In this document: positions 1-64,000 of the stretch, piece by piece
How the letters are laid out: the number at the start of each line of letters is the position of its first letter
Position numbering within the stretch: position 1 is the first letter of the stretch
Assembly: GCF_001424265.1 (NCBI RefSeq)
Contig: NZ_LMOV01000025.1
Span: 67,843 to 131,842, forward strand
Direction: 5' to 3'
Source of the DNA: Acidovorax sp. Leaf160
GTDB lineage: Bacteria; Pseudomonadota; Gammaproteobacteria; Burkholderiales; Burkholderiaceae_C
DNA: 64,000 bases
Made by a program: the position numbers and the translations under genes
The notes under the pieces: model-generated
Seen by the model: only the letters and a program-made list of their open reading frames with translations
What the model was told of the DNA's origin: nothing
The model's database searches: none

Positions 1-781
1 CGCGGGCCAAGGCTTCGAGCGCTTGGCCGCGGCGGGGGTGGAAGTCCTCGTAGGTCCCGGTTCCGCTGCATCGCGTGACCTGAACATCGGCTTCTTCAGC
101 CGCATGATCCGCGGCACGCCCTGGGTTCGAATGAAAGCGGCCGTGTCCCTGGACGGCGCCACCGCACTCGCCAATGGCGCTAGCCAGTGGATTACGTCAG
201 CGGCGGCGCGGGCGGATGGGCAAGCCTGGCGAGCCCGAGCCTGCGGCGTGCTCACCGGCATCGGCACCTTGCTCGAGGATGATCCGTTGCTGAACGTCCG
301 GGAGGTGGCGACCCCTCGTCAGCCCCACCTGGTGATTGTGGACAGCCGCCTGCAGACTCCGCTGCATGCCAAGCTCTGGCAGGCGTCCGACCGATCGGTC
401 CTGATCTACTCGGCGCATGCCGAACCCGAACGGAGCAACGCGCTGCAGGCGCTGGGCGCCGAAGTGATCGACCTTCCCAATGCCGCCGGAAAAGTGGATC
501 TCTCCGCCATGCTGCGGGACCTCGGCGCCCGCGGAATCAACGAACTTCACGTCGAAGCCGGGCACAAGCTCAATGGCTCTCTGGTGAGAGAGGGGCTTGT
601 GGATGAATTGCTGCTCTACGTTGCGCCCAAGCTGCTTGGCGCAGGCGCACAGGGCCTGGCCGAGTGGGGGCCGCTGCAGGAACTGGGGCACGCACTCTCC
701 CTGGAATTCGAAACCGTCGAGCCGGTTGGATCGGATTTACGCATCGTGGCACGAGTTGCCGGGCGGGCTGCCTTCGGCTGA
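1..781 (+). CDS. ribD: RibD, 3' part: 5-amino-6-(5-phosphoribosylamino)uracil reductase domain (5'-truncated)
   Basis: Open from the window edge (reading from base 2) to TGA at 779-781, about 259 codons. It starts at the end of the deaminase half (RDLNIGFFSRM) and then carries the whole RibD reductase domain, beginning MKAAVSLDGATA. The family is a bifunctional deaminase/reductase of about 370 residues that carries out steps 2 and 3 of riboflavin synthesis with NADPH; here the N-terminal zinc deaminase half lies outside the window. There is a TTG at base 23, but the upstream codons (GQGFER) are still in frame and RibD-like, so it is not the start. Upstream regulation cannot be seen. Confidence 0.9.
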   Translation, partial: AGQGFERLAAAGVEVLVGPGSAASRDLNIGFFSRMIRGTPWVRMKAAVSLDGATALANGASQWITSAAARADGQAWRARACGVLTGIGTLLEDDPLLNVREVATPRQPHLVIVDSRLQTPLHAKLWQASDRSVLIYSAHAEPERSNALQALGAEVIDLPNAAGKVDLSAMLRDLGARGINELHVEAGHKLNGSLVREGLVDELLLYVAPKLLGAGAQGLAEWGPLQELGHALSLEFETVEPVGSDLRIVARVAGRAAFG

Positions 782-903
782 GCCGACGGGCAGCCACGAT
801 TCGGCGGGGCCCGACCCGTCCCGATCAGCGCGCCTGTCCGACACCGGATGCGGGTTAAACAACGGTATACCAGCGGACTCTGTTGCTACCTGACGCGGCC
901 CCT

Positions 904-2970
<2,067 letters not shown>

Positions 2971-3010
2971 CCATCCGGTTAGACGGTGCCGCGATCGCCA
3001 CCAGGGTGCA

Positions 3011-3970
3011 TCAGCCTGGCTGCTGCGCCTCCACCCAAAGGCTGATCTCCCGCTGATCGGTCATCGTGCGGACGTGCTGGAACGCCGCCTCGGCCTCCGG
3101 GTAGCGGCGGCGCAGCAGATTGAGCCATTGCTTCAGCCGCCCTGCCCGCTGCCGGGGTTCCAGGCCGTCGCAGACCAGCTGCCAGAACAGGGCAAGCTGC
3201 GGCAGCAGCGCCGACCATGGCAGCGCGAATCGCTCGGCGGCCCCTGCATCGGCCGCGCGAATGGCCAGTCCCAGGCCCGGGTCGGCGACGATGCCCCGCC
3301 CGAGCATCAGCGCGCTGGCGCCAGACACCTCGCGGCAGCGCAGCGCGTCTTCCACGGTCCAGATCTCGCCATTGGCGACCACCGGAATCCGCACGGCAGC
3401 GCGAATCGCCGGAATCTGCTCCCAATATGCCGGCGGGCGATAGCCGTCGGCCTTGGTGCGCGCATGCACGACCAGTTCGCAGGCGCCGCCGCTTTCCATC
3501 GCCTGCGCACACTCGATGGCCCGGCTGGCATCGTCGTAGCCCAGCCGCATCTTCGCGGACACCGGCAGAGGGGCCGGCACCGCGCGGCGCACGGCAGCCA
3601 CCAGCCCGGCGATGCGCTCCGGCTCGCGCAGCAAGGCGGCGCCGCCACCGTGCCGGTTGACCACCTTGGCCGGGCAGCCGAAATTCAGATCGATGCCCTC
3701 CGGCCCCAGCTCGGCCAGGCGGGCGGCGTTCTCGGCCAGGCTCGCCGGGTCGGAGCCCAGCAGCTGCGCCCGTACCGGCACGCCCGCCAGCGTGCGCCCG
3801 CCGTTCGTCAGCTCCGGGATGTAGCGCAGGAACACCTTGTCGGGCAGCAGCGTGCCGGTCACGCGGATGAATTCGGACACGCAGCGGTCCACGCCCCCCA
3901 CCCGGGTCAGCACGTCGCGCAGCACGAAGTCGAGCAGGCCCTCCATGGGCGCCAGCAGCAGCGTGGTCAT
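3011..3970 (-). CDS. dusC: tRNA-dihydrouridine(16) synthase DusC
   Basis: 319 residues from the ATG at 3970 (MTTLLLAPMEG). An FMN-dependent TIM-barrel enzyme that reduces uridine to dihydrouridine in the tRNA D-loop using NADPH. Seen: the N-terminal APMEG flavin loop, NFGCPAK with catalytic Cys99 (E. coli DusC uses Cys98), the KMRLG strand, HARTK and the phosphate-binding VVANGEIW and MLGRG segments. Length and C-terminal helical region (WLNLLRRRYPEA) match DusC rather than DusA or DusB. An upstream in-frame ATG at 3991 gives seven unlikely extra residues. A dispersed repeat copy lies just upstream. Confidence 0.93.
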   Translation of the reverse strand: MTTLLLAPMEGLLDFVLRDVLTRVGGVDRCVSEFIRVTGTLLPDKVFLRYIPELTNGGRTLAGVPVRAQLLGSDPASLAENAARLAELGPEGIDLNFGCPAKVVNRHGGGAALLREPERIAGLVAAVRRAVPAPLPVSAKMRLGYDDASRAIECAQAMESGGACELVVHARTKADGYRPPAYWEQIPAIRAAVRIPVVANGEIWTVEDALRCREVSGASALMLGRGIVADPGLGLAIRAADAGAAERFALPWSALLPQLALFWQLVCDGLEPRQRAGRLKQWLNLLRRRYPEAEAAFQHVRTMTDQREISLWVEAQQPG

Positions 3971-4023
3971 GGCGCGGCCCGCCCGATGCAAGCCTGGGTG
4001 GCGAGCACCCGCTTTCGTTGGAA

Positions 4024-4091
4024 TTCAAGCATCAAAAAGCCTTCCAGCGCCCATCCATAAAGCGCCATTAGCTATGGTTTTAATAGCAAAA
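4024..4091 (-). repeat. Dispersed AT-rich repeat, copy 1
   Basis: On the minus strand it reads TTTGCTATT, then ATAGCT, then a GC core with GGCGCT and GGGCGCT, then CTTTTTGATGC. This is one member of a 13-copy family in this window whose shared parts are TTTGCTAT, ATAGCTGC, two GCGC-containing arms that can pair, and a terminal (A)GCTATT or TTTTTGA. It sits between dusC and the next plus-strand gene. Confidence 0.75.
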
Positions 4092-4190
4092 CGCATTCGC
4101 AAGCCCACCGCCTGCCACGACGCCCGTCATGGCCATGTCACTGCGGCGGTGTGCAATGGCACGCAGTGCGCTCCGTGCCACCCCCACCCC

Positions 4191-4685
4191 ATGCCGCTGC
4201 TTCTGAAAACCGACAAAGCCCGCCACGAACTCTCGCCCGGCGTCCGCACGCTGAGCCTGCGCGAGCGCTCGCTGCTGCTGCTGGCTGACGGCCGGCCGCT
4301 CGCGGAGCTGCAGGCCATGTACAACGGCGTCGGCGCCGAGATGGTGGCCGAGCTGCTCCGCCAGGGGTATCTGGCCGAGCCGGTCGCCGCCAACGCCCCA
4401 GGCAGTGCTTCAGGCAGTGTTCCAGGCAGCGCGCCGGCACCCTCGCAGGCGCTGCGCTCACTGGCCGGCACGCGCATGTACCTGTTCGACATCTGCGAGC
4501 GCATGTTCTCGCGCCGCCACGCCGAGCTGGCCCAGCGCTTCCGCGACGCCCTGCGCAGCGCGCGTGACCGCGACAGCATGCTGGACGTGGGCGAGGCGTT
4601 GCTGGACGAGATCACCGTCATGGCGGGCGCGCAGCGCGCCGCGTCGGTGCGCGAACGCATGGAACAACTGCTGCCGGCCGGATGA
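4191..4685 (+). CDS. Conserved-looking hypothetical protein
   Basis: 164 residues from the ATG at 4191; the frame is open further upstream but through a dispersed repeat and without coding character. The N-terminal third (LSLRERSLLLLADG... AELLRQGYL) reads like a small winged-helix-type fold. A Gly/Ser/Pro linker follows near residues 68-82, built from 12-bp DNA repeats, then a helical C-terminal half rich in Arg and Glu (HAELAQRFRDALRSARDRD). I do not recognise a family or catalytic motif. It is soluble with no signal peptide. It converges on the methyltransferase gene, only 55 nt away. Confidence 0.65.
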   Translation: MPLLLKTDKARHELSPGVRTLSLRERSLLLLADGRPLAELQAMYNGVGAEMVAELLRQGYLAEPVAANAPGSASGSVPGSAPAPSQALRSLAGTRMYLFDICERMFSRRHAELAQRFRDALRSARDRDSMLDVGEALLDEITVMAGAQRAASVRERMEQLLPAG

Positions 4686-4740
4686 ACGGCGCGCGCCGCG
4701 CCAGCCGCAGCCGCAGTTGCAGCCGCAGCAGCCGGTGCGG

Positions 4741-5937
4741 TCACACCGCCGCCAGCCGCCAGAGCGAAGTGACCTCGGCCGCACGGGCGGCATGCAGCGG
4801 GTCCTGCGCGTCCGCAGACTTGCCGTGGCGCGGCTTCACGTCGTGCCGCTGCACCACGCGCAGGCCCGCCTGGTCGATCCACTCCAGCAGCTGCGCCCGG
4901 CTGCGCAGCCCCAGGTGTTCCGCCAGATCCGACAGGATGAGCCAGCCTTCGCCGCCCGGAGCCAGATGCTCGGCCAGCCCCGCCAGAAAGCCGCGCAGCA
5001 TGCGGCTGTCTTCGTCGTACACCGCGCGCTCGATGGGCGAATTGGCACGCGCCGGCACCCACGGCGGGTTGCACACCACCAGGGGCGCCCGGCCTTCAGG
5101 GAACAGATCGGCCGACTGCAGCGCGACCTCCCCCGCCACACCCATGCGGCGCAGGTTGTCGGCCGCGCAGGCGAGGGCACGCGGGTCCTGGTCGGTCGCC
5201 ACCACCCGGGCCACGCCGCGGCGCGCCAGCACGATGGCCAGCACGGCCGTGCCGGTGCCGATATCGAAGGCCAGCGTCTTCGCGCCGGCCGGCAGCGGCG
5301 TGGTTGCGACCAGGTCCACGTATTCCCCGCGCACCGGCGAGAACACGCCGTAGTGCGGGTGGATGCGCGCCTCGGGGCCGAGCGCCGGAATGGGCACGCC
5401 CTTCTTGCGCCATTCGTGCGCGCCGACCAGCCCCAGCACCTCGCGCAGCGACACCACGCGGGCCTCGCCGCCGGGCGCGCCCCAGGCTTCGGTGAAAGCC
5501 GCCCGCAGGTCAGGGGCGCGGCGCAGTGGAATGCCGTAGTCGGCCTGGACCGGAATGAGGATCTGCGAGAGCGTGCGCGCCCGCTGGGCCTGCGCCTGCC
5601 GGTGCAGGTGGAAAGCCTGCGAGGGCAGGGCCGGAACCTGCGCACCCGGTGCCTCAGGCGCCCGGGCCCGGGCGCGGGCCTTGGCGCCGCCGGCAGCGCG
5701 GCCGCGCGGCGCATCGGCCCGGCGGGCCAGCGCCTGCAGCAACTGCCGCGCGTTATGGAAGTCGCCAGCCCAGAGCAGGCCGGTGCCTTCGCATGCCAGG
5801 CGATACGCCTTGTCGGCTGCCAGCGTGTCGTCGGCGAGCAGCACGCGCCGCGGTGCGGGCGCGCCGCTCTCGGCTTGCCAGAGCGCGCTCTGCGCCTGGC
5901 CGGAGGCGTCTTGCCAGTGGATCGTGGAGGGGGTCAT
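4741..5937 (-). CDS. Class I SAM-dependent methyltransferase (small-domain/PrmC-RsmC-like)
   Basis: 398 residues, ATG at 5937. Motif I DIGTGTA at 225-231 and motif IV NPPW at 290-293 mark a Rossmann-fold methyltransferase of the kind acting on exocyclic amines of nucleobases or on glutamine side chains. PHYGVFSPVRGEY precedes motif I, as in HemK/PrmC-like proteins. The N-terminal 110 residues contain an Ala/Arg-rich low-complexity stretch (about 72-100) and are probably a separate substrate-binding part. The real substrate cannot be read from the sequence; rRNA, tRNA or a protein are all possible. Confidence 0.8.
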   Translation of the reverse strand: MTPSTIHWQDASGQAQSALWQAESGAPAPRRVLLADDTLAADKAYRLACEGTGLLWAGDFHNARQLLQALARRADAPRGRAAGGAKARARARAPEAPGAQVPALPSQAFHLHRQAQAQRARTLSQILIPVQADYGIPLRRAPDLRAAFTEAWGAPGGEARVVSLREVLGLVGAHEWRKKGVPIPALGPEARIHPHYGVFSPVRGEYVDLVATTPLPAGAKTLAFDIGTGTAVLAIVLARRGVARVVATDQDPRALACAADNLRRMGVAGEVALQSADLFPEGRAPLVVCNPPWVPARANSPIERAVYDEDSRMLRGFLAGLAEHLAPGGEGWLILSDLAEHLGLRSRAQLLEWIDQAGLRVVQRHDVKPRHGKSADAQDPLHAARAAEVTSLWRLAAV

Positions 5938-6016
5938 ACGCCAAGCCTGTGAAGAGAGGAGAAAAAAGGCCTGGTGCGCCGCAGCGGGCCCGCCCGGGGC
6001 GGAGCCACCGGCGCTG

Positions 6017-6538
6017 TCAGTTCAGAGGGCGCTTGAGGCGCACTTCCTCGATCTTGACGCCGCCCACCACAGCCGTCTTGGCGGTGGACATTTCGCGCTT
6101 GAAGCCGGCGAGTTCGTGGAAGCGCAGGGCGCGCTCGTTGCGCAGCGGCACCCAGGCCGTCACGTTGGTGCAGCCTTCTTCCTGCAGGCCGTCGCGCGCG
6201 GCGTCCCACAGGGCCACACCGACGCCCTGGCTCCAGTGCGTGGGAGAGGCGTAGATGGCCCAGATCTCACCGGTGGTGGGACGGGACTTCTCATCGCGGG
6301 ACCGGTCGAAGCCGACGAAACCGACGATCTTGTCGCCATCGACGGCGACTTGCACCTGGGGCTCGCAGTACTCGATGGCTTCGCGCCAGTAGGCCTGGCG
6401 TTTCTCGACCGAAGACATCGATCGCAATTGGTCGTCTGGCAGCAGGCCTCGGTAGGCCTCGGTGGCGGATTGCGTGTGGATCTGGGCAATGGCTTTCGCG
6501 TCGCGGAGGGTAGCGGGACGAACCTGGATACTGGACAT
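6017..6538 (-). CDS. GNAT-family N-acetyltransferase
   Basis: 173 residues using the internal ATG at 6538 (MSSIQVRPAT), a typical GNAT beginning; an upstream ATG at 6580 adds 14 atypical residues. Acetyl-CoA binding is indicated by the motif A segment SQGVGVALWDAA, followed by NERALRFHELAGF, the usual motif B. Substrate unknown. The gene lies between a methyltransferase and an aldehyde dehydrogenase on the same strand, but the gaps (79 and 148 nt) do not prove co-transcription. Confidence 0.85.
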   Translation of the reverse strand: MSSIQVRPATLRDAKAIAQIHTQSATEAYRGLLPDDQLRSMSSVEKRQAYWREAIEYCEPQVQVAVDGDKIVGFVGFDRSRDEKSRPTTGEIWAIYASPTHWSQGVGVALWDAARDGLQEEGCTNVTAWVPLRNERALRFHELAGFKREMSTAKTAVVGGVKIEEVRLKRPLN

Positions 6539-6686
6539 GGGGGAACGGAAACAGATGGGAAAAAACGAAAAGAGCGGCATTGTCGCCGCAAATGGTTTTT
6601 CACCTCAACCGCTACGGTATGCCGGAGCCGCCGCGCGGCCTCTCCCACCGCTCCAGAACGGCCCGCGCAAGGCCATGCGTGGCCGT

Positions 6687-8123
6687 TCAGCTCCAGCGGC
6701 GCAGCAGCCCCATCACCTGGTCGAATCGCGCGCCATAGGGCGGATAAAGCGCGCCGCCGAGCGACCAGCGCGACTGCACCAGCACCGACTTCTGGTGGCA
6801 GAACCGCAGGAACCCGGGCTCGCCGTGGTACGCGCCCCAGCCGCTGTCGCCCACGCCGCCGAAGGGCAGGTTGTCGTGCGCGACGTGCAGCAGCGTGTCG
6901 TTCACGGTCACACCGCCGCTCACGGTGCGGCGCAGCACGGCATCGCGGTTGGCCTCGCCGCGCCCGAACCAGTAGAGCGCCAGCGGCCGCGGACCGGCGT
7001 TGATGTGCGTGATGACGTCGTCCAGCCGCTCGTAGCCCAGCACCGGCAGCACCGGGCCGAAGATCTCTTCCTGCATGACCTGCATGGCCTGCGTGGCGCC
7101 GAACACCAGCACCGGCGGCATCTGCCGCCCCACCCCGTCGCCGATGCTCTGCGGCGGCGGTGGCGGCGAACCCGGCACCGGTTCCAGCACGTGGATGTCG
7201 GCGCCCTGCGTCTGCGCCTGCTGCAGCATGGTGCGCAGCCGCGCCAGGTGCCGCGCGTTGATGACGGCGGCGTAGTCGGGGTTGCCCTCGAAGTACGGAA
7301 ACAGCTTGGCCACAGCGGCGCGGTAGGCCTCGGCGAAAGCGGCTTCGCTGCCGCGCGGCAGCAGCACGTAGTCGGGCGCGATGCAGGTCTGCCCGGCATT
7401 GAGCAGCTTGCCGTGCGCAATCTTCAGCGCAGCGTCGGCCAGGTCGCAGTCAGCGTCGATGATGCAGGGCGACTTGCCGCCCAGCTCCAGCGTGGTGGGC
7501 GTCAGGTTGACCGCAGCGGCCTGCGCGACCTTGCGGCCGATGGCGGTGGAGCCGGTGAAGACGAGGTGATCGAAGGGCAGCGATGCCACCAGGGCGGCCA
7601 CCGCCGCGTCGCCCTGCACCACGCAGAATTCATCGGGCGAGAAGAACTGCGCGACCAGTGCCGCCAGCTGGGCCGCCGTGTGCGGCGTGAGCTCGCTGGG
7701 CTTGAGCATCACGCGGTTGCCCGCCGCCAGCGCAGCCATGGCGGGCGCCAGGGCCAGCTGCACCGGGTAGTTCCACGGCGAGATGACGCCCACCACGCCC
7801 AGCGGCTGCCGTTCGATCCAGGCCTGCGCCGGCTGCAGCATGAGCGGCGTGCGCACACGCTTCGGCTTCGCCCAGCGGGCCAGGTGCCGCAGCGTGTGCT
7901 TGAGCTGAGCGCGCAGGATGAACAGGTCCGCCACCTCGGTGAGTCGCGGCGAGCGCATGCCGAAGTCGGCCTGCACGGCGGCGGCCAGCACCGGGCCATG
8001 TTCGTCCAGCAGTTTGCGCAGGCGCAGCAGGCGCTCGCGGCGCACCATCAGCGGCACGTCGGGCTGGGCGCGACTGGCCTGGCGCTGGACTTCGAACTGG
8101 TGGCGGATATCGGCAGGCGTCAT
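6687..8123 (-). CDS. calB: NAD(P)-dependent aldehyde dehydrogenase, coniferyl aldehyde dehydrogenase type
   Basis: 478 residues. The ALDH active site is complete: Asn118 in SPWNYP, Lys141 in KPSE, the nucleotide loop FTGSTAIG, general base Glu213 in LELGGKSP and nucleophile Cys247 in NAGQTCIAPDY. The Gln-Thr-Cys-Ile-Ala-Pro-Asp-Tyr context and the ~475 length, shorter than betaine-type ALDHs, fit the coniferyl-aldehyde/fatty-aldehyde class that oxidises aromatic or long-chain aldehydes to acids. The symbol rests on that resemblance, so treat it as provisional. A -10-like TATGAT lies 8 nt before the ATG, which could make the mRNA nearly leaderless. Confidence 0.82.
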   Translation of the reverse strand: MTPADIRHQFEVQRQASRAQPDVPLMVRRERLLRLRKLLDEHGPVLAAAVQADFGMRSPRLTEVADLFILRAQLKHTLRHLARWAKPKRVRTPLMLQPAQAWIERQPLGVVGVISPWNYPVQLALAPAMAALAAGNRVMLKPSELTPHTAAQLAALVAQFFSPDEFCVVQGDAAVAALVASLPFDHLVFTGSTAIGRKVAQAAAVNLTPTTLELGGKSPCIIDADCDLADAALKIAHGKLLNAGQTCIAPDYVLLPRGSEAAFAEAYRAAVAKLFPYFEGNPDYAAVINARHLARLRTMLQQAQTQGADIHVLEPVPGSPPPPPQSIGDGVGRQMPPVLVFGATQAMQVMQEEIFGPVLPVLGYERLDDVITHINAGPRPLALYWFGRGEANRDAVLRRTVSGGVTVNDTLLHVAHDNLPFGGVGDSGWGAYHGEPGFLRFCHQKSVLVQSRWSLGGALYPPYGARFDQVMGLLRRWS

Positions 8124-8216
8124 AGCTCCGCATCATAGGCAGCGGGCCGCGCACCCACGGGACGGCGGCTGCAACGGGCTGTAAGAGAGCGCTGCCGCAG
8201 GCCGGCCCTGCCCGGA

Positions 8217-8561
8217 TCAGCGCACTTCGCGCGGCTCCACGTCCACCACCTCGCGCGCGCCGGGCAGCTCGCGCGCCCGCGCCCCGGGTGCGGGTGGCTC
8301 ATCGGCGGCGGGCCCGGAGCCGCGCGCCGCCGTCCAGCGCGCGGTGCTCCGATACACCGTGCTCCAGCCGTCCCGCGGGTCCATCCGCATCACCCACGGC
8401 GTCACCGGCCGGCCGGTCAACCGCGCCCAGAGCGACCTGAGGCCCCACGCCAGCGCCAGCACGGCCACCATGGCCAGCAGGCAGACGAAGAACACGAGCC
8501 CCACCACCACCACGAATAAGCGCAGCGTCCACCGGATCAACCCGGCCACGAAATCATTCAA
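8217..8561 (-). CDS. Small single-pass membrane protein, unknown
   Basis: 114 residues from a TTG start at 8561; an AAGGGG-type ribosome site sits about 6 nt before it. One long hydrophobic helix (about residues 10-40, LFVVVVGLVFFVCLLAMVA) precedes a positively charged juxtamembrane segment (LRSLWARLTGRP) and a Pro/Ala/Arg-rich tail of about 70 residues likely in the cytoplasm. No family recognised. It lies 64 nt downstream of the clpB stop on the same strand, so it may be read through from clpB. Confidence 0.65.
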   Translation of the reverse strand: MNDFVAGLIRWTLRLFVVVVGLVFFVCLLAMVAVLALAWGLRSLWARLTGRPVTPWVMRMDPRDGWSTVYRSTARWTAARGSGPAADEPPAPGARARELPGAREVVDVEPREVR

Positions 8562-8625
8562 ACCATGCCCCTTTCTGGCGGGTGTGAGGCACGGTCAGGA
8601 CCTCACACCCATGGGGTCCAGCGCT

Positions 8626-11238
<2,613 letters not shown>

Positions 11239-11265
11239 GGTGGAAAAACCTCCGAATTGCCACGG

Positions 11266-11293
11266 ATATGCGGTCGGCAGCGGCGGATTCAAG
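11266..11293 (-). promoter_or_regulatory. Sigma-32 type promoter of clpB
   Basis: Minus strand: CTTGAA (11293-11288), 14-nt spacer, CCGCATAT (11273-11266), close to the heat-shock consensus CTTGAA / CCCCATNT. It lies 28 nt before the clpB ATG and immediately ahead of the CGGAGG ribosome site. Confidence 0.65.
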
Positions 11294-11366
11294 CCGAATC
11301 GGCAGCACCTCCAGCGGGCGGCCTGTCGGACAATGCAGGCATTCCCACCCCTTCCGGAGCCCGCCC

Positions 11367-12362
11367 ATGCCGCCCGCCGCCACGCCCGATATGTCCAGCC
11401 TTTCCCGCCGCAGCTTCACGGCCGCGGCCCTCGCCACCGCTGCCGGCTGGGCCGGCGCGCAGCCGCAGGGCGCACCCGTGCGGCTGCTGGTGGGCTTTCC
11501 GGCAGGCGCGGGCACCGACGCCATCGCCCGACTGCTGGCCGAAAAGCTCAAGGACCTGCTGCAGGCGCCCGTGGTGGTGGAAAACCGCGCCGGCGCGGGC
11601 GGGCAGATCGCCGCGCAGGCCTTGAAAGCATCGCCCCCCGACGGCCACACGCTGCTGCTCTCGCACGACCACACCATCTCGATCCTGCCGCAGGTGATTC
11701 GCAACCCCGGTTTCGCGCCCGCGACCGATTTCACGCCGGTGGCGGGCCTGGCCACGTTCTCCAACGTGCTGGCCGTGTCCGGCGGCACGCCGGCGCAAAG
11801 CGTCGAGGAGTACGTGCGCTGGGTCAAGACCCAGCGGGCCGGCAAGGACACCATCGGCGTGCCCGCGCCGGGCTCGATCCCCGAATTCCTGGTGCGGCTG
11901 ATGTCCGAGCGCTACCAGCTGGATCTGCAGGCCGCGCCCTACCGGGGCAGCGCGCCCATGACGGCCGACATGATGGGCAACCAGATCGCGGCGGGCATCG
12001 CCTCGGTGCCCGACATGATCGAGCTGCACCGCGCCGGCAAGCTGCGCATCGTGGCCGTCATCGGCGCCAAGCGCCAGCCGCTGCTGCCGCAGGTGCCCAC
12101 CTTCGGCGAACTGGGCTTCGCGCACCTGGACGACTACCCCTATTACGGCCTGTTCGCCCCGGCCGGCACGCCGCAGCCGGTCACAGGCCGCTTCGGCAAC
12201 GCGCTGCAGCAGGTGCTGGCGATGCCCGACGTGCGCGAGAAGCTCACCGCCATGGGCCTGAACGTGGCCTTCGAACCGCAGGGCCCGTTCGCAGGCCGCG
12301 TGCGCACCTACACGGCGGCGTGGGAGCGGATCATCCGCGCCAGCGGTTTCCAGCCGGCATGA
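11367..12362 (+). CDS. Bug-family (tripartite tricarboxylate transporter) periplasmic substrate-binding protein
   Basis: 331 residues with an N-terminal twin-arginine-like signal ([10 protein letters not shown] ... AGAQP), then the Bug fold: [29 protein letters not shown] and PDGHTLLL are family hallmarks. These receptors bind carboxylates or amino acids in the periplasm and are greatly expanded in Burkholderiales, mostly as orphans without linked TctA/TctB membrane genes, as here. The start at 11367 follows a GGAG; MSSLSRR at 11391 is an alternative that shortens the signal. It is divergent from clpB. Confidence 0.88.
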
Positions 12363-12394
12363 CGCTGGAGACGGGCCGGCACGCACCGCCGGCT

Positions 12395-12462
12395 CAATTC
12401 CAGCTATTTGGGCCTCTGGCGCTTGTTGAGCCTCGGCCTTTAGCTATTCAATTCATAGCAAA
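12395..12462 (-). repeat. Dispersed AT-rich repeat, copy 2
   Basis: On the minus strand it follows the moaE stop TAG directly: TTTGCTATG, AATAGCT, an AAGCGCC-containing core, then AAATAGCTGG. It ends between the convergent Bug receptor and moaE and may act as their terminator. Confidence 0.75.
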
Positions 12463-12966
12463 CTAGACGGCAGGCGCATTCGTCGCCCGGATGCCCCAGC
12501 GCGCCAGCGCCGCGTCGTCCGACACGCGCGCGTCCACCCAGCGCGCGCCCTCGGGCGTGGCTTCCTTCTTCCAGAACGGGGCCTGGGTCTTGAGGTAGTC
12601 CATCAGGAATTCGCAGGCCTCGAAACTCGCGCCCCGGTGGGCCGAGCTGACGGCCACCAGCACGATCTGGTCGAGCGGCGCGAGCAGCCCCACGCGGTGG
12701 ATCACCCGGGCGCCGAAGATGTCGAAGCGCGCCAGCGCCTCGTCGATCATGGCCTCGATGGATTTCTCGGTCATGCCGGGGTAGTGCTCCAGTTCCATCG
12801 ACGCCACGCTCTGGCCGTCGCTGCGGTCGCGCACCACGCCGACGAAGCTGCACACGGCGCCCACGCGGGCGTCGGCAGCGCGCAGCGCGGCCAGTTCGGC
12901 CGCCACGTCGAAATCGGCGGTCTGGATGGAAACGCGGGGCGTGGCGGTCTGCATGGGCGCCTTCAT
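12463..12966 (-). CDS. moaE: Molybdopterin synthase catalytic subunit MoaE
   Basis: 167 residues from the ATG at 12966, favoured because it overlaps the upstream small ORF's stop as ATGA; MQTATP at 12954 is the alternative. MoaE transfers sulfur from the MoaD C-terminal thiocarboxylate to precursor Z. Seen: VGAVCSFVGVVRD, LELEHYPGM-like MELEHYPGM, VAVSSAHRG and the active-site lysine region APFWKKEAT. The partner MoaD is encoded at 15242-15559, separated by the DapA-like gene. Confidence 0.95.
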   Translation of the reverse strand: MKAPMQTATPRVSIQTADFDVAAELAALRAADARVGAVCSFVGVVRDRSDGQSVASMELEHYPGMTEKSIEAMIDEALARFDIFGARVIHRVGLLAPLDQIVLVAVSSAHRGASFEACEFLMDYLKTQAPFWKKEATPEGARWVDARVSDDAALARWGIRATNAPAV

Positions 12967-13202
12967 GGCGAACGGTGCAGGCGCGGGGCCGAGAGCAGCA
13001 CCAGGTGCTCGGCCACCACCGTCTCCAGCTGGCGGCCGGCAGCCGGGGCGCCAGGCGCCGCCAGCGCGGCCTGCAGGCGCTTCAGGTCGGCCACGGTGGG
13101 CGCCACGCGGATCTGCGCAGTGGCGCCCGCCACGTTGCCGACCTTGACGAGCGCCATGATCTTCTGGGTCCATTCGTTGGAGTTGTGGGAATTGCGGGCC
13201 AT
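12963..13202 (-). CDS. Small hypothetical protein coupled to moaE
   Basis: 79 residues (MARNSHNSNEWTQKI...). Its TGA overlaps the moaE ATG (ATGA, 12963-12966), a classical sign of translational coupling. The middle (VGNVAGATAQIRVAPTVADLKRLQAAL) is a charged helix-like segment; no catalytic motif or signal peptide. It might be a Moco accessory or just a leader for moaE. The overlap argues that it is translated. Confidence 0.55.
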   Translation of the reverse strand: MARNSHNSNEWTQKIMALVKVGNVAGATAQIRVAPTVADLKRLQAALAAPGAPAAGRQLETVVAEHLVLLSAPRLHRSP

Positions 13203-13392
13203 GCGGGTCAGTGTGTCTGTCGGTCGATGTATCGGGATTGGCGGGGCCGGTGGCAGGCGCCCGGGCGTTGCAGCGCGTTGAAAGAGCGGGCCGTGCCATC
13301 ATCTGGGGGCCTCCCGTTTCGCTTTCGCGCTGCCGGGGCTGCGCCAGCGCTCGGCCTGCGCGCTCCTCGCCCGGCACTTTAACGCCCCCGCC

Positions 13393-13647
13393 ATGGCCAC
13401 ACAGACCATCACCACCGACCGCTACAAGCTTTTCCCGTCGCCGCGCAACCAGCACCGCGTGGTGTTCGAGCACGAGGTCTTCGTGCCCCACCCCTACGCC
13501 ATCATCGACCTGCCCAGCTTCGACCTCGGCGGCAAATACAGCCTGTTCGCCGCCTGCCGCCTGGCCGACATGAAGATGGGCCAGCTCGTCACGTTCGAGC
13601 TGACCGAAGACATGGCGCGCTTCGAATCGCGCTTCACGCCGGACTGA
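13393..13647 (+). CDS. Hypothetical protein, 84 residues
   Basis: MATQTITTDRYKLFPSP..., a compact beta-rich sequence (HRVVFEHEVFVPHPYAIIDLPS, GKYSLFAACRLADMKMGQLVTFELTEDMARFE) without signal peptide or membrane segment. I do not recognise the family. Codon third positions are strongly GC-biased, as in neighbouring true genes, which supports coding. It is followed after 24 nt by another small ORF on the same strand, so the two probably form an operon. Confidence 0.55.
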   Translation: MATQTITTDRYKLFPSPRNQHRVVFEHEVFVPHPYAIIDLPSFDLGGKYSLFAACRLADMKMGQLVTFELTEDMARFESRFTPD

Positions 13648-13671
13648 AAGCCAGCCCAGGACCGACCCAGC

Positions 13672-13989
13672 ATGTCCGAAGAAGACAACCAGATCCACGT
13701 TCCGCCCTCTTTCATCGCCGCTTACAGCGATGCCCGCCAGCGCCTGACCGAGCGTAGCGCCGTGGTGCGCGCCCGCTACGAACTGTGCGAAGACCTGGCC
13801 TGCCATCTGGTGGAGCGGGCGCAGACGCTCTACCACACGCAGGCACCGTCCGAGGCCGACATCCTGCGCGGCATCCACGCCGGCCTGGACACGGCCGACT
13901 CCGGCGTGAGCGCGGCGGAAGCGCGCTGGATCACGCTGCGGCTGGCGGAGCTGCTGGAGTGGCGCAGCCCGGAATTGCCGGCCGCCTGA
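13672..13989 (+). CDS. Hypothetical all-helical protein, 105 residues
   Basis: MSEEDNQIHVPPSFIAAYSD... Predicted mainly helical: DARQRLTERSAVVRARYELCEDLACHLVERAQTLYH, then a second helical pair ending WITLRLAELLEWRSPEL. No membrane segment or known motif. Acidic N-terminus and GC-biased codons. Spacing of 24 nt from the upstream small gene suggests co-expression. Function unknown. Confidence 0.6.
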   Translation: MSEEDNQIHVPPSFIAAYSDARQRLTERSAVVRARYELCEDLACHLVERAQTLYHTQAPSEADILRGIHAGLDTADSGVSAAEARWITLRLAELLEWRSPELPAA

Positions 13990-14036
13990 GCCATCTTTAC
14001 GCCCGCGTTTACGCGGCAGTGGCTACACTGCCAGCC

Positions 14037-14126
14037 ATGCCTTCGCGCACCCATAGCACTTCCATCGCCGCCCAGCCGGCGGCCCTGCGCTGCGCGGGCA
14101 AAGCCAAAAAACCACAGCTCATCTGA
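14037..14126 (+). CDS. Candidate leader peptide of the DapA-like gene
   Basis: 29 codons, ATG at 14037 only 7 nt after the -10-like TACACT (14024-14029), so translation would start at or near the mRNA 5' end. The C-terminus is AGKAKKPQLI, with three lysine codons (AAA, AAA, AAA) shortly before TGA. The stop lies inside hairpin A and just before hairpin B. The layout is that expected for ribosome-mediated attenuation sensing lysyl-tRNA; that role is inferred, as is expression of the peptide. Confidence 0.45.
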   Translation: MPSRTHSTSIAAQPAALRCAGKAKKPQLI

Positions 14127-14165
14127 CCGGAGCTGCGGTTCCGTCCGGATGAGCGACGGAACCGC
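14117..14165 (+). promoter_or_regulatory. Mutually exclusive hairpins after the leader peptide
   Basis: Hairpin A pairs GCTCAT (14117-14122) with ATGAGC (14149-14154) plus inner CCGGA (14127-14131) with TCCGG (14144-14148). Hairpin B pairs GCGGTTCCGTC (14135-14145) with GACGGAACCGC (14155-14165), a perfect 11-bp stem. A and B share bases and cannot coexist. A's 5' arm lies in the last leader codons, so ribosome position would choose between them. No U-run follows B, so the output could be Rho-dependent or translational. Confidence 0.55.
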
Positions 14166-14298
14166 CTGGCAGCCCCACCCCACCCCACTCCCCCTTGTTG
14201 CCGACCCTGGTCGGACTGCCCGAACGGTCACCCGGCGCATGCATCCGGCGGTACTCCGAAGCGGTCGTCGTTCTTCCGTCAGTCAACCAGGATTCGCC

Positions 14299-15213
14299 AT
14301 GCCCCACACCCCACCACCCGCAGCCCCCGCCACGCTCGATTTCTCCGGGCTCTGGGTTCCCCTCGTCACGCCCTTCCAGGGCGGACACATCGACCATGCC
14401 GCGCTGCGGGCGCTGGTGCAGCGCCTGGGCGGCAGCGGCATCGCCGGCTTCGTGGCCTGCGGCTCCACCGGCGAGGCGGCCGCGCTGGAGACCGAGGAGC
14501 AGGACGCGGTGCTGAGCGCCGTGATCGACGCCGCGGACGGCCTGCCGGTGGTGATGGGCCTGTCGGGCTACCACCTGGGCCTTGTGCTGGAGCGCGTGCG
14601 ACAGTTGAACCAGCGCCCGCTCGCCGGCCTGCTGCTGCCGGCGCCGCACTACATCCGACCGTCGCAGGCCGGGCTGCGGCAGTGGTTCGAGGCCATCGCC
14701 GACGCCAGCGCCCACCCGGTGATCGTCTACGACATTCCCTACCGCACAGGCGCCACGCTGGAGCTGGCCACGCTGCGCGCGCTGGCGGCGCACCCGCGCA
14801 TCCGCGCCATCAAGGACTGCGGCGGCGATGCGGCCAAGACCCAGGCGCTGATCGCCGACGGCGCGCTGCAGGTGCTGGCCGGCGAGGATGGGCAGATCTT
14901 CTCGACGCTGGCGCTCGGCGGCGCAGGCGCCATTGCCGCCAGCGCGCACTGGCGGCCCGAACGGCTGGTGGAATGCATGCGGGCCATCACCAAGGGCGAC
15001 CTGGACCGCGCCCGCCCGCTCTGGCAGGCGCTGGCCCCGCTGATACCGGCCCTGTTCGCCGAACCCAACCCCGCGCCGGTGAAGGCGCTGCTGGCGCAGC
15101 AAGGCTGGATGCATGCCGGGCTGCGCGCCCCGATGACGCCCGCATCGCCAGCACTGGCCCAGCGGCTGCGAGAGCTGGCTGCCGCGCAGGAAGAGGCGCT
15201 CGCGCGGCTCTGA
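14299..15213 (+). CDS. Dihydrodipicolinate synthase-family (DapA-like) aldolase
   Basis: 304 residues, ATG at 14299. The family forms a Schiff base between a lysine and pyruvate and condenses it with an aldehyde; DapA itself uses aspartate semialdehyde, the product of Asd. Seen: GSTGE (55-59), Tyr144 and Arg149 in VYDIPYRTG, Schiff-base Lys172 in AIKDCGG, and the C-terminal EPNPAPVKALL...LRAPMTP, which resembles genuine DHDPS enzymes. It is divergent enough from typical DapA (GTTGE) that another keto-acid aldolase is possible. The upstream Lys-codon leader supports a lysine-pathway role. It is flanked by moaD and moaE without functional connection. Confidence 0.82.
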   Translation: MPHTPPPAAPATLDFSGLWVPLVTPFQGGHIDHAALRALVQRLGGSGIAGFVACGSTGEAAALETEEQDAVLSAVIDAADGLPVVMGLSGYHLGLVLERVRQLNQRPLAGLLLPAPHYIRPSQAGLRQWFEAIADASAHPVIVYDIPYRTGATLELATLRALAAHPRIRAIKDCGGDAAKTQALIADGALQVLAGEDGQIFSTLALGGAGAIAASAHWRPERLVECMRAITKGDLDRARPLWQALAPLIPALFAEPNPAPVKALLAQQGWMHAGLRAPMTPASPALAQRLRELAAAQEEALARL

Positions 15214-15241
15214 GCGAAAGAAAAGGAAAAAGCGCCCGGCC

Positions 15242-15559
15242 TCAGCCGCCCGTGACCGGCGGGAAGAACGCCACCTCGGCGCCGGTTCGCAGCGCGGCGT
15301 CTTCGCCGCTCAGCGTCTGGTCCAACGCCATGCGCACGGCCCGGCCATGCCCCAGCGCCGTGGCCCACGGCTCGCCGCGCGCGATGAGTTCGGCGCGCAG
15401 CGCGCCCAGCGTGGCGGCCTGGGTCTGCACGGTTTCGCTGCCGTGGCCGAGGGCTTCGCGGATGGAGGCGAAGTAGCGCACCTCGACGCGCAATGTCGGC
15501 TGGACGGTGGCGGTTGCGGCTGCTGCGGCGCCCGCTGCGGGGGTGGATTCGAGGCTCAT
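15242..15559 (-). CDS. moaD: Molybdopterin synthase sulfur carrier subunit MoaD
   Basis: 105 residues ending in the ubiquitin-like double glycine (PPVTGG), the site of adenylation and thiocarboxylation. The core (LRVEVRYFASIREALG ... AEVAFFPPV) is typical; the first about 22 residues are an Ala/Thr-rich extension, so MoaD is longer than the usual 81. The start overlaps the moeA stop as ATGA (15556-15559), so it is coupled to moeA. Confidence 0.94.
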   Translation of the reverse strand: MSLESTPAAGAAAAATATVQPTLRVEVRYFASIREALGHGSETVQTQAATLGALRAELIARGEPWATALGHGRAVRMALDQTLSGEDAALRTGAEVAFFPPVTGG

Positions 15560-16803
15560 GACAGCAGATCGGCGAAGGAGATGAAGCGCACGACGTCGCC
15601 GCGCGCAATGGTCTGGCCGGCGGGGTTGTCCACCACGCCGTCGCCCCAGGCGGCGGAGGTGAGCACGCCGGAACTCTGGTTGCCGAAGCGCTCCAGCCGG
15701 CCTTCGGCGTTCCAGCGCACGCGCAGGAATTCGCGGCGCTTGTCGGCGCGCGGCCAGTCGAAGGCGGCGGTGGCGGCCATGGCCCGGGGCGCCACGTCGG
15801 CCGCGCCCTGCAGCGCCAGCAGGAAGGGCCGCACCAGCAGCGAGAAGGTGACGAAGCTCGACACCGGGTTGCCCGGCAGGCCCATGAAATGCGCCGCGAC
15901 CCGGGCGCCGGGAATGCGGCCATAGGCGAAGGGTTTGCCCGGCTTCATGGCGATCTGCCAGAGCCGCAGCTCGCCCAGCGCTTCCACGGCGGGCTTGATG
16001 TGGTCTTCCTCGCCCACCGACACGCCGCCGCTGGTCAGGATCAGGTCGTGCGACGCGGCGGCGCCCTGCAGCGCGTCGATCGTCGCGTCGCGCCGGTCGG
16101 GCACTATTCCTAAGTCGGTCACCTCGCAGCCCAGCCGGCGCAGCATGGCGCGCAGGAAGAAGCGGTTGCTGTTGTAGATGGCGCCGGGCGGCAGCTGCTC
16201 GGGCGCCACCTCGCCGGGCATGACGAGTTCGTCGCCGGTGGAAAAGAGCGCCACGCGCGGACGGCGCGACACCGCCAGCTGCGCCAGCCCGATGCTGGCG
16301 GCCAGCCCCAGCGCGGCCGGGCCCAGCCGCGTGCCGGCGGACAGCACCTGCGCGCCCCGCGTGATGTCTTCGCCCGCGCGGCGGATCCACTGGCCGGCTG
16401 CCGGCATGGCGTTGATGCGCACGCGCTCGCCGCCCTGCAGCGCCTCGCAGTCTTCCTGCATCACGATGGCATCGGCCCCGGCGGGCACCGGCGCACCCGT
16501 GAAGATGCGCGCCGCGGTGCCGGCCGCCAGCGGCTGGGCGGCGCTGCCGGCGGGAATGCGCTGCGAGACGGGCAGCTCGGTGCCGGCGGGACCCGCCAGG
16601 TCGGCCAGGTCGGCCACCCGCACGGCGTAGCCGTCCATCGAGCTGTTGTCGGCAGGCGGCACCTGCAGCGGCGATGTGGCGCCTTCGCGCAGCACGCGGC
16701 CATCGGCGTCGAACGTGTCCACGCGCTCCACGCCCAGCAAGGGCACGGCCTGGGCCAGCAGGTCAGCCAGCGCCTCGTCCAGGGGCTTCAAGGGGGCGCG
16801 CAT
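15556..16803 (-). CDS. moeA: Molybdopterin molybdenumtransferase MoeA
   Basis: 415 residues. MoeA inserts molybdate into adenylated molybdopterin. Seen: PPADNSSMDGYAVR near the N-terminus, GTAARIFTGAPVPAGADAIVMQED, the MoCF-fold active site LTSGGVSVGEEDH and GLPGNPVSSF. The ATG overlaps the mobB stop (TGATG at 16801-16805), and its TGA overlaps the moaD ATG, so mobB-moeA-moaD is one tightly coupled unit. Confidence 0.96.
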   Translation of the reverse strand: MRAPLKPLDEALADLLAQAVPLLGVERVDTFDADGRVLREGATSPLQVPPADNSSMDGYAVRVADLADLAGPAGTELPVSQRIPAGSAAQPLAAGTAARIFTGAPVPAGADAIVMQEDCEALQGGERVRINAMPAAGQWIRRAGEDITRGAQVLSAGTRLGPAALGLAASIGLAQLAVSRRPRVALFSTGDELVMPGEVAPEQLPPGAIYNSNRFFLRAMLRRLGCEVTDLGIVPDRRDATIDALQGAAASHDLILTSGGVSVGEEDHIKPAVEALGELRLWQIAMKPGKPFAYGRIPGARVAAHFMGLPGNPVSSFVTFSLLVRPFLLALQGAADVAPRAMAATAAFDWPRADKRREFLRVRWNAEGRLERFGNQSSGVLTSAAWGDGVVDNPAGQTIARGDVVRFISFADLLS

Positions 16804-17414
16804 CAGAGGGCTCCTGCGGGATGGATGGGGGCCAGAAAGGCGTCCGGCGGAGCCGCCTCCGGGGCGGCCGGCGCCTCGGGCGGGGCATAGTCGAAGCGCG
16901 CGCCCTGCGCCAGCAGCCAGTCCGCCAGCGCGGGCGGGTCGCGCACGTCGAACACCGGCAGCGCCGTGGGCGCGGGCAGGTCGGCCGGCGCGGCATCGGT
17001 GGCGATGGCGACGATGTAGCGGTCTTCGTCGTAGCGCGCGGGCCGCTCGCGGTACTCGGGCGACGGAGCGCGCCAGACCTCGACCTTGGGCAGGTCGCTT
17101 TCCTTGAAGCCTTCCACCAGCACCCAGTCCACGCCCGCGTCCAACTGGGCCAGCAGCGCATGCACGCTGATGGCGCCGGGCTGCTCGAATTCGCGCATCA
17201 CGGCCAGGCGGCGGTCGGACGCGACGGCGACCTCATAGGCACCGGCCTCGCGGTGGCGCCAGGTGTCCTTGCCGACATGGTCGATGTCGAAATTGTGGTG
17301 CGCGTGCTTGACCACCGACACGCGCATGCCGCGCAGGCGCAGCTCGGGAATCAGTTGCTCGACCAGCGTGGTCTTGCCGCAGCCCGAAAACCCGGCAAAG
17401 CCGACCACCTTCAT
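16803..17414 (-). CDS. mobB: Molybdopterin-guanine dinucleotide biosynthesis adapter MobB
   Basis: 203 residues. A P-loop GTPase-like adapter that aids MobA in attaching GMP to molybdopterin. Seen: GFSGCGKTTL at 8-17, VVKHAHHNFDIDHVGKDTWRHREAGA, and VDWVLVEGFKESDLPKVEVWR, all diagnostic. The C-terminal tail is Pro/Ala-rich. It is the first gene of the mobB-moeA-moaD unit. Confidence 0.95.
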   Translation of the reverse strand: MKVVGFAGFSGCGKTTLVEQLIPELRLRGMRVSVVKHAHHNFDIDHVGKDTWRHREAGAYEVAVASDRRLAVMREFEQPGAISVHALLAQLDAGVDWVLVEGFKESDLPKVEVWRAPSPEYRERPARYDEDRYIVAIATDAAPADLPAPTALPVFDVRDPPALADWLLAQGARFDYAPPEAPAAPEAAPPDAFLAPIHPAGAL

Positions 17415-17424
17415 CCTGATTCCT

Positions 17425-17476
17425 TCATGCTATTGAATTAATAGCTGCAGGCGCCCACGGAACGGGCGCTGCAGCC
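17425..17476 (+). repeat. Dispersed AT-rich repeat, copy 3
   Basis: GCTATTGAATTAATAGCTGC followed by an inverted pair GCGCCC / GGGCGC. It occupies the gap between thrC and mobB, both on the minus strand, and can fold as a strong hairpin in either direction. Confidence 0.75.
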
Positions 17477-18928
17477 TCAAAGGGCTTTGACTTCCGCTGC
17501 AGGCACGGTGCGGCGGATGTAGGCCTTCACGGCCTCAGCGTCGGCCGGCAGCACATGCACGCGCTTAGGGAGCGACTCGATGCCGTCGAACTTCGCCGGC
17601 CGCTCGGGTGCATGGCCCAGGGCTTCCACGATGGTGTCGGCGAACTTGATGGGCAGCGCCGTCTCCAGCACGATCATCGGCACGGCCGGGTCGCCGCGCT
17701 GTTCCAGCGCCACCTTCACGCCGTCGGCGGTGTGGGTGTCGATGGTCACGCCGTGGCGCTCGAAGTTGTCCTTGATGGTGGCCAAGCGGTCGGCATGCGT
17801 GCTCTTGCCGCTGGCAAAGCCGTAGCGCGTGGCGGCTTCGGCAAAGTGCGGGTCCTGGCTCAGGTCGAACCGCCCTTCGCTGGCGAGGGCGTCGCCGAAC
17901 AGCGCCTGCGTGCGCGCGGCGTCGCGGCCCAGCAGGTCGAACACGAAGCGCTCGAAGTTGCTGGCCTTGCTGATGTCCATGGACGGGCTCGACGTCTCGT
18001 GCGTGTCGGCGCTGCCGCGCACGCGGTAGACGCCGGTGCGGAAGAACTCGTCCAGCACGTCGTTCTCGTTGGTGGCCACCACCAGCCGCTCGATGGGCAG
18101 GCCCATCATGCGGGCCACGTGGCCGGCGCAGACGTTGCCGAAATTGCCCGAAGGCACGGTGAAGCTGACCTTCTGGTCGTTGGTTTCCGTCGCCTGCACG
18201 TAGCCGGCGAAGTAATAAACGACCTGCGCCAGCAGCCGCGCCCAGTTGATCGAGTTCACGGTGCCGATCTTGTACTGGCGCTTGAATTCCAGGTCGTTGC
18301 TGACGGCCTTGACGATGTCCTGGCAGTCGTCGAACACGCCGGCGATGGCGATGTTGTGGATGTTTTCGTCCTGCAGGCTGAACATCTGCGCCTGCTGGAA
18401 GGGGCTCATGCGGCCGCTGGGGCTGGTCATGAAGACGCGCACGCCGGCCTTGCCCTTCATGGCGTATTCGGCCGCGCTGCCCGTGTCGCCGCTGGTCGCG
18501 CCCAGGATGTTGAGCTGCTCGCCGCGCCGGCCCAGCTCGTATTCGAACAGGTGGCCCAGCAGCTGCATGGCCATGTCCTTGAAGGCCAGCGTGGGGCCGT
18601 TGGACAGGGCTTCGAGCCAGAGGCCGTCTTCGAGGTGGCGCAGCGGCACGATCTCGCCGGTGCCGAAGACCTCGGCCGTGTAGGTCTTCTCGCACAGGCG
18701 CTTCAGGTCGGCGGCGGGAATGTCGTCGATGTAGAGCGACAGGATCTGGAAGGCGAGCTCGGCGTAGCCCTGCTCGTGGTAGGCCGTGCGCAGGCGGGTG
18801 AGCATGGCGTCATCGATCTGCGGATAGTGCTCGGGCAGGTACAGGCCGCCGTCCGGCACCAGGCCTTCGAGCAGGATGTCGCAGAAATGCTTGCGATCCG
18901 GGTGGCCGCGCGTGGAGAGGTACAGCAT
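17477..18928 (-). CDS. thrC: Threonine synthase ThrC
   Basis: 483 residues. A PLP enzyme that converts O-phosphohomoserine to threonine. Seen: YLSTRG N-terminus, PLP lysine Lys117 in PTLAFKDMAMQ, GATSGDTGSAAEYA and SGNFGNV. The length and N-terminal domain match the long beta/gamma-proteobacterial class. The start overlaps the hom stop as TGATG (18926-18930), so hom and thrC are translationally coupled. Confidence 0.97.
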   Translation of the reverse strand: MLYLSTRGHPDRKHFCDILLEGLVPDGGLYLPEHYPQIDDAMLTRLRTAYHEQGYAELAFQILSLYIDDIPAADLKRLCEKTYTAEVFGTGEIVPLRHLEDGLWLEALSNGPTLAFKDMAMQLLGHLFEYELGRRGEQLNILGATSGDTGSAAEYAMKGKAGVRVFMTSPSGRMSPFQQAQMFSLQDENIHNIAIAGVFDDCQDIVKAVSNDLEFKRQYKIGTVNSINWARLLAQVVYYFAGYVQATETNDQKVSFTVPSGNFGNVCAGHVARMMGLPIERLVVATNENDVLDEFFRTGVYRVRGSADTHETSSPSMDISKASNFERFVFDLLGRDAARTQALFGDALASEGRFDLSQDPHFAEAATRYGFASGKSTHADRLATIKDNFERHGVTIDTHTADGVKVALEQRGDPAVPMIVLETALPIKFADTIVEALGHAPERPAKFDGIESLPKRVHVLPADAEAVKAYIRRTVPAAEVKAL

Positions 18929-20274
18929 CAGTTCAGCTCCTCCTTGCGGATGCGGGTGATGGGCGCCAGCACGGTGGGCAGGGCCTGCATCTGGGCGATG
19001 GCATCGTTCATGGTGCCTTCGCGGGTTTCGTGCGTCAGGATGATGAGGTCGGTCTGCGCGGAATCCGCGCCGCCCACTTCGTCGGCCTCGCGCTGCAGCA
19101 CGGCGTCGATGCTGATGCCGGCGCCCGCCAGCAGGCCCGTCACCTTGGCCAGCACGCCGGCCTGGTCGGCCACGCGCAGGCGCAGGTAGTAGCTGGTGAC
19201 GACTTCGCTCATCGGCAGCACGGGCAGCTGGGCCTGGGCCTGGTCCAGCGTGTGCGACTGGAAGGCCAGGTGCGGCACGCGGTGCTCGGGGTCGGCCGTG
19301 GCCAGGCGGGTGATGTCCACCAGGTCGGCGATCACGGCGCTGGCCGTGGGCTCGCTGCCCGCGCCCTTGCCGTAATAGAGCGTGGTGCCCACGGCATCGC
19401 CCTGCACCACCACGGCGTTCATGGCGCCCTCGACGTTGGCGATCAGGCGCTTGGCGGGCACCAGCGTGGGGTGCACGCGCAGCTCCACGCCATCGGTGCC
19501 CGCGCCGGTACGGCGCTTGGCGATCCCCAGCAGCTTGATGCGGTAGCCCAGCTGTTCGGCGTACTTGATGTCGGCGCCGGCCAGCTGGGTGATGCCTTCC
19601 ACGTAGGCCTTGTCGAACTGCACCGGAATGCCGAACGCGATGGCCGACATGATGGTGGCCTTGTGCGCGGCGTCCACGCCTTCGATGTCGAAGGTCGGGT
19701 CGGCCTCGGCATAGCCCAGCGCCTGGGCTTCCTTCAGCACCACGGCGAAGTCCAGCCCCTTGTCGCGCATCTCGGACAGGATGAAGTTGGTGGTGCCGTT
19801 GATGATGCCGGCGATCCACTGGATGCGGTTGGCCGTCAGGCCTTCGCGCAGCGCCTTGATGATCGGGATGCCACCGGCCACGGCGGCCTCGAAGGCGACC
19901 ATCACGCCCTTGGCGGAGGCGGCGGCGAAGATCTCGGTGCCATGCACGGCCAGCAGCGCCTTGTTGGCGGTGACCACGTGCTTGCCGGCGGCGATGGCTT
20001 CGAGCACCAGCGCGCGGGCGATGCCGTAGCCGCCGATGAGCTCGACCACGATGTCGATGTCGGGGTTGGCGATGACGGCACGGGCGTCGTTCACCACCTG
20101 CACGCCGGCACCGGCTGCGGCGCGCGCGCGCTCGACGTCCAGGTCGGCCACCATGGTGACTTCGATGCCGCGGCCGGCGCGGCGGCGGATCTCTTCCTGG
20201 TTGCGTTGCAGCACGTTGAAGACGCCGCTGCCGACGGTGCCAATGCCCAGCAGGCCTACTTGGATCGGTTTCAT
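18928..20274 (-). CDS. hom: Homoserine dehydrogenase Hom
   Basis: 448 residues from the ATG at 20274 (MKPIQVGLLG); an ATG 18 nt upstream gives a less typical start. It reduces aspartate semialdehyde to homoserine with NAD(P)H. Seen: nucleotide loop GIGTVGSGV, VTANKALLA, the catalytic EGVDAAHKA region, and a C-terminal ACT domain (RLRVADQAGVLAKVTGLLA), the usual site of threonine feedback. It is a single-function enzyme, not fused to aspartokinase. A dispersed repeat fills the alaA-hom gap. Confidence 0.97.
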   Translation of the reverse strand: MKPIQVGLLGIGTVGSGVFNVLQRNQEEIRRRAGRGIEVTMVADLDVERARAAAGAGVQVVNDARAVIANPDIDIVVELIGGYGIARALVLEAIAAGKHVVTANKALLAVHGTEIFAAASAKGVMVAFEAAVAGGIPIIKALREGLTANRIQWIAGIINGTTNFILSEMRDKGLDFAVVLKEAQALGYAEADPTFDIEGVDAAHKATIMSAIAFGIPVQFDKAYVEGITQLAGADIKYAEQLGYRIKLLGIAKRRTGAGTDGVELRVHPTLVPAKRLIANVEGAMNAVVVQGDAVGTTLYYGKGAGSEPTASAVIADLVDITRLATADPEHRVPHLAFQSHTLDQAQAQLPVLPMSEVVTSYYLRLRVADQAGVLAKVTGLLAGAGISIDAVLQREADEVGGADSAQTDLIILTHETREGTMNDAIAQMQALPTVLAPITRIRKEELN

Positions 20275-20289
20275 GGTCAAAATTTCAGT

Positions 20290-20340
20290 CAAATCGGGCT
20301 GCAGCGCTTGATGGATGGGCGCATACAGCTATCAAAAAAG
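20290..20340 (-). repeat. Dispersed AT-rich repeat, copy 4
   Basis: Minus strand: CTTTTTTGATAGCTG, a ATGCGCCCATCCATCAAGCGC core, then GATTTGACTG. It lacks the TTTGCTAT end. It lies between alaA and hom and would be in any common transcript. Confidence 0.7.
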
Positions 20341-20345
20341 GAGCA

Positions 20346-21575
20346 TCAGGCGGTGGCGTGCCGCTGCCGGTATTGGGCGAGGAATTCCGCCAGGCGGCCG
20401 ATGGCCACCCGCAGGTCGCCTTCATGCGGCAGGAACACGATGCGGAAGTGCTGGTTGTCCGGGAAGTTGAAGCCCGAGCCCTGCACCAGCATCACGCGCG
20501 TGGCACGCAACACCTCCATGAAGAATTGCCGGTCGTCCGCGATGGGGTACATCGCCGGGTCCAGGCGCGGGAACATGTAGAGCGCCGCCTGGGGTTTCAC
20601 GCAACTCACGCCCGGGATCGCCGAGATGAGCTCATAGGCCAGGTCACGCTGGCGCCGCAGCCGCCCGCCTTCCCTGACCAGGTCGTTGATGCTTTGGTAG
20701 CCGCCCAGCGCGGTCTGGATGGCCCACTGGCCGGGCACGTTGGAGCCCAGCTTCAGGTTGGCCAGCATGTTCAGGCCCTCGATGTAGTCCTTCGCGTCGT
20801 GCTTGGGGCCCGAGACGATCATCCAGCCGGCGCGGTAGCCGCACGAGCGATAGGCCTTGGAGAGCGAATTGAAGGTGAGCGTGAGCACGTCGGTGGACAG
20901 GCTGGCCATCGACGTGAACACGGCGCCCTCGTACAGCACCTTGTCATACACCTCGTCCACCAGCAGCACCAGGCCATGCTCGCGGGCGATGGCGACGATG
21001 CCCTTGAGCAGCTCCTTGGAATAGAGCACGCCGGTGGGGTTGTTGGGGTTGATGACCACGATGCCGCGGGTGCGCGGCGTGATCTTGGCGCGGATGTCCT
21101 CCAGGCTGGGCAGCCAGCTGTCCGCCTCGTCGCACAGGTAGTGCACCGGCTTGCCGCCGGACAGCGACACGGCGGCCGTCCAGAGCGGGTAGTCGGGCAT
21201 GGGCACCAGCAGCTCGTCGCCGTCGTCGAGCAATGCGTTGGTCGCCATCACGATCAGCTCGCTCGCCCCGTTGCCCAGGTAGATGTCGTCCAGCGTCACG
21301 CCGGCGATGCCCAGCTGCTGCGAGTAGTGCATCACCGCCTTGCGCGCCGCGAAGATGCCCTTGCTGTCCGAATAGCCGGCCGAATCGGGCAGGTTGCGGA
21401 TCATGTCCTGCTGGATCTCTTCCGGCGCGTCGAAGCCGAACGGCGCCATGTTGCCGATGTTCAGCTTGATGATCTTCTGGCCCTCGTCCTCCATCTGCTT
21501 GGCCGCATCCACGATCGGGCCGCGGACATCGTAGAGAACGTTATGGAGCTTGGCGGATTTGTGGACGGTCTTCAT
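20346..21575 (-). CDS. alaA: Glutamate-pyruvate (alanine) aminotransferase AlaA
   Basis: 409 residues from the ATG at 21575 (MKTVHKSAKL). A class I PLP aminotransferase making alanine from pyruvate and glutamate. Seen: LYDVRGPI and NIGNMAPFGFDAPEEI near the N-terminus, NPNNPTG at 176-182, and Schiff-base Lys240 in FNSLSKAYRS. Long stretches match what I recall of E. coli AlaA. It heads alaA-hom-thrC, a common beta-proteobacterial order, though alaA is 71 nt from hom with a repeat between. Confidence 0.93.
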   Translation of the reverse strand: MKTVHKSAKLHNVLYDVRGPIVDAAKQMEDEGQKIIKLNIGNMAPFGFDAPEEIQQDMIRNLPDSAGYSDSKGIFAARKAVMHYSQQLGIAGVTLDDIYLGNGASELIVMATNALLDDGDELLVPMPDYPLWTAAVSLSGGKPVHYLCDEADSWLPSLEDIRAKITPRTRGIVVINPNNPTGVLYSKELLKGIVAIAREHGLVLLVDEVYDKVLYEGAVFTSMASLSTDVLTLTFNSLSKAYRSCGYRAGWMIVSGPKHDAKDYIEGLNMLANLKLGSNVPGQWAIQTALGGYQSINDLVREGGRLRRQRDLAYELISAIPGVSCVKPQAALYMFPRLDPAMYPIADDRQFFMEVLRATRVMLVQGSGFNFPDNQHFRIVFLPHEGDLRVAIGRLAEFLAQYRQRHATA

Positions 21576-21653
21576 GCGGCGCGAACGCCAGCGCGGGGGC
21601 TGGCGGAAGAGGGGAATCGGTCCTGCGGGGCACGGCGCGCCCCCGGTGAAACC

Positions 21654-21659
21654 TATAAT
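21654..21659 (+). promoter_or_regulatory. Candidate -10 hexamer for the Mth938-like gene
   Basis: A perfect TATAAT in the 176-nt divergent gap between alaA and the Mth938-like gene. No convincing -35 stands at 16-18 nt, so this is only a candidate. Confidence 0.35.
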
Positions 21660-21751
21660 TTGACCACAGTTCTCCCAGGCGGAGCCGGGGCCGGCGCCCC
21701 TTCCATGCAGGCCACTCCCCCAGGGCCATGCCACACCGGACGCACCCATCC

Positions 21752-22150
21752 ATGAAGTTCCAACCCGATCGATCCAGCTCCCAGACCATCAGCGGCTACG
21801 GCCCCGGCTGGATCGGCGTGGACGCCGACCGCATCACGCACAGCGTGGTGCTGACCTCGGGCGGGGTGCGGATCGACTGGAACTGCGCGCGCTACGAAGA
21901 CCTGACGCCGGCACACTTCGCGCAGCTGGCAGAACTCGATTGCGAACTGGTGATCTTCGGCAGCGGCGGGCGCAACCGCTTTCCGCCGCCAGCCTGGCTG
22001 CAGCCGCTGATGGCGCGGCGCATCGGCCTGGAAACCATGGACACGCAGGCAGCCTGCCGCACCTACAACATCCTGTCGGGAGAGGGCCGCAACGTGGCGG
22101 CGGCCCTGCTGCTGGAAACCGGGCCTCAGGCGGGCGCGGCCCCTGCCTGA
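21752..22150 (+). CDS. Mth938-like domain (DUF498/NDUFAF3-type) protein
   Basis: 132 residues, start at 21752 (MKFQPDRSS). The pattern ISGYGPGWIGVDADRITHSVVLTSGG, then ELVIFGSGGRNRFPP and GLETMDTQAACRTYNILSGEGRNVAAALLL is the hallmark of the small Mth938-like fold; mitochondrial relatives (NDUFAF3) help assemble complex I. Its bacterial role is not established. It is followed by bcp on the same strand with a 158-nt gap, so they may be transcribed separately. Confidence 0.82.
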   Translation: MKFQPDRSSSQTISGYGPGWIGVDADRITHSVVLTSGGVRIDWNCARYEDLTPAHFAQLAELDCELVIFGSGGRNRFPPPAWLQPLMARRIGLETMDTQAACRTYNILSGEGRNVAAALLLETGPQAGAAPA

Positions 22151-22308
22151 GGGCGCGCGATTCGTGTCAACCGGTTACAGACTGCGAATCGCGAAAGAGA
22201 GCGTTTCAGGGTAAAATACCGGGTTGCGGTCGGGGGCACTTCCAAGAGCAATAACACACCCGCTCCCCCGGCTTTCCAGCGACTTTCTTCTTAGAGAGAC
22301 TAAGTGCC

Positions 22309-22794
22309 ATGGCGATCGTTGTCAACAAACCCCTCCCTGAATTTGAAGCCAACGCGACCGGCGGGATCAAGGTCTCCAACACCTCGCACCTGGGCCAGGT
22401 CATGGTGCTGTATTTCTACCCGAAGGACAACACCCCCGGCTGCACCACCGAAGCCATGCAGTTCCGCGACAAGTACAAGGACTTCGTGAAGGCCGGCGCC
22501 GCCGTCTTCGGCGTGTCTCGCGACAACATGAAGTCGCACGACGACTTCAAGGAAAAGCTCGAATTGCCCTTCGAACTCATCGCTGACACCGAAGAGAAGA
22601 TGTGCCACATGTTCGGCGTGGTCAAGAACAAGATCATGTACGGCAAGAAGGTCAAGGGCATCGAGCGCAGCACCTTCCTCGTTGGCCCCGATGGCATCCT
22701 GGTGGAAGAGTGGCGCGGTCTGAAGGTGCCCGGGCATGTGGACGACGTGCTGAAGGCCGTGAAGTCCATCAAGACACTGAAAAAAGCCGCCTGA
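22309..22794 (+). CDS. bcp: Thioredoxin-dependent peroxiredoxin, BCP/PrxQ family
   Basis: 161 residues. Reduces hydrogen peroxide and lipid hydroperoxides with electrons from thioredoxin. Peroxidatic Cys45 in PKDNTPGCTTEA is clear. The usual resolving Cys five residues later is absent (CTTEAM), while Cys99 (EEKMCHMFG) could act as a distant resolving residue, or the enzyme is 1-Cys. SRDNMKSHDDFKEKL and STFLVGPDG are also family features. A TAAAAT (22212-22217) lies upstream as a possible -10. Confidence 0.92.
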   Translation: MAIVVNKPLPEFEANATGGIKVSNTSHLGQVMVLYFYPKDNTPGCTTEAMQFRDKYKDFVKAGAAVFGVSRDNMKSHDDFKEKLELPFELIADTEEKMCHMFGVVKNKIMYGKKVKGIERSTFLVGPDGILVEEWRGLKVPGHVDDVLKAVKSIKTLKKAA

Positions 22795-22882
22795 ACGGCT
22801 GCGGCGACTTGCCGCAGACCGTCACCCAGAGTAGGCATAATGGGTCGATGCTTCAGAGCGATGCAACGACACATTCCCCGAC

Positions 22883-22913
22883 AAAAGCCGCCTTGGCCTC
22901 CAGGCGGCTTTTT
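22883..22913 (+). terminator. Rho-independent terminator after bcp
   Basis: GCCGCCT (22887-22893), loop of 8, AGGCGGC (22902-22908), then TTTTT; an A-run precedes the stem, so it could work in both directions. It separates bcp from the PIN-PhoH gene. Confidence 0.8.
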
Positions 22914-22961
22914 GCTTTTTGACGCGCTCTCTTCCTACTTCTTCCACGAGGCCCCTGCCCC

Positions 22962-24806
22962 ATGCCCCTGCCCCCCGCCCCCGCCAAGCGTGCAGCGCTG
23001 CTCTCCCCGGACGTGTACCTGCAGACCTCCCCATCGGCAGATGCCGAGAACACCGAGCGCGATGCCGACGCCACCGCTTCGGCGCCCACGCGCGGCCGCA
23101 AGCCTGCGGCCCGCACCGGCAAGGCCCCGAGCACCAGCCGCGCTGCCAGCGTGATCGCCGACGCCACCGCCGCCGGCGCTACCCCTGCAAGCTCTCGCCG
23201 CCCAGCCGCACCGGCGCAGGCCGTGCCAGCCGCTCCGGCGGCAGCCCCTGCCGAGCCCGCCCGCTCGCGCAGGTCGCGCCGCCCTGCTGCCGCACCTGCC
23301 GTTGCCCCTGCCGTCGCGGCCGCTCCGCTCGCTCCGGTCGCCACACAGGCACCGGCCTCCAAGAGCGCAGCCACCGCCACGCCAGCCGAGCGGCCACGCA
23401 AGCAGCGAAGCACCGGCCCGAAGAAGATGTTCGTGCTGGACACCAACGTGCTGCTGCACGACCCCACCTGCCTGTTCCGCTTCGAAGAGCACGACATCTT
23501 CCTGCCGATGATCGTGCTGGAGGAACTGGACGGCCACAAGAAGGGCATGACCGAGGTCGCCCGCAACGGACGCCAGGCCAGCCGCACGCTGGACGCGCTG
23601 GTGGGCGTGAAGGGCGCGGACATCGCCCGTGGCATCGATCTCGATTCGACCGGCCAGCGTGCTGCGGGCGGCTGCCTGCACTTCCAGACCGAGCCGCTCG
23701 ACTACCAGCTGCCCACCAGCCTGCCGCAGGGCAAGGCGGACAACCAGATCCTGGGCGTGGTCGAGGCGCTAAGCCATCGCTACGCGCCGCGCGAGGTGGT
23801 GCTGGTGTCCAAGGACATCAACATGCGCGTCAAGGCGCGCGCGCTGGGCCTGAATGCCGAGGACTACCAGAACGACAAGACGCTGGAAGACGGCGACCTG
23901 CTCTATTCCGGCGTGATGGCCCTGCCGGCCGATTTCTGGACCAAGACGGGCAAGAACGTGGAGAGCTGGCAACACGGCGCACACACCTACTACCGCGTGG
24001 GCGGACCGGTCGTGCCGCAGCTGATGATCAACCAGTTCGTGTACTTCGAGGCGCCGGGCGAGCCCAGCCTGTTCGCCCGCGTCACCGAGATCCGCGACAA
24101 GACCGCCGTGCTGCAGACGCTCAAGGACTATGGCTCCGCCAAGAACACGGTCTGGGGCGTGAACACGCGCAACCGCGAGCAGAACTTCGCGATGAACCTG
24201 CTGATGGACCCGGACGTGGACTTCGTCACGCTGGCCGGCACGGCCGGCACCGGCAAGACGCTGATGGCGCTGGCCGCCGGCCTCACGCAGGTGCTGGACG
24301 ACCGCCGCTACACCGAGATCATCATGACCCGCGCCACCGTGAGCGTGGGTGAGGACATCGGCTTCCTGCCCGGCACCGAAGAGGAAAAGATGGGCCCCTG
24401 GATGGGCGCGCTGGACGACAACCTCGAGTTCCTGGCCAAGGGCGACGGCGGCAACGCCGGCGAGTGGGGCCGCGCCGCCACCAACGAGCTGATCAGGAGC
24501 CGCATCAAGATCAAGAGCATGAACTTCATGCGCGGACGCACCTTCCTGAACAAGTACGTGATCATCGACGAGGCGCAGAACCTGACGCCCAAGCAGATGA
24601 AGACGCTGATCACGCGGGCGGGCCCGGGCACCAAGATCATCTGCATGGGCAACCTGGCACAGATCGACACGCCCTACCTGACGGAAGGCTCTTCCGGCCT
24701 GACCTATGCGGTGGACCGCTTCAAGGGCTGGCCGCACAGCGGGCACATCACGCTGGCACGCGGCGAGCGCTCCCGCCTTGCGGACTTCGCCAGCGAGGTG
24801 CTCTGA
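22962..24806 (+). CDS. PIN-PhoH fusion: PIN nuclease domain plus PhoH-like ATPase
   Basis: 614 residues. About residues 1-150 are Ala/Pro/Arg/Thr-rich and probably disordered. A PIN domain begins near 155 (FVLDTNVLLHDP with the first metal-binding Asp), includes FLPMIVLEELDGHKKG, and extends to about 290. The PhoH ATPase follows with Walker A GTAGTGKT near 426, the segment ERSRL..., and Walker B VIIDEAQNLTP. Such fusions (PhoH2-like) are thought to be RNA helicase-nucleases. No signal peptide. Transcribed after the bcp terminator, so it should have its own promoter. Confidence 0.9.
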   Translation: MPLPPAPAKRAALLSPDVYLQTSPSADAENTERDADATASAPTRGRKPAARTGKAPSTSRAASVIADATAAGATPASSRRPAAPAQAVPAAPAAAPAEPARSRRSRRPAAAPAVAPAVAAAPLAPVATQAPASKSAATATPAERPRKQRSTGPKKMFVLDTNVLLHDPTCLFRFEEHDIFLPMIVLEELDGHKKGMTEVARNGRQASRTLDALVGVKGADIARGIDLDSTGQRAAGGCLHFQTEPLDYQLPTSLPQGKADNQILGVVEALSHRYAPREVVLVSKDINMRVKARALGLNAEDYQNDKTLEDGDLLYSGVMALPADFWTKTGKNVESWQHGAHTYYRVGGPVVPQLMINQFVYFEAPGEPSLFARVTEIRDKTAVLQTLKDYGSAKNTVWGVNTRNREQNFAMNLLMDPDVDFVTLAGTAGTGKTLMALAAGLTQVLDDRRYTEIIMTRATVSVGEDIGFLPGTEEEKMGPWMGALDDNLEFLAKGDGGNAGEWGRAATNELIRSRIKIKSMNFMRGRTFLNKYVIIDEAQNLTPKQMKTLITRAGPGTKIICMGNLAQIDTPYLTEGSSGLTYAVDRFKGWPHSGHITLARGERSRLADFASEVL

Positions 24807-24808
24807 GC

Positions 24809-25189
24809 ATGGCGGTGGGATGGATGACGGCGCTCAAGCTGGTGCCGTGGAGCGAGGTGATCGAGGCCACGCCGCAGATCCTGCAGGCGGCGCGCCGCCT
24901 GATGGGCTCGGCCCAGCGCGCGCCTGCAGGGCCCTCACCCGCCGCCGGCGCCACGGCGGCGCTGGGGGTCAGCACCGCCGATCAGCTGGCGGTCATGCGC
25001 GAAGCCCTGCTGCAGCTGCAGGACGAGCAGCGCGCCTCGGCGACGCTGATCGAATCGCTGGCCGAACAGAACGCGGTGCTGGTGCGCGCGGTGGACGCCC
25101 TGCGGGTGCGCCAGCAGCGGCTGCTGTGGGGCGTAGGCGCGCTGGGCGCCGCCACCCTGGTGCTGCTGGCGTGGGCCATCAATCAGTGA
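24809..25189 (+). CDS. Hypothetical coiled-coil protein with C-terminal membrane anchor
   Basis: 126 residues, starting 2 nt after the PhoH stop, so presumably co-translated with it. Residues about 52-100 (TADQLAVMREALLQLQDEQRASATLIESLAEQNAVLV) have coiled-coil character; a single hydrophobic helix at about 107-124 (LLWGVGALGAATLVLLAW) ends the protein, suggesting a tail anchor with the coil in the cytoplasm. No known family. The tight linkage suggests it could tether or modulate the PIN-PhoH protein; that is inference. Confidence 0.7.
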   Translation: MAVGWMTALKLVPWSEVIEATPQILQAARRLMGSAQRAPAGPSPAAGATAALGVSTADQLAVMREALLQLQDEQRASATLIESLAEQNAVLVRAVDALRVRQQRLLWGVGALGAATLVLLAWAINQ

Positions 25190-25240
25190 GACGCTGAGCG
25201 CGTCCTCACCAGCCCGGTCCGCCTGACGGACGCAACCCGG

Positions 25241-25299
25241 CAGCTATCAAAAAAATAGCACCTCGCGCTTGTACATCAAGCGCCAGGTGCTATTTTCAT
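25241..25299 (+). repeat. Dispersed AT-rich repeat, copy 5, forming a bidirectional terminator
   Basis: AAAAATAGCACCT, CGCTTG, 5-nt loop, CAAGCG, AGGTGCTATTTT: a long near-perfect stem flanked by A and T runs. It lies between the convergent membrane-anchor gene and dnaB, and the U-runs on both strands make it a good terminator for each. Confidence 0.85.
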
Positions 25300-25310
25300 G
25301 CCGCAGACGA

Positions 25311-26744
25311 TCAGAAGTCGTCGCCGCTGTAGCCCATCGCCAAGTTCTCGAAGCGGGTCTGGTTCTTCTGGAAGAACACCTTCACCGTGCCGGTCGGGCC
25401 GTTCCGCTGCTTGCCGATGATGATCTCGGCGATGTTCGGCTCCTTGCTGTCCTTGTTGTAGTAGTCGTCGCGGTAGATGAACATGATGATGTCCGCGTCC
25501 TGCTCGATGGCGCCCGACTCGCGCAGGTCGGACATCATGGGCCGCTTGTCGGTGCGCTGCTCCACCGAGCGGTTCAGCTGCGACAGCGCGATCACCGGGC
25601 ACTGCAGTTCCTTGGCCAGCATCTTCAGGCCCCGCGAGATCTCGCCCAGCTCGGTGGCCCGGTTGTCGCCGCCGCTGGCGCCGGAGCCGCTCATCAGCTG
25701 CAGGTAGTCGACCACGATCAGGCCGAGCTTGCCGCACTGGCGCGCCAGCCGGCGGGCGTTGGCGCGCAACTCGCTGGGCGTGAGGCCGGGCGTTTCGTCG
25801 ATGTGCAGCGACACCGTGCGCAGGCGCTCGATGGCCTCGGTCAGGCGCGGCCACTCCTCGTCGCTCAGCTTGCCGGTGCGCAGATTGCCCTGGTTGACGC
25901 GGCCGATGGAGCCCACGATACGCACCGCCAGCTGGGCGGCGCCCATTTCCATCGAGAAGATGGCGACCGGCAGGCCTTCGTTCAGCGCCACGTGCTCGGC
26001 GATGTTCACCGCGAACGAGGTCTTGCCCATGGAGGGGCGGGCCGCCAGCACCACCATGTCGCCCGCCTGCAGGCCGGACGTCATGCGGTCCAGATCGGCG
26101 AAGCCCGTGGGCACGCCGGTCACGTCCATGGGGTTGTCGGCCATCTCCTGGACGCGGTCCAGCAGGTCGATCACCAGCGTGTCGAGCGACTGGAAGCCCT
26201 GCTTCATGCGCGAGCCTTCTTCGCCGATGGCGAAGATCTTCTGCTCGGCCTCGTCCAGGATGCGCTCCACCGTCTTGCCCATCGGATTGAAGGCGTTGGT
26301 CGAGATCTCGTCGCTGGCCGTGACCAGCTTGCGCAGCACCGAGCGCTCGCGCACGATCTCCGCGTAGCGCCGGATGTTGCTGGCGCTGGGCACGTACTGC
26401 GCCAGGTTGTTGAGGTAGGCCAGGCCACCCACCTCCTCGGCCTTGCCCAGGCTCTGCAGTTCCTCGAACACCGTGATGACGTCGGCCGGCTTGCTGGCGT
26501 TGATCAGCTTGCCGATGGCGGCGTAGATCTGCTGGTGTTCGTGCCGGTAGAAGTCGCTGTCGACCAGCAGGTCGCCCACCCGGTCCCAGGCCATGTTGTC
26601 CAGCAGCAGCCCGCCCAGCACACTGGATTCGGCCTCGACCGAGTGCGGCGGCACGCGCAACTGCGCCACTTCGCGATCGGCGGAGGACTGGGGCAGCGAC
26701 GAGGGCGTGAATTCGTCGTCGAGAGGGGGCATGACGGCGGACAT
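25311..26744 (-). CDS. dnaB: Replicative DNA helicase DnaB
   Basis: 477 residues, ATG at 26744 with a GAAGGAG site 7 nt upstream. Hexameric 5'-3' helicase at the replication fork. Seen: N-terminal domain (PPHSVEAESSVLGGLLLD), RecA fold with Walker A ARPSMGKTSF, ALFSMEMG-like AIFSMEMG, VVDYLQLM and the C-terminal RFENLAMGY-type end. It is the last gene of the rpsF-priB-rpsR-rplI-dnaB group, but a terminator-like hairpin and a 187-nt gap before it point to partly independent expression. No intein is present. Confidence 0.97.
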   Translation of the reverse strand: MSAVMPPLDDEFTPSSLPQSSADREVAQLRVPPHSVEAESSVLGGLLLDNMAWDRVGDLLVDSDFYRHEHQQIYAAIGKLINASKPADVITVFEELQSLGKAEEVGGLAYLNNLAQYVPSASNIRRYAEIVRERSVLRKLVTASDEISTNAFNPMGKTVERILDEAEQKIFAIGEEGSRMKQGFQSLDTLVIDLLDRVQEMADNPMDVTGVPTGFADLDRMTSGLQAGDMVVLAARPSMGKTSFAVNIAEHVALNEGLPVAIFSMEMGAAQLAVRIVGSIGRVNQGNLRTGKLSDEEWPRLTEAIERLRTVSLHIDETPGLTPSELRANARRLARQCGKLGLIVVDYLQLMSGSGASGGDNRATELGEISRGLKMLAKELQCPVIALSQLNRSVEQRTDKRPMMSDLRESGAIEQDADIIMFIYRDDYYNKDSKEPNIAEIIIGKQRNGPTGTVKVFFQKNQTRFENLAMGYSGDDF

Positions 26745-26806
26745 CGGCGGACTCCTTCAGCGGGGCGAGAGAACCGGCCCCACGGGACCGGGGCTGGGGA
26801 CAGACC

Positions 26807-26815
26807 TGTGGACAA
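26807..26815 (-). promoter_or_regulatory. DnaA-box-like nonamer upstream of dnaB
   Basis: Minus strand TTGTCCACA, one mismatch from TTATCCACA, 63 nt upstream of the dnaB start. A single nonamer can occur by chance. Confidence 0.3.
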
Positions 26816-26881
26816 ACCGTTGACAGGCAGGGGACGCGCAGTGGATGCGCTGTGCATGGCGCAGGCGGCCATAAAGCACAA

Positions 26882-26902
26882 AAGCCGCCCGGAGGGCGGC
26901 TT
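26882..26902 (-). terminator. Terminator after rplI
   Basis: AAGCCGCCC / GGGCGGCTT, a 9-bp stem with a 3-nt loop, followed on the minus strand by TTGTGCTTT. It stands 30 nt after the rplI stop, before dnaB. Confidence 0.7.
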
Positions 26903-26931
26903 CGTTGCTGTGGTCAGCGGGTCGCTTGCGG

Positions 26932-27384
26932 TTAAGCGGTTTCGCCGTAGACCGACACGGTGACTTCCACCACCACGTCGGTGTGCAGGGCCACGCTCAC
27001 GGTGCTGTCGCCAACGACCTTGATCGGGCCGTTGGGCAGGCGCACTTGCGACTTCACGACTTGGTAGCCTTGCTTGTTCAGCTCTTCGGCGATGTCGTGG
27101 TTGGTGACGGAGCCGAACAGGCGGCCGTCAACGCCGGCCTTCTGCGTCAGCTTGACGGTCGTGCCGCCGAGCTTTTCGCCTTGGGCTTCGGCTTCTGCCA
27201 GCTTGGCGGCAGCAGCCTTTTCCAGTTCGGCGCGCTTGGCTTCGAACTCAGCCTTGTTGGCTTCCGTGGCACGACGGGCGCGGCCCGAAGGGATCAGGAA
27301 GTTGCGGGCGTAGCCGTCCTTGACCTTGACGATTTCGCCCAGGTTGCCGAGGTTCACGACCTTGTCGAGCAGGATGATTTGCAT
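26932..27384 (-). CDS. rplI: 50S ribosomal protein L9
   Basis: 150 residues. [32 protein letters not shown] is the typical N-domain that binds 23S rRNA domain V; a long charged connecting helix (about 41-75) and the C-terminal domain ([16 protein letters not shown]) follow. Normal length for L9. Located 11 nt after rpsR in the ribosomal-replication operon. Confidence 0.98.
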
Positions 27385-27395
27385 GGTCGGGCTCC

Positions 27396-27677
27396 TTAGA
27401 TCTTGTGCTGGTCGCTGTAAGGCACCAGTGCCAGGAAGCGGGCGCGCTTGATGGCGGTGTTCAGCTGACGCTGGTAGATGGCGCGCGTGCCGGTCAGGCG
27501 CGCGGGGATGATCTTGCCGTTTTCGGCGATGAAGTCACGCAGGGTGTCGACATCCTTGTAGTCGATCTCTTCCACGCCAGCGACCGTGAAGCGGCAGAAG
27601 CGCTTGCGCTTGAACAGCAGGGACTGGGTGTTGCGCTTTGGGCGCTTGTCTTTGTTGAACTTCTTGAACGTGGCCAT
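27396..27677 (-). CDS. rpsR: 30S ribosomal protein S18
   Basis: 93 residues. Seen: [23 protein letters not shown] and the conserved [34 protein letters not shown]18 pairs with S6 on the small-subunit platform; its partner rpsF is two genes upstream. The basic N-terminal extension ([12 protein letters not shown]) is normal for beta-proteobacteria. Confidence 0.98.
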
Positions 27678-27695
27678 TTTCGGACCCCTTGAAAA

Positions 27696-27986
27696 TTAAT
27701 CTTGTTGAATATCCTGGATGTGGAGAACCAGCCCTTTGCCGTTGCGTGGCGAGGCCAGAAAACCCTGGAATTTCCAGCGGCTTCCCAATGCCTGCCTGGC
27801 CAGCCGCTCTGCGAGCGCGCCGAAGGCCACTGCTTTCACGGCAGCCCGGACTTCGCGCCGGGTACCTGCTTCCTGCTGCTGCGACTCGTGTTCGAGCCGC
27901 AAGTCCAGCGCAGGCAGTCCGGCGGGCGTGTAACGCAAGGGCTTCGCCTCGCCGATACAGGCCGTCAGGGCAACGTGGTTTTCCAC
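27696..27986 (-). CDS. priB: Primosomal replication protein N (PriB)
   Basis: 96 residues from a GTG at 27986. The OB fold shows VALTACIGEAKPLRYTPAGLPALDLRLEHES and AVAFGALAERLARQALG, typical of PriB, which stimulates PriA helicase during restart of stalled forks. The start is decided by the in-frame rpsF stop 24 nt upstream; no ATG exists in between. A GGGAGGA ribosome site sits unusually close to the GTG, which could keep expression low. Confidence 0.93.
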   Translation of the reverse strand: MENHVALTACIGEAKPLRYTPAGLPALDLRLEHESQQQEAGTRREVRAAVKAVAFGALAERLARQALGSRWKFQGFLASPRNGKGLVLHIQDIQQD

Positions 27987-28010
27987 TCCTCCCGGCTCAA
28001 AGGCCGTCGA

Positions 28011-28394
28011 TCAGCGCTGTTCGCGCTCGGTCGCGGCGAATTCGGCTTGGCTGGCCTTGCGGGCTTCTTCGCGCTCGACGGTCTTCATCATCGAAGAGGG
28101 GCCCGTGTCGGCCTTCTTCTTCTGAACCGTCAGGTGGCGCAGCACGGCGTCGTTGAACTTGAAGGCGTGCTCCAGTTCAGCCATCACGGCCTGGTCGGCT
28201 TCGATGTTCACGCACAGGTAGTGGGCCTTGGCCAGCTTGTTGATCAGGTACGCCAGTTGACGGCGGCCCCAGTCTTCCACGCGGTGCACCTTGCCGCCGC
28301 CGGCGGTGATCATGCCCTTGTAGCGCTCCAGCATGGCTGGAACTTGTTCGCTTTGATCCGGGTGGATCAACAAAATGATTTCGTAATGACGCAT
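28011..28394 (-). CDS. rpsF: 30S ribosomal protein S6
   Basis: 127 residues, ATG at 28394 with a GGAG upstream. Seen: [42 protein letters not shown] and HYLCVNIEA, diagnostic of S6. The C-terminal tail beyond residue 100 is charged. First gene of the rpsF-priB-rpsR-rplI group, a conserved order that pairs S6 and S18 synthesis. Confidence 0.98.
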
Positions 28395-28574
28395 GCAAAC
28401 TCCTTCTGGATGACACCACCTGCTGCGTCTTTTGAAGCAGTGTGGCAAGGCAAAGCCGGCGATTATAGCGCGTGCGGTTCGGGCTTGTACACTGGCATCC
28501 CCGTTGCAGGGCCGCGACGGGCCGGCCTGACGGCACCGGCCGCCCCGGCGCGGCCGAATGCGCAAGGCTTTCCG

Positions 28575-28602
28575 CTTGAAATCCGCCGGGTCGCACCGAC
28601 CT
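28575..28602 (+). promoter_or_regulatory. Weak sigma-32-like promoter of grpE
   Basis: CTTGAA (28575-28580), 14-nt spacer, ACCGACCT (4 of 8 to the -10 consensus), 35 nt before the grpE ATG. The spacing equals that at clpB and dnaK, which raises its credibility somewhat. Confidence 0.4.
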
Positions 28603-28636
28603 CTGGCGCGTACCGTTCATTTTCCAACACACCGAC

Positions 28637-29191
28637 ATGTCCGACCACAATCCAGCCAACGCCCCTGCGGGCCAGCAGCCCGCCCCCGAAGAAGTCGAAG
28701 CCGCGATGGCGGCCCACACGTCCGACGAGCTGAGCCGGCTGCAGAACGAGCTGGCCGAGCTCAAGGCCAAGAGCGCCGATCTGGCCGACCAGTTCCTGCG
28801 CGCCAAGGCCGAGGCCGAGAATGCGCGCCGCCGGGCCGAAGACGAGGTGTCGAAAGCGCGCAAGTTCGGCATCGAGAGCTTTGCCGAAAGCCTGCTGCCG
28901 GTGGCCGACAGCCTGGCCGCCGCGCTGGCCATCAAGGACGCGACGCCCGAGCAGCTGCGCGAAGGCTCCGACGCCACGCTGCGCCAGCTGACCGCCGCAC
29001 TGGAGCGCAACAAGGTGCTGGCGATCAACCCGGCCGCCGGCGAGAAGTTCGACCCGCACCAGCACCAGGCGATCAGCGTGGTGCCGGCCGAGCAGGAGGC
29101 CAACACCGTTGTCACCGTGCTGCAAAAGGGCTATGTGATCGCCGACCGCGTGCTGCGGCCCGCCCTGGTGACGGTGACGGCGCCGAAGTAA
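28637..29191 (+). CDS. grpE: Nucleotide exchange factor GrpE
   Basis: 184 residues. Acidic disordered N-terminus, long coiled coil ([32 protein letters not shown]), then the beta domain with [11 protein letters not shown] and [21 protein letters not shown] that opens the DnaK nucleotide cleft. First of the grpE-dnaK-dnaJ trio; 141 nt to dnaK. Confidence 0.97.
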
Positions 29192-29263
29192 GGCAAGGCG
29201 CCTGCGCCGGGGCGAACGTGCGCCCCACGGCATCCCGACCCTCAAATTTTTAGGGTCCGCCGG

Positions 29264-29291
29264 CTTGAAGCCGGACAAGTTATCCACAAGT
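29264..29291 (+). promoter_or_regulatory. Sigma-32-like promoter of dnaK
   Basis: CTTGAA (29264-29269), 14-nt spacer, CCACAAGT (5 of 8 to CCCCATNT). The predicted start lies near 29298, about 35 nt before the dnaK ATG. The -10 part overlaps a perfect DnaA box. Confidence 0.5.
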
Positions 29292-29305
29292 TACGGTCAT
29301 CCACA
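29280..29305 (+). promoter_or_regulatory. Two DnaA-box nonamers before dnaK
   Basis: TTATCCACA at 29280-29288 (perfect) and TCATCCACA at 29297-29305 (one mismatch), same orientation, 17 nt apart, straddling the predicted dnaK promoter. Confidence 0.5.
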
Positions 29306-29332
29306 TTTTTTGTCAGACAAGCGGAGAACAAC

Positions 29333-31297
<1,965 letters not shown>

Positions 31298-31388
31298 TCT
31301 CCGCGCGAGCGTGATCCGCTAGCCGCCGCGCCAGGCCCTCCCCCAGGGGCCAGCGCGGCGTTCCTGTTCCAACGAGGCTCGAAAAGAC

Positions 31389-32531
31389 ATGTCCAAGAGA
31401 GACTATTACGAAGTGCTGGGCGTTCCCAAGAACGCCTCGGACGACGAAATCAAGAAGGCTTATCGCAAGCTGGCGATGAAGCACCACCCGGACCGCAACC
31501 AGGGTGATGCCGCCAAGCCGGCGGAAGAGAAGTTCAAGGAGGCCAAGGAGGCCTACGAGATGCTCTCCGATCCGCAGAAGCGCGCGGCCTATGACCAGTA
31601 CGGCCATGCCGGCGTGGACCCGAACATGCGCGGCCCGGGTGCCGGCGCAGAGGGTTTCGGCGGCTTCGCCGAGGCGTTCGGCGACATCTTCGGCGACATG
31701 TTCGGCCAGCAGCGCGGCGGCGCACGGGGCGCGGGCGGCCGGCAGGTCTACCGCGGCAACGACCTGAGCTATGCGATGGAAGTCACGCTGGAAGAAGCCG
31801 CCAAGGGCAAGGAAGCGCAGATCCGCATCCCCTCGTGGGATTCGTGCGAAACCTGCCACGGCAGCGGTGCCAAGCCGGGCACCAGCGCCAAGACCTGCGG
31901 CACCTGCCAGGGGTCGGGCACGGTGCAGATGCGCCAGGGCTTCTTCAGCGTGCAGCAGACCTGCCCGCACTGCCGCGGCACGGGCAAGATCATTCCCGAG
32001 CCCTGCGGCACCTGCCACGGCCAGGGCAAGGTCAAGAAGCAGAAGACGCTGGAAGTGAAGATCCCCGCCGGCATCGACGACGGCATGCGCATCCGCAGCA
32101 CGGGCAACGGCGAGCCGGGCTCCAACGGCGGGCCGCCGGGCGACCTCTACATCGAGATCCGCGTCAAGAAGCACGACATCTTCGAGCGCGACGGCGACGA
32201 CCTGCACTGCCAGGTGCCGGTGAGCTTCATCACCGCCGCGCTGGGCGGCGAGATCGAAGTGCCCACGCTGGCGGGCAAGGCGGCCATCGACATTCCGGAG
32301 GGCACCCAGGCCGGCAAGCAGTTCCGCCTGCGCGGCAAGGGCATCAAGGGTGTGCGCTCCAGCTACCCGGGCGACCTGTACTGCCACATCGCGGTGGAGA
32401 CGCCGGTCAAGCTGACCGAGCACCAGCGCAAGCTGCTGAAGGAACTGGACGAGTCGCTGAAGAAGGGTGGCGCCAAGCATTCGCCGACGGGCGAGAGCTG
32501 GACGGATCGGCTGAAGAACCTCTTCACCTGA
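31389..32531 (+). CDS. dnaJ: Chaperone DnaJ (Hsp40)
   Basis: 380 residues. J-domain with HPD (KHHPDRN), a Gly/Phe-rich region near 75-115, four CxxCxGxG zinc motifs ([32 protein letters not shown]), and the C-terminal substrate domain. Type I DnaJ. Follows dnaK by 91 nt; a strong terminator ends the unit. Confidence 0.98.
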
Positions 32532-32573
32532 CCGGGACCAGGGCCCCGCTCCCCGCCCCCTTCCGCACGAAAG

Positions 32574-32611
32574 ACCGCTCCGCGCCTCCTGGCCCGGGGC
32601 GGTTTTTTTTT
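32574..32611 (+). terminator. Rho-independent terminator of grpE-dnaK-dnaJ
   Basis: ACCGCTCCG (32574-32582) pairs with CGGGGCGGT (32595-32603), one G-U pair, then a run of nine T. Confidence 0.88.
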
Positions 32612-32699
32612 GGAGATGGCGGCGTGGCTGCGCAAGGGCCCATGGGCACGGCCATCCGCCGGCCCGCAGCGGCCGATGGGCGCTCCCGCGCCTCGCTCC

Positions 32700-32755
32700 A
32701 CTATCTTTTCAATAGCACGCTGCGCTGGTCAATCCTCGCATTGGAAGTCAAAGCA
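32700..32755 (+). repeat. Dispersed AT-rich repeat, copy 6 (degenerate)
   Basis: CTATCTTTTCAATAGC followed by TGCGCTGG and a GCATTGGAAG end. The left arm is family-like; the right half has drifted. Confidence 0.45.
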
Positions 32756-32948
32756 GCCCCAATGCCTGACGCCCCTTCGGGATGCCGCTATCTTTTTCGG
32801 AGCGCCAACGCGATCGATGAGGCCAGGGCCGGTGATAGGCGATGGACGCCATCGTAATCCACGATGGCCGGGAGCCCGTGGCTGTAGGAAAATCGCTTCA
32901 GCTTCTCCAAACGAGAAGAAGCCCAAGCCCCCCCAGCCTCCTCCACCG

Positions 32949-33926
32949 ATGAAAAGCTCCGAGCGCAGTTTTGCGCGCCGTATCGACCTCACCTCGCTGC
33001 AGCTCTTCGTGGCCGTCTGCGAGCTGGGCAGCATCGGGCGTGCGGCGGAGCGGGAATTCATCGCTGCATCGGCGGTCAGCAAACGGCTGTCCGACCTGGA
33101 AACCGCCGTCGACACCCCGCTGCTCTACCGCCACAGCCGGGGCGTCACGCTCACGCCGGCGGGCGAGAGCCTGCTGCACCATGCCCGCACCGTGCTCTTC
33201 GGGCTGGAACGCATGCAGGGCGAGTTGAGCGAATACGCGGGCGGCGTGCGCGGCCATGTGCGCATGCATTCCAACATTTCGGCCATCGTGCAGTTCCTGC
33301 CCGAAGACCTGGGCGCGTTTTCGCGCCTGCACGGCCAGATCAAGATCGACCTGCAGGAGCACCTCAGCCCCGCCGTGCTGCACGCCGTGCGCGAAGGCGC
33401 GGCCGACCTGGGCGTGTGCCACACGGGCACCCCCGCCGGCACGGCCGAGGGCCTGCAGATGCGGCCCTACCGCAGCGACCGGCTGATGGTCGTGGTACCC
33501 GAGGGCCACCCCATGGCCGGGCGCGAAGCCGTCGCCTTCCCGGAAGTGCTGGACTGGGACATCGTCGGCCTGCATGCCGGCAGCAGCATCAGCCTGGCGA
33601 TGCGCCAGGCTGCCGCGCACACGGCCCGGCCGCTGCGCCAGCGCATCCAGGTCACCGGGCTGGACGCCATGTGCCGCATGATCGACAACGGCCTGGGCGT
33701 GGGCCTGCTGCCCGACCGCGCCTTCGCGCTGATGCGCGGCGTGGGCCGGCTGCAGTCCGTGCCCCTCGACGAACCCTGGGCTGAGCGCCAGCTGCAGCTG
33801 GTGGCGCGCGACTTCGACGCCCTGCCCGTCACCGCGCGCCTGCTGGCCGAGCACCTTTCCGCCCTGCCGCCGCTGGCGATGCAGCCGCCCGATACGCTTC
33901 GGGAAGCCGCACCGGTCGGCGCGTAG
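32949..33926 (+). CDS. LysR-family transcriptional regulator
   Basis: 325 residues, ATG at 32949 (MKSSERSFARRIDL). N-terminal winged helix (LTSLQLFVAVCELGSIGRAAERE...AVSKRLSDLE), then the type 2 periplasmic-binding fold for a co-inducer. It lies 75 nt upstream of leuC in the same direction, not divergent as usual for LysR. It might regulate the leucine genes; the sequence alone does not show this. The gap to leuC is a pyrimidine-rich run without a clear promoter. Confidence 0.9.
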   Translation: MKSSERSFARRIDLTSLQLFVAVCELGSIGRAAEREFIAASAVSKRLSDLETAVDTPLLYRHSRGVTLTPAGESLLHHARTVLFGLERMQGELSEYAGGVRGHVRMHSNISAIVQFLPEDLGAFSRLHGQIKIDLQEHLSPAVLHAVREGAADLGVCHTGTPAGTAEGLQMRPYRSDRLMVVVPEGHPMAGREAVAFPEVLDWDIVGLHAGSSISLAMRQAAAHTARPLRQRIQVTGLDAMCRMIDNGLGVGLLPDRAFALMRGVGRLQSVPLDEPWAERQLQLVARDFDALPVTARLLAEHLSALPPLAMQPPDTLREAAPVGA

Positions 33927-34001
33927 GCCCAGCGTTCACTTCGTTTTCGTTTGCTTCAATTTCCGTTTTTTCCCCTTCCCCACGCAAGAAAAGAGACCGC
34001 C

Positions 34002-35423
34002 ATGGGACGCACCCTGTACGACAAGATCTGGGACGAGCACGCCGTCCATACCGAAGAGGACGGCACCACCATCCTCTACATCGACCGCCACCTGGTGCAT
34101 GAAGTGACCAGCCCGCAGGCCTTCGAGGGCCTGCGCCAGGCCGGCCGCAAGGTCTGGCGCGTCAGCTCCATCGTCGCCACGGCCGACCACAACACGCCCA
34201 CCACGGGCTGGGAACGGGGCTACGACGGCATCACCGACCCGATCAGCAAGGAACAGATCGTCACCCTGGACAAGAACATCGCCGAAGTGGGCGCCGCCGC
34301 CTTCTTCCCGTTCATGAGCAAACGCCAGGGCATCGTCCACGTGATCGGGCCCGAGAACGGCGCCACCCTGCCCGGCATGACCGTGGTCTGCGGCGACAGC
34401 CACACCAGCACGCACGGCGCCTTCGGTGCACTGGCGCACGGCATCGGCACCAGCGAGGTCGAGCACGTGATGGCCACGCAGACGCTGCTGGCCAAGAAGG
34501 CCAAGAACATGCTGATCCGCGTGGACGGCCAGGTGTCGCCCGGCGTGACGGCCAAGGACATCGTGCTGGCCATCATCGGCAAGATCGGCACGGCCGGCGG
34601 CACGGGCTACACCATCGAGTTCGCCGGCCCCGCCATCCGCGCGCTCAGCATGGAAGGCCGCATGACGGTCTGCAACATGGCCATAGAGGCCGGCGCCCGC
34701 GCCGGGCTGGTGGCGGTGGACGACAAGACCATCGAGTACGTGAAGGGCCGCCCCCTGTCGCCCACCGGCGTCGAATGGGACCAGGCCGTCGCCTACTGGA
34801 AGACGCTGCATTCCGATGCCGACGCCCAGTTCGACACCGTCGTCACCCTGAACGGCGCCGACATCGTGCCGCAGGTCACCTGGGGCACCTCGCCCGAGAT
34901 GGTGCTGGGCGTGGACGCCCGCGTGCCCGACCCCGACAAGGAAAAGGACGCCAACAAGCGCGGCGCCATCGAGCGCGCGCTGACCTACATGGCGCTGGAG
35001 CCCGGCAAGCCGCTGGCCGACATCTTCGTGGACAAGGTGTTCATCGGCAGCTGCACCAACAGCCGCATCGAGGACATGCGCGAAGCCGCCGCCGTGGTGA
35101 AGAAGCTGGGCCAGAAGGTCGCCAAGAACATCAAGGTCGCGATGGTCGTTCCGGGCTCCGGCCTGGTGAAGGAGCAGGCCGAGCGCGAGGGCCTGGACCA
35201 GGTCTTCAAGGCCGCGGGCTTCGAGTGGCGCGAGCCGGGCTGCTCCATGTGCCTGGCCATGAACGCCGACCGGCTGGAGCCGGGCGAGCGCTGTGCTTCC
35301 ACCAGCAACCGCAACTTCGAAGGCCGCCAGGGCGCGGGCGGACGCACCCACCTGGTCAGCCCCGCCATGGCCGCCGCCGCCGCCGTGCACGGGCACTTCG
35401 TGGACATCCGCCAGTTCGCCTGA
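34002..35423 (+). CDS. leuC: 3-isopropylmalate dehydratase large subunit LeuC
   Basis: 473 residues. With LeuD isomerises 2- to 3-isopropylmalate through a [4Fe-4S] cluster. Cluster cysteines appear in [26 protein letters not shown] and [26 protein letters not shown] closes the active site. Full length. First enzyme gene of the leuC-entericidin-leuD-leuB group. Confidence 0.98.
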
Positions 35424-35449
35424 GCGGCACGGCCCCGGAGCAAACCGCC

Positions 35450-35578
35450 ATGAAGACCTCCTTCACCGCCGTGCTCGCGCTGGCCCTCGCCGCGCTGCTG
35501 GCCGGCTGCAACACCGTCAAGGGCATGGGCCAGGACGTGCAGCGCGCCGGCAGCGCCATCGAGCGCGCCGCCAAGTAA
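35450..35578 (+). CDS. Entericidin A/B-family small lipoprotein
   Basis: 42 residues. Signal peptide MKTSFTAVLALALAALLAGC with lipobox LAGC, then a short amphipathic mature part (NTVKGMGQDVQRAGSAIERAAK), as in entericidins, which are small membrane lipoproteins linked to envelope stress. It sits between leuC and leuD with a CGGAG site before the ATG. I recall the same insertion in other Burkholderiales, suggesting a stable arrangement; its link to leucine synthesis is unknown. Confidence 0.88.
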   Translation: MKTSFTAVLALALAALLAGCNTVKGMGQDVQRAGSAIERAAK

Positions 35579-35608
35579 ACCGAACCGCACCGAACCGCAC
35601 CGAACCGA
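35579..35608 (+). repeat. Tandem 10-bp repeat, three units, before leuD
   Basis: ACCGAACCGC twice and ACCGAACCGA once, filling most of the 42-nt gap between the entericidin stop and the leuD ATG. No good ribosome site is visible for leuD. Confidence 0.8.
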
Positions 35609-35620
35609 CCGTTTCACACC

Positions 35621-36271
35621 ATGCAGAAATTCACCATCCACCAAGGTCTCGTGGCGCCCATGGACCGCGAGAACGTCGATACCGACGCCATCATCCCCAA
35701 GCAGTTCCTCAAGTCGATCAAGAAGACCGGCTTCGGCGTGAACCTGTTCGACGAGTGGCGCTACCTGGACCACGGCGAACCCGGCCAGGACCCGGCCAGC
35801 CGCAAGCCCAACCCCGACTTCGTGCTGAACCAGCCGCGCTATGCCGGCGCCTCGGTGCTGCTCGCGCGCAAGAACTTCGGCTGCGGATCGAGCCGCGAGC
35901 ATGCGCCCTGGGCGCTGGACCAGTACGGCTTCCGCGCCGTCATCGCGCCCAGCTTTGCCGACATCTTCTTCAACAACTGCTTCAAGAACGGCCTGCTGCC
36001 CATCGTGCTGCCCGAGGCCACCGTGGGCCAGCTGTTCGACGAGGTGCACGCCTTCCCGGGCTACGAGCTGACCATCGACCTGGAGCGCCAGGTCATCGTG
36101 CGCCCGCAGGGCGAGGAGATCCCCTTCGAGGTGAACGCCTTCCGCAAGTACTGCCTGCTGAACGGCTTCGACGACATCGGCCTCACCCTGCGCCAGTCCG
36201 AGAAGATCAAGGCCTTCGAGTCCGAGCGCCTGGCGACCAAGCCGTGGCTGGCGCACACCATGGCCAGCTGA
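35621..36271 (+). CDS. leuD: 3-isopropylmalate dehydratase small subunit LeuD
   Basis: 216 residues. Swivelling domain with [20 protein letters not shown] and the substrate loop [13 protein letters not shown], diagnostic of LeuD1. Completes the LeuCD enzyme. Lacks an obvious Shine-Dalgarno, so translation may depend on the entericidin ORF. Confidence 0.98.
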
Positions 36272-36290
36272 ACGGCCCGCAACCACGCCA

Positions 36291-36350
36291 AATATTGATC
36301 AAAACAGGCTGCAGCGCAGGAAACACCTGCGCATTCAGCTATCAAAAGAG
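36291..36350 (-). repeat. Dispersed AT-rich repeat, copy 7
   Basis: Minus strand: TTTTGATAGCTG, ATGCGCAGG, CTGCGCTGCAGCC, then TTTTGATCAATA. It lies between leuD and leuB within the presumed operon, leaving 11 nt to the leuB ATG. Confidence 0.7.
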
Positions 36351-36361
36351 AAGCAAAAAGC

Positions 36362-37432
<1,071 letters not shown>

Positions 37433-37457
37433 CCCGCAACGGCCCCTGGCTTGCGCG

Positions 37458-37481
37458 AAGCGGCCTTGCGGCCGCTTTTTT
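37458..37481 (+). terminator. Rho-independent terminator after leuB
   Basis: AAGCGGCC (37458-37465), TTGC loop, GGCCGCTT (37470-37477), ending in six T. Confidence 0.88.
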
Positions 37482-37579
37482 CTGGGCGGGCCGGTGTGCG
37501 GGGGTGGCACGGTGGCGCGGTGGCGCGCTGGAGCAACACGCAGGGGCCGATGCGCAACCTGCATGGGCAGCGCGTGCAC

Positions 37580-37585
37580 TACAAT
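37580..37585 (+). promoter_or_regulatory. -10-like hexamer for the asd leader
   Basis: TACAAT, 8 nt before the leader ATG at 37594. No strong -35 at the usual spacing. Same geometry as the DapA-like leader. Confidence 0.45.
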
Positions 37586-37593
37586 CCCTCCCC

Positions 37594-37695
37594 ATGTTTG
37601 CCGCCCGCCCGTTCACCCTGAACACCACCGCTGCCGCCCTGGCTGCCGTGGCCGTGCGCGCAATCACCACCAAAACCACGACCATTACGGGCTGA
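37594..37695 (+). CDS. Candidate threonine/isoleucine-rich leader peptide of asd
   Basis: 33 codons ending ITTKTTTITG: five Thr, two Ile and one Lys in the final ten residues, all amino acids derived from aspartate semialdehyde. The first 23 residues are unremarkable (MFAARPFTLNTTAAALAAVA...). It resembles the logic of the E. coli thr operon leader, a classical attenuator. TGA at 37693-37695 is followed after 3 nt by a 15-nt block shared with the DapA-like leader. Expression is not proven; the amino-acid run and placement are seen, the role is inferred. Confidence 0.6.
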   Translation: MFAARPFTLNTTAAALAAVAVRAITTKTTTITG

Positions 37696-37777
37696 TCCAG
37701 CTCCGGTTCCGTCGTGCGCCCCTCCTGGCCCTGACGAGCCGGGCAGGAACAGTCCCGGTCGGGCATTGTTTCTTCTT
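37677..37777 (+). promoter_or_regulatory. Candidate attenuator of asd
   Basis: CACGAC in the leader Thr codons (37677-37682) can pair with GTCGTG (37711-37716); GTTCC (37706-37710) can instead pair with GGAAC (37746-37750); and CCGGG (37739-37743) with CCCGG (37754-37758), followed by U-rich TTGTTTCTTCTT. The last two pairings overlap around GGAAC and exclude each other. The terminator stem is short (5 bp), so the model is tentative. Confidence 0.4.
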
Positions 37778-37798
37778 AACTGAGTAGGGGTGTTGAAA

Positions 37799-38929
37799 AT
37801 GAGGAAGTTGGTAGGTCTGGTCGGCTGGCGCGGCATGGTCGGCTCCGTTCTCATGGATCGCATGCAGGCCGAGGGCGACTTCGCGCTGATCGAGCCGATG
37901 TTCTTCTCCACGTCCAACGCCGGCGGCAAGGCCCCCGCGCAGGCGAAGAACGAAACCACGCTGCAGGACGCGTTCGACATCGAAGCCCTCAGGCGCTGCG
38001 ACATCATCCTGACCGCACAGGGCGGCGACTACACGAGCGAAGTCTTCCCCAAGCTGCGCGCAGCCGGCTGGAACGGCCACTGGATCGACGCGGCATCGAC
38101 CCTGCGCATGAAGGACGACGCCGTCATCGTGCTCGACCCGGTCAACCTGTCCGTCATCAAGGACGCGCTCGCCCAGGGCGGCAAGAACTGGATCGGCGGC
38201 AACTGCACCGTCAGCTGCATGCTGATGGGCGTGGGCGCGCTCTACAAGGCGGGCCTGGTCGAGTGGATGAGCACGCAGACCTACCAGGCCGCCAGCGGCG
38301 GCGGCGCGCAGCACATGCGCGAGCTGCTCACGCAATACGGCACGCTGAACGCCGAGGTGCGTTCGCTGCTCGACGATCCCAAGAGCGCCATCCTGGAGAT
38401 CGACCGCAAGGTCATCGCCAAGCAGCGCAGCCTGTCCGAAGCCGAAACGGCGAACTTCGGCGTGCCGCTGGGCGGCAGCCTGATCCCCTGGATCGACAAG
38501 GACCTGGGCAACGGCATGTCCAAGGAAGAATGGAAGGGCATGGCCGAGACCAACAAGATCCTGGGCCAGGGCGAAGGCTTCGGCACCCAGGCCGTGCCGG
38601 TCGATGGGTTCTGCGTGCGGGTGGGTGCCATGCGCTGCCACAGCCAGGCGCTGACCTTCAAGCTGAAGAAGGCCGTGCCGGCGGCCGACATCGAAGCCAT
38701 GATCGCCGCCGACAACGAATGGGTGAAGGTGGTGCCGAACACGCGCGAAGCCACCATCCGCGACCTGACGCCGGTGGCCGTGACCGGCACCATGACGATC
38801 CCCGTCGGCCGCATCCGCGAACTGGCGATGGGCCCGGAATACATCGGCGCCTTCACCATCGGCGACCAGTTGCTCTGGGGAGCCGCAGAGCCGCTGCGCC
38901 GCATGCTGCGCATCCTGCTCGACGCGTGA
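37799..38929 (+). CDS. asd: Aspartate-semialdehyde dehydrogenase Asd
   Basis: 376 residues from the ATG at 37799 with AGGGG about 9 nt before it; a GTG three codons upstream is unlikely. Reduces aspartyl phosphate with NADPH to aspartate semialdehyde for Lys, Thr, Met, Ile and diaminopimelate. Seen: [14 protein letters not shown] nucleotide loop, catalytic Cys in [26 protein letters not shown] and [10 protein letters not shown], the gamma/beta-proteobacterial type. Confidence 0.97.
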
Positions 38930-38930
38930 T

Positions 38931-38956
38931 GACGACGGACCTTCGGGTCCGTTGTC
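38931..38956 (+). terminator. UUCG-capped hairpin after asd
   Basis: GACGACGGACC, TTCG loop, GGTCCGTTGTC: an 11-bp stem (one G-U) with the extra-stable cUUCGg loop, directly after the asd stop. There is no T-run, so it may protect the 3' end or help Rho rather than act as a classical terminator. Confidence 0.6.
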
Positions 38957-39101
38957 GCATGGGCGCGGCGGGGCGTTGCAGGCAGCCCCGCGCCGGGCCA
39001 GGCACGCGCCAGAGGGCGGGCGCGTTGTGCCGCACCAACAAGCCTTCGACCCTTTGCGAGGGGGTTTTCAAAAGCCCTATCGACACCCCTCCGGCGTTGG
39101 C

Positions 39102-39130
39102 TTGTCACCCTAAAGCATTGATGCTATGGT
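39102..39130 (+). promoter_or_regulatory. Sigma-70 promoter of fimV
   Basis: TTGTCA (39102-39107), exactly 17 nt, TATGGT (39125-39130). The start point would be near 39137, about 95 nt before fimV. Confidence 0.7.
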
Positions 39131-39229
39131 GCTTTTTACATTTTCTTGCGCGCCGGCTCGGGGCCTCTTCCCCAGCCGGCTGAATGTCCTGCCCGCTGCA
39201 TTGCAAGGCAGGCTCCCACCTCTTTGCTG

Positions 39230-41998
39230 ATGGCTCACATGCATCGTTGGAAACTCTCCGCCCTGGCCGCCGCAGCCGTCCTGTCGTCCGGCCTGTACAC
39301 CACCGATGCTTCCGCTCTGGCCCTGGGACGGGTCACCGTGCAGTCCGCGCTGGGCGAGCCCCTGCGCGCCGAGATCGATCTGCCCCAGATCACGTCCGCC
39401 GAAGCCGAGTCGCTGCGCGCCACGCTCGCATCGCCCGACGTCTTCCGCGCCCAGGGCTATGAATACACGCCCACGCTGAACGGCGTGCGGGTCGCGCTGC
39501 AGCGGCGGGCCGATGGCTCGATGGTGCTGCGCCTGAACAGCGACCGGCCGATCAACGACCCGTTCGTCGATCTGGTGATCGACGCCTCGTGGAATTCCGG
39601 GCACATCGTGCGCAGCTACACGATGCTGTTCGATCCGCCTGCCACGCGCCGTCCGGCCCCCACGGTCACCGCATCCCCGCAGACCACCGCTCCGGCCGCA
39701 GGGGCGCAGGCTCCGGCGCCCGCGCCTGTGCCCGCGCGCCCGGCGGCGGTCGACAACACCCCCGTCCCACCGCCTGCGGTGGTCTCCACCCGGCCGGTGC
39801 CCTCCCCGGCGCCCGTGCCGGCCGCCGCGCGCGCGGGTGCGGATTCCGTCACGGTGCGTCCGGGTGACACGGCCGGCCGCATCGCGGGAGCCAACCGGCC
39901 GGCGGGTGTGTCGCTCGACCAGATGCTGGTCGCCATGATGCGTGCCAACCCCGACGCGTTCGTCAACGGCAACGTGAACCGCCTGCGTTCGGGCGCGGTG
40001 CTGCAGCTGCCCGACCAGGTGGAGGCGCAGACCACGCCGCCGGCCGAGGCGCGCCAGATCATCGCGGCGCAGAGCCGTGACTTCAACGAATTCCGCCGCC
40101 GCCTGGCCGCTGCCGCGCCCCCGGCAGCCGTGGCCGCCGCCGGCCGCTCCGCCAGCGGCTCCGTGCAGACCCAGGTGGAAGATCGCAAGCCCGCCACCGC
40201 CGCGCCGGACAAGCTCACGCTCTCCAAGGGCGGCGTGCAGGCCGCCAAGGCCGACGAACAACTGGCCAAGGACAAGCAGGCCAGCGATTCGGCGGCGCGC
40301 ATGGCCGAGCTGAACAAGAACATCTCCGAGCTGAACAAGCTCAATGCGGCGTCGGCGCCGGCAGGCGCCGCAGCCCCTGCAGCCCCTGCAGCGGCCGCCG
40401 CTGCCCCGGGCGCGACGGCACCGGCCGCGGCTCCCGCACCGCAGGCCATGGCAAGCGCCGCCGCGCCGGCCGCGGCGTCCGCCGCATCCGCTCCCGTCTC
40501 GCCGGCAACGGCTGCCTCTGCGGCCAGCCCCGCGCCGGCGGCACCTGCTGCGGCACCCGCCGCGCCCGCCTCCACCCCGGCCGCAGTGCCGGGCGCAGAC
40601 CCCGCCGAAGAGCCCGGCTTCGTCTCCACCCTGCTCGAAGAGCCGCTGTTGCCCGGCGTCGCCCTCGCCCTCACTCTGGCGCTGCTCGGCTACGCCGGCT
40701 ACCGCGCCGCGCAACGCCGCCGTGCCGCGGCGGGCGTGGACAGCTCCTTCCTGGAAAGCCGTGCGCAACCCGATTCGTTCTTCGGCGCAAGCGGCGGCCA
40801 GCGGGTGGATACCGCCCACAGCATGATGACCACCGGCTCGTCGATGGCGTATTCGCCTAGCCAGCTCGATGCCGGCGGCGACGTCGACCCGGTGGCGGAA
40901 GCCGACGTGTACCTGGCCTACGGCCGGGACCTGCAGGCCGAGGAAATCCTGAAGGAAGCCGCGCGCCACCACCCCGAGCGCGTCGCCATCCATGCCAAGC
41001 TGGCCGACATCTATGCCAAGCGGCAAGACCGCAAGGCATTCGAGGTGGCGGCGAACGACGTGCTGCGCCTCACCGACGGCCAGGGCCCCGAGTGGCAGCG
41101 CGTGGCCGACACCGGCCGCGCCCTCGACCCCGACAACGCCCTCTACCAGCCGGGCGCCCGCCCCACGCTGGGCGCTGGCGCAGCGGGTGGGGCGGCCGCC
41201 TCGGCTGCCGCAGCGGCCGGCTTCGCCAGCACCCTGCCGGGCGCAGGCGATTCCCGCGCCGACCCGCTATCTTCGCTGCCCCCCGATCTCGACCTGGATC
41301 TGGATCTCGATCTGCCCGACGATGCGTTGACGGAAGCCCCTTCCGCCGCCCCTGCGCCCCTCGCGGCACCCAGCGCCTTCGCGTTGGCCGCTGCCGCAGC
41401 GGCGGGCGGAGCCGCCGGAGCGTCGATCACGCCGCCGCAGGACGATGACTTCCGACTGCAGTCGCCCGAGCCCGAAGGCGAAGCGCGCCTCCCGACCGAC
41501 CCGGAATTCGAGCGCCCGGCATCCGCTGCCGCGGCCGAGCCGCCCACGCCGGAGCTGGATCTTTCCGGCCTCGACCTGCCCGATGCCGACTGGCGCCAGG
41601 CCGACCCGGTCACCCAGCCGGCCCCGCTGGCCGAGCCCAGCATCGACGCGCCCGACTTCGCCGCCAGCGATCTGTCGGTGCTCGACTCCGGCATCGCCCC
41701 GCTGGACGCGCAGGGCCGGCCCATGGAGCCGCGCGATTTCGACCTGGGCGACCTGTCGCTCGACCTGGACACACCGACGGAACCGGCCCGTGTGCAAGCC
41801 GCCCCGGCACTGGACGACGCCGCCCTGACCGGCTCCGCACTGCCCGACGATCCACTGGCCACCAAGCTGGCGCTGGCCGAGGAATTCAACGCCATCGGCG
41901 ACAGCGAAGGCGCACGCACGCTGATCGAGGAAGTGATCGCCGAATCGTCGGGCGAGCTGAAGACGCGGGCACAGCGCCTGCTGTCCGAACTCGGCTGA
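39230..41998 (+). CDS. fimV: FimV-family pole/pilus assembly protein
   Basis: 922 residues from 39230; MHRWK at 39239 is equally possible. Signal-like N-terminus, then the FimV N-domain (LGRVTVQSALGEPLRAEIDL), a long Ala/Pro region, a LysM-like peptidoglycan-binding part near 210-265 (VTVRPGDTAGRIA), a coiled segment, a transmembrane helix near 480-500 (PLLPGVALALTLALLGYAGY), and a cytoplasmic acidic region with the conserved C-terminal FimV domain (LALAEEFNAIGDSEGARTLIEEV). In other bacteria it anchors type IV pilus and polar signalling factors. Placed upstream of truA as usual. Confidence 0.9.
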   Translation: MAHMHRWKLSALAAAAVLSSGLYTTDASALALGRVTVQSALGEPLRAEIDLPQITSAEAESLRATLASPDVFRAQGYEYTPTLNGVRVALQRRADGSMVLRLNSDRPINDPFVDLVIDASWNSGHIVRSYTMLFDPPATRRPAPTVTASPQTTAPAAGAQAPAPAPVPARPAAVDNTPVPPPAVVSTRPVPSPAPVPAAARAGADSVTVRPGDTAGRIAGANRPAGVSLDQMLVAMMRANPDAFVNGNVNRLRSGAVLQLPDQVEAQTTPPAEARQIIAAQSRDFNEFRRRLAAAAPPAAVAAAGRSASGSVQTQVEDRKPATAAPDKLTLSKGGVQAAKADEQLAKDKQASDSAARMAELNKNISELNKLNAASAPAGAAAPAAPAAAAAAPGATAPAAAPAPQAMASAAAPAAASAASAPVSPATAASAASPAPAAPAAAPAAPASTPAAVPGADPAEEPGFVSTLLEEPLLPGVALALTLALLGYAGYRAAQRRRAAAGVDSSFLESRAQPDSFFGASGGQRVDTAHSMMTTGSSMAYSPSQLDAGGDVDPVAEADVYLAYGRDLQAEEILKEAARHHPERVAIHAKLADIYAKRQDRKAFEVAANDVLRLTDGQGPEWQRVADTGRALDPDNALYQPGARPTLGAGAAGGAAASAAAAAGFASTLPGAGDSRADPLSSLPPDLDLDLDLDLPDDALTEAPSAAPAPLAAPSAFALAAAAAAGGAAGASITPPQDDDFRLQSPEPEGEARLPTDPEFERPASAAAAEPPTPELDLSGLDLPDADWRQADPVTQPAPLAEPSIDAPDFAASDLSVLDSGIAPLDAQGRPMEPRDFDLGDLSLDLDTPTEPARVQAAPALDDAALTGSALPDDPLATKLALAEEFNAIGDSEGARTLIEEVIAESSGELKTRAQRLLSELG

Positions 41999-42044
41999 TG
42001 GCGCTGCGCGACGCCCCCTTGCGCCACTTGCCCGGAACAGCGCC

Positions 42045-42875
42045 ATGAGAATGGCGCTGGGTATCGGCTACAACGGCCAGGGCTACAACGGCTGGCAGAG
42101 CCAGGTTTCGGGCAACACCATCCAGGACAAGCTGGAGGCGGCGCTGAGCCGCTTCGCCACCCAGCGCGTGTCCACGCTGTGCGCGGGCCGCACCGACACC
42201 GGCGTCCACGGGCTGATGCAGGTGGTGCACTTCGACACGCCGCTCGACCGCCTGCCTGCCTCGTGGGTGCGCGGCACCAACACCTTCCTGCCGCCGGACA
42301 TCGCCGTGCAGTGGGCGCAGGCGGTGCCGGACACCTTCCACAGCCGGGGCAGCGCCATTGCGCGGCGCTATGCCTACGTGCTGCTGCAGTCGCCGGTGCG
42401 GCCCAGTGTCGAGGCCGGCCGCGTGGGCTGGGTATACCACCCGCTCGACGGCGACGCCATGCGCGCCGCAGCCGAACACCTGCTGGGCGAGCACGACTTC
42501 ACCTCGTTCCGGGCCTCGGCCTGCCAGGCCAAGTCGCCGGTGAAGACACTTCACCAGATCCGCATCACGCGCCGGGACAGCACGAGGCCGCCACGCGCGC
42601 CCGCCGGCCCGCACGACTGGAGCCCCTGCTACTGGCGTTTCGAATTCGAGGGCAACGCCTTCCTGCACCACATGATCCGCAACATCATGGGCTGCCTGAT
42701 CGCGATCGGCCAGGGCAAGCAGCCACCCGAGTGGATGCGCAGCGTGCGCGACGCCCTCTCGCGCGACGCTGCGGCCCCTACTTTCTCGCCCGACGGGCTG
42801 TATTTCGTCGGGCCGTCGTACGACGCCGCGTGGGGACTGCCCTCGCATGCGGCTGCGTATGATTGGCTGCCATGA
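42045..42875 (+). CDS. truA: tRNA pseudouridine(38-40) synthase TruA
   Basis: 276 residues. Seen: GIGYNGQGYNGWQSQ, catalytic Asp in CAGRTDTGVHG, and FLHHMIRNIMGCLIAIG. Modifies the anticodon stem-loop. MALG two codons later is an alternative start. Its stop overlaps the trpF ATG (ATGA), coupling tRNA modification to tryptophan enzyme synthesis. Confidence 0.97.
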   Translation: MRMALGIGYNGQGYNGWQSQVSGNTIQDKLEAALSRFATQRVSTLCAGRTDTGVHGLMQVVHFDTPLDRLPASWVRGTNTFLPPDIAVQWAQAVPDTFHSRGSAIARRYAYVLLQSPVRPSVEAGRVGWVYHPLDGDAMRAAAEHLLGEHDFTSFRASACQAKSPVKTLHQIRITRRDSTRPPRAPAGPHDWSPCYWRFEFEGNAFLHHMIRNIMGCLIAIGQGKQPPEWMRSVRDALSRDAAAPTFSPDGLYFVGPSYDAAWGLPSHAAAYDWLP

Positions 42876-43636
42876 CCTCGCCCGGCTCTGCGCCCTTCGC
42901 ACCTTCCCTGCCCTCTTCATCCACCCAGCCGCCGCCCCGCACGCGGGTCAAGATCTGCGGCCTGACGCGCGAGCAGGACGTGGACGCCGCCGTGGCAGCC
43001 GGGGCGGACGCGGTCGGCTTCGTGCTCTACGCGCCCAGTGCGCGGGCCGTCACGCCCGAGCGGGCGGCGCAGCTGGCCCGGCGGCTGCCGCCCTTCGTCA
43101 CGCCGGTGCTGCTGTTCGTGAACGAATCCGCTCCTAAAGTAATAGCTGCCAGCGCCCTGATTCCGGGCGCCACACTGCAGTTTCATGGTGATGAATCGCC
43201 CGCAGACTGCCTGGCGGCCACGGGCGGCGGCGTTCGCCCGCACCTGCGCGCGGCACGCATTCCCCTGGGCGACGGCGCGGCCCGCTTCGACCTCGTAAAA
43301 TACGCGCTCGATCACTCTCACGCCCAGGCCATCCTGCTCGACGCCCATGTCGACGGCTATGGCGGCGGCGGCAAGGCTTTCAATTGGTCACTCCTGCCTC
43401 CAAGCGTCGACTCTCACCTCGTTTTGTCTGGTGGACTCACGCCTGCAAACGTGACCGATGGCATCTGGCAGGTACGGCCGCGCTGCAAGACGCTGGCCGT
43501 TGACGTTTCCTCCGGCGTCGAAGCCGACGGCCCCGATGGCCAGGCCATCCGGGGCGTCAAGGACGCCGACAAGATCCATCGCTTCATCGCTGCCGTGCGC
43601 GCGGCCGATGCAGCCCCTGCTCCCATGATCCTCTGA
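42872..43636 (+). CDS. trpF: Phosphoribosylanthranilate isomerase TrpF
   Basis: 254 residues. Amadori isomerisation in tryptophan synthesis, (beta-alpha)8 barrel. Seen: [13 protein letters not shown] with the general base Cys, [41 protein letters not shown] and [10 protein letters not shown]. Residues about 88-105 are encoded by a segment resembling the dispersed repeat, with codons rare here (AAA, GTA, ATA). The first 24 residues are a Ser/Pro-rich extension. A -10-like TATGAT lies 8 nt before the ATG. Confidence 0.96.
43133..43187 (+). repeat. Dispersed AT-rich repeat, copy 8, inside trpF
   Basis: TAATAGCTGCCAGCGCC, then GGGCGCC and a CTGCAGTTTCAT end, read in frame as [11 protein letters not shown]. 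Base composition is clearly lower in GC than the flanking codons. Confidence 0.55.
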
Positions 43637-44907
43637 TGTCCGACACCTATTCCTTTCCCGATGCCACGGGCCATTTCGGCTCCTACGGCGGCAGCTTCGT
43701 CAGCGAGACGCTGACGCACGCCATCAACGAGCTGCGCGAGGCCTATGCCCGCTACCAGCACGACCCCGAGTTCCTGGCGGAATTCGCGTACGAGCTGGCG
43801 CACTTCGTCGGCCGGCCTTCGCCCGTCTACCACGCCGCGCGCACCAGCCGCGAACTGGGCGGCGCGCAGATCTTCCTGAAGCGCGAAGACCTCAACCACA
43901 CCGGCGCGCACAAGATCAACAACGTGATCGGCCAGGCCATGCTCGCCAAGCGCATGGGCAAGCCGCGCATCATTGCCGAGACCGGCGCCGGCCAGCACGG
44001 CGTGGCCACCGCCACCATCTGCGCGCGCTACGGCCTGGAATGCGTGGTGTACATGGGGGCGGAGGACGTCAAGCGCCAGAGCCCCAACGTCTACCGCATG
44101 AAGCTGCTGGGCGCCACGGTGGTGCCGGTCGAATCGGGCAGCCGCACGCTGAAGGACGCGCTGAACGAGGCCATGCGCGACTGGGTGGCCAACGTGGACA
44201 ACACGTTCTACATCATCGGCACGGTGGCGGGCCCGCACCCCTACCCGATGATGGTGCGCGACTTCCAGAGCGTGATCGGCACCGAGTGCATCGAACAGAT
44301 GCCGCCGCTGCTGGCCGAGCAGCGCATCGCGGCCGAGCAGCCCGATGCCGTCGTCGCCTGCGTGGGCGGCGGCAGCAATGCCATGGGCATCTTCCACCCC
44401 TACATTCCGTTCAAGGCCACCCGCCTGATCGGCGTGGAGGCGGCCGGCGAGGGCCTGGAGAGCGGCAAGCATTCCGCCTCGCTGCAGCGCGGCAGCAGCG
44501 GCGTGCTGCACGGCAACCGCACCTTCATCCTGCAGGACGAGAACGGCCAGATCACCGAGACGCACAGCATCAGCGCGGGCCTGGACTACCCCGGCGTGGG
44601 CCCCGAACACGCCTGGCTGCAGGAAATCGGCCGCGCAGAATACGTCGGCATCACCGACAAGGAGGCGCTGGAGGCCTTCCACCACCTGTGCCGCACCGAA
44701 GGCATCATCCCCGCGCTGGAATCGAGCCACGCGATGGCCTACGCCATGCAGCTGGCGCCCACCATGCGGGCCGACCAGTCCATCCTCGTGAACCTCTCCG
44801 GCCGGGGCGACAAGGACATCGGCACCGTGGCCGACCTGTCGGGCGCCGACTTATACGACCGCCCGTCCATGCGGGGCTATACCGTCAAGGGAGGGCCCGC
44901 AGCATGA
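43636..44907 (+). CDS. trpB: Tryptophan synthase beta chain TrpB
   Basis: 423 residues. PLP enzyme joining indole and serine. Seen: GSFGG-like [15 protein letters not shown] lysine in [30 protein letters not shown] and LSGRGDKD. The start overlaps the trpF stop (TGATG), the stop overlaps the trpA start (ATGA). TrpB1 class. Confidence 0.98.
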
Positions 44908-45782
44908 CCGGGACTTCCACACCATCCGCCGCCGCCGTGGCCGTGGCAGATGCCGGCGCCGCGCCGCGCAACCGCATCGCCGCCACCTTCGCCGCCCTGC
45001 GCGAGCAAGGCCGCACGGCGCTGATCCCGTACGTCACCGCCGGCTTCCCGTTCGCCGACATCACGCCCGCGCTGATGCACGGCATGGTCGAGGCCGGCGC
45101 CGACGTGATCGAGCTGGGGGTGCCGTTCTCCGACCCCATGGCCGACGGCCCGGTCATCCAGAAGGCCGGCGAAAAGGCGCTGGCGCTGGGCATCGGCATG
45201 GCGCAGGTGCTGGAACACGTGCGCGTCTTCCGGCAGCGCAACCGCGCCACGCCGGTGGTGCTGATGGGCTACGCCAACCCGGTGGAGCGCTACGACCAGC
45301 GGCATGGCGAGGGTGCCTTCGTGCGCGATGCCGCAGCCGCCGGCGTCGATGGCGTGCTCATCGTCGACTACCCGCCCGAGGAGTGCGAGGCCTTCGCCGC
45401 CAGCCTGCGCGCGCACGGCATGGACCTGATCTTCCTGCTGGCGCCCACCTCTACCTCCCAGCGCATGCAGCAGGTGGCCCGCGTGGCCAGCGGCTACGTG
45501 TACTACGTGTCGCTCAAGGGCGTGACCGGCTCCGGCGCGCTCGACACGGGAGCCGTGGAGGCCATGCTGCCGCGGATCCGCGAGCAACTGGGCGAAGGCA
45601 TTCCGGTGGGCGTGGGCTTCGGCATCCGCGATGCGGCCACGGCCCAGGCGATTGGCCGCGTGGCCGACGCGGTGGTCATCGGCAGCCGCATCATCCAGCT
45701 GATCGAGGACCAGCCGCACGAGAAGGTGGTCGCCGTGACGGTGGACTTCCTGCGCGGCATCCGCAAGGCGCTCGACGCATAA
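44904..45782 (+). CDS. trpA: Tryptophan synthase alpha chain TrpA
   Basis: 292 residues, ATG at 44904 overlapping the trpB stop. Cleaves indole-3-glycerol phosphate. Catalytic Glu in [16 protein letters not shown] and the following Asp are present, plus [12 protein letters not shown] and VGFGIRD. The first 20 residues are an Ala-rich extension. Standard partner of TrpB. Confidence 0.97.
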
Positions 45783-45793
45783 AATACGGCGCT

Positions 45794-45935
45794 ACCCCCT
45801 GAGCGGCTTTCGCCGCTTCCCCCTTCTCTCGCGCTGGCGCGCGGGAAGGGGGACGACGCCGGTGGCCCGGCAAAGCCGGTTCCACGGCGTCCGCTGGCCT
45901 GGGGTTGCGCCAGTCTTGAAGGTTGTGGCGCAGCA
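45794..45935 (+). repeat. GC-rich dispersed repeat, family 2, copy 1
   Basis: Begins CCCCCTGAGCGGC, has two hairpins (AGCGGC/GCCGCT; CCCCCTTC/GAAGGGGG), then GGCCCGGCAAAGCCGGTTC, CGGCGTC and GCTGGC. The core recurs inverted at about 57893-57951. It fills the trpA-accD gap. Confidence 0.7.
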
Positions 45936-45963
45936 ACCCTCGCAATTCATTTGAGGAACACAC

Positions 45964-46836
45964 ATGTCCTGGCTCGAAAAACTCCTGCCGTCCAAAATCC
46001 AGCAGACCGACCCGACCGAGCGTCGCCAGGTGCCCGAAGGTCTGTGGACCAAGTGCCCGAGCTGCGAGACGGTGCTCTACAAGACCGATCTGGAACAGAA
46101 CCAGAACGTGTGCCCGCATTGCGGCCACCACCACCGCATCGGCGCGCGGGCGCGGCTCAATGCCTTTCTCGACCCGGAAGGCCGCTATGAGATCGGCCAG
46201 GAAGTGCTGCCGGTCGATGCGCTGAAGTTCAAGGACAGCCGCAAGTACACGGAACGCCTGAAGGAAGCGCTGGAAAACACCGGCGAGACCGACGCGCTCA
46301 TCGTCATGGGCGGCGCGATCAAGAGCGTCAACGTGGTGGTCGCCTGCTTCGAGTTCGAGTTCATGGGCGGCTCCATGGGCAGCGTGGTGGGCGAGCGCTT
46401 CGTGCGCGGCGTGGAAGCCGCCATCGAGCAGAAGGTGCCGTTCATCTGCTTCACGGCCACCGGCGGCGCGCGCATGCAGGAAGGCCTCTTGTCGCTGATG
46501 CAGATGGCCAAGACCAATGCGGCCCTGACCCGGCTGGCCAAGAAGGGCCTGCCCTACATCAGCGTGCTGACGGACCCGACCATGGGCGGCGTTTCGGCCG
46601 GCTTCGCCTTCGTGGGCGACATCGTGGTGGCCGAGCCCAAGGCGCTGATCGGCTTCGCCGGCCCCCGCGTGATCGAATCGACCGTGCGCGTGAAGCTGCC
46701 TGAAGGCTTCCAGCGCGCCGAATTCCTGCAGACCAAGGGTGCCGTGGATTTCATCTGCGACCGCCGCGAACTGCGCGACACGCTGGCCAGGAGCCTGGCG
46801 ATGCTGCAGCGCCTGCCGGCCGACGCAGTCGCCTGA
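45964..46836 (+). CDS. accD: Acetyl-CoA carboxylase carboxyltransferase subunit beta AccD
   Basis: 290 residues. N-terminal zinc ribbon with Cys31, Cys34, Cys50 and Cys53 (CPSC...CPHC), then the crotonase-like fold ([40 protein letters not shown]). Makes malonyl-CoA with AccA and biotinylated AccB. It usually precedes folC in beta-proteobacteria; here yggT and repeats follow instead. Confidence 0.98.
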
Positions 46837-46882
46837 GAATGCCCGGAGCCGGGCGACGGGCCGCACCCACGGCCCATTGACA

Positions 46883-46945
46883 GTTTGCTATAAAAACAAT
46901 AGCTTCTCGCGCTTGATCTGCAAGCGCCAGCAGCTATTTTCATTG
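46883..46945 (+). repeat. Dispersed AT-rich repeat, copy 9, terminator-like
   Basis: TTTGCTATAAAAACAATAGC, CGCGCTTG, CAAGCGCC, AGCAGCTATTTTC: a full-length member whose arms pair and end in TTTT, 47 nt after accD. Confidence 0.85.
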
Positions 46946-46981
46946 GCAGCGGAACCTGACGAACCCATCGGCACCGACGGT

Positions 46982-47008
46982 ACCGTCAGCACCGTCAGCA
47001 CCGTCAGC
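46982..47008 (+). repeat. Tandem 9-bp repeat, three units
   Basis: Three perfect ACCGTCAGC units followed by partial ACCGAC, in the accD-yggT gap. Confidence 0.85.
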
Positions 47009-47038
47009 ACCGACCCCCGTGCCGCTGCCCGCCTCAAG

Positions 47039-47088
47039 CCAGGCCAGGCCAGGCCAGGCCAGGCCAGGCCAGGCCAGGCCAGGCCAGG
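47039..47088 (+). repeat. Pentanucleotide array (CCAGG)10
   Basis: Ten perfect CCAGG units, 50 bp, ending 11 nt before the yggT stop on the other strand. Each unit is a CCWGG site. It is a likely slippage hot spot. Confidence 0.95.
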
Positions 47089-47098
47089 TCGGCCCGGC

Positions 47099-47653
47099 TC
47101 AGAGCAGCACCGCCATCTGCAGATGGCCCAGCACGATCATCACCACCTGCAGCAGCACCAGCGCCACCAGCGGCGACAGGTCCACGCCACCCAGCAGCGG
47201 CACGACGCGGCGCAGGGGCCGCAGCAGCGGCTCGCAAAGGCGGGCGATGACGTCGCTCAGCGGCGACTGCGTCTGCACCCAGGACAGCACGGCGTAGACG
47301 ATCAACAGTCCCATCAGGCCGGACACCGCCACCCGCGCCATGCCGAACAGCGCGAACCATGGCACCCACGCCCAGCTGGCGCCCACACCCAGGCCGATCA
47401 CCGCCCAGAGCAGCAGGTACTGCACCAGCTGCACCAGGAAGGCGCCCACCAGGCAGGCCACGTCCCAGCCGCCTACGGAGGGGATCACCCGGCGCAGCGG
47501 AATCACCAGCCAGTCGCTGAGGGCGAACACCAGCCGGCCGACCGGGTTGGTGAAGGGCACGCGCTGGCGCTGCATGTAGAGGCGCAGCAGGCAGGCCCCG
47601 GTGAGCAGCCCGCCCACAACGTCGAGTAACAGGGAAAAGATCTGGTAGAGCAT
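47099..47653 (-). CDS. yggT: YggT-family integral membrane protein
   Basis: 184 residues, ATG at 47653 (MLYQIFSLLLDVVGG). Two YGGT domains: the first with RLYMQRQRVPFTNPVGRLVFALSDWLVIPLRRVIP, the second with VYAVLSWVQTQSPLSDVIARLCEPLLRPLRRVVP. About four transmembrane helices. Thought to act in osmotic or envelope homeostasis; no enzymatic motif. Converges on accD across a repeat-filled gap. Confidence 0.93.
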   Translation of the reverse strand: MLYQIFSLLLDVVGGLLTGACLLRLYMQRQRVPFTNPVGRLVFALSDWLVIPLRRVIPSVGGWDVACLVGAFLVQLVQYLLLWAVIGLGVGASWAWVPWFALFGMARVAVSGLMGLLIVYAVLSWVQTQSPLSDVIARLCEPLLRPLRRVVPLLGGVDLSPLVALVLLQVVMIVLGHLQMAVLL

Positions 47654-47787
47654 GGATGGGGCCCGGAAGACGGGCGAAGGCAGAATGGGCGGGCAGCGTG
47701 CGGGCGCCCCCTTCGGGCAAAAGGCCGACGGACTGCCCGCGGCGGCCGTAGGATGATAGCGGCCTGCCCCCACGGAGCCCTGCTGCC

Positions 47788-48420
47788 ATGTCCCATCCCC
47801 TCGCGCTGTCTTCGCTGCCGCTGTTCCCGCTCGGCACCGTGCTGTTTCCCGGCGGTGCGCTGTCGCTGCGCGTGTTCGAGGTGCGCTACCTCGACATGGT
47901 GCGCAAGTGCCAGCAGGCCGGAGCGCCTTTCGGCGTGGTGGCGCTGCGCAGCGGCGAGGAGGTGCGGCGCGCGGGCGCGCCCGAGGAACGCTTCCACGAC
48001 GTGGGCACGCTCGCGGTGATCGAGCAGCTCGAATCCCCGCAGGCCGGCCTGATCCACCTGCAGTGCCGGGGCACCGAGCGCTTTCGCATCCTGCAGCGCA
48101 GCCAGCTGCCGCACGGGCTGTGGGTGGCCGACGTGGAGCAATGCGTGCCCGACCAGCCCGTCGCCGTGCCGCCCGATCTGGAACGCACCGCGACCGCGCT
48201 GGCCCAGGTGGTCACGCAACTGCGCCTGCGCGACCCCGACTTCGCCATGCCCACGCCCCAACCCGATCAGCTGGCCGACTGCGGCTGGGTGGCCAACCGC
48301 TGGTGCGAGCTGCTGCCCGTGCCGCCCGAACTCAAGCAGCAGCTGATGGCGCTGGACAACCCCCTGCTGCGGCTGGAACTGGTGGGCGACGTGCTGGAGC
48401 GCACCGGCATCGCCTCCTGA
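47788..48420 (+). CDS. Lon N-terminal substrate-binding domain protein
   Basis: 210 residues. Lon N-domain only ([32 protein letters not shown] ... GVVAL), with no AAA or protease part, so a stand-alone member as in many proteobacteria. Role not established; possibly substrate recognition. It is followed by lysS after a 133-nt gap. Confidence 0.9.
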
Positions 48421-48553
48421 AAGCACCCTTCCGGCCGCCCCCACGGCCCGATACCCCGGCGACTGGATGCCTGCGTGCCGCAGGAAACTTAGAATCATGG
48501 GTTTTGGCCTTCCGCTCCGTACCGCCCCGGTGCGCGGCGCACCTTCGTTGCCC

Positions 48554-50098
48554 ATGTCCGAACATTCCACGCCCACCGCCGCCCCAGACGACAACCAGCT
48601 CATCGCGGAGCGCCGCGAGAAACTCAAGGCCCTGCGCGACGCCCAGGCCCAGGGCAAGGGCGTGGCCTTCCCCAACGACTTCCAGCCGGCCCACCGCGCG
48701 GCCGACCTGCAGGCGCAGTACGCCGACGCCACCGCCGAGTCGCTGGAAGCGAACCCGGTCACCGTGAGCGTGGCCGGCCGCATGATGCTCAAGCGTGTGA
48801 TGGGCAAGGCCAGCTTCGCCAGCCTGCAGGACGGCTCGCTCGGCACCACCGGCGGGCGCCTCCAGATCTACGTCACCCGCGACGCGCTGGGCGAAGAGCT
48901 CTACGCCGCCTTCAAGCACTGGGACCTGGGCGACATCCTGGGGGCCGAAGGCACGCTGATGAAGACCAAGACCGGCGAGCTGTCGGTCAAGGTGACCACG
49001 CTGCGCCTGCTCACCAAGAGCCTGCGCCCCATGCCCGACAAGTTCCACGGCATGGCCGACCTGGAGCAGAAGGTGCGCCAGCGCTACGTCGACCTGATGA
49101 CCGACGACCAGGCCCGCCGCCGCTTCATCGCACGCAGCAAGGCCGTCTCGGGCATTCGCGAATTCATGGTCGAGCACGGCTTCCTGGAAGTCGAGACGCC
49201 CATGCTGCACCCCATTCCCGGCGGCGCCAACGCGCGGCCCTTCGTCACGCACCACAACGCGCTGGACCAGGAGATGTACCTGCGCATCGCGCCGGAGCTC
49301 TACCTCAAGCGCCTGCTGGTGGGCGGCTTCGAGCGGGTGTTCGAGATCAACCGCAACTTCCGCAACGAAGGGGTGTCGGTGCGCCACAACCCCGAGTTCA
49401 CGATGATGGAGTTCTACGCGGCCTACTGGAACTACCGCGACCTGATGGACTTCACCGAGCAGCTGGTGCGCGACGCCGCCATGAAGGCCGTGGGCACGCT
49501 GGAGCTCAGCTACGGCGGCCGCGCGGTCGACCTGACCCAGCCCTTCAAGCGCCTGACCATCCGCGAAGCCATCTTCCAGCACACCGAAGCCGGCGCGCAT
49601 GTGGACGATGCGGCCTGGCTGACCAGCGCGCTCAAGAAGCTGGGCTTGTCGGAGGAGAAGAACCGCCTCTCCACCCGCACGCTGGCCGGCCTGCAGGTGC
49701 TCTATTTCGAGGAACTGGTGGAAGACAAGCTCTGGGAGCCGACCTTCATCATGGAGCACCCGACCGAGATCAGCCCGCTGGCGCGCGCCAACGACCTGCG
49801 CCCCGAGGTGACGGAACGCTTCGAGCTCTACATCACCGGCCGCGAATTCGGCAACGGCTTCTCCGAGCTGAACGACGCCGAGGACCAGGCCGCCCGCTTC
49901 AACGCGCAGGTGTCGGCCAAGGACTCCGGTGACGACGAGGCGATGTACTTCGACCACGACTTCGTGCGGGCGCTGGAATACGGCATGCCGCCCGCCGGCG
50001 GCTGCGGCATCGGCATCGACCGCTTGATGATGCTGCTGACCGACAGCGCCAGCATCCGCGACGTGATCCTCTTCCCGGCGCTGCGCCGCGAGCACTGA
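48554..50098 (+). CDS. lysS: Lysyl-tRNA synthetase, class II
   Basis: 514 residues from the ATG at 48554 (MSEHSTP). OB-fold anticodon domain ([25 protein letters not shown]), then class II motif 1 region, motif 2 ([23 protein letters not shown]) and motif 3 ([10 protein letters not shown]). Charges tRNA-Lys. A TAGAAT at about 48490 is a possible -10. Stop is 4 nt before the next gene. Confidence 0.97.
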
Positions 50099-50102
50099 TC
50101 GG

Positions 50103-51158
50103 ATGCCATCGGTGACCGGCCCCACGCCACCCGCTTCGGCCGCCCCCGGGGGGCCAGCGGACGACGCCCACGCGTTCTCGGTGCTGGTGGTGGAGGACCA
50201 GCCCTCGATGCGGGCGGCGCTGGTGGCCGAGCTGCGCCGCGCCAAGGTGCACGTGGTGCACCAGGCCGACTCCGCCGACCAGGCGCTCAAGCAGTTCACC
50301 CGGCACCGGCCCGACCTGGTGCTGCTGGACGTGCTCCTGCCAGGGCATGACGGCTACTGGGTCGCGCAGCAGATGCGCGAAGCCGAGCCCGGCGGCTGGA
50401 CGCCGATCATCTTTCTCTCCGGCCTGGACAACGAGGTGGACGTCTGGCGCGGCATCGAGTCGGGCGGCGACGACTACATCGTCAAGCCGGTCAAGCCCGT
50501 GGTGCTCGTCGCCAAGCTGCGGGCCATGCGCCGGCTGCTGGACATGCGCCGCCGCCTCGTCGCACTGACCGAGGAACTGCACGTCGCCAACCAGCAGCTC
50601 AATGCGATGGTGGAACTGGACGCGCTGACGGGCCTGGTCAACCGCCGGGGCTTCGACCGGGTGCTGCACAACGAGATCATCGCCGCGCGACGCGAAGGCA
50701 CGCCGCTCACGCTGATGCTGTGCGACCTGGACCATTTCAAGCGCCTGAACGACAGCGCCGGCCATGTGCAGGGCGACCACTGCCTGAAGGAAGTGGGCCG
50801 CCTGCTGCGCGAGGTGTGCGTGCGTCCGCGCGACGTGGCGGCGCGCTACGGCGGCGAGGAATTCGCGCTGATCCTGCCCAACACGCCGCGCTCGGGCGCC
50901 ATGACCTTCGCCCGGGCACTGGGGCGCCTGCTGCAGAGCCGGGCCCTGCCCCATCCGGATTCACCGCTGGGCGCGGTACTCACGCTGTCGGGCGGCATCA
51001 CCACCTGCCTGCCCGATGAAAGCACCAGCGCCGAGGCGATGGTGATGCGCGCCGACCAGGCGCTCTACGCGGCCAAGGAACAGGGCCGCAACCGCTTCTT
51101 CAGCTTCGAGATGCAGATGGACACCGTCGAGCAGCGGCCGGGCGGGGTCGGGCTTTGA
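50103..51158 (+). CDS. Response regulator with diguanylate cyclase (REC-GGDEF)
   Basis: 351 residues. REC domain with phospho-acceptor Asp76 (VLLDVLLPG) and Lys128 (VKPV), then a GGDEF domain with catalytic GGEEF at 250-254 and an I-site RPRD at 241-244 five residues before it, so it should make cyclic-di-GMP and be product inhibited. Same layout as WspR/PleD-type enzymes. Downstream of lysS by 4 nt; its stop overlaps the channel gene (TTGA). No sensor kinase is visible nearby. Confidence 0.93.
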   Translation: MPSVTGPTPPASAAPGGPADDAHAFSVLVVEDQPSMRAALVAELRRAKVHVVHQADSADQALKQFTRHRPDLVLLDVLLPGHDGYWVAQQMREAEPGGWTPIIFLSGLDNEVDVWRGIESGGDDYIVKPVKPVVLVAKLRAMRRLLDMRRRLVALTEELHVANQQLNAMVELDALTGLVNRRGFDRVLHNEIIAARREGTPLTLMLCDLDHFKRLNDSAGHVQGDHCLKEVGRLLREVCVRPRDVAARYGGEEFALILPNTPRSGAMTFARALGRLLQSRALPHPDSPLGAVLTLSGGITTCLPDESTSAEAMVMRADQALYAAKEQGRNRFFSFEMQMDTVEQRPGGVGL

Positions 51159-51844
51159 CGGCATCGGCCCTGCACGCGCGCCTGCAGGATTCCCTGCCCT
51201 TCTGGGTGCGGGACTGGCTGGACATCATCCTGCCCGGACTGCAGATCATCGCCATCGTGCTGGTGGCCATGCTGCTGCAGCGCGCGCTGCGCCGCCTCCT
51301 CTCGCGGGCCGGTGCGCACTACCATTGGCCGCTGGAGATGATGGTGCCGATCAACGGGGTGCTGCGCTGGCTGATCATGGGCAGCGCCATCCTGCTGGTG
51401 CTGGAGCGGCTGGGCGTGTCGGCCACCGTGCTGTGGACGGCCTTCACCGGCTTCGCGGCGGTGGGCGCCGTCGCCTTCTTCGCCGCCTGGAGCGTGCTGT
51501 CCAACCTCTTTTGCGCGCTGCTGATCTTCACCGTGGGGCCGTTCCGCCTGGGCGACTACATCGAGGTGCTGGACACCGCCGAAAAGCCCGGCGCCAAGGG
51601 CCGGGTGGTGGACATCAACCTGCTCTACACCACGCTGGAAGACTTCGGCAGCGAATCCGAACACCCGGCGCTGCTGCAGATTCCCAACGCGCTGATGTTC
51701 CAGCGCGTGCTGCGGCGCTGGAAGGGCGGCCCGCCGCCCGCGCCCCACACGCCGGCCGGTCCGGCACTGCCAGTGGCGCAAGACCCGGACCACCGCACCG
51801 AGCCCGCCGAAGTCCGGCCGGCCGGGGAACACCGCCTCCCCTGA
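51155..51844 (+). CDS. MscS-family small mechanosensitive channel-like protein
   Basis: 229 residues from a TTG at 51155 overlapping the previous stop. Three or so transmembrane helices; the third (GFAAVGAVAFFAAWSVLSNL) is the Gly/Ala-rich pore helix of MscS, followed by PFRLGDYIEV and LQIPNALMF, the beta-domain signature. The C-terminal tail is Pro-rich. The overlap with the GGDEF gene suggests a joint role or joint expression; the link to c-di-GMP is inference. Confidence 0.82.
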   Translation: MTASALHARLQDSLPFWVRDWLDIILPGLQIIAIVLVAMLLQRALRRLLSRAGAHYHWPLEMMVPINGVLRWLIMGSAILLVLERLGVSATVLWTAFTGFAAVGAVAFFAAWSVLSNLFCALLIFTVGPFRLGDYIEVLDTAEKPGAKGRVVDINLLYTTLEDFGSESEHPALLQIPNALMFQRVLRRWKGGPPPAPHTPAGPALPVAQDPDHRTEPAEVRPAGEHRLP

Positions 51845-51945
51845 GGCGCCACCCGCCAGCCCACGCCCGCGCGGGCCGGCACTCAGCGTCCGGATCCGCC
51901 TGCCAGCGTGGCCGGATGTGCCCACCCCGCGCCGCGCCGGCCCAC

Positions 51946-51985
51946 TCAACTCAACTCAACTCAACTTAACTCAACTCAACTCAGC
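51946..51985 (+). repeat. Pentanucleotide array (TCAAC)8
   Basis: Eight TCAAC-type units, six perfect, one TTAAC, one TCAGC, between the convergent channel gene and the DUF3300 gene. Confidence 0.9.
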
Positions 51986-52017
51986 TCCACACCGCTCTGC
52001 CTCGCCCCGGGCCTGGC

Positions 52018-54135
52018 TCAGCCGCCGTGCGGGCGGTGGTGCTCGCCCTGCGGTGACCGGTGCTCCGCCAGGGGCGAGTGCGCTGGCGCATGGGGCGGCG
52101 GCTGCGGGTGCTCCTGCGGCCGGTGGGGCTGGACCGGCGGCTGAGACGCCTGCACTTCCCGCGCGCGCGGCGCGGGCTGCGGCGGCGCGGTGTGCGCCGC
52201 CTGTGCCTGCGCTGGACCATGTCCGTCCGGGCGATGAGCTTCGGCCGCTCGCTGGCGGAAGGCCTCTTCCCCCTGGCGGGTGAGGTCCTGCTGCCGAGCC
52301 GCCTCGGCCCGCGCAAGATCGCTGGCGTGCCCGGCGCCGCTGCGCCCTGCAGCGGCTTCATGCCACGTGTCAGCGCGCGGTGGCGGAGACGGCTCGCGGG
52401 GCTGCGGGCCAGGCGCTTGTTGCACCAGCTCCGGCGCTCCTGCGCCCGGGCGGGCCTGCACTTCGCGGCCCGATGTCCCGGCCAGGGCCTGGCGCAGCGG
52501 TTGCGCTGGAGCGGGCGATGCCACGCCGGGCCGCCGCTCTCCCGCCATGTCGCGCTCATGCCCCACGCCGGCCGCCTGCCACGGCCCCGGTGCAGCCATC
52601 GCTGCCGCGCGGCTCGCCCCGGAAGCCACGGCGACCGGTGGCACCTCGTGCCCGCCCGCTCGGCTTCCGGCAGGCCCCACAAAACCTTGCGCTGGCGCCA
52701 TCTGCGACTGTGACTGCGACTGTGGCTGTGGTTGCGATTGCGCCCATGCGGCCCGCTCCGGCCGGGGCGGTGCGCCATGCGACTCGACCGGGCCGTGCTG
52801 GATCGGCGACAAGGCAGTGGCGAGCGGCAGCGCGCGCGGCGGCGTAGGCGCCACGGGCTGCTGCGCACCCCGCTCAGGCGCCAAGGCCGACAGCGCCTGC
52901 GCCACGGCCGGCGCGGCGAGCGCGGTGGCAGGTCGCAGCGCCGGCAGCGGGCCGGCCGCGCCGGGTGCCGCAGCCACCGCCGCGTGATAGCTGCCGTTAT
53001 TGCTGCTGCTGTTGTTGCCGTAGTGGTTGTTGATGGTCGTGTTGTTCACGGTCACGTCGTTGTGAACGTTCTCGATCACCGTGCGGGAGCGCGATAGGTA
53101 GGTCGCCCCCCGGTACACCACCACCGGCTGCACGGCGGGAGGAGGCGGCGGACTGTTCACCCACGCGGCTGGCCGGGGCGGCCCCCAGTGCACGTTCCAG
53201 GCATTCCAGCCCCAGGTGGCGACGGCGCCCACCACCACGCCGGAGCCGAACACCAGCCAGGGCGACGGCTGCGGCTGCGCCGACACCACCACCGGCGGCG
53301 GTGCCACCCAGCGGTAGCCGGGATAGACGGCCACCGGCGTGCCGTAGACCTGCTGGGGGTCGTAGTGCGGCACATAGACGGTGGCCGGCTCGGCGGGCTC
53401 GATGGCGATCACCGTGGGCGGCGGCGCGACGCGGGGCGGCCCGGCATACAAAGGCACGGCCGGCGCAACGCTTGCGGGTGCCGGCGCCGGTTGCGCCAGC
53501 GGCGCGGTGGCGGTGACCACCCGCAGCCGGGGCGAGGTGCGCAGCGTGCCCGCCTGGCTGGCCCGCCCCCGCATCACCTGGATGGCATTCATCACGTCGG
53601 GCGCGTCGTGGAAATACGCCTGCCCCAGGGCCGTCGTCCATGGCAGGTTCGCCGCCAGCTGCTCCAGCACGTTGGGAAAGGCCGTCAGCGCCTTCACGCT
53701 CGGGTCCCAGGGCTGTGCATCGGCCGCCCTGGCAAGGGCGTCGCCCCGCAGCCCAGGGTTGCGCCCCAGCCAGCCTTCGGCTGCCGTGATCTGGTCCGGG
53801 TAGGTGGATGCGGCCAGCACCTGGGCCACCAGCCGGTCCGGGTAGAGGGCGATCGGCGCCACCATCTGGTAGAGGCTGTCGGCAGGCGGCGGGATGTAGG
53901 CCACGGGCGTGGCGGCAGGCGTGGCTGCAGGTGTGGCGGCTGGCAGGGACGTGTTGGCCTGGGAGGCCGGGGCCGCTGGCGCGACTGCCGCCGTGGGGGT
54001 GTCGGGCCCGGGCCGCTGGCAGGCGCTCAGCAGGCTGCCGGCCACAAGGGCCAGCACGAGGGCTCTGTGCCGCAGCAGGTGCGCAGGAGGGCTGAGAGTG
54101 CCCAGCGGGGATTCGGCGGATACGGGGTCGCGCAT
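52018..54135 (-). CDS. DUF3300-domain lipoprotein
   Basis: 705 residues from the ATG at 54135 (MRDPVSAESP). Signal peptide with lipobox (LLSAC) near residue 38, a Thr/Pro/Ala linker, then the DUF3300 domain (LYQMVAPIALYPDRLVAQVLAASTYPDQI ... WDPSVKALTAFPNVL), a Gly/Trp-rich membrane-like segment (GSGVVVGAVATWGWNAWNVHWG) and a long Pro/Gln/His/Ala-rich tail of about 300 residues ending HHRPHGG. DUF3300 proteins are found in envelopes; role unknown. The tail is low complexity and unlike DUF3300 relatives I recall. Confidence 0.82.
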   Translation of the reverse strand: MRDPVSAESPLGTLSPPAHLLRHRALVLALVAGSLLSACQRPGPDTPTAAVAPAAPASQANTSLPAATPAATPAATPVAYIPPPADSLYQMVAPIALYPDRLVAQVLAASTYPDQITAAEGWLGRNPGLRGDALARAADAQPWDPSVKALTAFPNVLEQLAANLPWTTALGQAYFHDAPDVMNAIQVMRGRASQAGTLRTSPRLRVVTATAPLAQPAPAPASVAPAVPLYAGPPRVAPPPTVIAIEPAEPATVYVPHYDPQQVYGTPVAVYPGYRWVAPPPVVVSAQPQPSPWLVFGSGVVVGAVATWGWNAWNVHWGPPRPAAWVNSPPPPPAVQPVVVYRGATYLSRSRTVIENVHNDVTVNNTTINNHYGNNSSSNNGSYHAAVAAAPGAAGPLPALRPATALAAPAVAQALSALAPERGAQQPVAPTPPRALPLATALSPIQHGPVESHGAPPRPERAAWAQSQPQPQSQSQSQMAPAQGFVGPAGSRAGGHEVPPVAVASGASRAAAMAAPGPWQAAGVGHERDMAGERRPGVASPAPAQPLRQALAGTSGREVQARPGAGAPELVQQAPGPQPREPSPPPRADTWHEAAAGRSGAGHASDLARAEAARQQDLTRQGEEAFRQRAAEAHRPDGHGPAQAQAAHTAPPQPAPRAREVQASQPPVQPHRPQEHPQPPPHAPAHSPLAEHRSPQGEHHRPHGG

Positions 54136-54467
54136 GCGGAGGCTTTCGAAGGCCACCACGGTGTGGCTGCCCAAGCCTGCAACGCGGCACGGCCGGGCCG
54201 GCGTTGACCGGCGTTCCGGCCGGCCTGCCGGGCTTTGCGGGGTCGATCCGTACAGCCGGGCCGGCAGTTTTCCGCCCCTCTCCTCTGAGCGGGCCCTGTG
54301 ACTACGCGGATACGGGCCGGGAAATACGATTGCAATCGCGCACGGGGGTGACCGTCGGTTACCACCGCGCAACGGAGCCGATACGCAGCAGGACCGGCAT
54401 GCACCCGCGTGAAACGCAGCGGGGCGCCGCCCGCTCGATCACGCGAGCGTGGCCATGCCCCCGTTGC
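54136..54467. other. Gap between the DUF3300 gene and nagZ
   Basis: 332 bases. Contains the palindrome CGATTGCAATCG (54327-54338), the direct pair GGTGACC / GGTTACC just after it, and a candidate minus-strand promoter. No gene recognised. Confidence 0.5.
54307..54335 (-). promoter_or_regulatory. Candidate promoter/operator of the DUF3300 gene
   Basis: Minus strand TTGCAA (54335-54330), 17 nt, TATCCG (54312-54307). The -35 lies within the 12-bp palindrome, which could be an operator. Leader would be about 165 nt. Confidence 0.35.
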
Positions 54468-55562
54468 TCATGGCAGGCATTCCAGCGCCGCCATGTACGC
54501 CGGCTGCAGCATGAGTTCATCCCACGGCTGGGGCAGGGTCTCGGGCAACAGGGCGAGGCGGCGGGCTTCGCTGTCGGCACTGGGCTGCCAGCAGCCGTCC
54601 ACCGCAGCGGCTTCCAGGCCGTCCAGCACCTCGTCCAGCACGCGGCTGCCGTTCAGGCTCTGGTTGCACAGCAGCACCAGGTCGCAACCGGCGTCGAGCG
54701 CGGCCAGGGTGGCCTCGGTGTAGCCGACCGGCTGGCCTTCGATGCGGCGGGCGCCTTCCATGCTCAGGTCGTCGCTGAAGATGGCGCCGTCGAAGCGCAG
54801 CTGGCTGCGCAGGATGTCCTGCAGCCAGCGCCGGGAGAAACCCGCCGGCAGCGTGTCGACCCGGGGATAGATCACATGGGCCGGCATGACGGCGGTGAGC
54901 GTGCTGGCCAGCCAGGGGTATGGCGCCGCGTCGTCGGCCAGCAGCGCCTTCAGGCTGCGCCGGTCCACCGGCACGTCGGTGTGCGAATCGGCCTTCACGA
55001 AGCCATGCCCCGGAAAGTGCTTGCCGCAGTGCGCCATGCCCGCCTGCAGCAGGCCGTGCATCAGGCTCTTGGCCAGCAAGGCGACGACCCGGGGGTCGCG
55101 GTGGAAGCTGCGGTCGCCGATGACGCCGCTCTCGCCGTGGTCCAGGTCCAGCACGGGGGCGAAGCTGAAATCGACGCCGCAGGCGCGCAGCTCACTGCCC
55201 AGCACATAGCCGGCGGCCGTGGCGGCGTTGGTCGCACGCAGGGCGCCCTCGCCGGGCCGGGCCTTGGCGCCCTGGCCGTCGTCGTCCCACATCTGGCCGA
55301 ACGCGCGCATGGGCGGCAGGTGGGTGAAGCCGTCGGTGCGGAAGCGCTGCACGCGCCCGCCCTCGTGGTCCACGCAGATCAGCAGGTCGCTGCGCACGGC
55401 CTTGATGGCAGCGGTGAGTTCCAGCAGCTGCGCCCGGCTTTCCCAGTTGCGCGCGAAGAGGATGACGCCCCCCGCCAGCGGATGGGCGAGGCGGCGGCGG
55501 TCGTCGGCGTCGAGGGTGGTGCCGGCCACGTCGAGGATCAGGGGAGCATGCTCGATGGTCAT
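54468..55562 (-). CDS. nagZ: Beta-N-acetylhexosaminidase NagZ
   Basis: 364 residues, ATG at 55562. GH3 enzyme that removes GlcNAc from anhydro-muropeptides in peptidoglycan recycling. Seen: LDVAGTTLDADDRRRL, CVDHEGGRVQRF, KHFPGHG...DSHTDVP with the general acid His, and nucleophile Asp in IFSDDLSMEGA. Last gene of the lepB to nagZ group; 61 nt after acpS. Confidence 0.96.
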   Translation of the reverse strand: MTIEHAPLILDVAGTTLDADDRRRLAHPLAGGVILFARNWESRAQLLELTAAIKAVRSDLLICVDHEGGRVQRFRTDGFTHLPPMRAFGQMWDDDGQGAKARPGEGALRATNAATAAGYVLGSELRACGVDFSFAPVLDLDHGESGVIGDRSFHRDPRVVALLAKSLMHGLLQAGMAHCGKHFPGHGFVKADSHTDVPVDRRSLKALLADDAAPYPWLASTLTAVMPAHVIYPRVDTLPAGFSRRWLQDILRSQLRFDGAIFSDDLSMEGARRIEGQPVGYTEATLAALDAGCDLVLLCNQSLNGSRVLDEVLDGLEAAAVDGCWQPSADSEARRLALLPETLPQPWDELMLQPAYMAALECLP

Positions 55563-55563
55563 G

Positions 55564-55628
55564 ATTGCTACATTTTCAATAGCGGACTGTGCCGGTGGCA
55601 CGGGCGCCGGGTGGGTATTTCGCTCAAA
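55564..55628 (+). repeat. Dispersed AT-rich repeat, copy 10 (degenerate)
   Basis: ATTGCTACATTTTCAATAGC, then CGGGCGCC and GGTATTTC. It fills the acpS-nagZ gap and runs into the acpS stop. Confidence 0.5.
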
Positions 55629-56076
55629 CCGGCGGGTCGGAAGCCGGGGGATGGGAGTGGCCGGCGCCGCCGCCGTCGCTGCCGCCAGCTGTCTCCACCA
55701 CGCAGAAGCTGGCGGCATAGTCGGTTTCATCGGTGACGGTGATGTGGCACTGCAGGCCGCGCGCCTCGAACCAGTCCTTGAGCGCGCCGTGCAGCACGAT
55801 GTGCGGCTGGCCGCTGGGCCGGTTGGCGATCTCGCAGTGGCGCCAGGTCATCGGCATGCGCATGCCGAGGCCGATGGCCTTGCTGAAGGCTTCCTTGGCG
55901 GAAAAGCGGGTCGCCAGGTAGCGCAGGCCGCGCTCGGGCCAGCGCGCGCTGCGCCGGCGCCAGACGGCCAGCTCGGCTTCGGACAACACCTTCTCGGCGA
56001 AGCGGTCGCCGTGGCGGTCCAGGCTGGCGCGGATGCGGCGTACGTCACAGATGTCGGTGCCAATGCCGTAGATCAT
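55624..56076 (-). CDS. acpS: Holo-[acyl-carrier-protein] synthase AcpS
   Basis: 150 residues. Moves phosphopantetheine from CoA to ACP. Seen: [12 protein letters not shown] with metal-binding Asp and [12 protein letters not shown] with the conserved Lys-Glu. The last about 20 residues are a Gly/Ser/Pro tail, so the protein is somewhat longer than usual (~126). It follows pdxJ, as in E. coli. Confidence 0.95.
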
Positions 56077-56090
56077 GGATTTTCAGTGCC

Positions 56091-56149
56091 TAATCGGCCT
56101 CTAGCGCTCGTAATCAAAGGGCTTGCAGCTATTAAATTAATAGCAAACC
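56091..56149 (-). repeat. Dispersed AT-rich repeat, copy 11
   Basis: Minus strand TTTGCTATT, AATTTAATAGCTGC, GAGCGCTAGAGGCC. The left arm is a perfect palindrome core. In the pdxJ-acpS gap. Confidence 0.8.
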
Positions 56150-56169
56150 ACAACCACGCCGCGCAGCGT

Positions 56170-56961
56170 TCAGCGGGCCGCCATGCCTTCGTCGATGCAG
56201 CGCTGGTAGGCCTGGACGGTGGCGGCATACCCCAGCTCCAGCGCGTCGGCGATCAGCGCATGGCCGATGGAAACCTCCAGCAACCCGGGCACGCCCTGCA
56301 CGAACGCGGGCAGGTTGTCGCGGTTCAGGTCGTGGCCGGCGTTCACGCCCAGGCCCGCGGCCAGCGCGGCCTCGGCCGCTGCGGTGTAGCGCGCCAGCTG
56401 GGCGGCCAGCGCGGGCGTGCCCCAGGCGGCGGCGTAGGGTTCGGTGTAGAGCTCCACCCGGTCGGCACCCACGGCGCGGGCGGCAGCCATCTGCTCGGGC
56501 GCGGGGTCCATGAACAGGCTCACGCGCACGCCCAGGGCGCGGCATTCGGCGACCAGCGGGGCCAGGCGCTCGGCATCCTGCGGAAAGCTCCAGCCGTGGT
56601 CGCTGGTGAACTGGTCTTCGCTGTCGGGCACGAAGGTGGCCTGGTGCGGGCGCACCGTGCGGATGAACTCCATCAGGTTCTGCGACGGGTTGCCCTCGAT
56701 GTTGAATTCGCGGCCCGGCCACTGCTGTATCAGCGCGGCCAGTTCGTGCACGTCGGCGGCGCGGATGTGGCGCTCATCGGGCCGTGGATGCACGGTGATG
56801 CCCTGCGCGCCCGCCTCCAGGCACAGCTGCGCCGCGCGGGTGACGCTGGGAATGCCCAGGTGCCGCGTGTTGCGCACCAGCGCCACCTTGTTGACGTTGA
56901 CCGACAGCGCTGTACGCGACGCGTGATGCGGTGAAGAGGCTGGCAGGGAGGTCGGGTTCAT
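56170..56961 (-). CDS. pdxJ: Pyridoxine 5'-phosphate synthase PdxJ
   Basis: 263 residues, ATG at 56961 overlapping the recO stop (ATGA). Joins 1-deoxyxylulose phosphate and aminoacetone phosphate to PNP. Seen: [64 protein letters not shown] and GHDLNRDN. The first about 17 residues are an extension. Confidence 0.97.
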
Positions 56962-57746
56962 AGCAGTTGCAGATCGATCATGAGCTGGCGCGTGCGCAGC
57001 AGCGGGCTGCCGCAATGGTATTGCAGCAGCGTGCGCAGCTGGGGCTTGAGGTCGGACGTCATCGGCGCATCCACCGACGAGGCGATGGCGCGCAGCGTGG
57101 TGGTGTAGCTTCCCGGGCCACCGGACTCCAGCGCGTGGTGCAGGGCCAGCCACTGGGCACCGGGCAGCGTGGCGCGGTCGGCCGGCTGTGCGGGGCGCAG
57201 GCCGGCCTCGGGCACCAGGGCGTAGCGGGCGGCGGGCTGCAGCGGCGCCAGCGTCATGGTTTCGGCATCGAGCGCGGGCAGCAGGCCGATTTCGCGCAGC
57301 AACAGCAGCTCGAAACTGCGCAGCACGGGTTCCAGCGCATCGCCGTGTTCGCCGCTGCCCAGCACGCGCACCACGCCGGCATAGGCATCGAAGAGCGGCG
57401 GATGGGCGTCTTCCCGCGCCAGCAGGCGCATGAGCAGCTCGTTCAGATACAGCCCCGACATCAGCGCATCGCCCGTCGGCATGACATGGCCGCCGACCCA
57501 CTCCGCGCCCTTGAGCACGTGCACTTCGCCCTGCCCTTCCCCACCGCTGGCCGTGTAGCCCACGCGCAGCGGCTGCAGCGGCAGCAGCACGGGTCGAAAG
57601 TTGGAGGTGGGTTTCTTCGCCCCCTTCGCGACCAGCGCCACCCGGCCATGGTGGCGCGTGAACACGTCCAGAATCAGGCTGGACTCGCTCCAGTCGTAGC
57701 GGTGCAGCACATAGGCAGGCTCTTCGGAGATGCGTCGCGCGGGCAT
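56958..57746 (-). CDS. recO: DNA repair protein RecO
   Basis: 262 residues. OB fold then helical domain: [35 protein letters not shown] and [21 protein letters not shown]. Loads RecA on SSB-coated DNA with RecR. No zinc-cysteine cluster, as in other proteobacterial RecO. The gap to era (210 nt) holds two repeats, so recO may have its own promoter. Confidence 0.95.
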
Positions 57747-57747
57747 G

Positions 57748-57819
57748 GTTTGCTATGCAATCAATAGCTGCTTGCGCAGACGGATCAAGCGGAAAAGGCC
57801 GATTTCATGGGTATTGAGC
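57748..57819 (+). repeat. Dispersed AT-rich repeat, copy 12
   Basis: TTTGCTATGCAATCAATAGC, TGCTTGCGCAG, CAAGCGG, AAAGGCCGATTTC. It begins 2 nt after the recO start codon region. Confidence 0.8.
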
Positions 57820-57892
57820 CGTCAATGCGGCAGCAGGTTCACGCAACCGCCGGCAGCCAATGCACCACCACGATTCCGGAGGCCGCGGAGCA

Positions 57893-57951
57893 GGCCACGC
57901 CAGCAGACGCCGCAGAACCGGCTTTGCCGGGCCGCAGCGCCTCAGGGGGGT
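57893..57951 (-). repeat. GC-rich dispersed repeat, family 2, copy 2
   Basis: Minus strand: CCCCCCTGAGGCGCTGC, then GGCCCGGCAAAGCCGGTTC, CGGCGTC and GCTGGC. Nineteen bases are identical to copy 1 after trpA. It lies just downstream of the era stop. Confidence 0.7.
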
Positions 57952-57956
57952 GTTCG

Positions 57957-59012
57957 TCATTCATACCCGAAGGAACGCACCCGGGCCTCGTCGTCGGCCC
58001 AGCCGGAGCGCACCTTCACCCACACCTCCAGGAACACCTTCGCGTCCATCAGGCGCTCCATCTCCTGGCGCGCCTCGGTGCTGATGCGCTTCAGGCGCTC
58101 GCCCTTCTCGCCGATCACCATGGCCTTGTGGCCGTCGCGCTCCACCACGATGGTGGCCGCCACGCGGATGAAGCGCTTGTGGGTCTTGCTGGGCTCCTCG
58201 TCCATCTTATCGATGACGACGGTGGATGTGTAGGGCAGCTCGTCGCCCGTGAAGCGGAAGAGCTTTTCGCGCACCGTCTCGCTGGCCAGGAAGCGCTCGC
58301 TGCGGTCGGTCAGCTCGTCCTCGCCATAGAACCAGGGCTGCTCGGGCAGATATTTCTCGCAGATGCCGAAGAGCCGCTCGATGTCGCCCTTGTTCTTGGC
58401 CGACATGGGCACGAACTCGGCGAACGGGTGGCGCTCCTGCATGCCCTTGAGCCAGGGGGCCAGTTCGGCGCGGCGGTGCACCTCGTCCAGCTTGTTGGCG
58501 ATCAGCAGCGTGGGAATGCCGGGCTTGAACAGCGACAGCACCTTGGCGTCGGCCAGCGTGAAGCTGCCCGCCTCGACCACGAAGAGGATCAGGTCCACGT
58601 CGCCGATGGCGCCCATCACCGTCTTGTTGAGCGACTTGTTGAGCGCCGTGCTGTGCTTGGTCTGGAAGCCCGGCGTATCGACGAAGACGAACTGCGTGGC
58701 TTCGCGCGTGCGGATGCCGGTGATGCGGTGCCGCGTGGTCTGGGCCTTGCGCGAGGTGATGGAGATCTTCTGCCCCACCAGCGCGTTCATCAGCGTGGAC
58801 TTGCCCACATTGGGCTTGCCGACGATGGCGATCAGCCCGCAGCGCTGGCCGGTCGCGTCCGCGGCCGGGCCTTTGCCCGCCGCAGCGTCCGCCTGGATCG
58901 GGCCCGCGCCGGGCTTGGCCGCGGCAAGCATGGCTTCGAGGTCATTCTGGCCGGAAGCGCCCGTCTCTTGAGCGCCACCAGCTACGTTTTTGGTAGCGTC
59001 TTCGGAATTCAT
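57957..59012 (-). CDS. era: GTPase Era
   Basis: 351 residues from the ATG at 59012, which overlaps the rnc stop (ATGA). Binds 16S rRNA 3' end and assists 30S maturation. G1 [10 protein letters not shown]3 DTPGF, G4 NKLD, and a C-terminal KH domain with [13 protein letters not shown]. Typical Era is about 300 residues; here an N-terminal extension of about 50, part of which is encoded by repeat-like DNA, precedes the G domain. Confidence 0.97.
58953..58998 (-). repeat. Dispersed AT-rich repeat, copy 13, inside era
   Basis: Minus strand GCTACCAAAAACGTAGCTGG, TGGCGCTC, CGGGCGCTTCC, read as Ala-Thr-Lys-Asn-Val-Ala-Gly-Gly-Ala in the Era N-terminal extension. Resemblance is good in the left arm, partial in the right. 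Confidence 0.5.
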
Positions 59013-59698
59013 GCTTTCTTTGCTTTCTGTAGGGCGGCGAGCAGCGCCGCGGCGGCCGCCTGTTCGCCTGCGCGGCGCGAGCCGCCGATGCCACGCTCGG
59101 TCAGGCCCAGGTCGGGGATCTCGCACTCGACATCGAAGGTCTGGCGGTGCGCCGCACCCACGGTGCCCACCACGCGATAGAGCGGCAGTTTCATTTTGCG
59201 GCCCTGCAGCCACTCCTGCAACGCGGTCTTCGGGTCCTTGGCAGCCGCCTGCATCTGCGGATTGACGTCGACGGCATCGAAGAGCCGGTGCACCAGCGCT
59301 TCGGCGCGGGCATAGCCGGCGTCCAGGTAGACCGCGCCGATCAGCGCTTCGAGCGCGTCGGCGAGGATCGAGGGGCGCAGCTTGCCGCCGGACTTGGCCT
59401 CGCCCTCGCCCAGGCGCAGCACCTCGGGCAGCTTCAGCCGCAATGCCAGGCCGTGCAGGGTGTCCTGCTTGACCAGGTTGGCGCGCACCCGGGAGAGGTC
59501 GCCTTCGGGCTGGTCGGCCAGTTGCCGATAGAGAAGGCTGGACACCGCCAGGTTGAGCACGGAATCACCCAGGAATTCGAGGCGCTCGTTGTGATCGGCC
59601 GAGAAGCTGCGGTGCGTGACGGCGCGCTGCAGCAGGGCGGCGTCGGCGAAGACGTGCTGCAGGCGGTCCTGCAGCGTGGAGAGACTGGGTGATGGCAC
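59009..59698 (-). CDS. rnc: Ribonuclease III
   Basis: 229 residues from a GTG at 59698 ([13 protein letters not shown]); no ATG is suitably placed and the DUF4845 stop lies 14 nt upstream. Cleaves double-stranded RNA, processing rRNA precursors. Seen: signature [28 protein letters not shown], and a C-terminal dsRNA-binding domain ([12 protein letters not shown]...[15 protein letters not shown]). Coupled to era. Confidence 0.96.
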
Positions 59699-59712
59699 TC
59701 GGGAGGGGTCGA

Positions 59713-60099
59713 TTACTTGGTGGAGTCCTGGAAGCGATACACCAGGTAGGCCGGTCCGGCCAGCGGGATCTCGCGGGAATAGCTGTACGACACGACGATC
59801 CGGTCGTTGCGCTTGGTCACTTCCAGGTCGCTGCCCTTGATGGACGAGATGTCGTCGATGGCGGCGGCGCGGTCGAACGAGGCGCGCACGTCGCCCACGG
59901 TATTGCCCTCGCGCGCGGCTTTCTCCGCCGCCTTGCGGATGGCCTGGTGCTCCAGGAAGACTGGCACCGACTGCCCACCGATGGCGAAGGCCGCCACGAT
60001 GACCACGCCGGTAATGATCAGCCCGATGAAGGACAGCCCGCGCTGGCGCGAGCGGGCAGCGCCAACGAGTGGACGGCGGTGGATGTGCGAAGTGGCCAT
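59713..60099 (-). CDS. DUF4845-domain membrane-anchored protein
   Basis: 128 residues from the ATG at 60099 with an AGAGGG site upstream. Short basic N-terminus, one transmembrane helix (GLSFIGLIITGVVIVAAFAIGG), and a periplasmic part (PVFLEHQAIRKAAEKAARE ... VVSYSYSREIPL). Resembles a pilin-like N-terminus but is a known companion of lepB and rnc in beta- and gamma-proteobacteria. Function not established. Confidence 0.85.
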   Translation of the reverse strand: MATSHIHRRPLVGAARSRQRGLSFIGLIITGVVIVAAFAIGGQSVPVFLEHQAIRKAAEKAAREGNTVGDVRASFDRAAAIDDISSIKGSDLEVTKRNDRIVVSYSYSREIPLAGPAYLVYRFQDSTK

Positions 60100-60241
60100 G
60101 GCAGATTTCCCTCTTTCTTGTGTTGAACGGACCATTGCAGCGCTGGCGGGGCAGCAGCAGTTGCCGCCTCGGACGCACCGCCCTCAATGCCTGCTTCGCG
60201 CTGCCGGCACGGCCGGCGCCTGGAATCCAGGCGTCGGCACC

Positions 60242-60269
60242 GCCCGGTCACTGGAGCCCGGTCACTGGA
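60242..60269 (+). repeat. 14-bp tandem duplication over the lepB stop
   Basis: GCCCGGTCACTGGA twice in direct tandem; one copy contains the lepB TGA and last codons, the other lies immediately downstream of the stop. Confidence 0.85.
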
Positions 60270-61227
60270 ACGAGCCGATGCGGCGCAGATTGCCGAAGTT
60301 CATCCAGACGAAGAAGGCCTTGCCGACGATGTTGGCGTCCGGCACGAACCCCCAGTAGCGCGAATCGAGCGAATTATCGCGGTTGTCGCCCATCATGAAA
60401 TAGTGGCCCTCCGGCACCTTGCACACCACGCCTTCGACGCTGTAGCGGCAGTTGCTGCGGAACTTGAAGTCGCTCGCGCCCTGCACGAAGGCCGGCACGT
60501 CCGGGTTGTTCAGGATGCCATGGCGCTTTTCGCCGACCTGCTCTTCGAACTGCTTGAAGTACCGCATGGCATCTTCGTCGAAGAAGTCGGGCAATGCGGT
60601 GGTCGGCACCGGCGTGCCGTTCACCGTCAGGCGCTTGTTGAGATAGGCCACTTCGTCGCCCGGCACGCCGACCACACGCTTGATGTAGTCCATGCTGGGC
60701 TGGGGTGGGTAGCGGAACACCATCACATCGCCGCGCTGGGGCGCCTGGCCTTCGGTGATCTTCTTGTTGATGACCGGCAGGCGGATGCCGTAGGTGAACT
60801 TGTTGACCAGGATCAGGTCGCCCACCCGCAGCGTCGGAATCATCGAGCCGGAAGGGATCTTGAAGGGCTCGAACAGGAACGAGCGCAGCAGGAACACGAT
60901 GGCGATGACCGGGAACAGCCCGGCCGTCCAGTCGAGCCACCAGGGCTGCATGAGGATGCGGCCCTTGGCCTCTTCCACATCGACGTCGACCTTGGCGATG
61001 CCCATGCGGTCCAGCTCGGTGCGGCGCTGCGCGGCGGCGTCCTCGATGGCCTGGGCGGCGCGGCGACGCCGTGGCAGGAAGTAGAACCGCTCGGCCAGCC
61101 AATAGGCGCCGGTGACGACCGTGGCAAGGAACAGCAGCAACGCGAAGTTGCCTTCGATGGCGCCCAGGTACCAGGCGCCCACGTAGCCGACGAAAGCCGC
61201 CAGCACCAGGGATGTGAGGATTTGCAT
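60262..61227 (-). CDS. lepB: Signal peptidase I LepB
   Basis: 321 residues. N-terminal helix, cytoplasmic charged loop, second helix, then the catalytic domain: Ser128 in PSGSMIPTL, Lys183 in MDYIKRVVGVPGDE, and GDNRDNSLDSRYWG. Removes signal peptides in the periplasm. It follows lepA with a 4-nt gap, the standard pair. Confidence 0.97.
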   Translation of the reverse strand: MQILTSLVLAAFVGYVGAWYLGAIEGNFALLLFLATVVTGAYWLAERFYFLPRRRRAAQAIEDAAAQRRTELDRMGIAKVDVDVEEAKGRILMQPWWLDWTAGLFPVIAIVFLLRSFLFEPFKIPSGSMIPTLRVGDLILVNKFTYGIRLPVINKKITEGQAPQRGDVMVFRYPPQPSMDYIKRVVGVPGDEVAYLNKRLTVNGTPVPTTALPDFFDEDAMRYFKQFEEQVGEKRHGILNNPDVPAFVQGASDFKFRSNCRYSVEGVVCKVPEGHYFMMGDNRDNSLDSRYWGFVPDANIVGKAFFVWMNFGNLRRIGSFQ

Positions 61228-61231
61228 CGGG

Positions 61232-63040
61232 TCAGTCCTCCACTTGCAGGATCGCGAGGAACGCCTCCTGGGGCACCTCGACGGAGCCGATCTGCTTCAT
61301 GCGCTTCTTGCCGGCCTTCTGCTTTTCCAGCAGCTTGCGCTTGCGGCTCACGTCGCCGCCATAGCATTTGGCCAGCACGTTCTTGCGCAGCGCCTTGATG
61401 GTTTCGCGCGCGATGATGTTGGCGCCGATGGCGGCCTGGATGGCCACGTCGTACATCTGGCGGCTGATGATCTCGCGCATCTTGGCCACCACGGCGCGGC
61501 CGCGGTACTGCGACTGGGAGCGGTGGACGATGATCGACAGCGCATCGACCTTCTCGCCGTTGAGCAGGATGTCCACCTTCACCACGTCCGAGGCGCGGTA
61601 TTCCTTGAACTCGTAGTCCATCGAGGCATAGCCGCGCGACACCGACTTGAGCTTGTCGAAGAAGTCCAGCACGATCTCGCCGAGCGGCATCTCATAGGTC
61701 AGCATGACCTGGCGGCCGTGGTAGGCCATATTCATCTGCACGCCGCGCTTCTGGTTGGCCAGCGTCATCACCGGGCCGACGTAGTCCTGCGGCATGTAGA
61801 GATGCACCGTCACGATGGGCTCGCGGATCTCTTCCAGCCGGCCCTGGTCGGGCATCTTGGAGGGGTTCTCCACCATGATGACTTCGCCATCGGCGCGCAC
61901 CACCTGGTAGACCACGCTGGGCGCGGTGGTGATGAGGTCCTGGTCGAACTCGCGCTCCAGGCGCTCCTGCACGATCTCCATGTGCAGCAGGCCCAGGAAG
62001 CCGCAGCGAAAACCGAAGCCCAGCGCCTGGCTGACCTCGGGCTCGTAATGCAGCGAGGCGTCGTTGAGCTTGAGCTTTTCGAGCGCGTCGCGCAGGGAGT
62101 CGTATTCGCTCGCCTCGGTCGGGTACAGCCCGGCGAACACCTGCGGCTGGATCTCCTTGAAGCCCGGCAGCGCTTCGGCCGCAGGCCCGGCGTTGTTGGG
62201 CAGCTTCTTTTCCAGCGTGATGGTGTCGCCCACCTTGGCGGCCTGCAGTTCCTTGATGCCGGCAATGATGTAGCCCACCTGCCCCGCGTCGAGCGAGTTG
62301 CGCGGCTCGTTGGCGGGCGTGAACACCCCCAGGTTGTCGGCGTTGTAGACCGCACCGCTGGCCATCATCTTGAAGCGCTCGCCCTTGAGCAGCCGGCCGT
62401 CGACCACGCGCACCAGCATCACCACGCCCACGTACGGGTCGAACCAGCTGTCGATGATCATCGCGCGCAGCGGGCCGTCGGACTGGCCCCGCGGCGCAGG
62501 CACCTTGGCCACGATGGCCTCGAGGATCTCGTCGATGCCCATGCCGGTCTTGGCGGAACACGGAATGGCGTCGGTCGCATCGATGCCGATCACGTCCTCG
62601 ACTTCGGCCTTGGCGTTGTCCGGGTCGGCGTTGGGCAGGTCCATCTTGTTGAGAACGGGGACCACCTCCACGCCCAGGTCCAGCGCGGTGTAGCAGTTGG
62701 CCACCGTCTGCGCTTCCACGCCCTGCGAGGCATCGACCACCAGCAGCGCCCCTTCGCAGGCCGACAGCGAACGCGAGACTTCATACGAGAAGTCCACATG
62801 GCCCGGCGTATCGATCAGGTTCAGGTTGTAGACCTGCCCGTCCTTGGCCTTGTACTGCAGTGCCGCCGTCTGGGCCTTGATGGTTATCCCACGCTCTTTC
62901 TCGATGTCCATCGAGTCGAGCACCTGGGCTTCCATCTGGCGCTCCTCCAGGCCACCGCAACGCTGGATCAGGCGGTCAGCGAGGGTCGACTTGCCATGGT
63001 CGATGTGCGCAATGATGGAAAAATTTCTGATGTGGTTCAT
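61232..63040 (-). CDS. lepA: Elongation factor 4 (LepA)
   Basis: 602 residues from the ATG at 63040 ([20 protein letters not shown]). Translation GTPase that back-translocates or aids initiation. Seen: G1 [29 protein letters not shown], and the LepA-specific C-terminal domain ([26 protein letters not shown]). No good ribosome site. A transcription terminator stands 44 nt before the start, after a 5' region with RNA-like structure. Confidence 0.97.
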
Positions 63041-63083
63041 CAACGAAAAGCGTCAAGTGATTGAATTGAAACGGCGCGCACAA

Positions 63084-63116
63084 GAAAAAAGGGCGCGTCA
63101 AATGGCGACGCGCCCT
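63084..63116 (-). terminator. Rho-independent terminator upstream of lepA
   Basis: Minus strand: AGGGCGCGTC, 7-nt loop, GACGCGCCC then TTTTTTC. A perfect 9-10 bp GC-rich stem with U-run, 44 nt before the lepA ATG. No gene ends nearby, so it terminates a non-coding transcript or attenuates lepA. Confidence 0.9.
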
Positions 63117-63373
63117 GAACCAACAATCATTGGCAACTGCGATAGTTGGATCTTCATTGTAGGCAAAAAGGACTTCAGGGAAAGCCCACCCCATCTCGTC
63201 AGGCACGCGTTGCCCGTGTGCAACGAGGAATTAATCAACAGCTTACTCACAGCACCCACAACAACTCGCTGAACAACATGTGGGCGATCTGTGGATCGCC
63301 TGTGCATGAAAACGGGCCTTCCCACATCGTGGGCGTCACAAACGATTTTATGACCCCAGGTAGGAAAGAAGGC
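63084..63373 (-). ncRNA. Candidate structured RNA (small RNA or lepA attenuation leader)
   Basis: Predicted from a start near 63373 to the terminator at 63084, about 290 nt. Hairpins on the minus strand: a 5' closing stem GGGCCTTC / GAAGGCCC (63375-63368 with 63321-63314), CCCACGATGTGGG (63333-63321, sharing bases), and GGCGATC-CACA-GATCGCC (63300-63283). Then CCAAC/GTTGG before the terminator. No known RNA family recognised. Confidence 0.45.
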
Positions 63374-63378
63374 CCCGC

Positions 63379-63406
63379 ATTCTACCGAAAACGATACATA
63401 GGCCAA
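63379..63406 (-). promoter_or_regulatory. Sigma-70 promoter of the candidate RNA
   Basis: Minus strand TTGGCC (63406-63401), 16 nt, TAGAAT (63384-63379). Start expected near 63373. Confidence 0.5.
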
Positions 63407-63559
63407 CGCTGAAGTCAGTGGCGACTCGCCCCCGGCGCAGCACGCAAAAATGTAACGGCCCAAAATTCGGCCCCGAAGGCCGGTTAACCCGACCCGGCCC
63501 TGGGGACTTGCGCCCCGCCCCGGGAGGCCGGGGCGGCAGGCCAGCGAACTGGCCGCCGT

Positions 63560-64000
63560 TCAGCGTGCAGGCCGGATGAGCGCGTACTGGGCCCACTCAC
63601 CCCGGCGGAACAGCACGTTCACGGGTTTCGTCTTGTCCGCCTTGGCCAGCACCGCATCGAACTCCTTCACGCTGCCGATCTCCGTATTGGCGATCGCCAG
63701 GATCACGTCGTTCTCGCGCAGGCCGGCACGGGCCGCCGCTTCGGCCACGGCCACCACGCGCACGCCGCCCTTGATCTTCAGCTCCTTCTTCTGCGCGTCG
63801 GTCAACTCGGCGACCGACAGGCCGACCTGCTGCGCGGCAGCGGACGGCTTGGCCTTGCCCGTATCGCGCTCGGCTGCCTTGGCGACCGGCTTGTCGTCGG
63901 GCTCGACCTCGGCAATGGTGATGGCCAGGTCCCGCGTGTTGCCGCGGCGGAACACCGTGATGGTGCTCTTCGTGCCGGGCTTGGTATTGCCGACCAGACG
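63560..64000 (-). CDS. DegP/MucD-type periplasmic serine protease, C-terminal PDZ part (5'-truncated)
   Basis: Open to the window edge, 146 codons inside. Visible is the end of one PDZ domain (RLVGNTKPGTKSTITVFRRG...ITIAEVEPDD), a Lys/Ala linker, and a second PDZ (QQVGLSVAELTDAQKKELKIKGGVRVVAV ... GLRENDVILAIANTEIGSVKEF). Domain order and the neighbouring lepA-lepB match the Do/MucD protease of the sigma-E envelope stress response. The trypsin-like domain lies outside the window. Confidence 0.85.
   Translation of the reverse strand, partial: RLVGNTKPGTKSTITVFRRGNTRDLAITIAEVEPDDKPVAKAAERDTGKAKPSAAAQQVGLSVAELTDAQKKELKIKGGVRVVAVAEAAARAGLRENDVILAIANTEIGSVKEFDAVLAKADKTKPVNVLFRRGEWAQYALIRPAR

Follow-up and report, generated by a model that had tools for sequence, protein, structure and literature searches.

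The two leader regions and their shared block

The window, that is, the whole 64,000-nt stretch of the Acidovorax sp. Leaf160 genome analysed here, carries two presumed regulatory leaders on the forward strand, one upstream of a dapA paralogue and the other between leuB and asd. The features of the first, the dapA-paralogue (Lys) leader, are as follows:

14024..14029, + strand: -10-like hexamer TACACT, 7 nt before the leader ATG
14037..14126, + strand: Lys leader peptide ORF, 29 codons (MPSRTHSTSIAAQPAALRCAGKAKKPQLI, then stop), based on comparison of frame and tail
14117..14123, + strand: segment 1, GCTCATC, the last codons before the stop, pairing with 14148-14154
14131-14145, + strand: dapA-side block, AGCTGCGGTTCCGTC, 4 nt past a TGA
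14135..14145, + strand: segment 2, core of the block, GCGGTTCCGTC, pairing with 14155-14165
14148..14154, + strand: segment 2.5, GATGAGC, partner of segment 1
14155..14165, + strand: segment 3, GACGGAACCGC, partner of segment 2
14299..15213, + strand: dapA paralogue, 4-hydroxy-tetrahydrodipicolinate synthase family (TIGR00674, 227.6 bits, cut-off 206.15)

The asd region is laid out in a comparable list:

36362..37432, + strand: leuB, upstream neighbour of the asd leader, with a normal end in the window (...VKALA, then stop)
37580..37585, + strand: -10 box TACAAT of the presumed asd leader transcript, with the ATG 8 nt on
37594..37695, + strand: asd leader peptide ORF, 33 codons (MFAARPFTLNTTAAALAAVAVRAITTKTTTITG, then stop), based on the in-frame start and tail conservation
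37699-37713, + strand: asd-side block, AGCTCCGGTTCCGTC, 3 nt past a TGA
37703..37713, + strand: arm 2, core of the block, with one bulged C, pairing with arm 3
37724..37729, + strand: arm 2.5, CCTGGC, pairing with arm 3 in a competing hairpin
37733..37742, + strand: arm 3, GACGAGCCGG, common to two mutually exclusive helices
37799..38929, + strand: asd, aspartate-semialdehyde dehydrogenase, the presumed regulated gene (TIGR01745, 596.4 bits, cut-off 402.9)

As the preliminary description had reported, the two blocks are alike at 14 of 15 positions and lie 3 to 4 nt past the TGA of a short ORF, the ATG of which follows a -10-like hexamer by 7 nt (TACACT) or 8 nt (TACAAT). Judged by sequence alone, this match could be due to chance: same-strand pairs of 15-mers that differ at a single position number 2,029 in the window, a further 232 pairs are identical, and a block search allowing up to 3 mismatches returned 7 matches against 6.7 expected. 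A degenerate pattern of the block, built from these same two sites, has exactly two matches in the 4.72-Mb genome. Most fetched relatives have CCGGTTCGTC or CCTGGTTCGTC as their asd block; the window's copy has one extra, bulged C, which helps to produce the 14/15 match. The weight of the observation is its placement behind two predicted leader ORFs, each part of a leader conserved in relatives. A looser pattern, GCTSCGGTTCSGTC, was found at 23 places in 16 genomes among 60 relatives, with contexts, read by eye, before the dapA paralogue (10 places), before asd (1, the window's own) and elsewhere (12). These last 12 in part represent the outcome that the preliminary description had named as speaking against it, namely, blocks at random places or upstream of genes with neither an amino-acid link nor a short ORF.

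Conservation of the leaders and the proposed common module

Covariance models were built separately for the asd leader (R1) and the dapA-paralogue leader (R2). The asd leader is present in 100 of 120 genomes of the host's family; a draw of 150 genomes across the order yielded only 4 with it, all from this family, to which R1 matches were confined in that draw. The asd gene was recognised downstream of the element in 91 of the 92 R1 loci examined, and 46 of 92 inspected asd leaders are fused, as opposed to free, their tail being formed by the C-terminus of LeuB, the enzyme encoded upstream. The Lys leader was found in 30 of the 120 family genomes, 26 times as a strong and 4 times as a weak match. 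A DapA paralogue lies downstream at 26/26 strong loci (at one of them, L218, the leader-gene order was deduced from coordinates) and at 0/4 weak ones, and no such leader precedes seven dapA paralogues of the same genus. The window's genome encodes another DapA homologue elsewhere, 32% identical.

Consensus scans found no sigma-70 promoter at either the asd or the dapA-paralogue leader. The -10 box and the ATG of the asd leader ORF are only 8 nt apart, so this ORF is predicted to be leaderless or nearly so. When only in-frame ATGs were considered, one was found 6 to 9 nt past a TACAAT-type hexamer at 51/51 free-leader loci. In a frame-blind control on 51 loci, the first ATG 3 to 16 nt past the hexamer was in frame at all 50 loci yielding one; at the remaining locus, L034, the ATG is out of frame and, at 2 nt past the hexamer, below the 3-nt cut. 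The 26 strong family loci of the Lys leader yielded 20 starts, 19 of which place the ATG after the -10 hexamer in frame with the tail.

Both ORFs have tails rich in codons of pathway amino acids, as expected of ribosome-mediated amino-acid attenuators. In the window, the asd leader ends in Thr, Ile, and Lys codons (ITTKTTTITG, then stop) and the dapA-paralogue leader in Lys codons (KAKKPQLI, then stop). The last 10 residues of 74 asd leaders, the window's included, comprise 313 Thr, 141 Lys, and 134 Ile (588/740), and Lys makes up 51 of the 152 residues in the final 8 positions of 19 dapA-type tails, with the frame-broken leader of genome G004 among them; because the loci are related, such counts across loci are not independent. 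Programmed frameshifting at AAA-AAA in the Lys leader was considered and dropped because some Lys leaders lack this run.

The preliminary description had proposed an aspartate-pathway regulatory module duplicated upstream of linked steps. Its pathway part is supported, in that an in-frame short ORF is followed by structured RNA in both cases and the tail codons fit the pathway; the single duplicated module is not. A single RNA module copied upstream of both asd and the DapA gene and recognised by a common factor would fit the 14/15 identity in the window, the same placement past the leader stop codon, and the fact that each block forms one arm of a helix. Among 21 genomes carrying both leaders, however, 14/15 identity occurs only in the window's own, the others having 8 to 12 matching positions, and block pairs from the same genome are no closer than cross-genome pairs (mean identities, 9.14 versus 9.06). 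The layouts of the competing helices also differ. In the window's genome, R1 found a single place at E <= 0.01 (asd), R2 found only the dapA-paralogue place at E <= 1, and neither model matched the site of the other. A common duplicated module was rejected on the cross-genome block comparison and the separate models; we consider it very improbable, and the 15-nt identity looks coincidental. The comparisons argue with good confidence for two separate ribosome-dependent attenuators, the asd leader and the dapA-paralogue leader.

Competing helices and the proposed role of ribosome position

Mutually exclusive helices are predicted past the stop codon of both leaders, less firmly for asd 2:3. Across the 51 free asd leaders, arm 3 pairs best with its own partners in both 2:3 and 2.5:3, with 0/1000 swaps between loci as good for each helix; for 10 fused leaders, 16/1000 and 26/1000 swaps, respectively, were as good. 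In 33 chosen sequences, the 2:3 score was reached by 10/500 shuffles and the fraction of paired cells by 15/500, and the number of pairs changed on both sides was matched by 434/500, few pair columns being variable. An unselected 50-sequence alignment gave no excess for 2:3 (454/500 shuffles). In the Lys leader, segments 1:2.5 have 95.0% of cells paired and two pairs changed on both sides, each measure matched by 1/500 shuffles. Segments 2:3 have 88.8% of cells paired; paired cells and covariation score were matched by 0/500 shuffles, and the number of pairs changed on both sides by 151/500. Minimum free energy folds of the whole leaders were not unusual (z of -1.80 for asd and -0.44 for dapA), and RNAalifold on a mixed alignment gained little. 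Before asd, the block is a predicted helix strand that rivals the local hairpin (arm 2.5) for arm 3.

A ribosome at a stop codon covers roughly 10 nt beyond it. From the location of the arms beside the stop codon, we infer that ribosome position sets the helix choice. Translation of the asd leader would end in Thr/Ile/Lys codons, past which arms 2 and 2.5 would compete for arm 3; that of the dapA-paralogue leader would end in Lys codons, followed by the exclusive helices 1:2.5 and 2:3. A ribosome that reaches the stop because charged tRNA is ample would mask segment 1 in the dapA leader and the 5' half of arm 2 in the asd leader. A shortage of charged tRNA for Thr, Ile, or Lys would make it stall upstream, allowing the alternative helix to form and probably raising expression. 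Since asd feeds Lys, Thr, Ile, and Met synthesis and its leader tail reads Thr, Ile, and Lys codons, the gene would respond to most products of the pathway it belongs to; the signal for the DapA paralogue would be lysine.

Candidate output steps at asd were also assessed. Folding of 74 asd leaders did not predict lower Shine-Dalgarno (SD) accessibility with the ribosome at the stop, and accessibility was higher with a stalled ribosome in only 34/74. Pairing of the SD with a CGCCC spacer was weak by partner swapping (99/2000 swaps as good in 73 leaders; 1281/2000 for free and 60/2000 for fused leaders alone). A hairpin of arm 3 with the downstream region scored worse for own than for swapped partners in 999/1000 swaps (51 free leaders), and U-tract hairpins barely exceeded shuffles, 38% of which were as good for 50 free leaders and 57% for 9 fused ones; these two tests gave no support to an intrinsic terminator that includes arm 3. 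Neither a terminator nor start-site occlusion was supported as the asd output by folding, swapping, or hairpin tests.

The conserved tails could instead act as arrest peptides, the nascent chain (e.g., TTKTTTIKG or KSKKPQLI) rather than slow codons stalling the ribosome on a ligand. Tail conservation does exceed mere amino-acid richness, with frequent endings in Lys-Gly, Thr-Gly, or Lys-Ser in asd leaders and in Leu-Ile or Leu-Val in the dapA type. However, asd tails differ in how many Thr, Ile, and Lys residues they have and in what order (ITKTITKG, ITTTTKTIKS, and ITGKTITTKT), and the last codons of the dapA leader are an RNA pairing segment, which would account for their conservation; we therefore consider arrest peptides unlikely. 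Riboswitches or protein-binding leaders with incidental ORFs would agree with the strong conservation of the RNA and with the Lys leader of G004, which a single extra base puts out of frame. Yet start and frame are kept although the middle of the ORF diverges, and the LeuB fusions hold the tail within a translated gene. Moreover, no Rfam family matched the window at its gathering score, and searches at E up to 10 gave only chance-level matches to unrelated families; the Thr leader (RF00506) was not matched at either level, nor was the lysine riboswitch (RF00168) matched. Incidental ORFs are thus very unlikely, and codon-dependent attenuation is the reading that we retain.

Possible leader peptides built into LeuB

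The motif GCTACAAT, a -10 box inside leuB, occurs in 45 of the 46 fused leuB genes and in 0/32 readable free-leader genomes. In the fused form, ribosomes completing LeuB would read the Thr/Ile/Lys codons and set the asd RNA switch. The promoter, predicted in synonymous leuB codons, would also give rise to a short transcript, with a truncated, nearly leaderless LeuB fragment as leader peptide; this second route to the LeuB-tail asd leader would be available in roughly half of the examined relatives. We regard the following reading as reasonably probable: the asd leader peptide is the LeuB tail in about half of the family, with an extra promoter inside leuB; free and fused forms interconvert within genera; the free leader may stem from the leuB 3' end; and the second leader is a lysine-codon attenuator.

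The E. coli thrL leader ORF is rich in Thr and Ile codons. Like the E. coli thr attenuator (RF00506), the asd leader combines a Thr/Ile-rich ORF, exclusive helices, and a gene of the aspartate pathway, but it differs in the gene (asd), the added Lys codons, the apparently leaderless ORF, and the lack of a clear terminator. In E. coli, the ampC promoter lies inside frdD and the frd terminator doubles as the ampC attenuator; the fused leuB is predicted likewise to hold the promoter of the downstream gene within its coding sequence. To our knowledge, ampC/frdD involves neither a leader peptide fused to the upstream protein nor the sensing of an amino acid. Sinorhizobium meliloti trpL, as described in the consulted text of PMC7298713, has a leader transcript starting at the ATG of the ORF and ribosome-dependent attenuation; it concerns other amino acids and genes, and that text describes no fusion to an upstream enzyme. 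The lysine riboswitch (L box) controls lysine biosynthesis genes through RNA (consulted parts of PMC3766115 and PMC1262725), as predicted here, but in the present case translation of Lys codons would do the sensing. The attenuators listed in the consulted part of PMC3766115 include none with lysine specificity. In the literature searched, which takes in few subscription journals, no asd leader in the host's family, lysine leader peptide, or LeuB-fused leader was reported.

A LeuB-built leader would add a novel variation to a long-known type of switch. If true, codon-based attenuation would also cover lysine and the enzyme at the branch point of the aspartate family, by leaders outside Rfam as searched with the window, and the tail of a working enzyme could act as an attenuator leader peptide with a promoter encoded in synonymous codons. 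Such leaders would offer a natural case for the birth or absorption of leader peptides, and a warning that unusual codon choices or an extended C-terminus in a metabolic gene can have a regulatory role.

The asd protein tree, with 17 label changes and 11 of 78 inner branches starred, is too poorly resolved for counting free/fused switches. A descent of free leaders from the 3' end of leuB is only suggested: the best alignments of free leaders were centred on the expected place in 27% (against fused leuB) and 31% (against leuB of free-leader genomes), and those of shuffled leaders in 10 to 16%.

Two leaders and the block they share

The second leader precedes asd (TIGR01745, 596.4 bits), which has leuB and leuD upstream, and the first precedes a gene that scores above the cut-off of the dapA model TIGR00674 (227.6 versus 206.15). 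A search of the window's genome with its DapA protein gave five matches, the protein itself among them, and the best of the others is 32% identical; we therefore regard the gene as a dapA paralogue. Among the best 80 of 590 confirmed asd loci, the nearest named one is that of Paracidovorax wautersii (96% identity), whose genus belongs to the Comamonadaceae. The two 15-nt blocks, their short ORFs and the −10-like hexamers are at the places given in the preliminary description; the blocks and ORFs have these coordinates:

14037-14126, short ORF of the Lys leader
14131-14145, first 15-nt block
37594-37695, short ORF of the asd leader
37699-37713, second 15-nt block

That description read the two leaders as one duplicated aspartate-pathway module. 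Probable regulatory leaders and a pathway link are indeed what we find, but a common module is not supported: the leaders are not one sequence family, and of the 21 genomes that carry both, one has blocks identical at 14 of 15 positions. These 21 come from the 26 genomes with a strong match to R2 (the Lys leader covariance model), after G072, G089 and G106, which have no strong locus for R1 (the asd leader model), and G032 and G155, for which the wrong stretch was cut, are set aside. As a sequence match the pair is unremarkable, since 2029 pairs of 15-mers on the same strand of the window differ at a single position, and the block is unique in the genome solely as a pattern constructed from the two sites themselves. 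It is best read as a coincidence, aided by a one-base insertion. What the leaders appear to share, judging from their sequences, is a plan consisting of a near-leaderless ORF, pathway codons and competing helices past the stop, carried out in different sequence families. Among known systems, a survey of attenuators based on Rfam includes those for His, Leu, Thr and Trp, with those for Ile/Val and Phe known elsewhere (PMC3766115), and lysine is attributed to a riboswitch (PMC3766115, PMC1262725). In Campylobacter, leader peptides are described for Leu, Trp and Met (PMC3847290), and a trpL transcript begins at its own ATG (PMC7298713).

Free and LeuB-fused forms of the asd leader

R1 matched 100 of 120 family genomes at E ≤ 0.01 (four of them weakly, 5e-4 to 0.007), all 17 genomes of the genus, and 4 of 150 genomes in an order-wide draw at E ≤ 0.001, all four in the window's family; the family and order searches were both run with stricter filters. 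In genomes with more than one match, the additional ones were weak. A Thr/Ile/Lys-rich tail plus the RNA was found in 73 of the best 80 asd loci (partly decayed in L037). The other seven (L011, L041, L058, L062, L070, L073 and L079) have no leader, with a leuB-asd gap of 15 to 79 nt, and are apparently losses or an older state. L039 and L067, whose record titles name MAGs of Singulisphaera and Akkermansia muciniphila, carry the leader of the window's family and lie close to Limnohabitans in the asd tree; their contigs or titles are therefore probably wrong.

With the window included, the best-80 set comprises 51 loci with a free leader ORF and 23 with the tail fused to LeuB. An ATG lies 6 to 9 nt past a TACAAT-like hexamer in all 51 free loci when in-frame ATGs alone are considered, a spacing that leaves no space for a Shine-Dalgarno sequence. 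When the search ignored frame, the first ATG was in frame in all 50 free loci that gave a start; the 51st, L034, has an out-of-frame ATG 2 nt from the hexamer, below the search cut. Start, frame and tail of the free peptide are kept, and its middle is variable. A consensus promoter scan returned none for the free leader in the window. A terminator-like hairpin with a T run (37454-37480), 3′ of leuB, separates that gene from the free leader transcript.

Of all the results, the fused form found in relatives is the most unusual. We examined 92 R1 loci (90 of 96 strong family matches plus 2 from the order search), and asd was recognized in 91, L252 giving no call. In 46 of these the leader tail forms the in-frame C-terminus of LeuB, and in 45 it is free, L268 having been reassigned by hand from free to fused once its frame was read. 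Conserved leuB Ala-Thr-Ile codons (Met in one) read GCT-ACA-AT in 45 of the 46 fused genes and in none of 32 free-leader genomes with a readable site (13 were unreadable). The named set gave 23/23 fused, 0/37 free (window included) and 0/7 leaderless loci with the embedded hexamer, 14 being unreadable; the two sets may overlap in species, and their counts are not additive. In the 23 fused leuB genes of that set the Ala and Thr codons are invariant (GCT 23, ACA 23), and in the 44 non-fused ones they are mostly GCC (37) and ACC (36). This TACAAT stands 13 nt upstream of an in-frame ATG-ATG in leuB, an arrangement similar to that of near-leaderless transcripts. We read it as a putative embedded promoter that would yield a truncated piece of LeuB with the leader tail at its end; no good −35 box was seen at this hexamer. 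The sole fused leader of the 46 without the embedded TACAAT (L233, in G068) presumably relies on the transcript of leuB. Going by record titles, both free and fused states occur in each of Hydrogenophaga, Curvibacter and Limnohabitans, and Rhodoferax contains free and leaderless ones.

Alternative pairings in the asd leader RNA

The proposed attenuation mechanism assumes a ribosome footprint. The asd leader stop is followed by arm 2 (the block), then by a CGCCC spacer, arm 2.5 and finally arm 3, which is predicted to pair with either arm 2 or arm 2.5, never both together. The test we rate best is an alignment-free arm swap, in which none of 1000 swaps between loci matched the own arms for either 2:3 or 2.5:3 in 51 free leaders, with the same outcome in 24 divergent ones. 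Among 10 fused leaders, 16/1000 (2:3) and 26/1000 (2.5:3) swaps were as good; the other 13, with a differently spelled arm 3, were not included. An earlier 2:3 swap test gave 0/2000 for 73 leaders and 38/2000 for the fused ones alone (L059 left out, L033 mis-cut).

Support for the helices is weaker on alignments than in the arm-swap test. In a 50-sequence alignment, 90.6% (2:3) and 87.9% (2.5:3) of cells were paired; the 2.5:3 covariation score was reached by 0/500 shuffles, and that of 2:3, part of whose arm 2 is misplaced by gaps, did not exceed shuffles (454/500). A 33-sequence alignment chosen for GG(T/C)TCGTC and GACGAGC (34 distinct, L029 excluded for its longer spacer) gave 97.5% (2:3) and 98.0% (2.5:3) paired cells; because the choice of sequences itself fixes about 7 of the 12 pairs in 2:3, the percentage says little. 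Its covariation scores were reached by 10/500 (2:3) and 0/500 (2.5:3) shuffles, and the information comes mainly from a single column of arm 3, A or G, which fits both partners; the numbers of pairs with changes in both strands did not exceed shuffles (434/500 and 498/500). Among candidate outputs of the proposed switch, Shine-Dalgarno occlusion was not supported by folding and was weak by partner swapping, and an arm-3 terminator was not supported by its own tests.

The Lys leader of the dapA paralogue

R2 matched 30 of 120 family genomes at E ≤ 0.01. The dapA paralogue (52 to 100% identity) lies downstream of all 26 matches with E < 1e-6, the order in L218 being deduced from coordinates, and is absent downstream of the four weak ones. 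Of the 17 genomes in the genus, 8 gave a strong match and 15 have the paralogue; seven paralogues have no Lys leader. The peptide tail is mostly K(S/A)KKPQLI-like, some loci having H, N or Q for a Lys, and is decayed in L217. The ATG, 5 to 8 nt past the −10, is in frame in 19 of 20 family loci with a start (five others have no start and one no tail); the one out of frame is G004, which carries an additional base. Seven of 14 further genus loci carry the leader, in frame in five, of which L147 has a second, out-of-frame hexamer; the other two are L149, with no start by the search pattern, and G004, repeated from the family set. Helices 1:2.5 and 2:3 are each supported and, as modeled, should be mutually exclusive, since segments 2.5 and 3 abut in the window with zero bases between them.

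By eye, a pyrimidine-rich stretch was seen in the region from leader to paralogue (window 14166-14298; leader-bearing loci in the L106-L149 range), along with a small hairpin ending in CGGTC near the paralogue's start codon in many relatives; Rho-dependent or start-site control is possible. The paralogue start was taken as 14299. An in-frame ATG at 14149, within the Lys leader RNA, gives a 354-codon ORF, and annotation pipelines could lengthen the protein from there.
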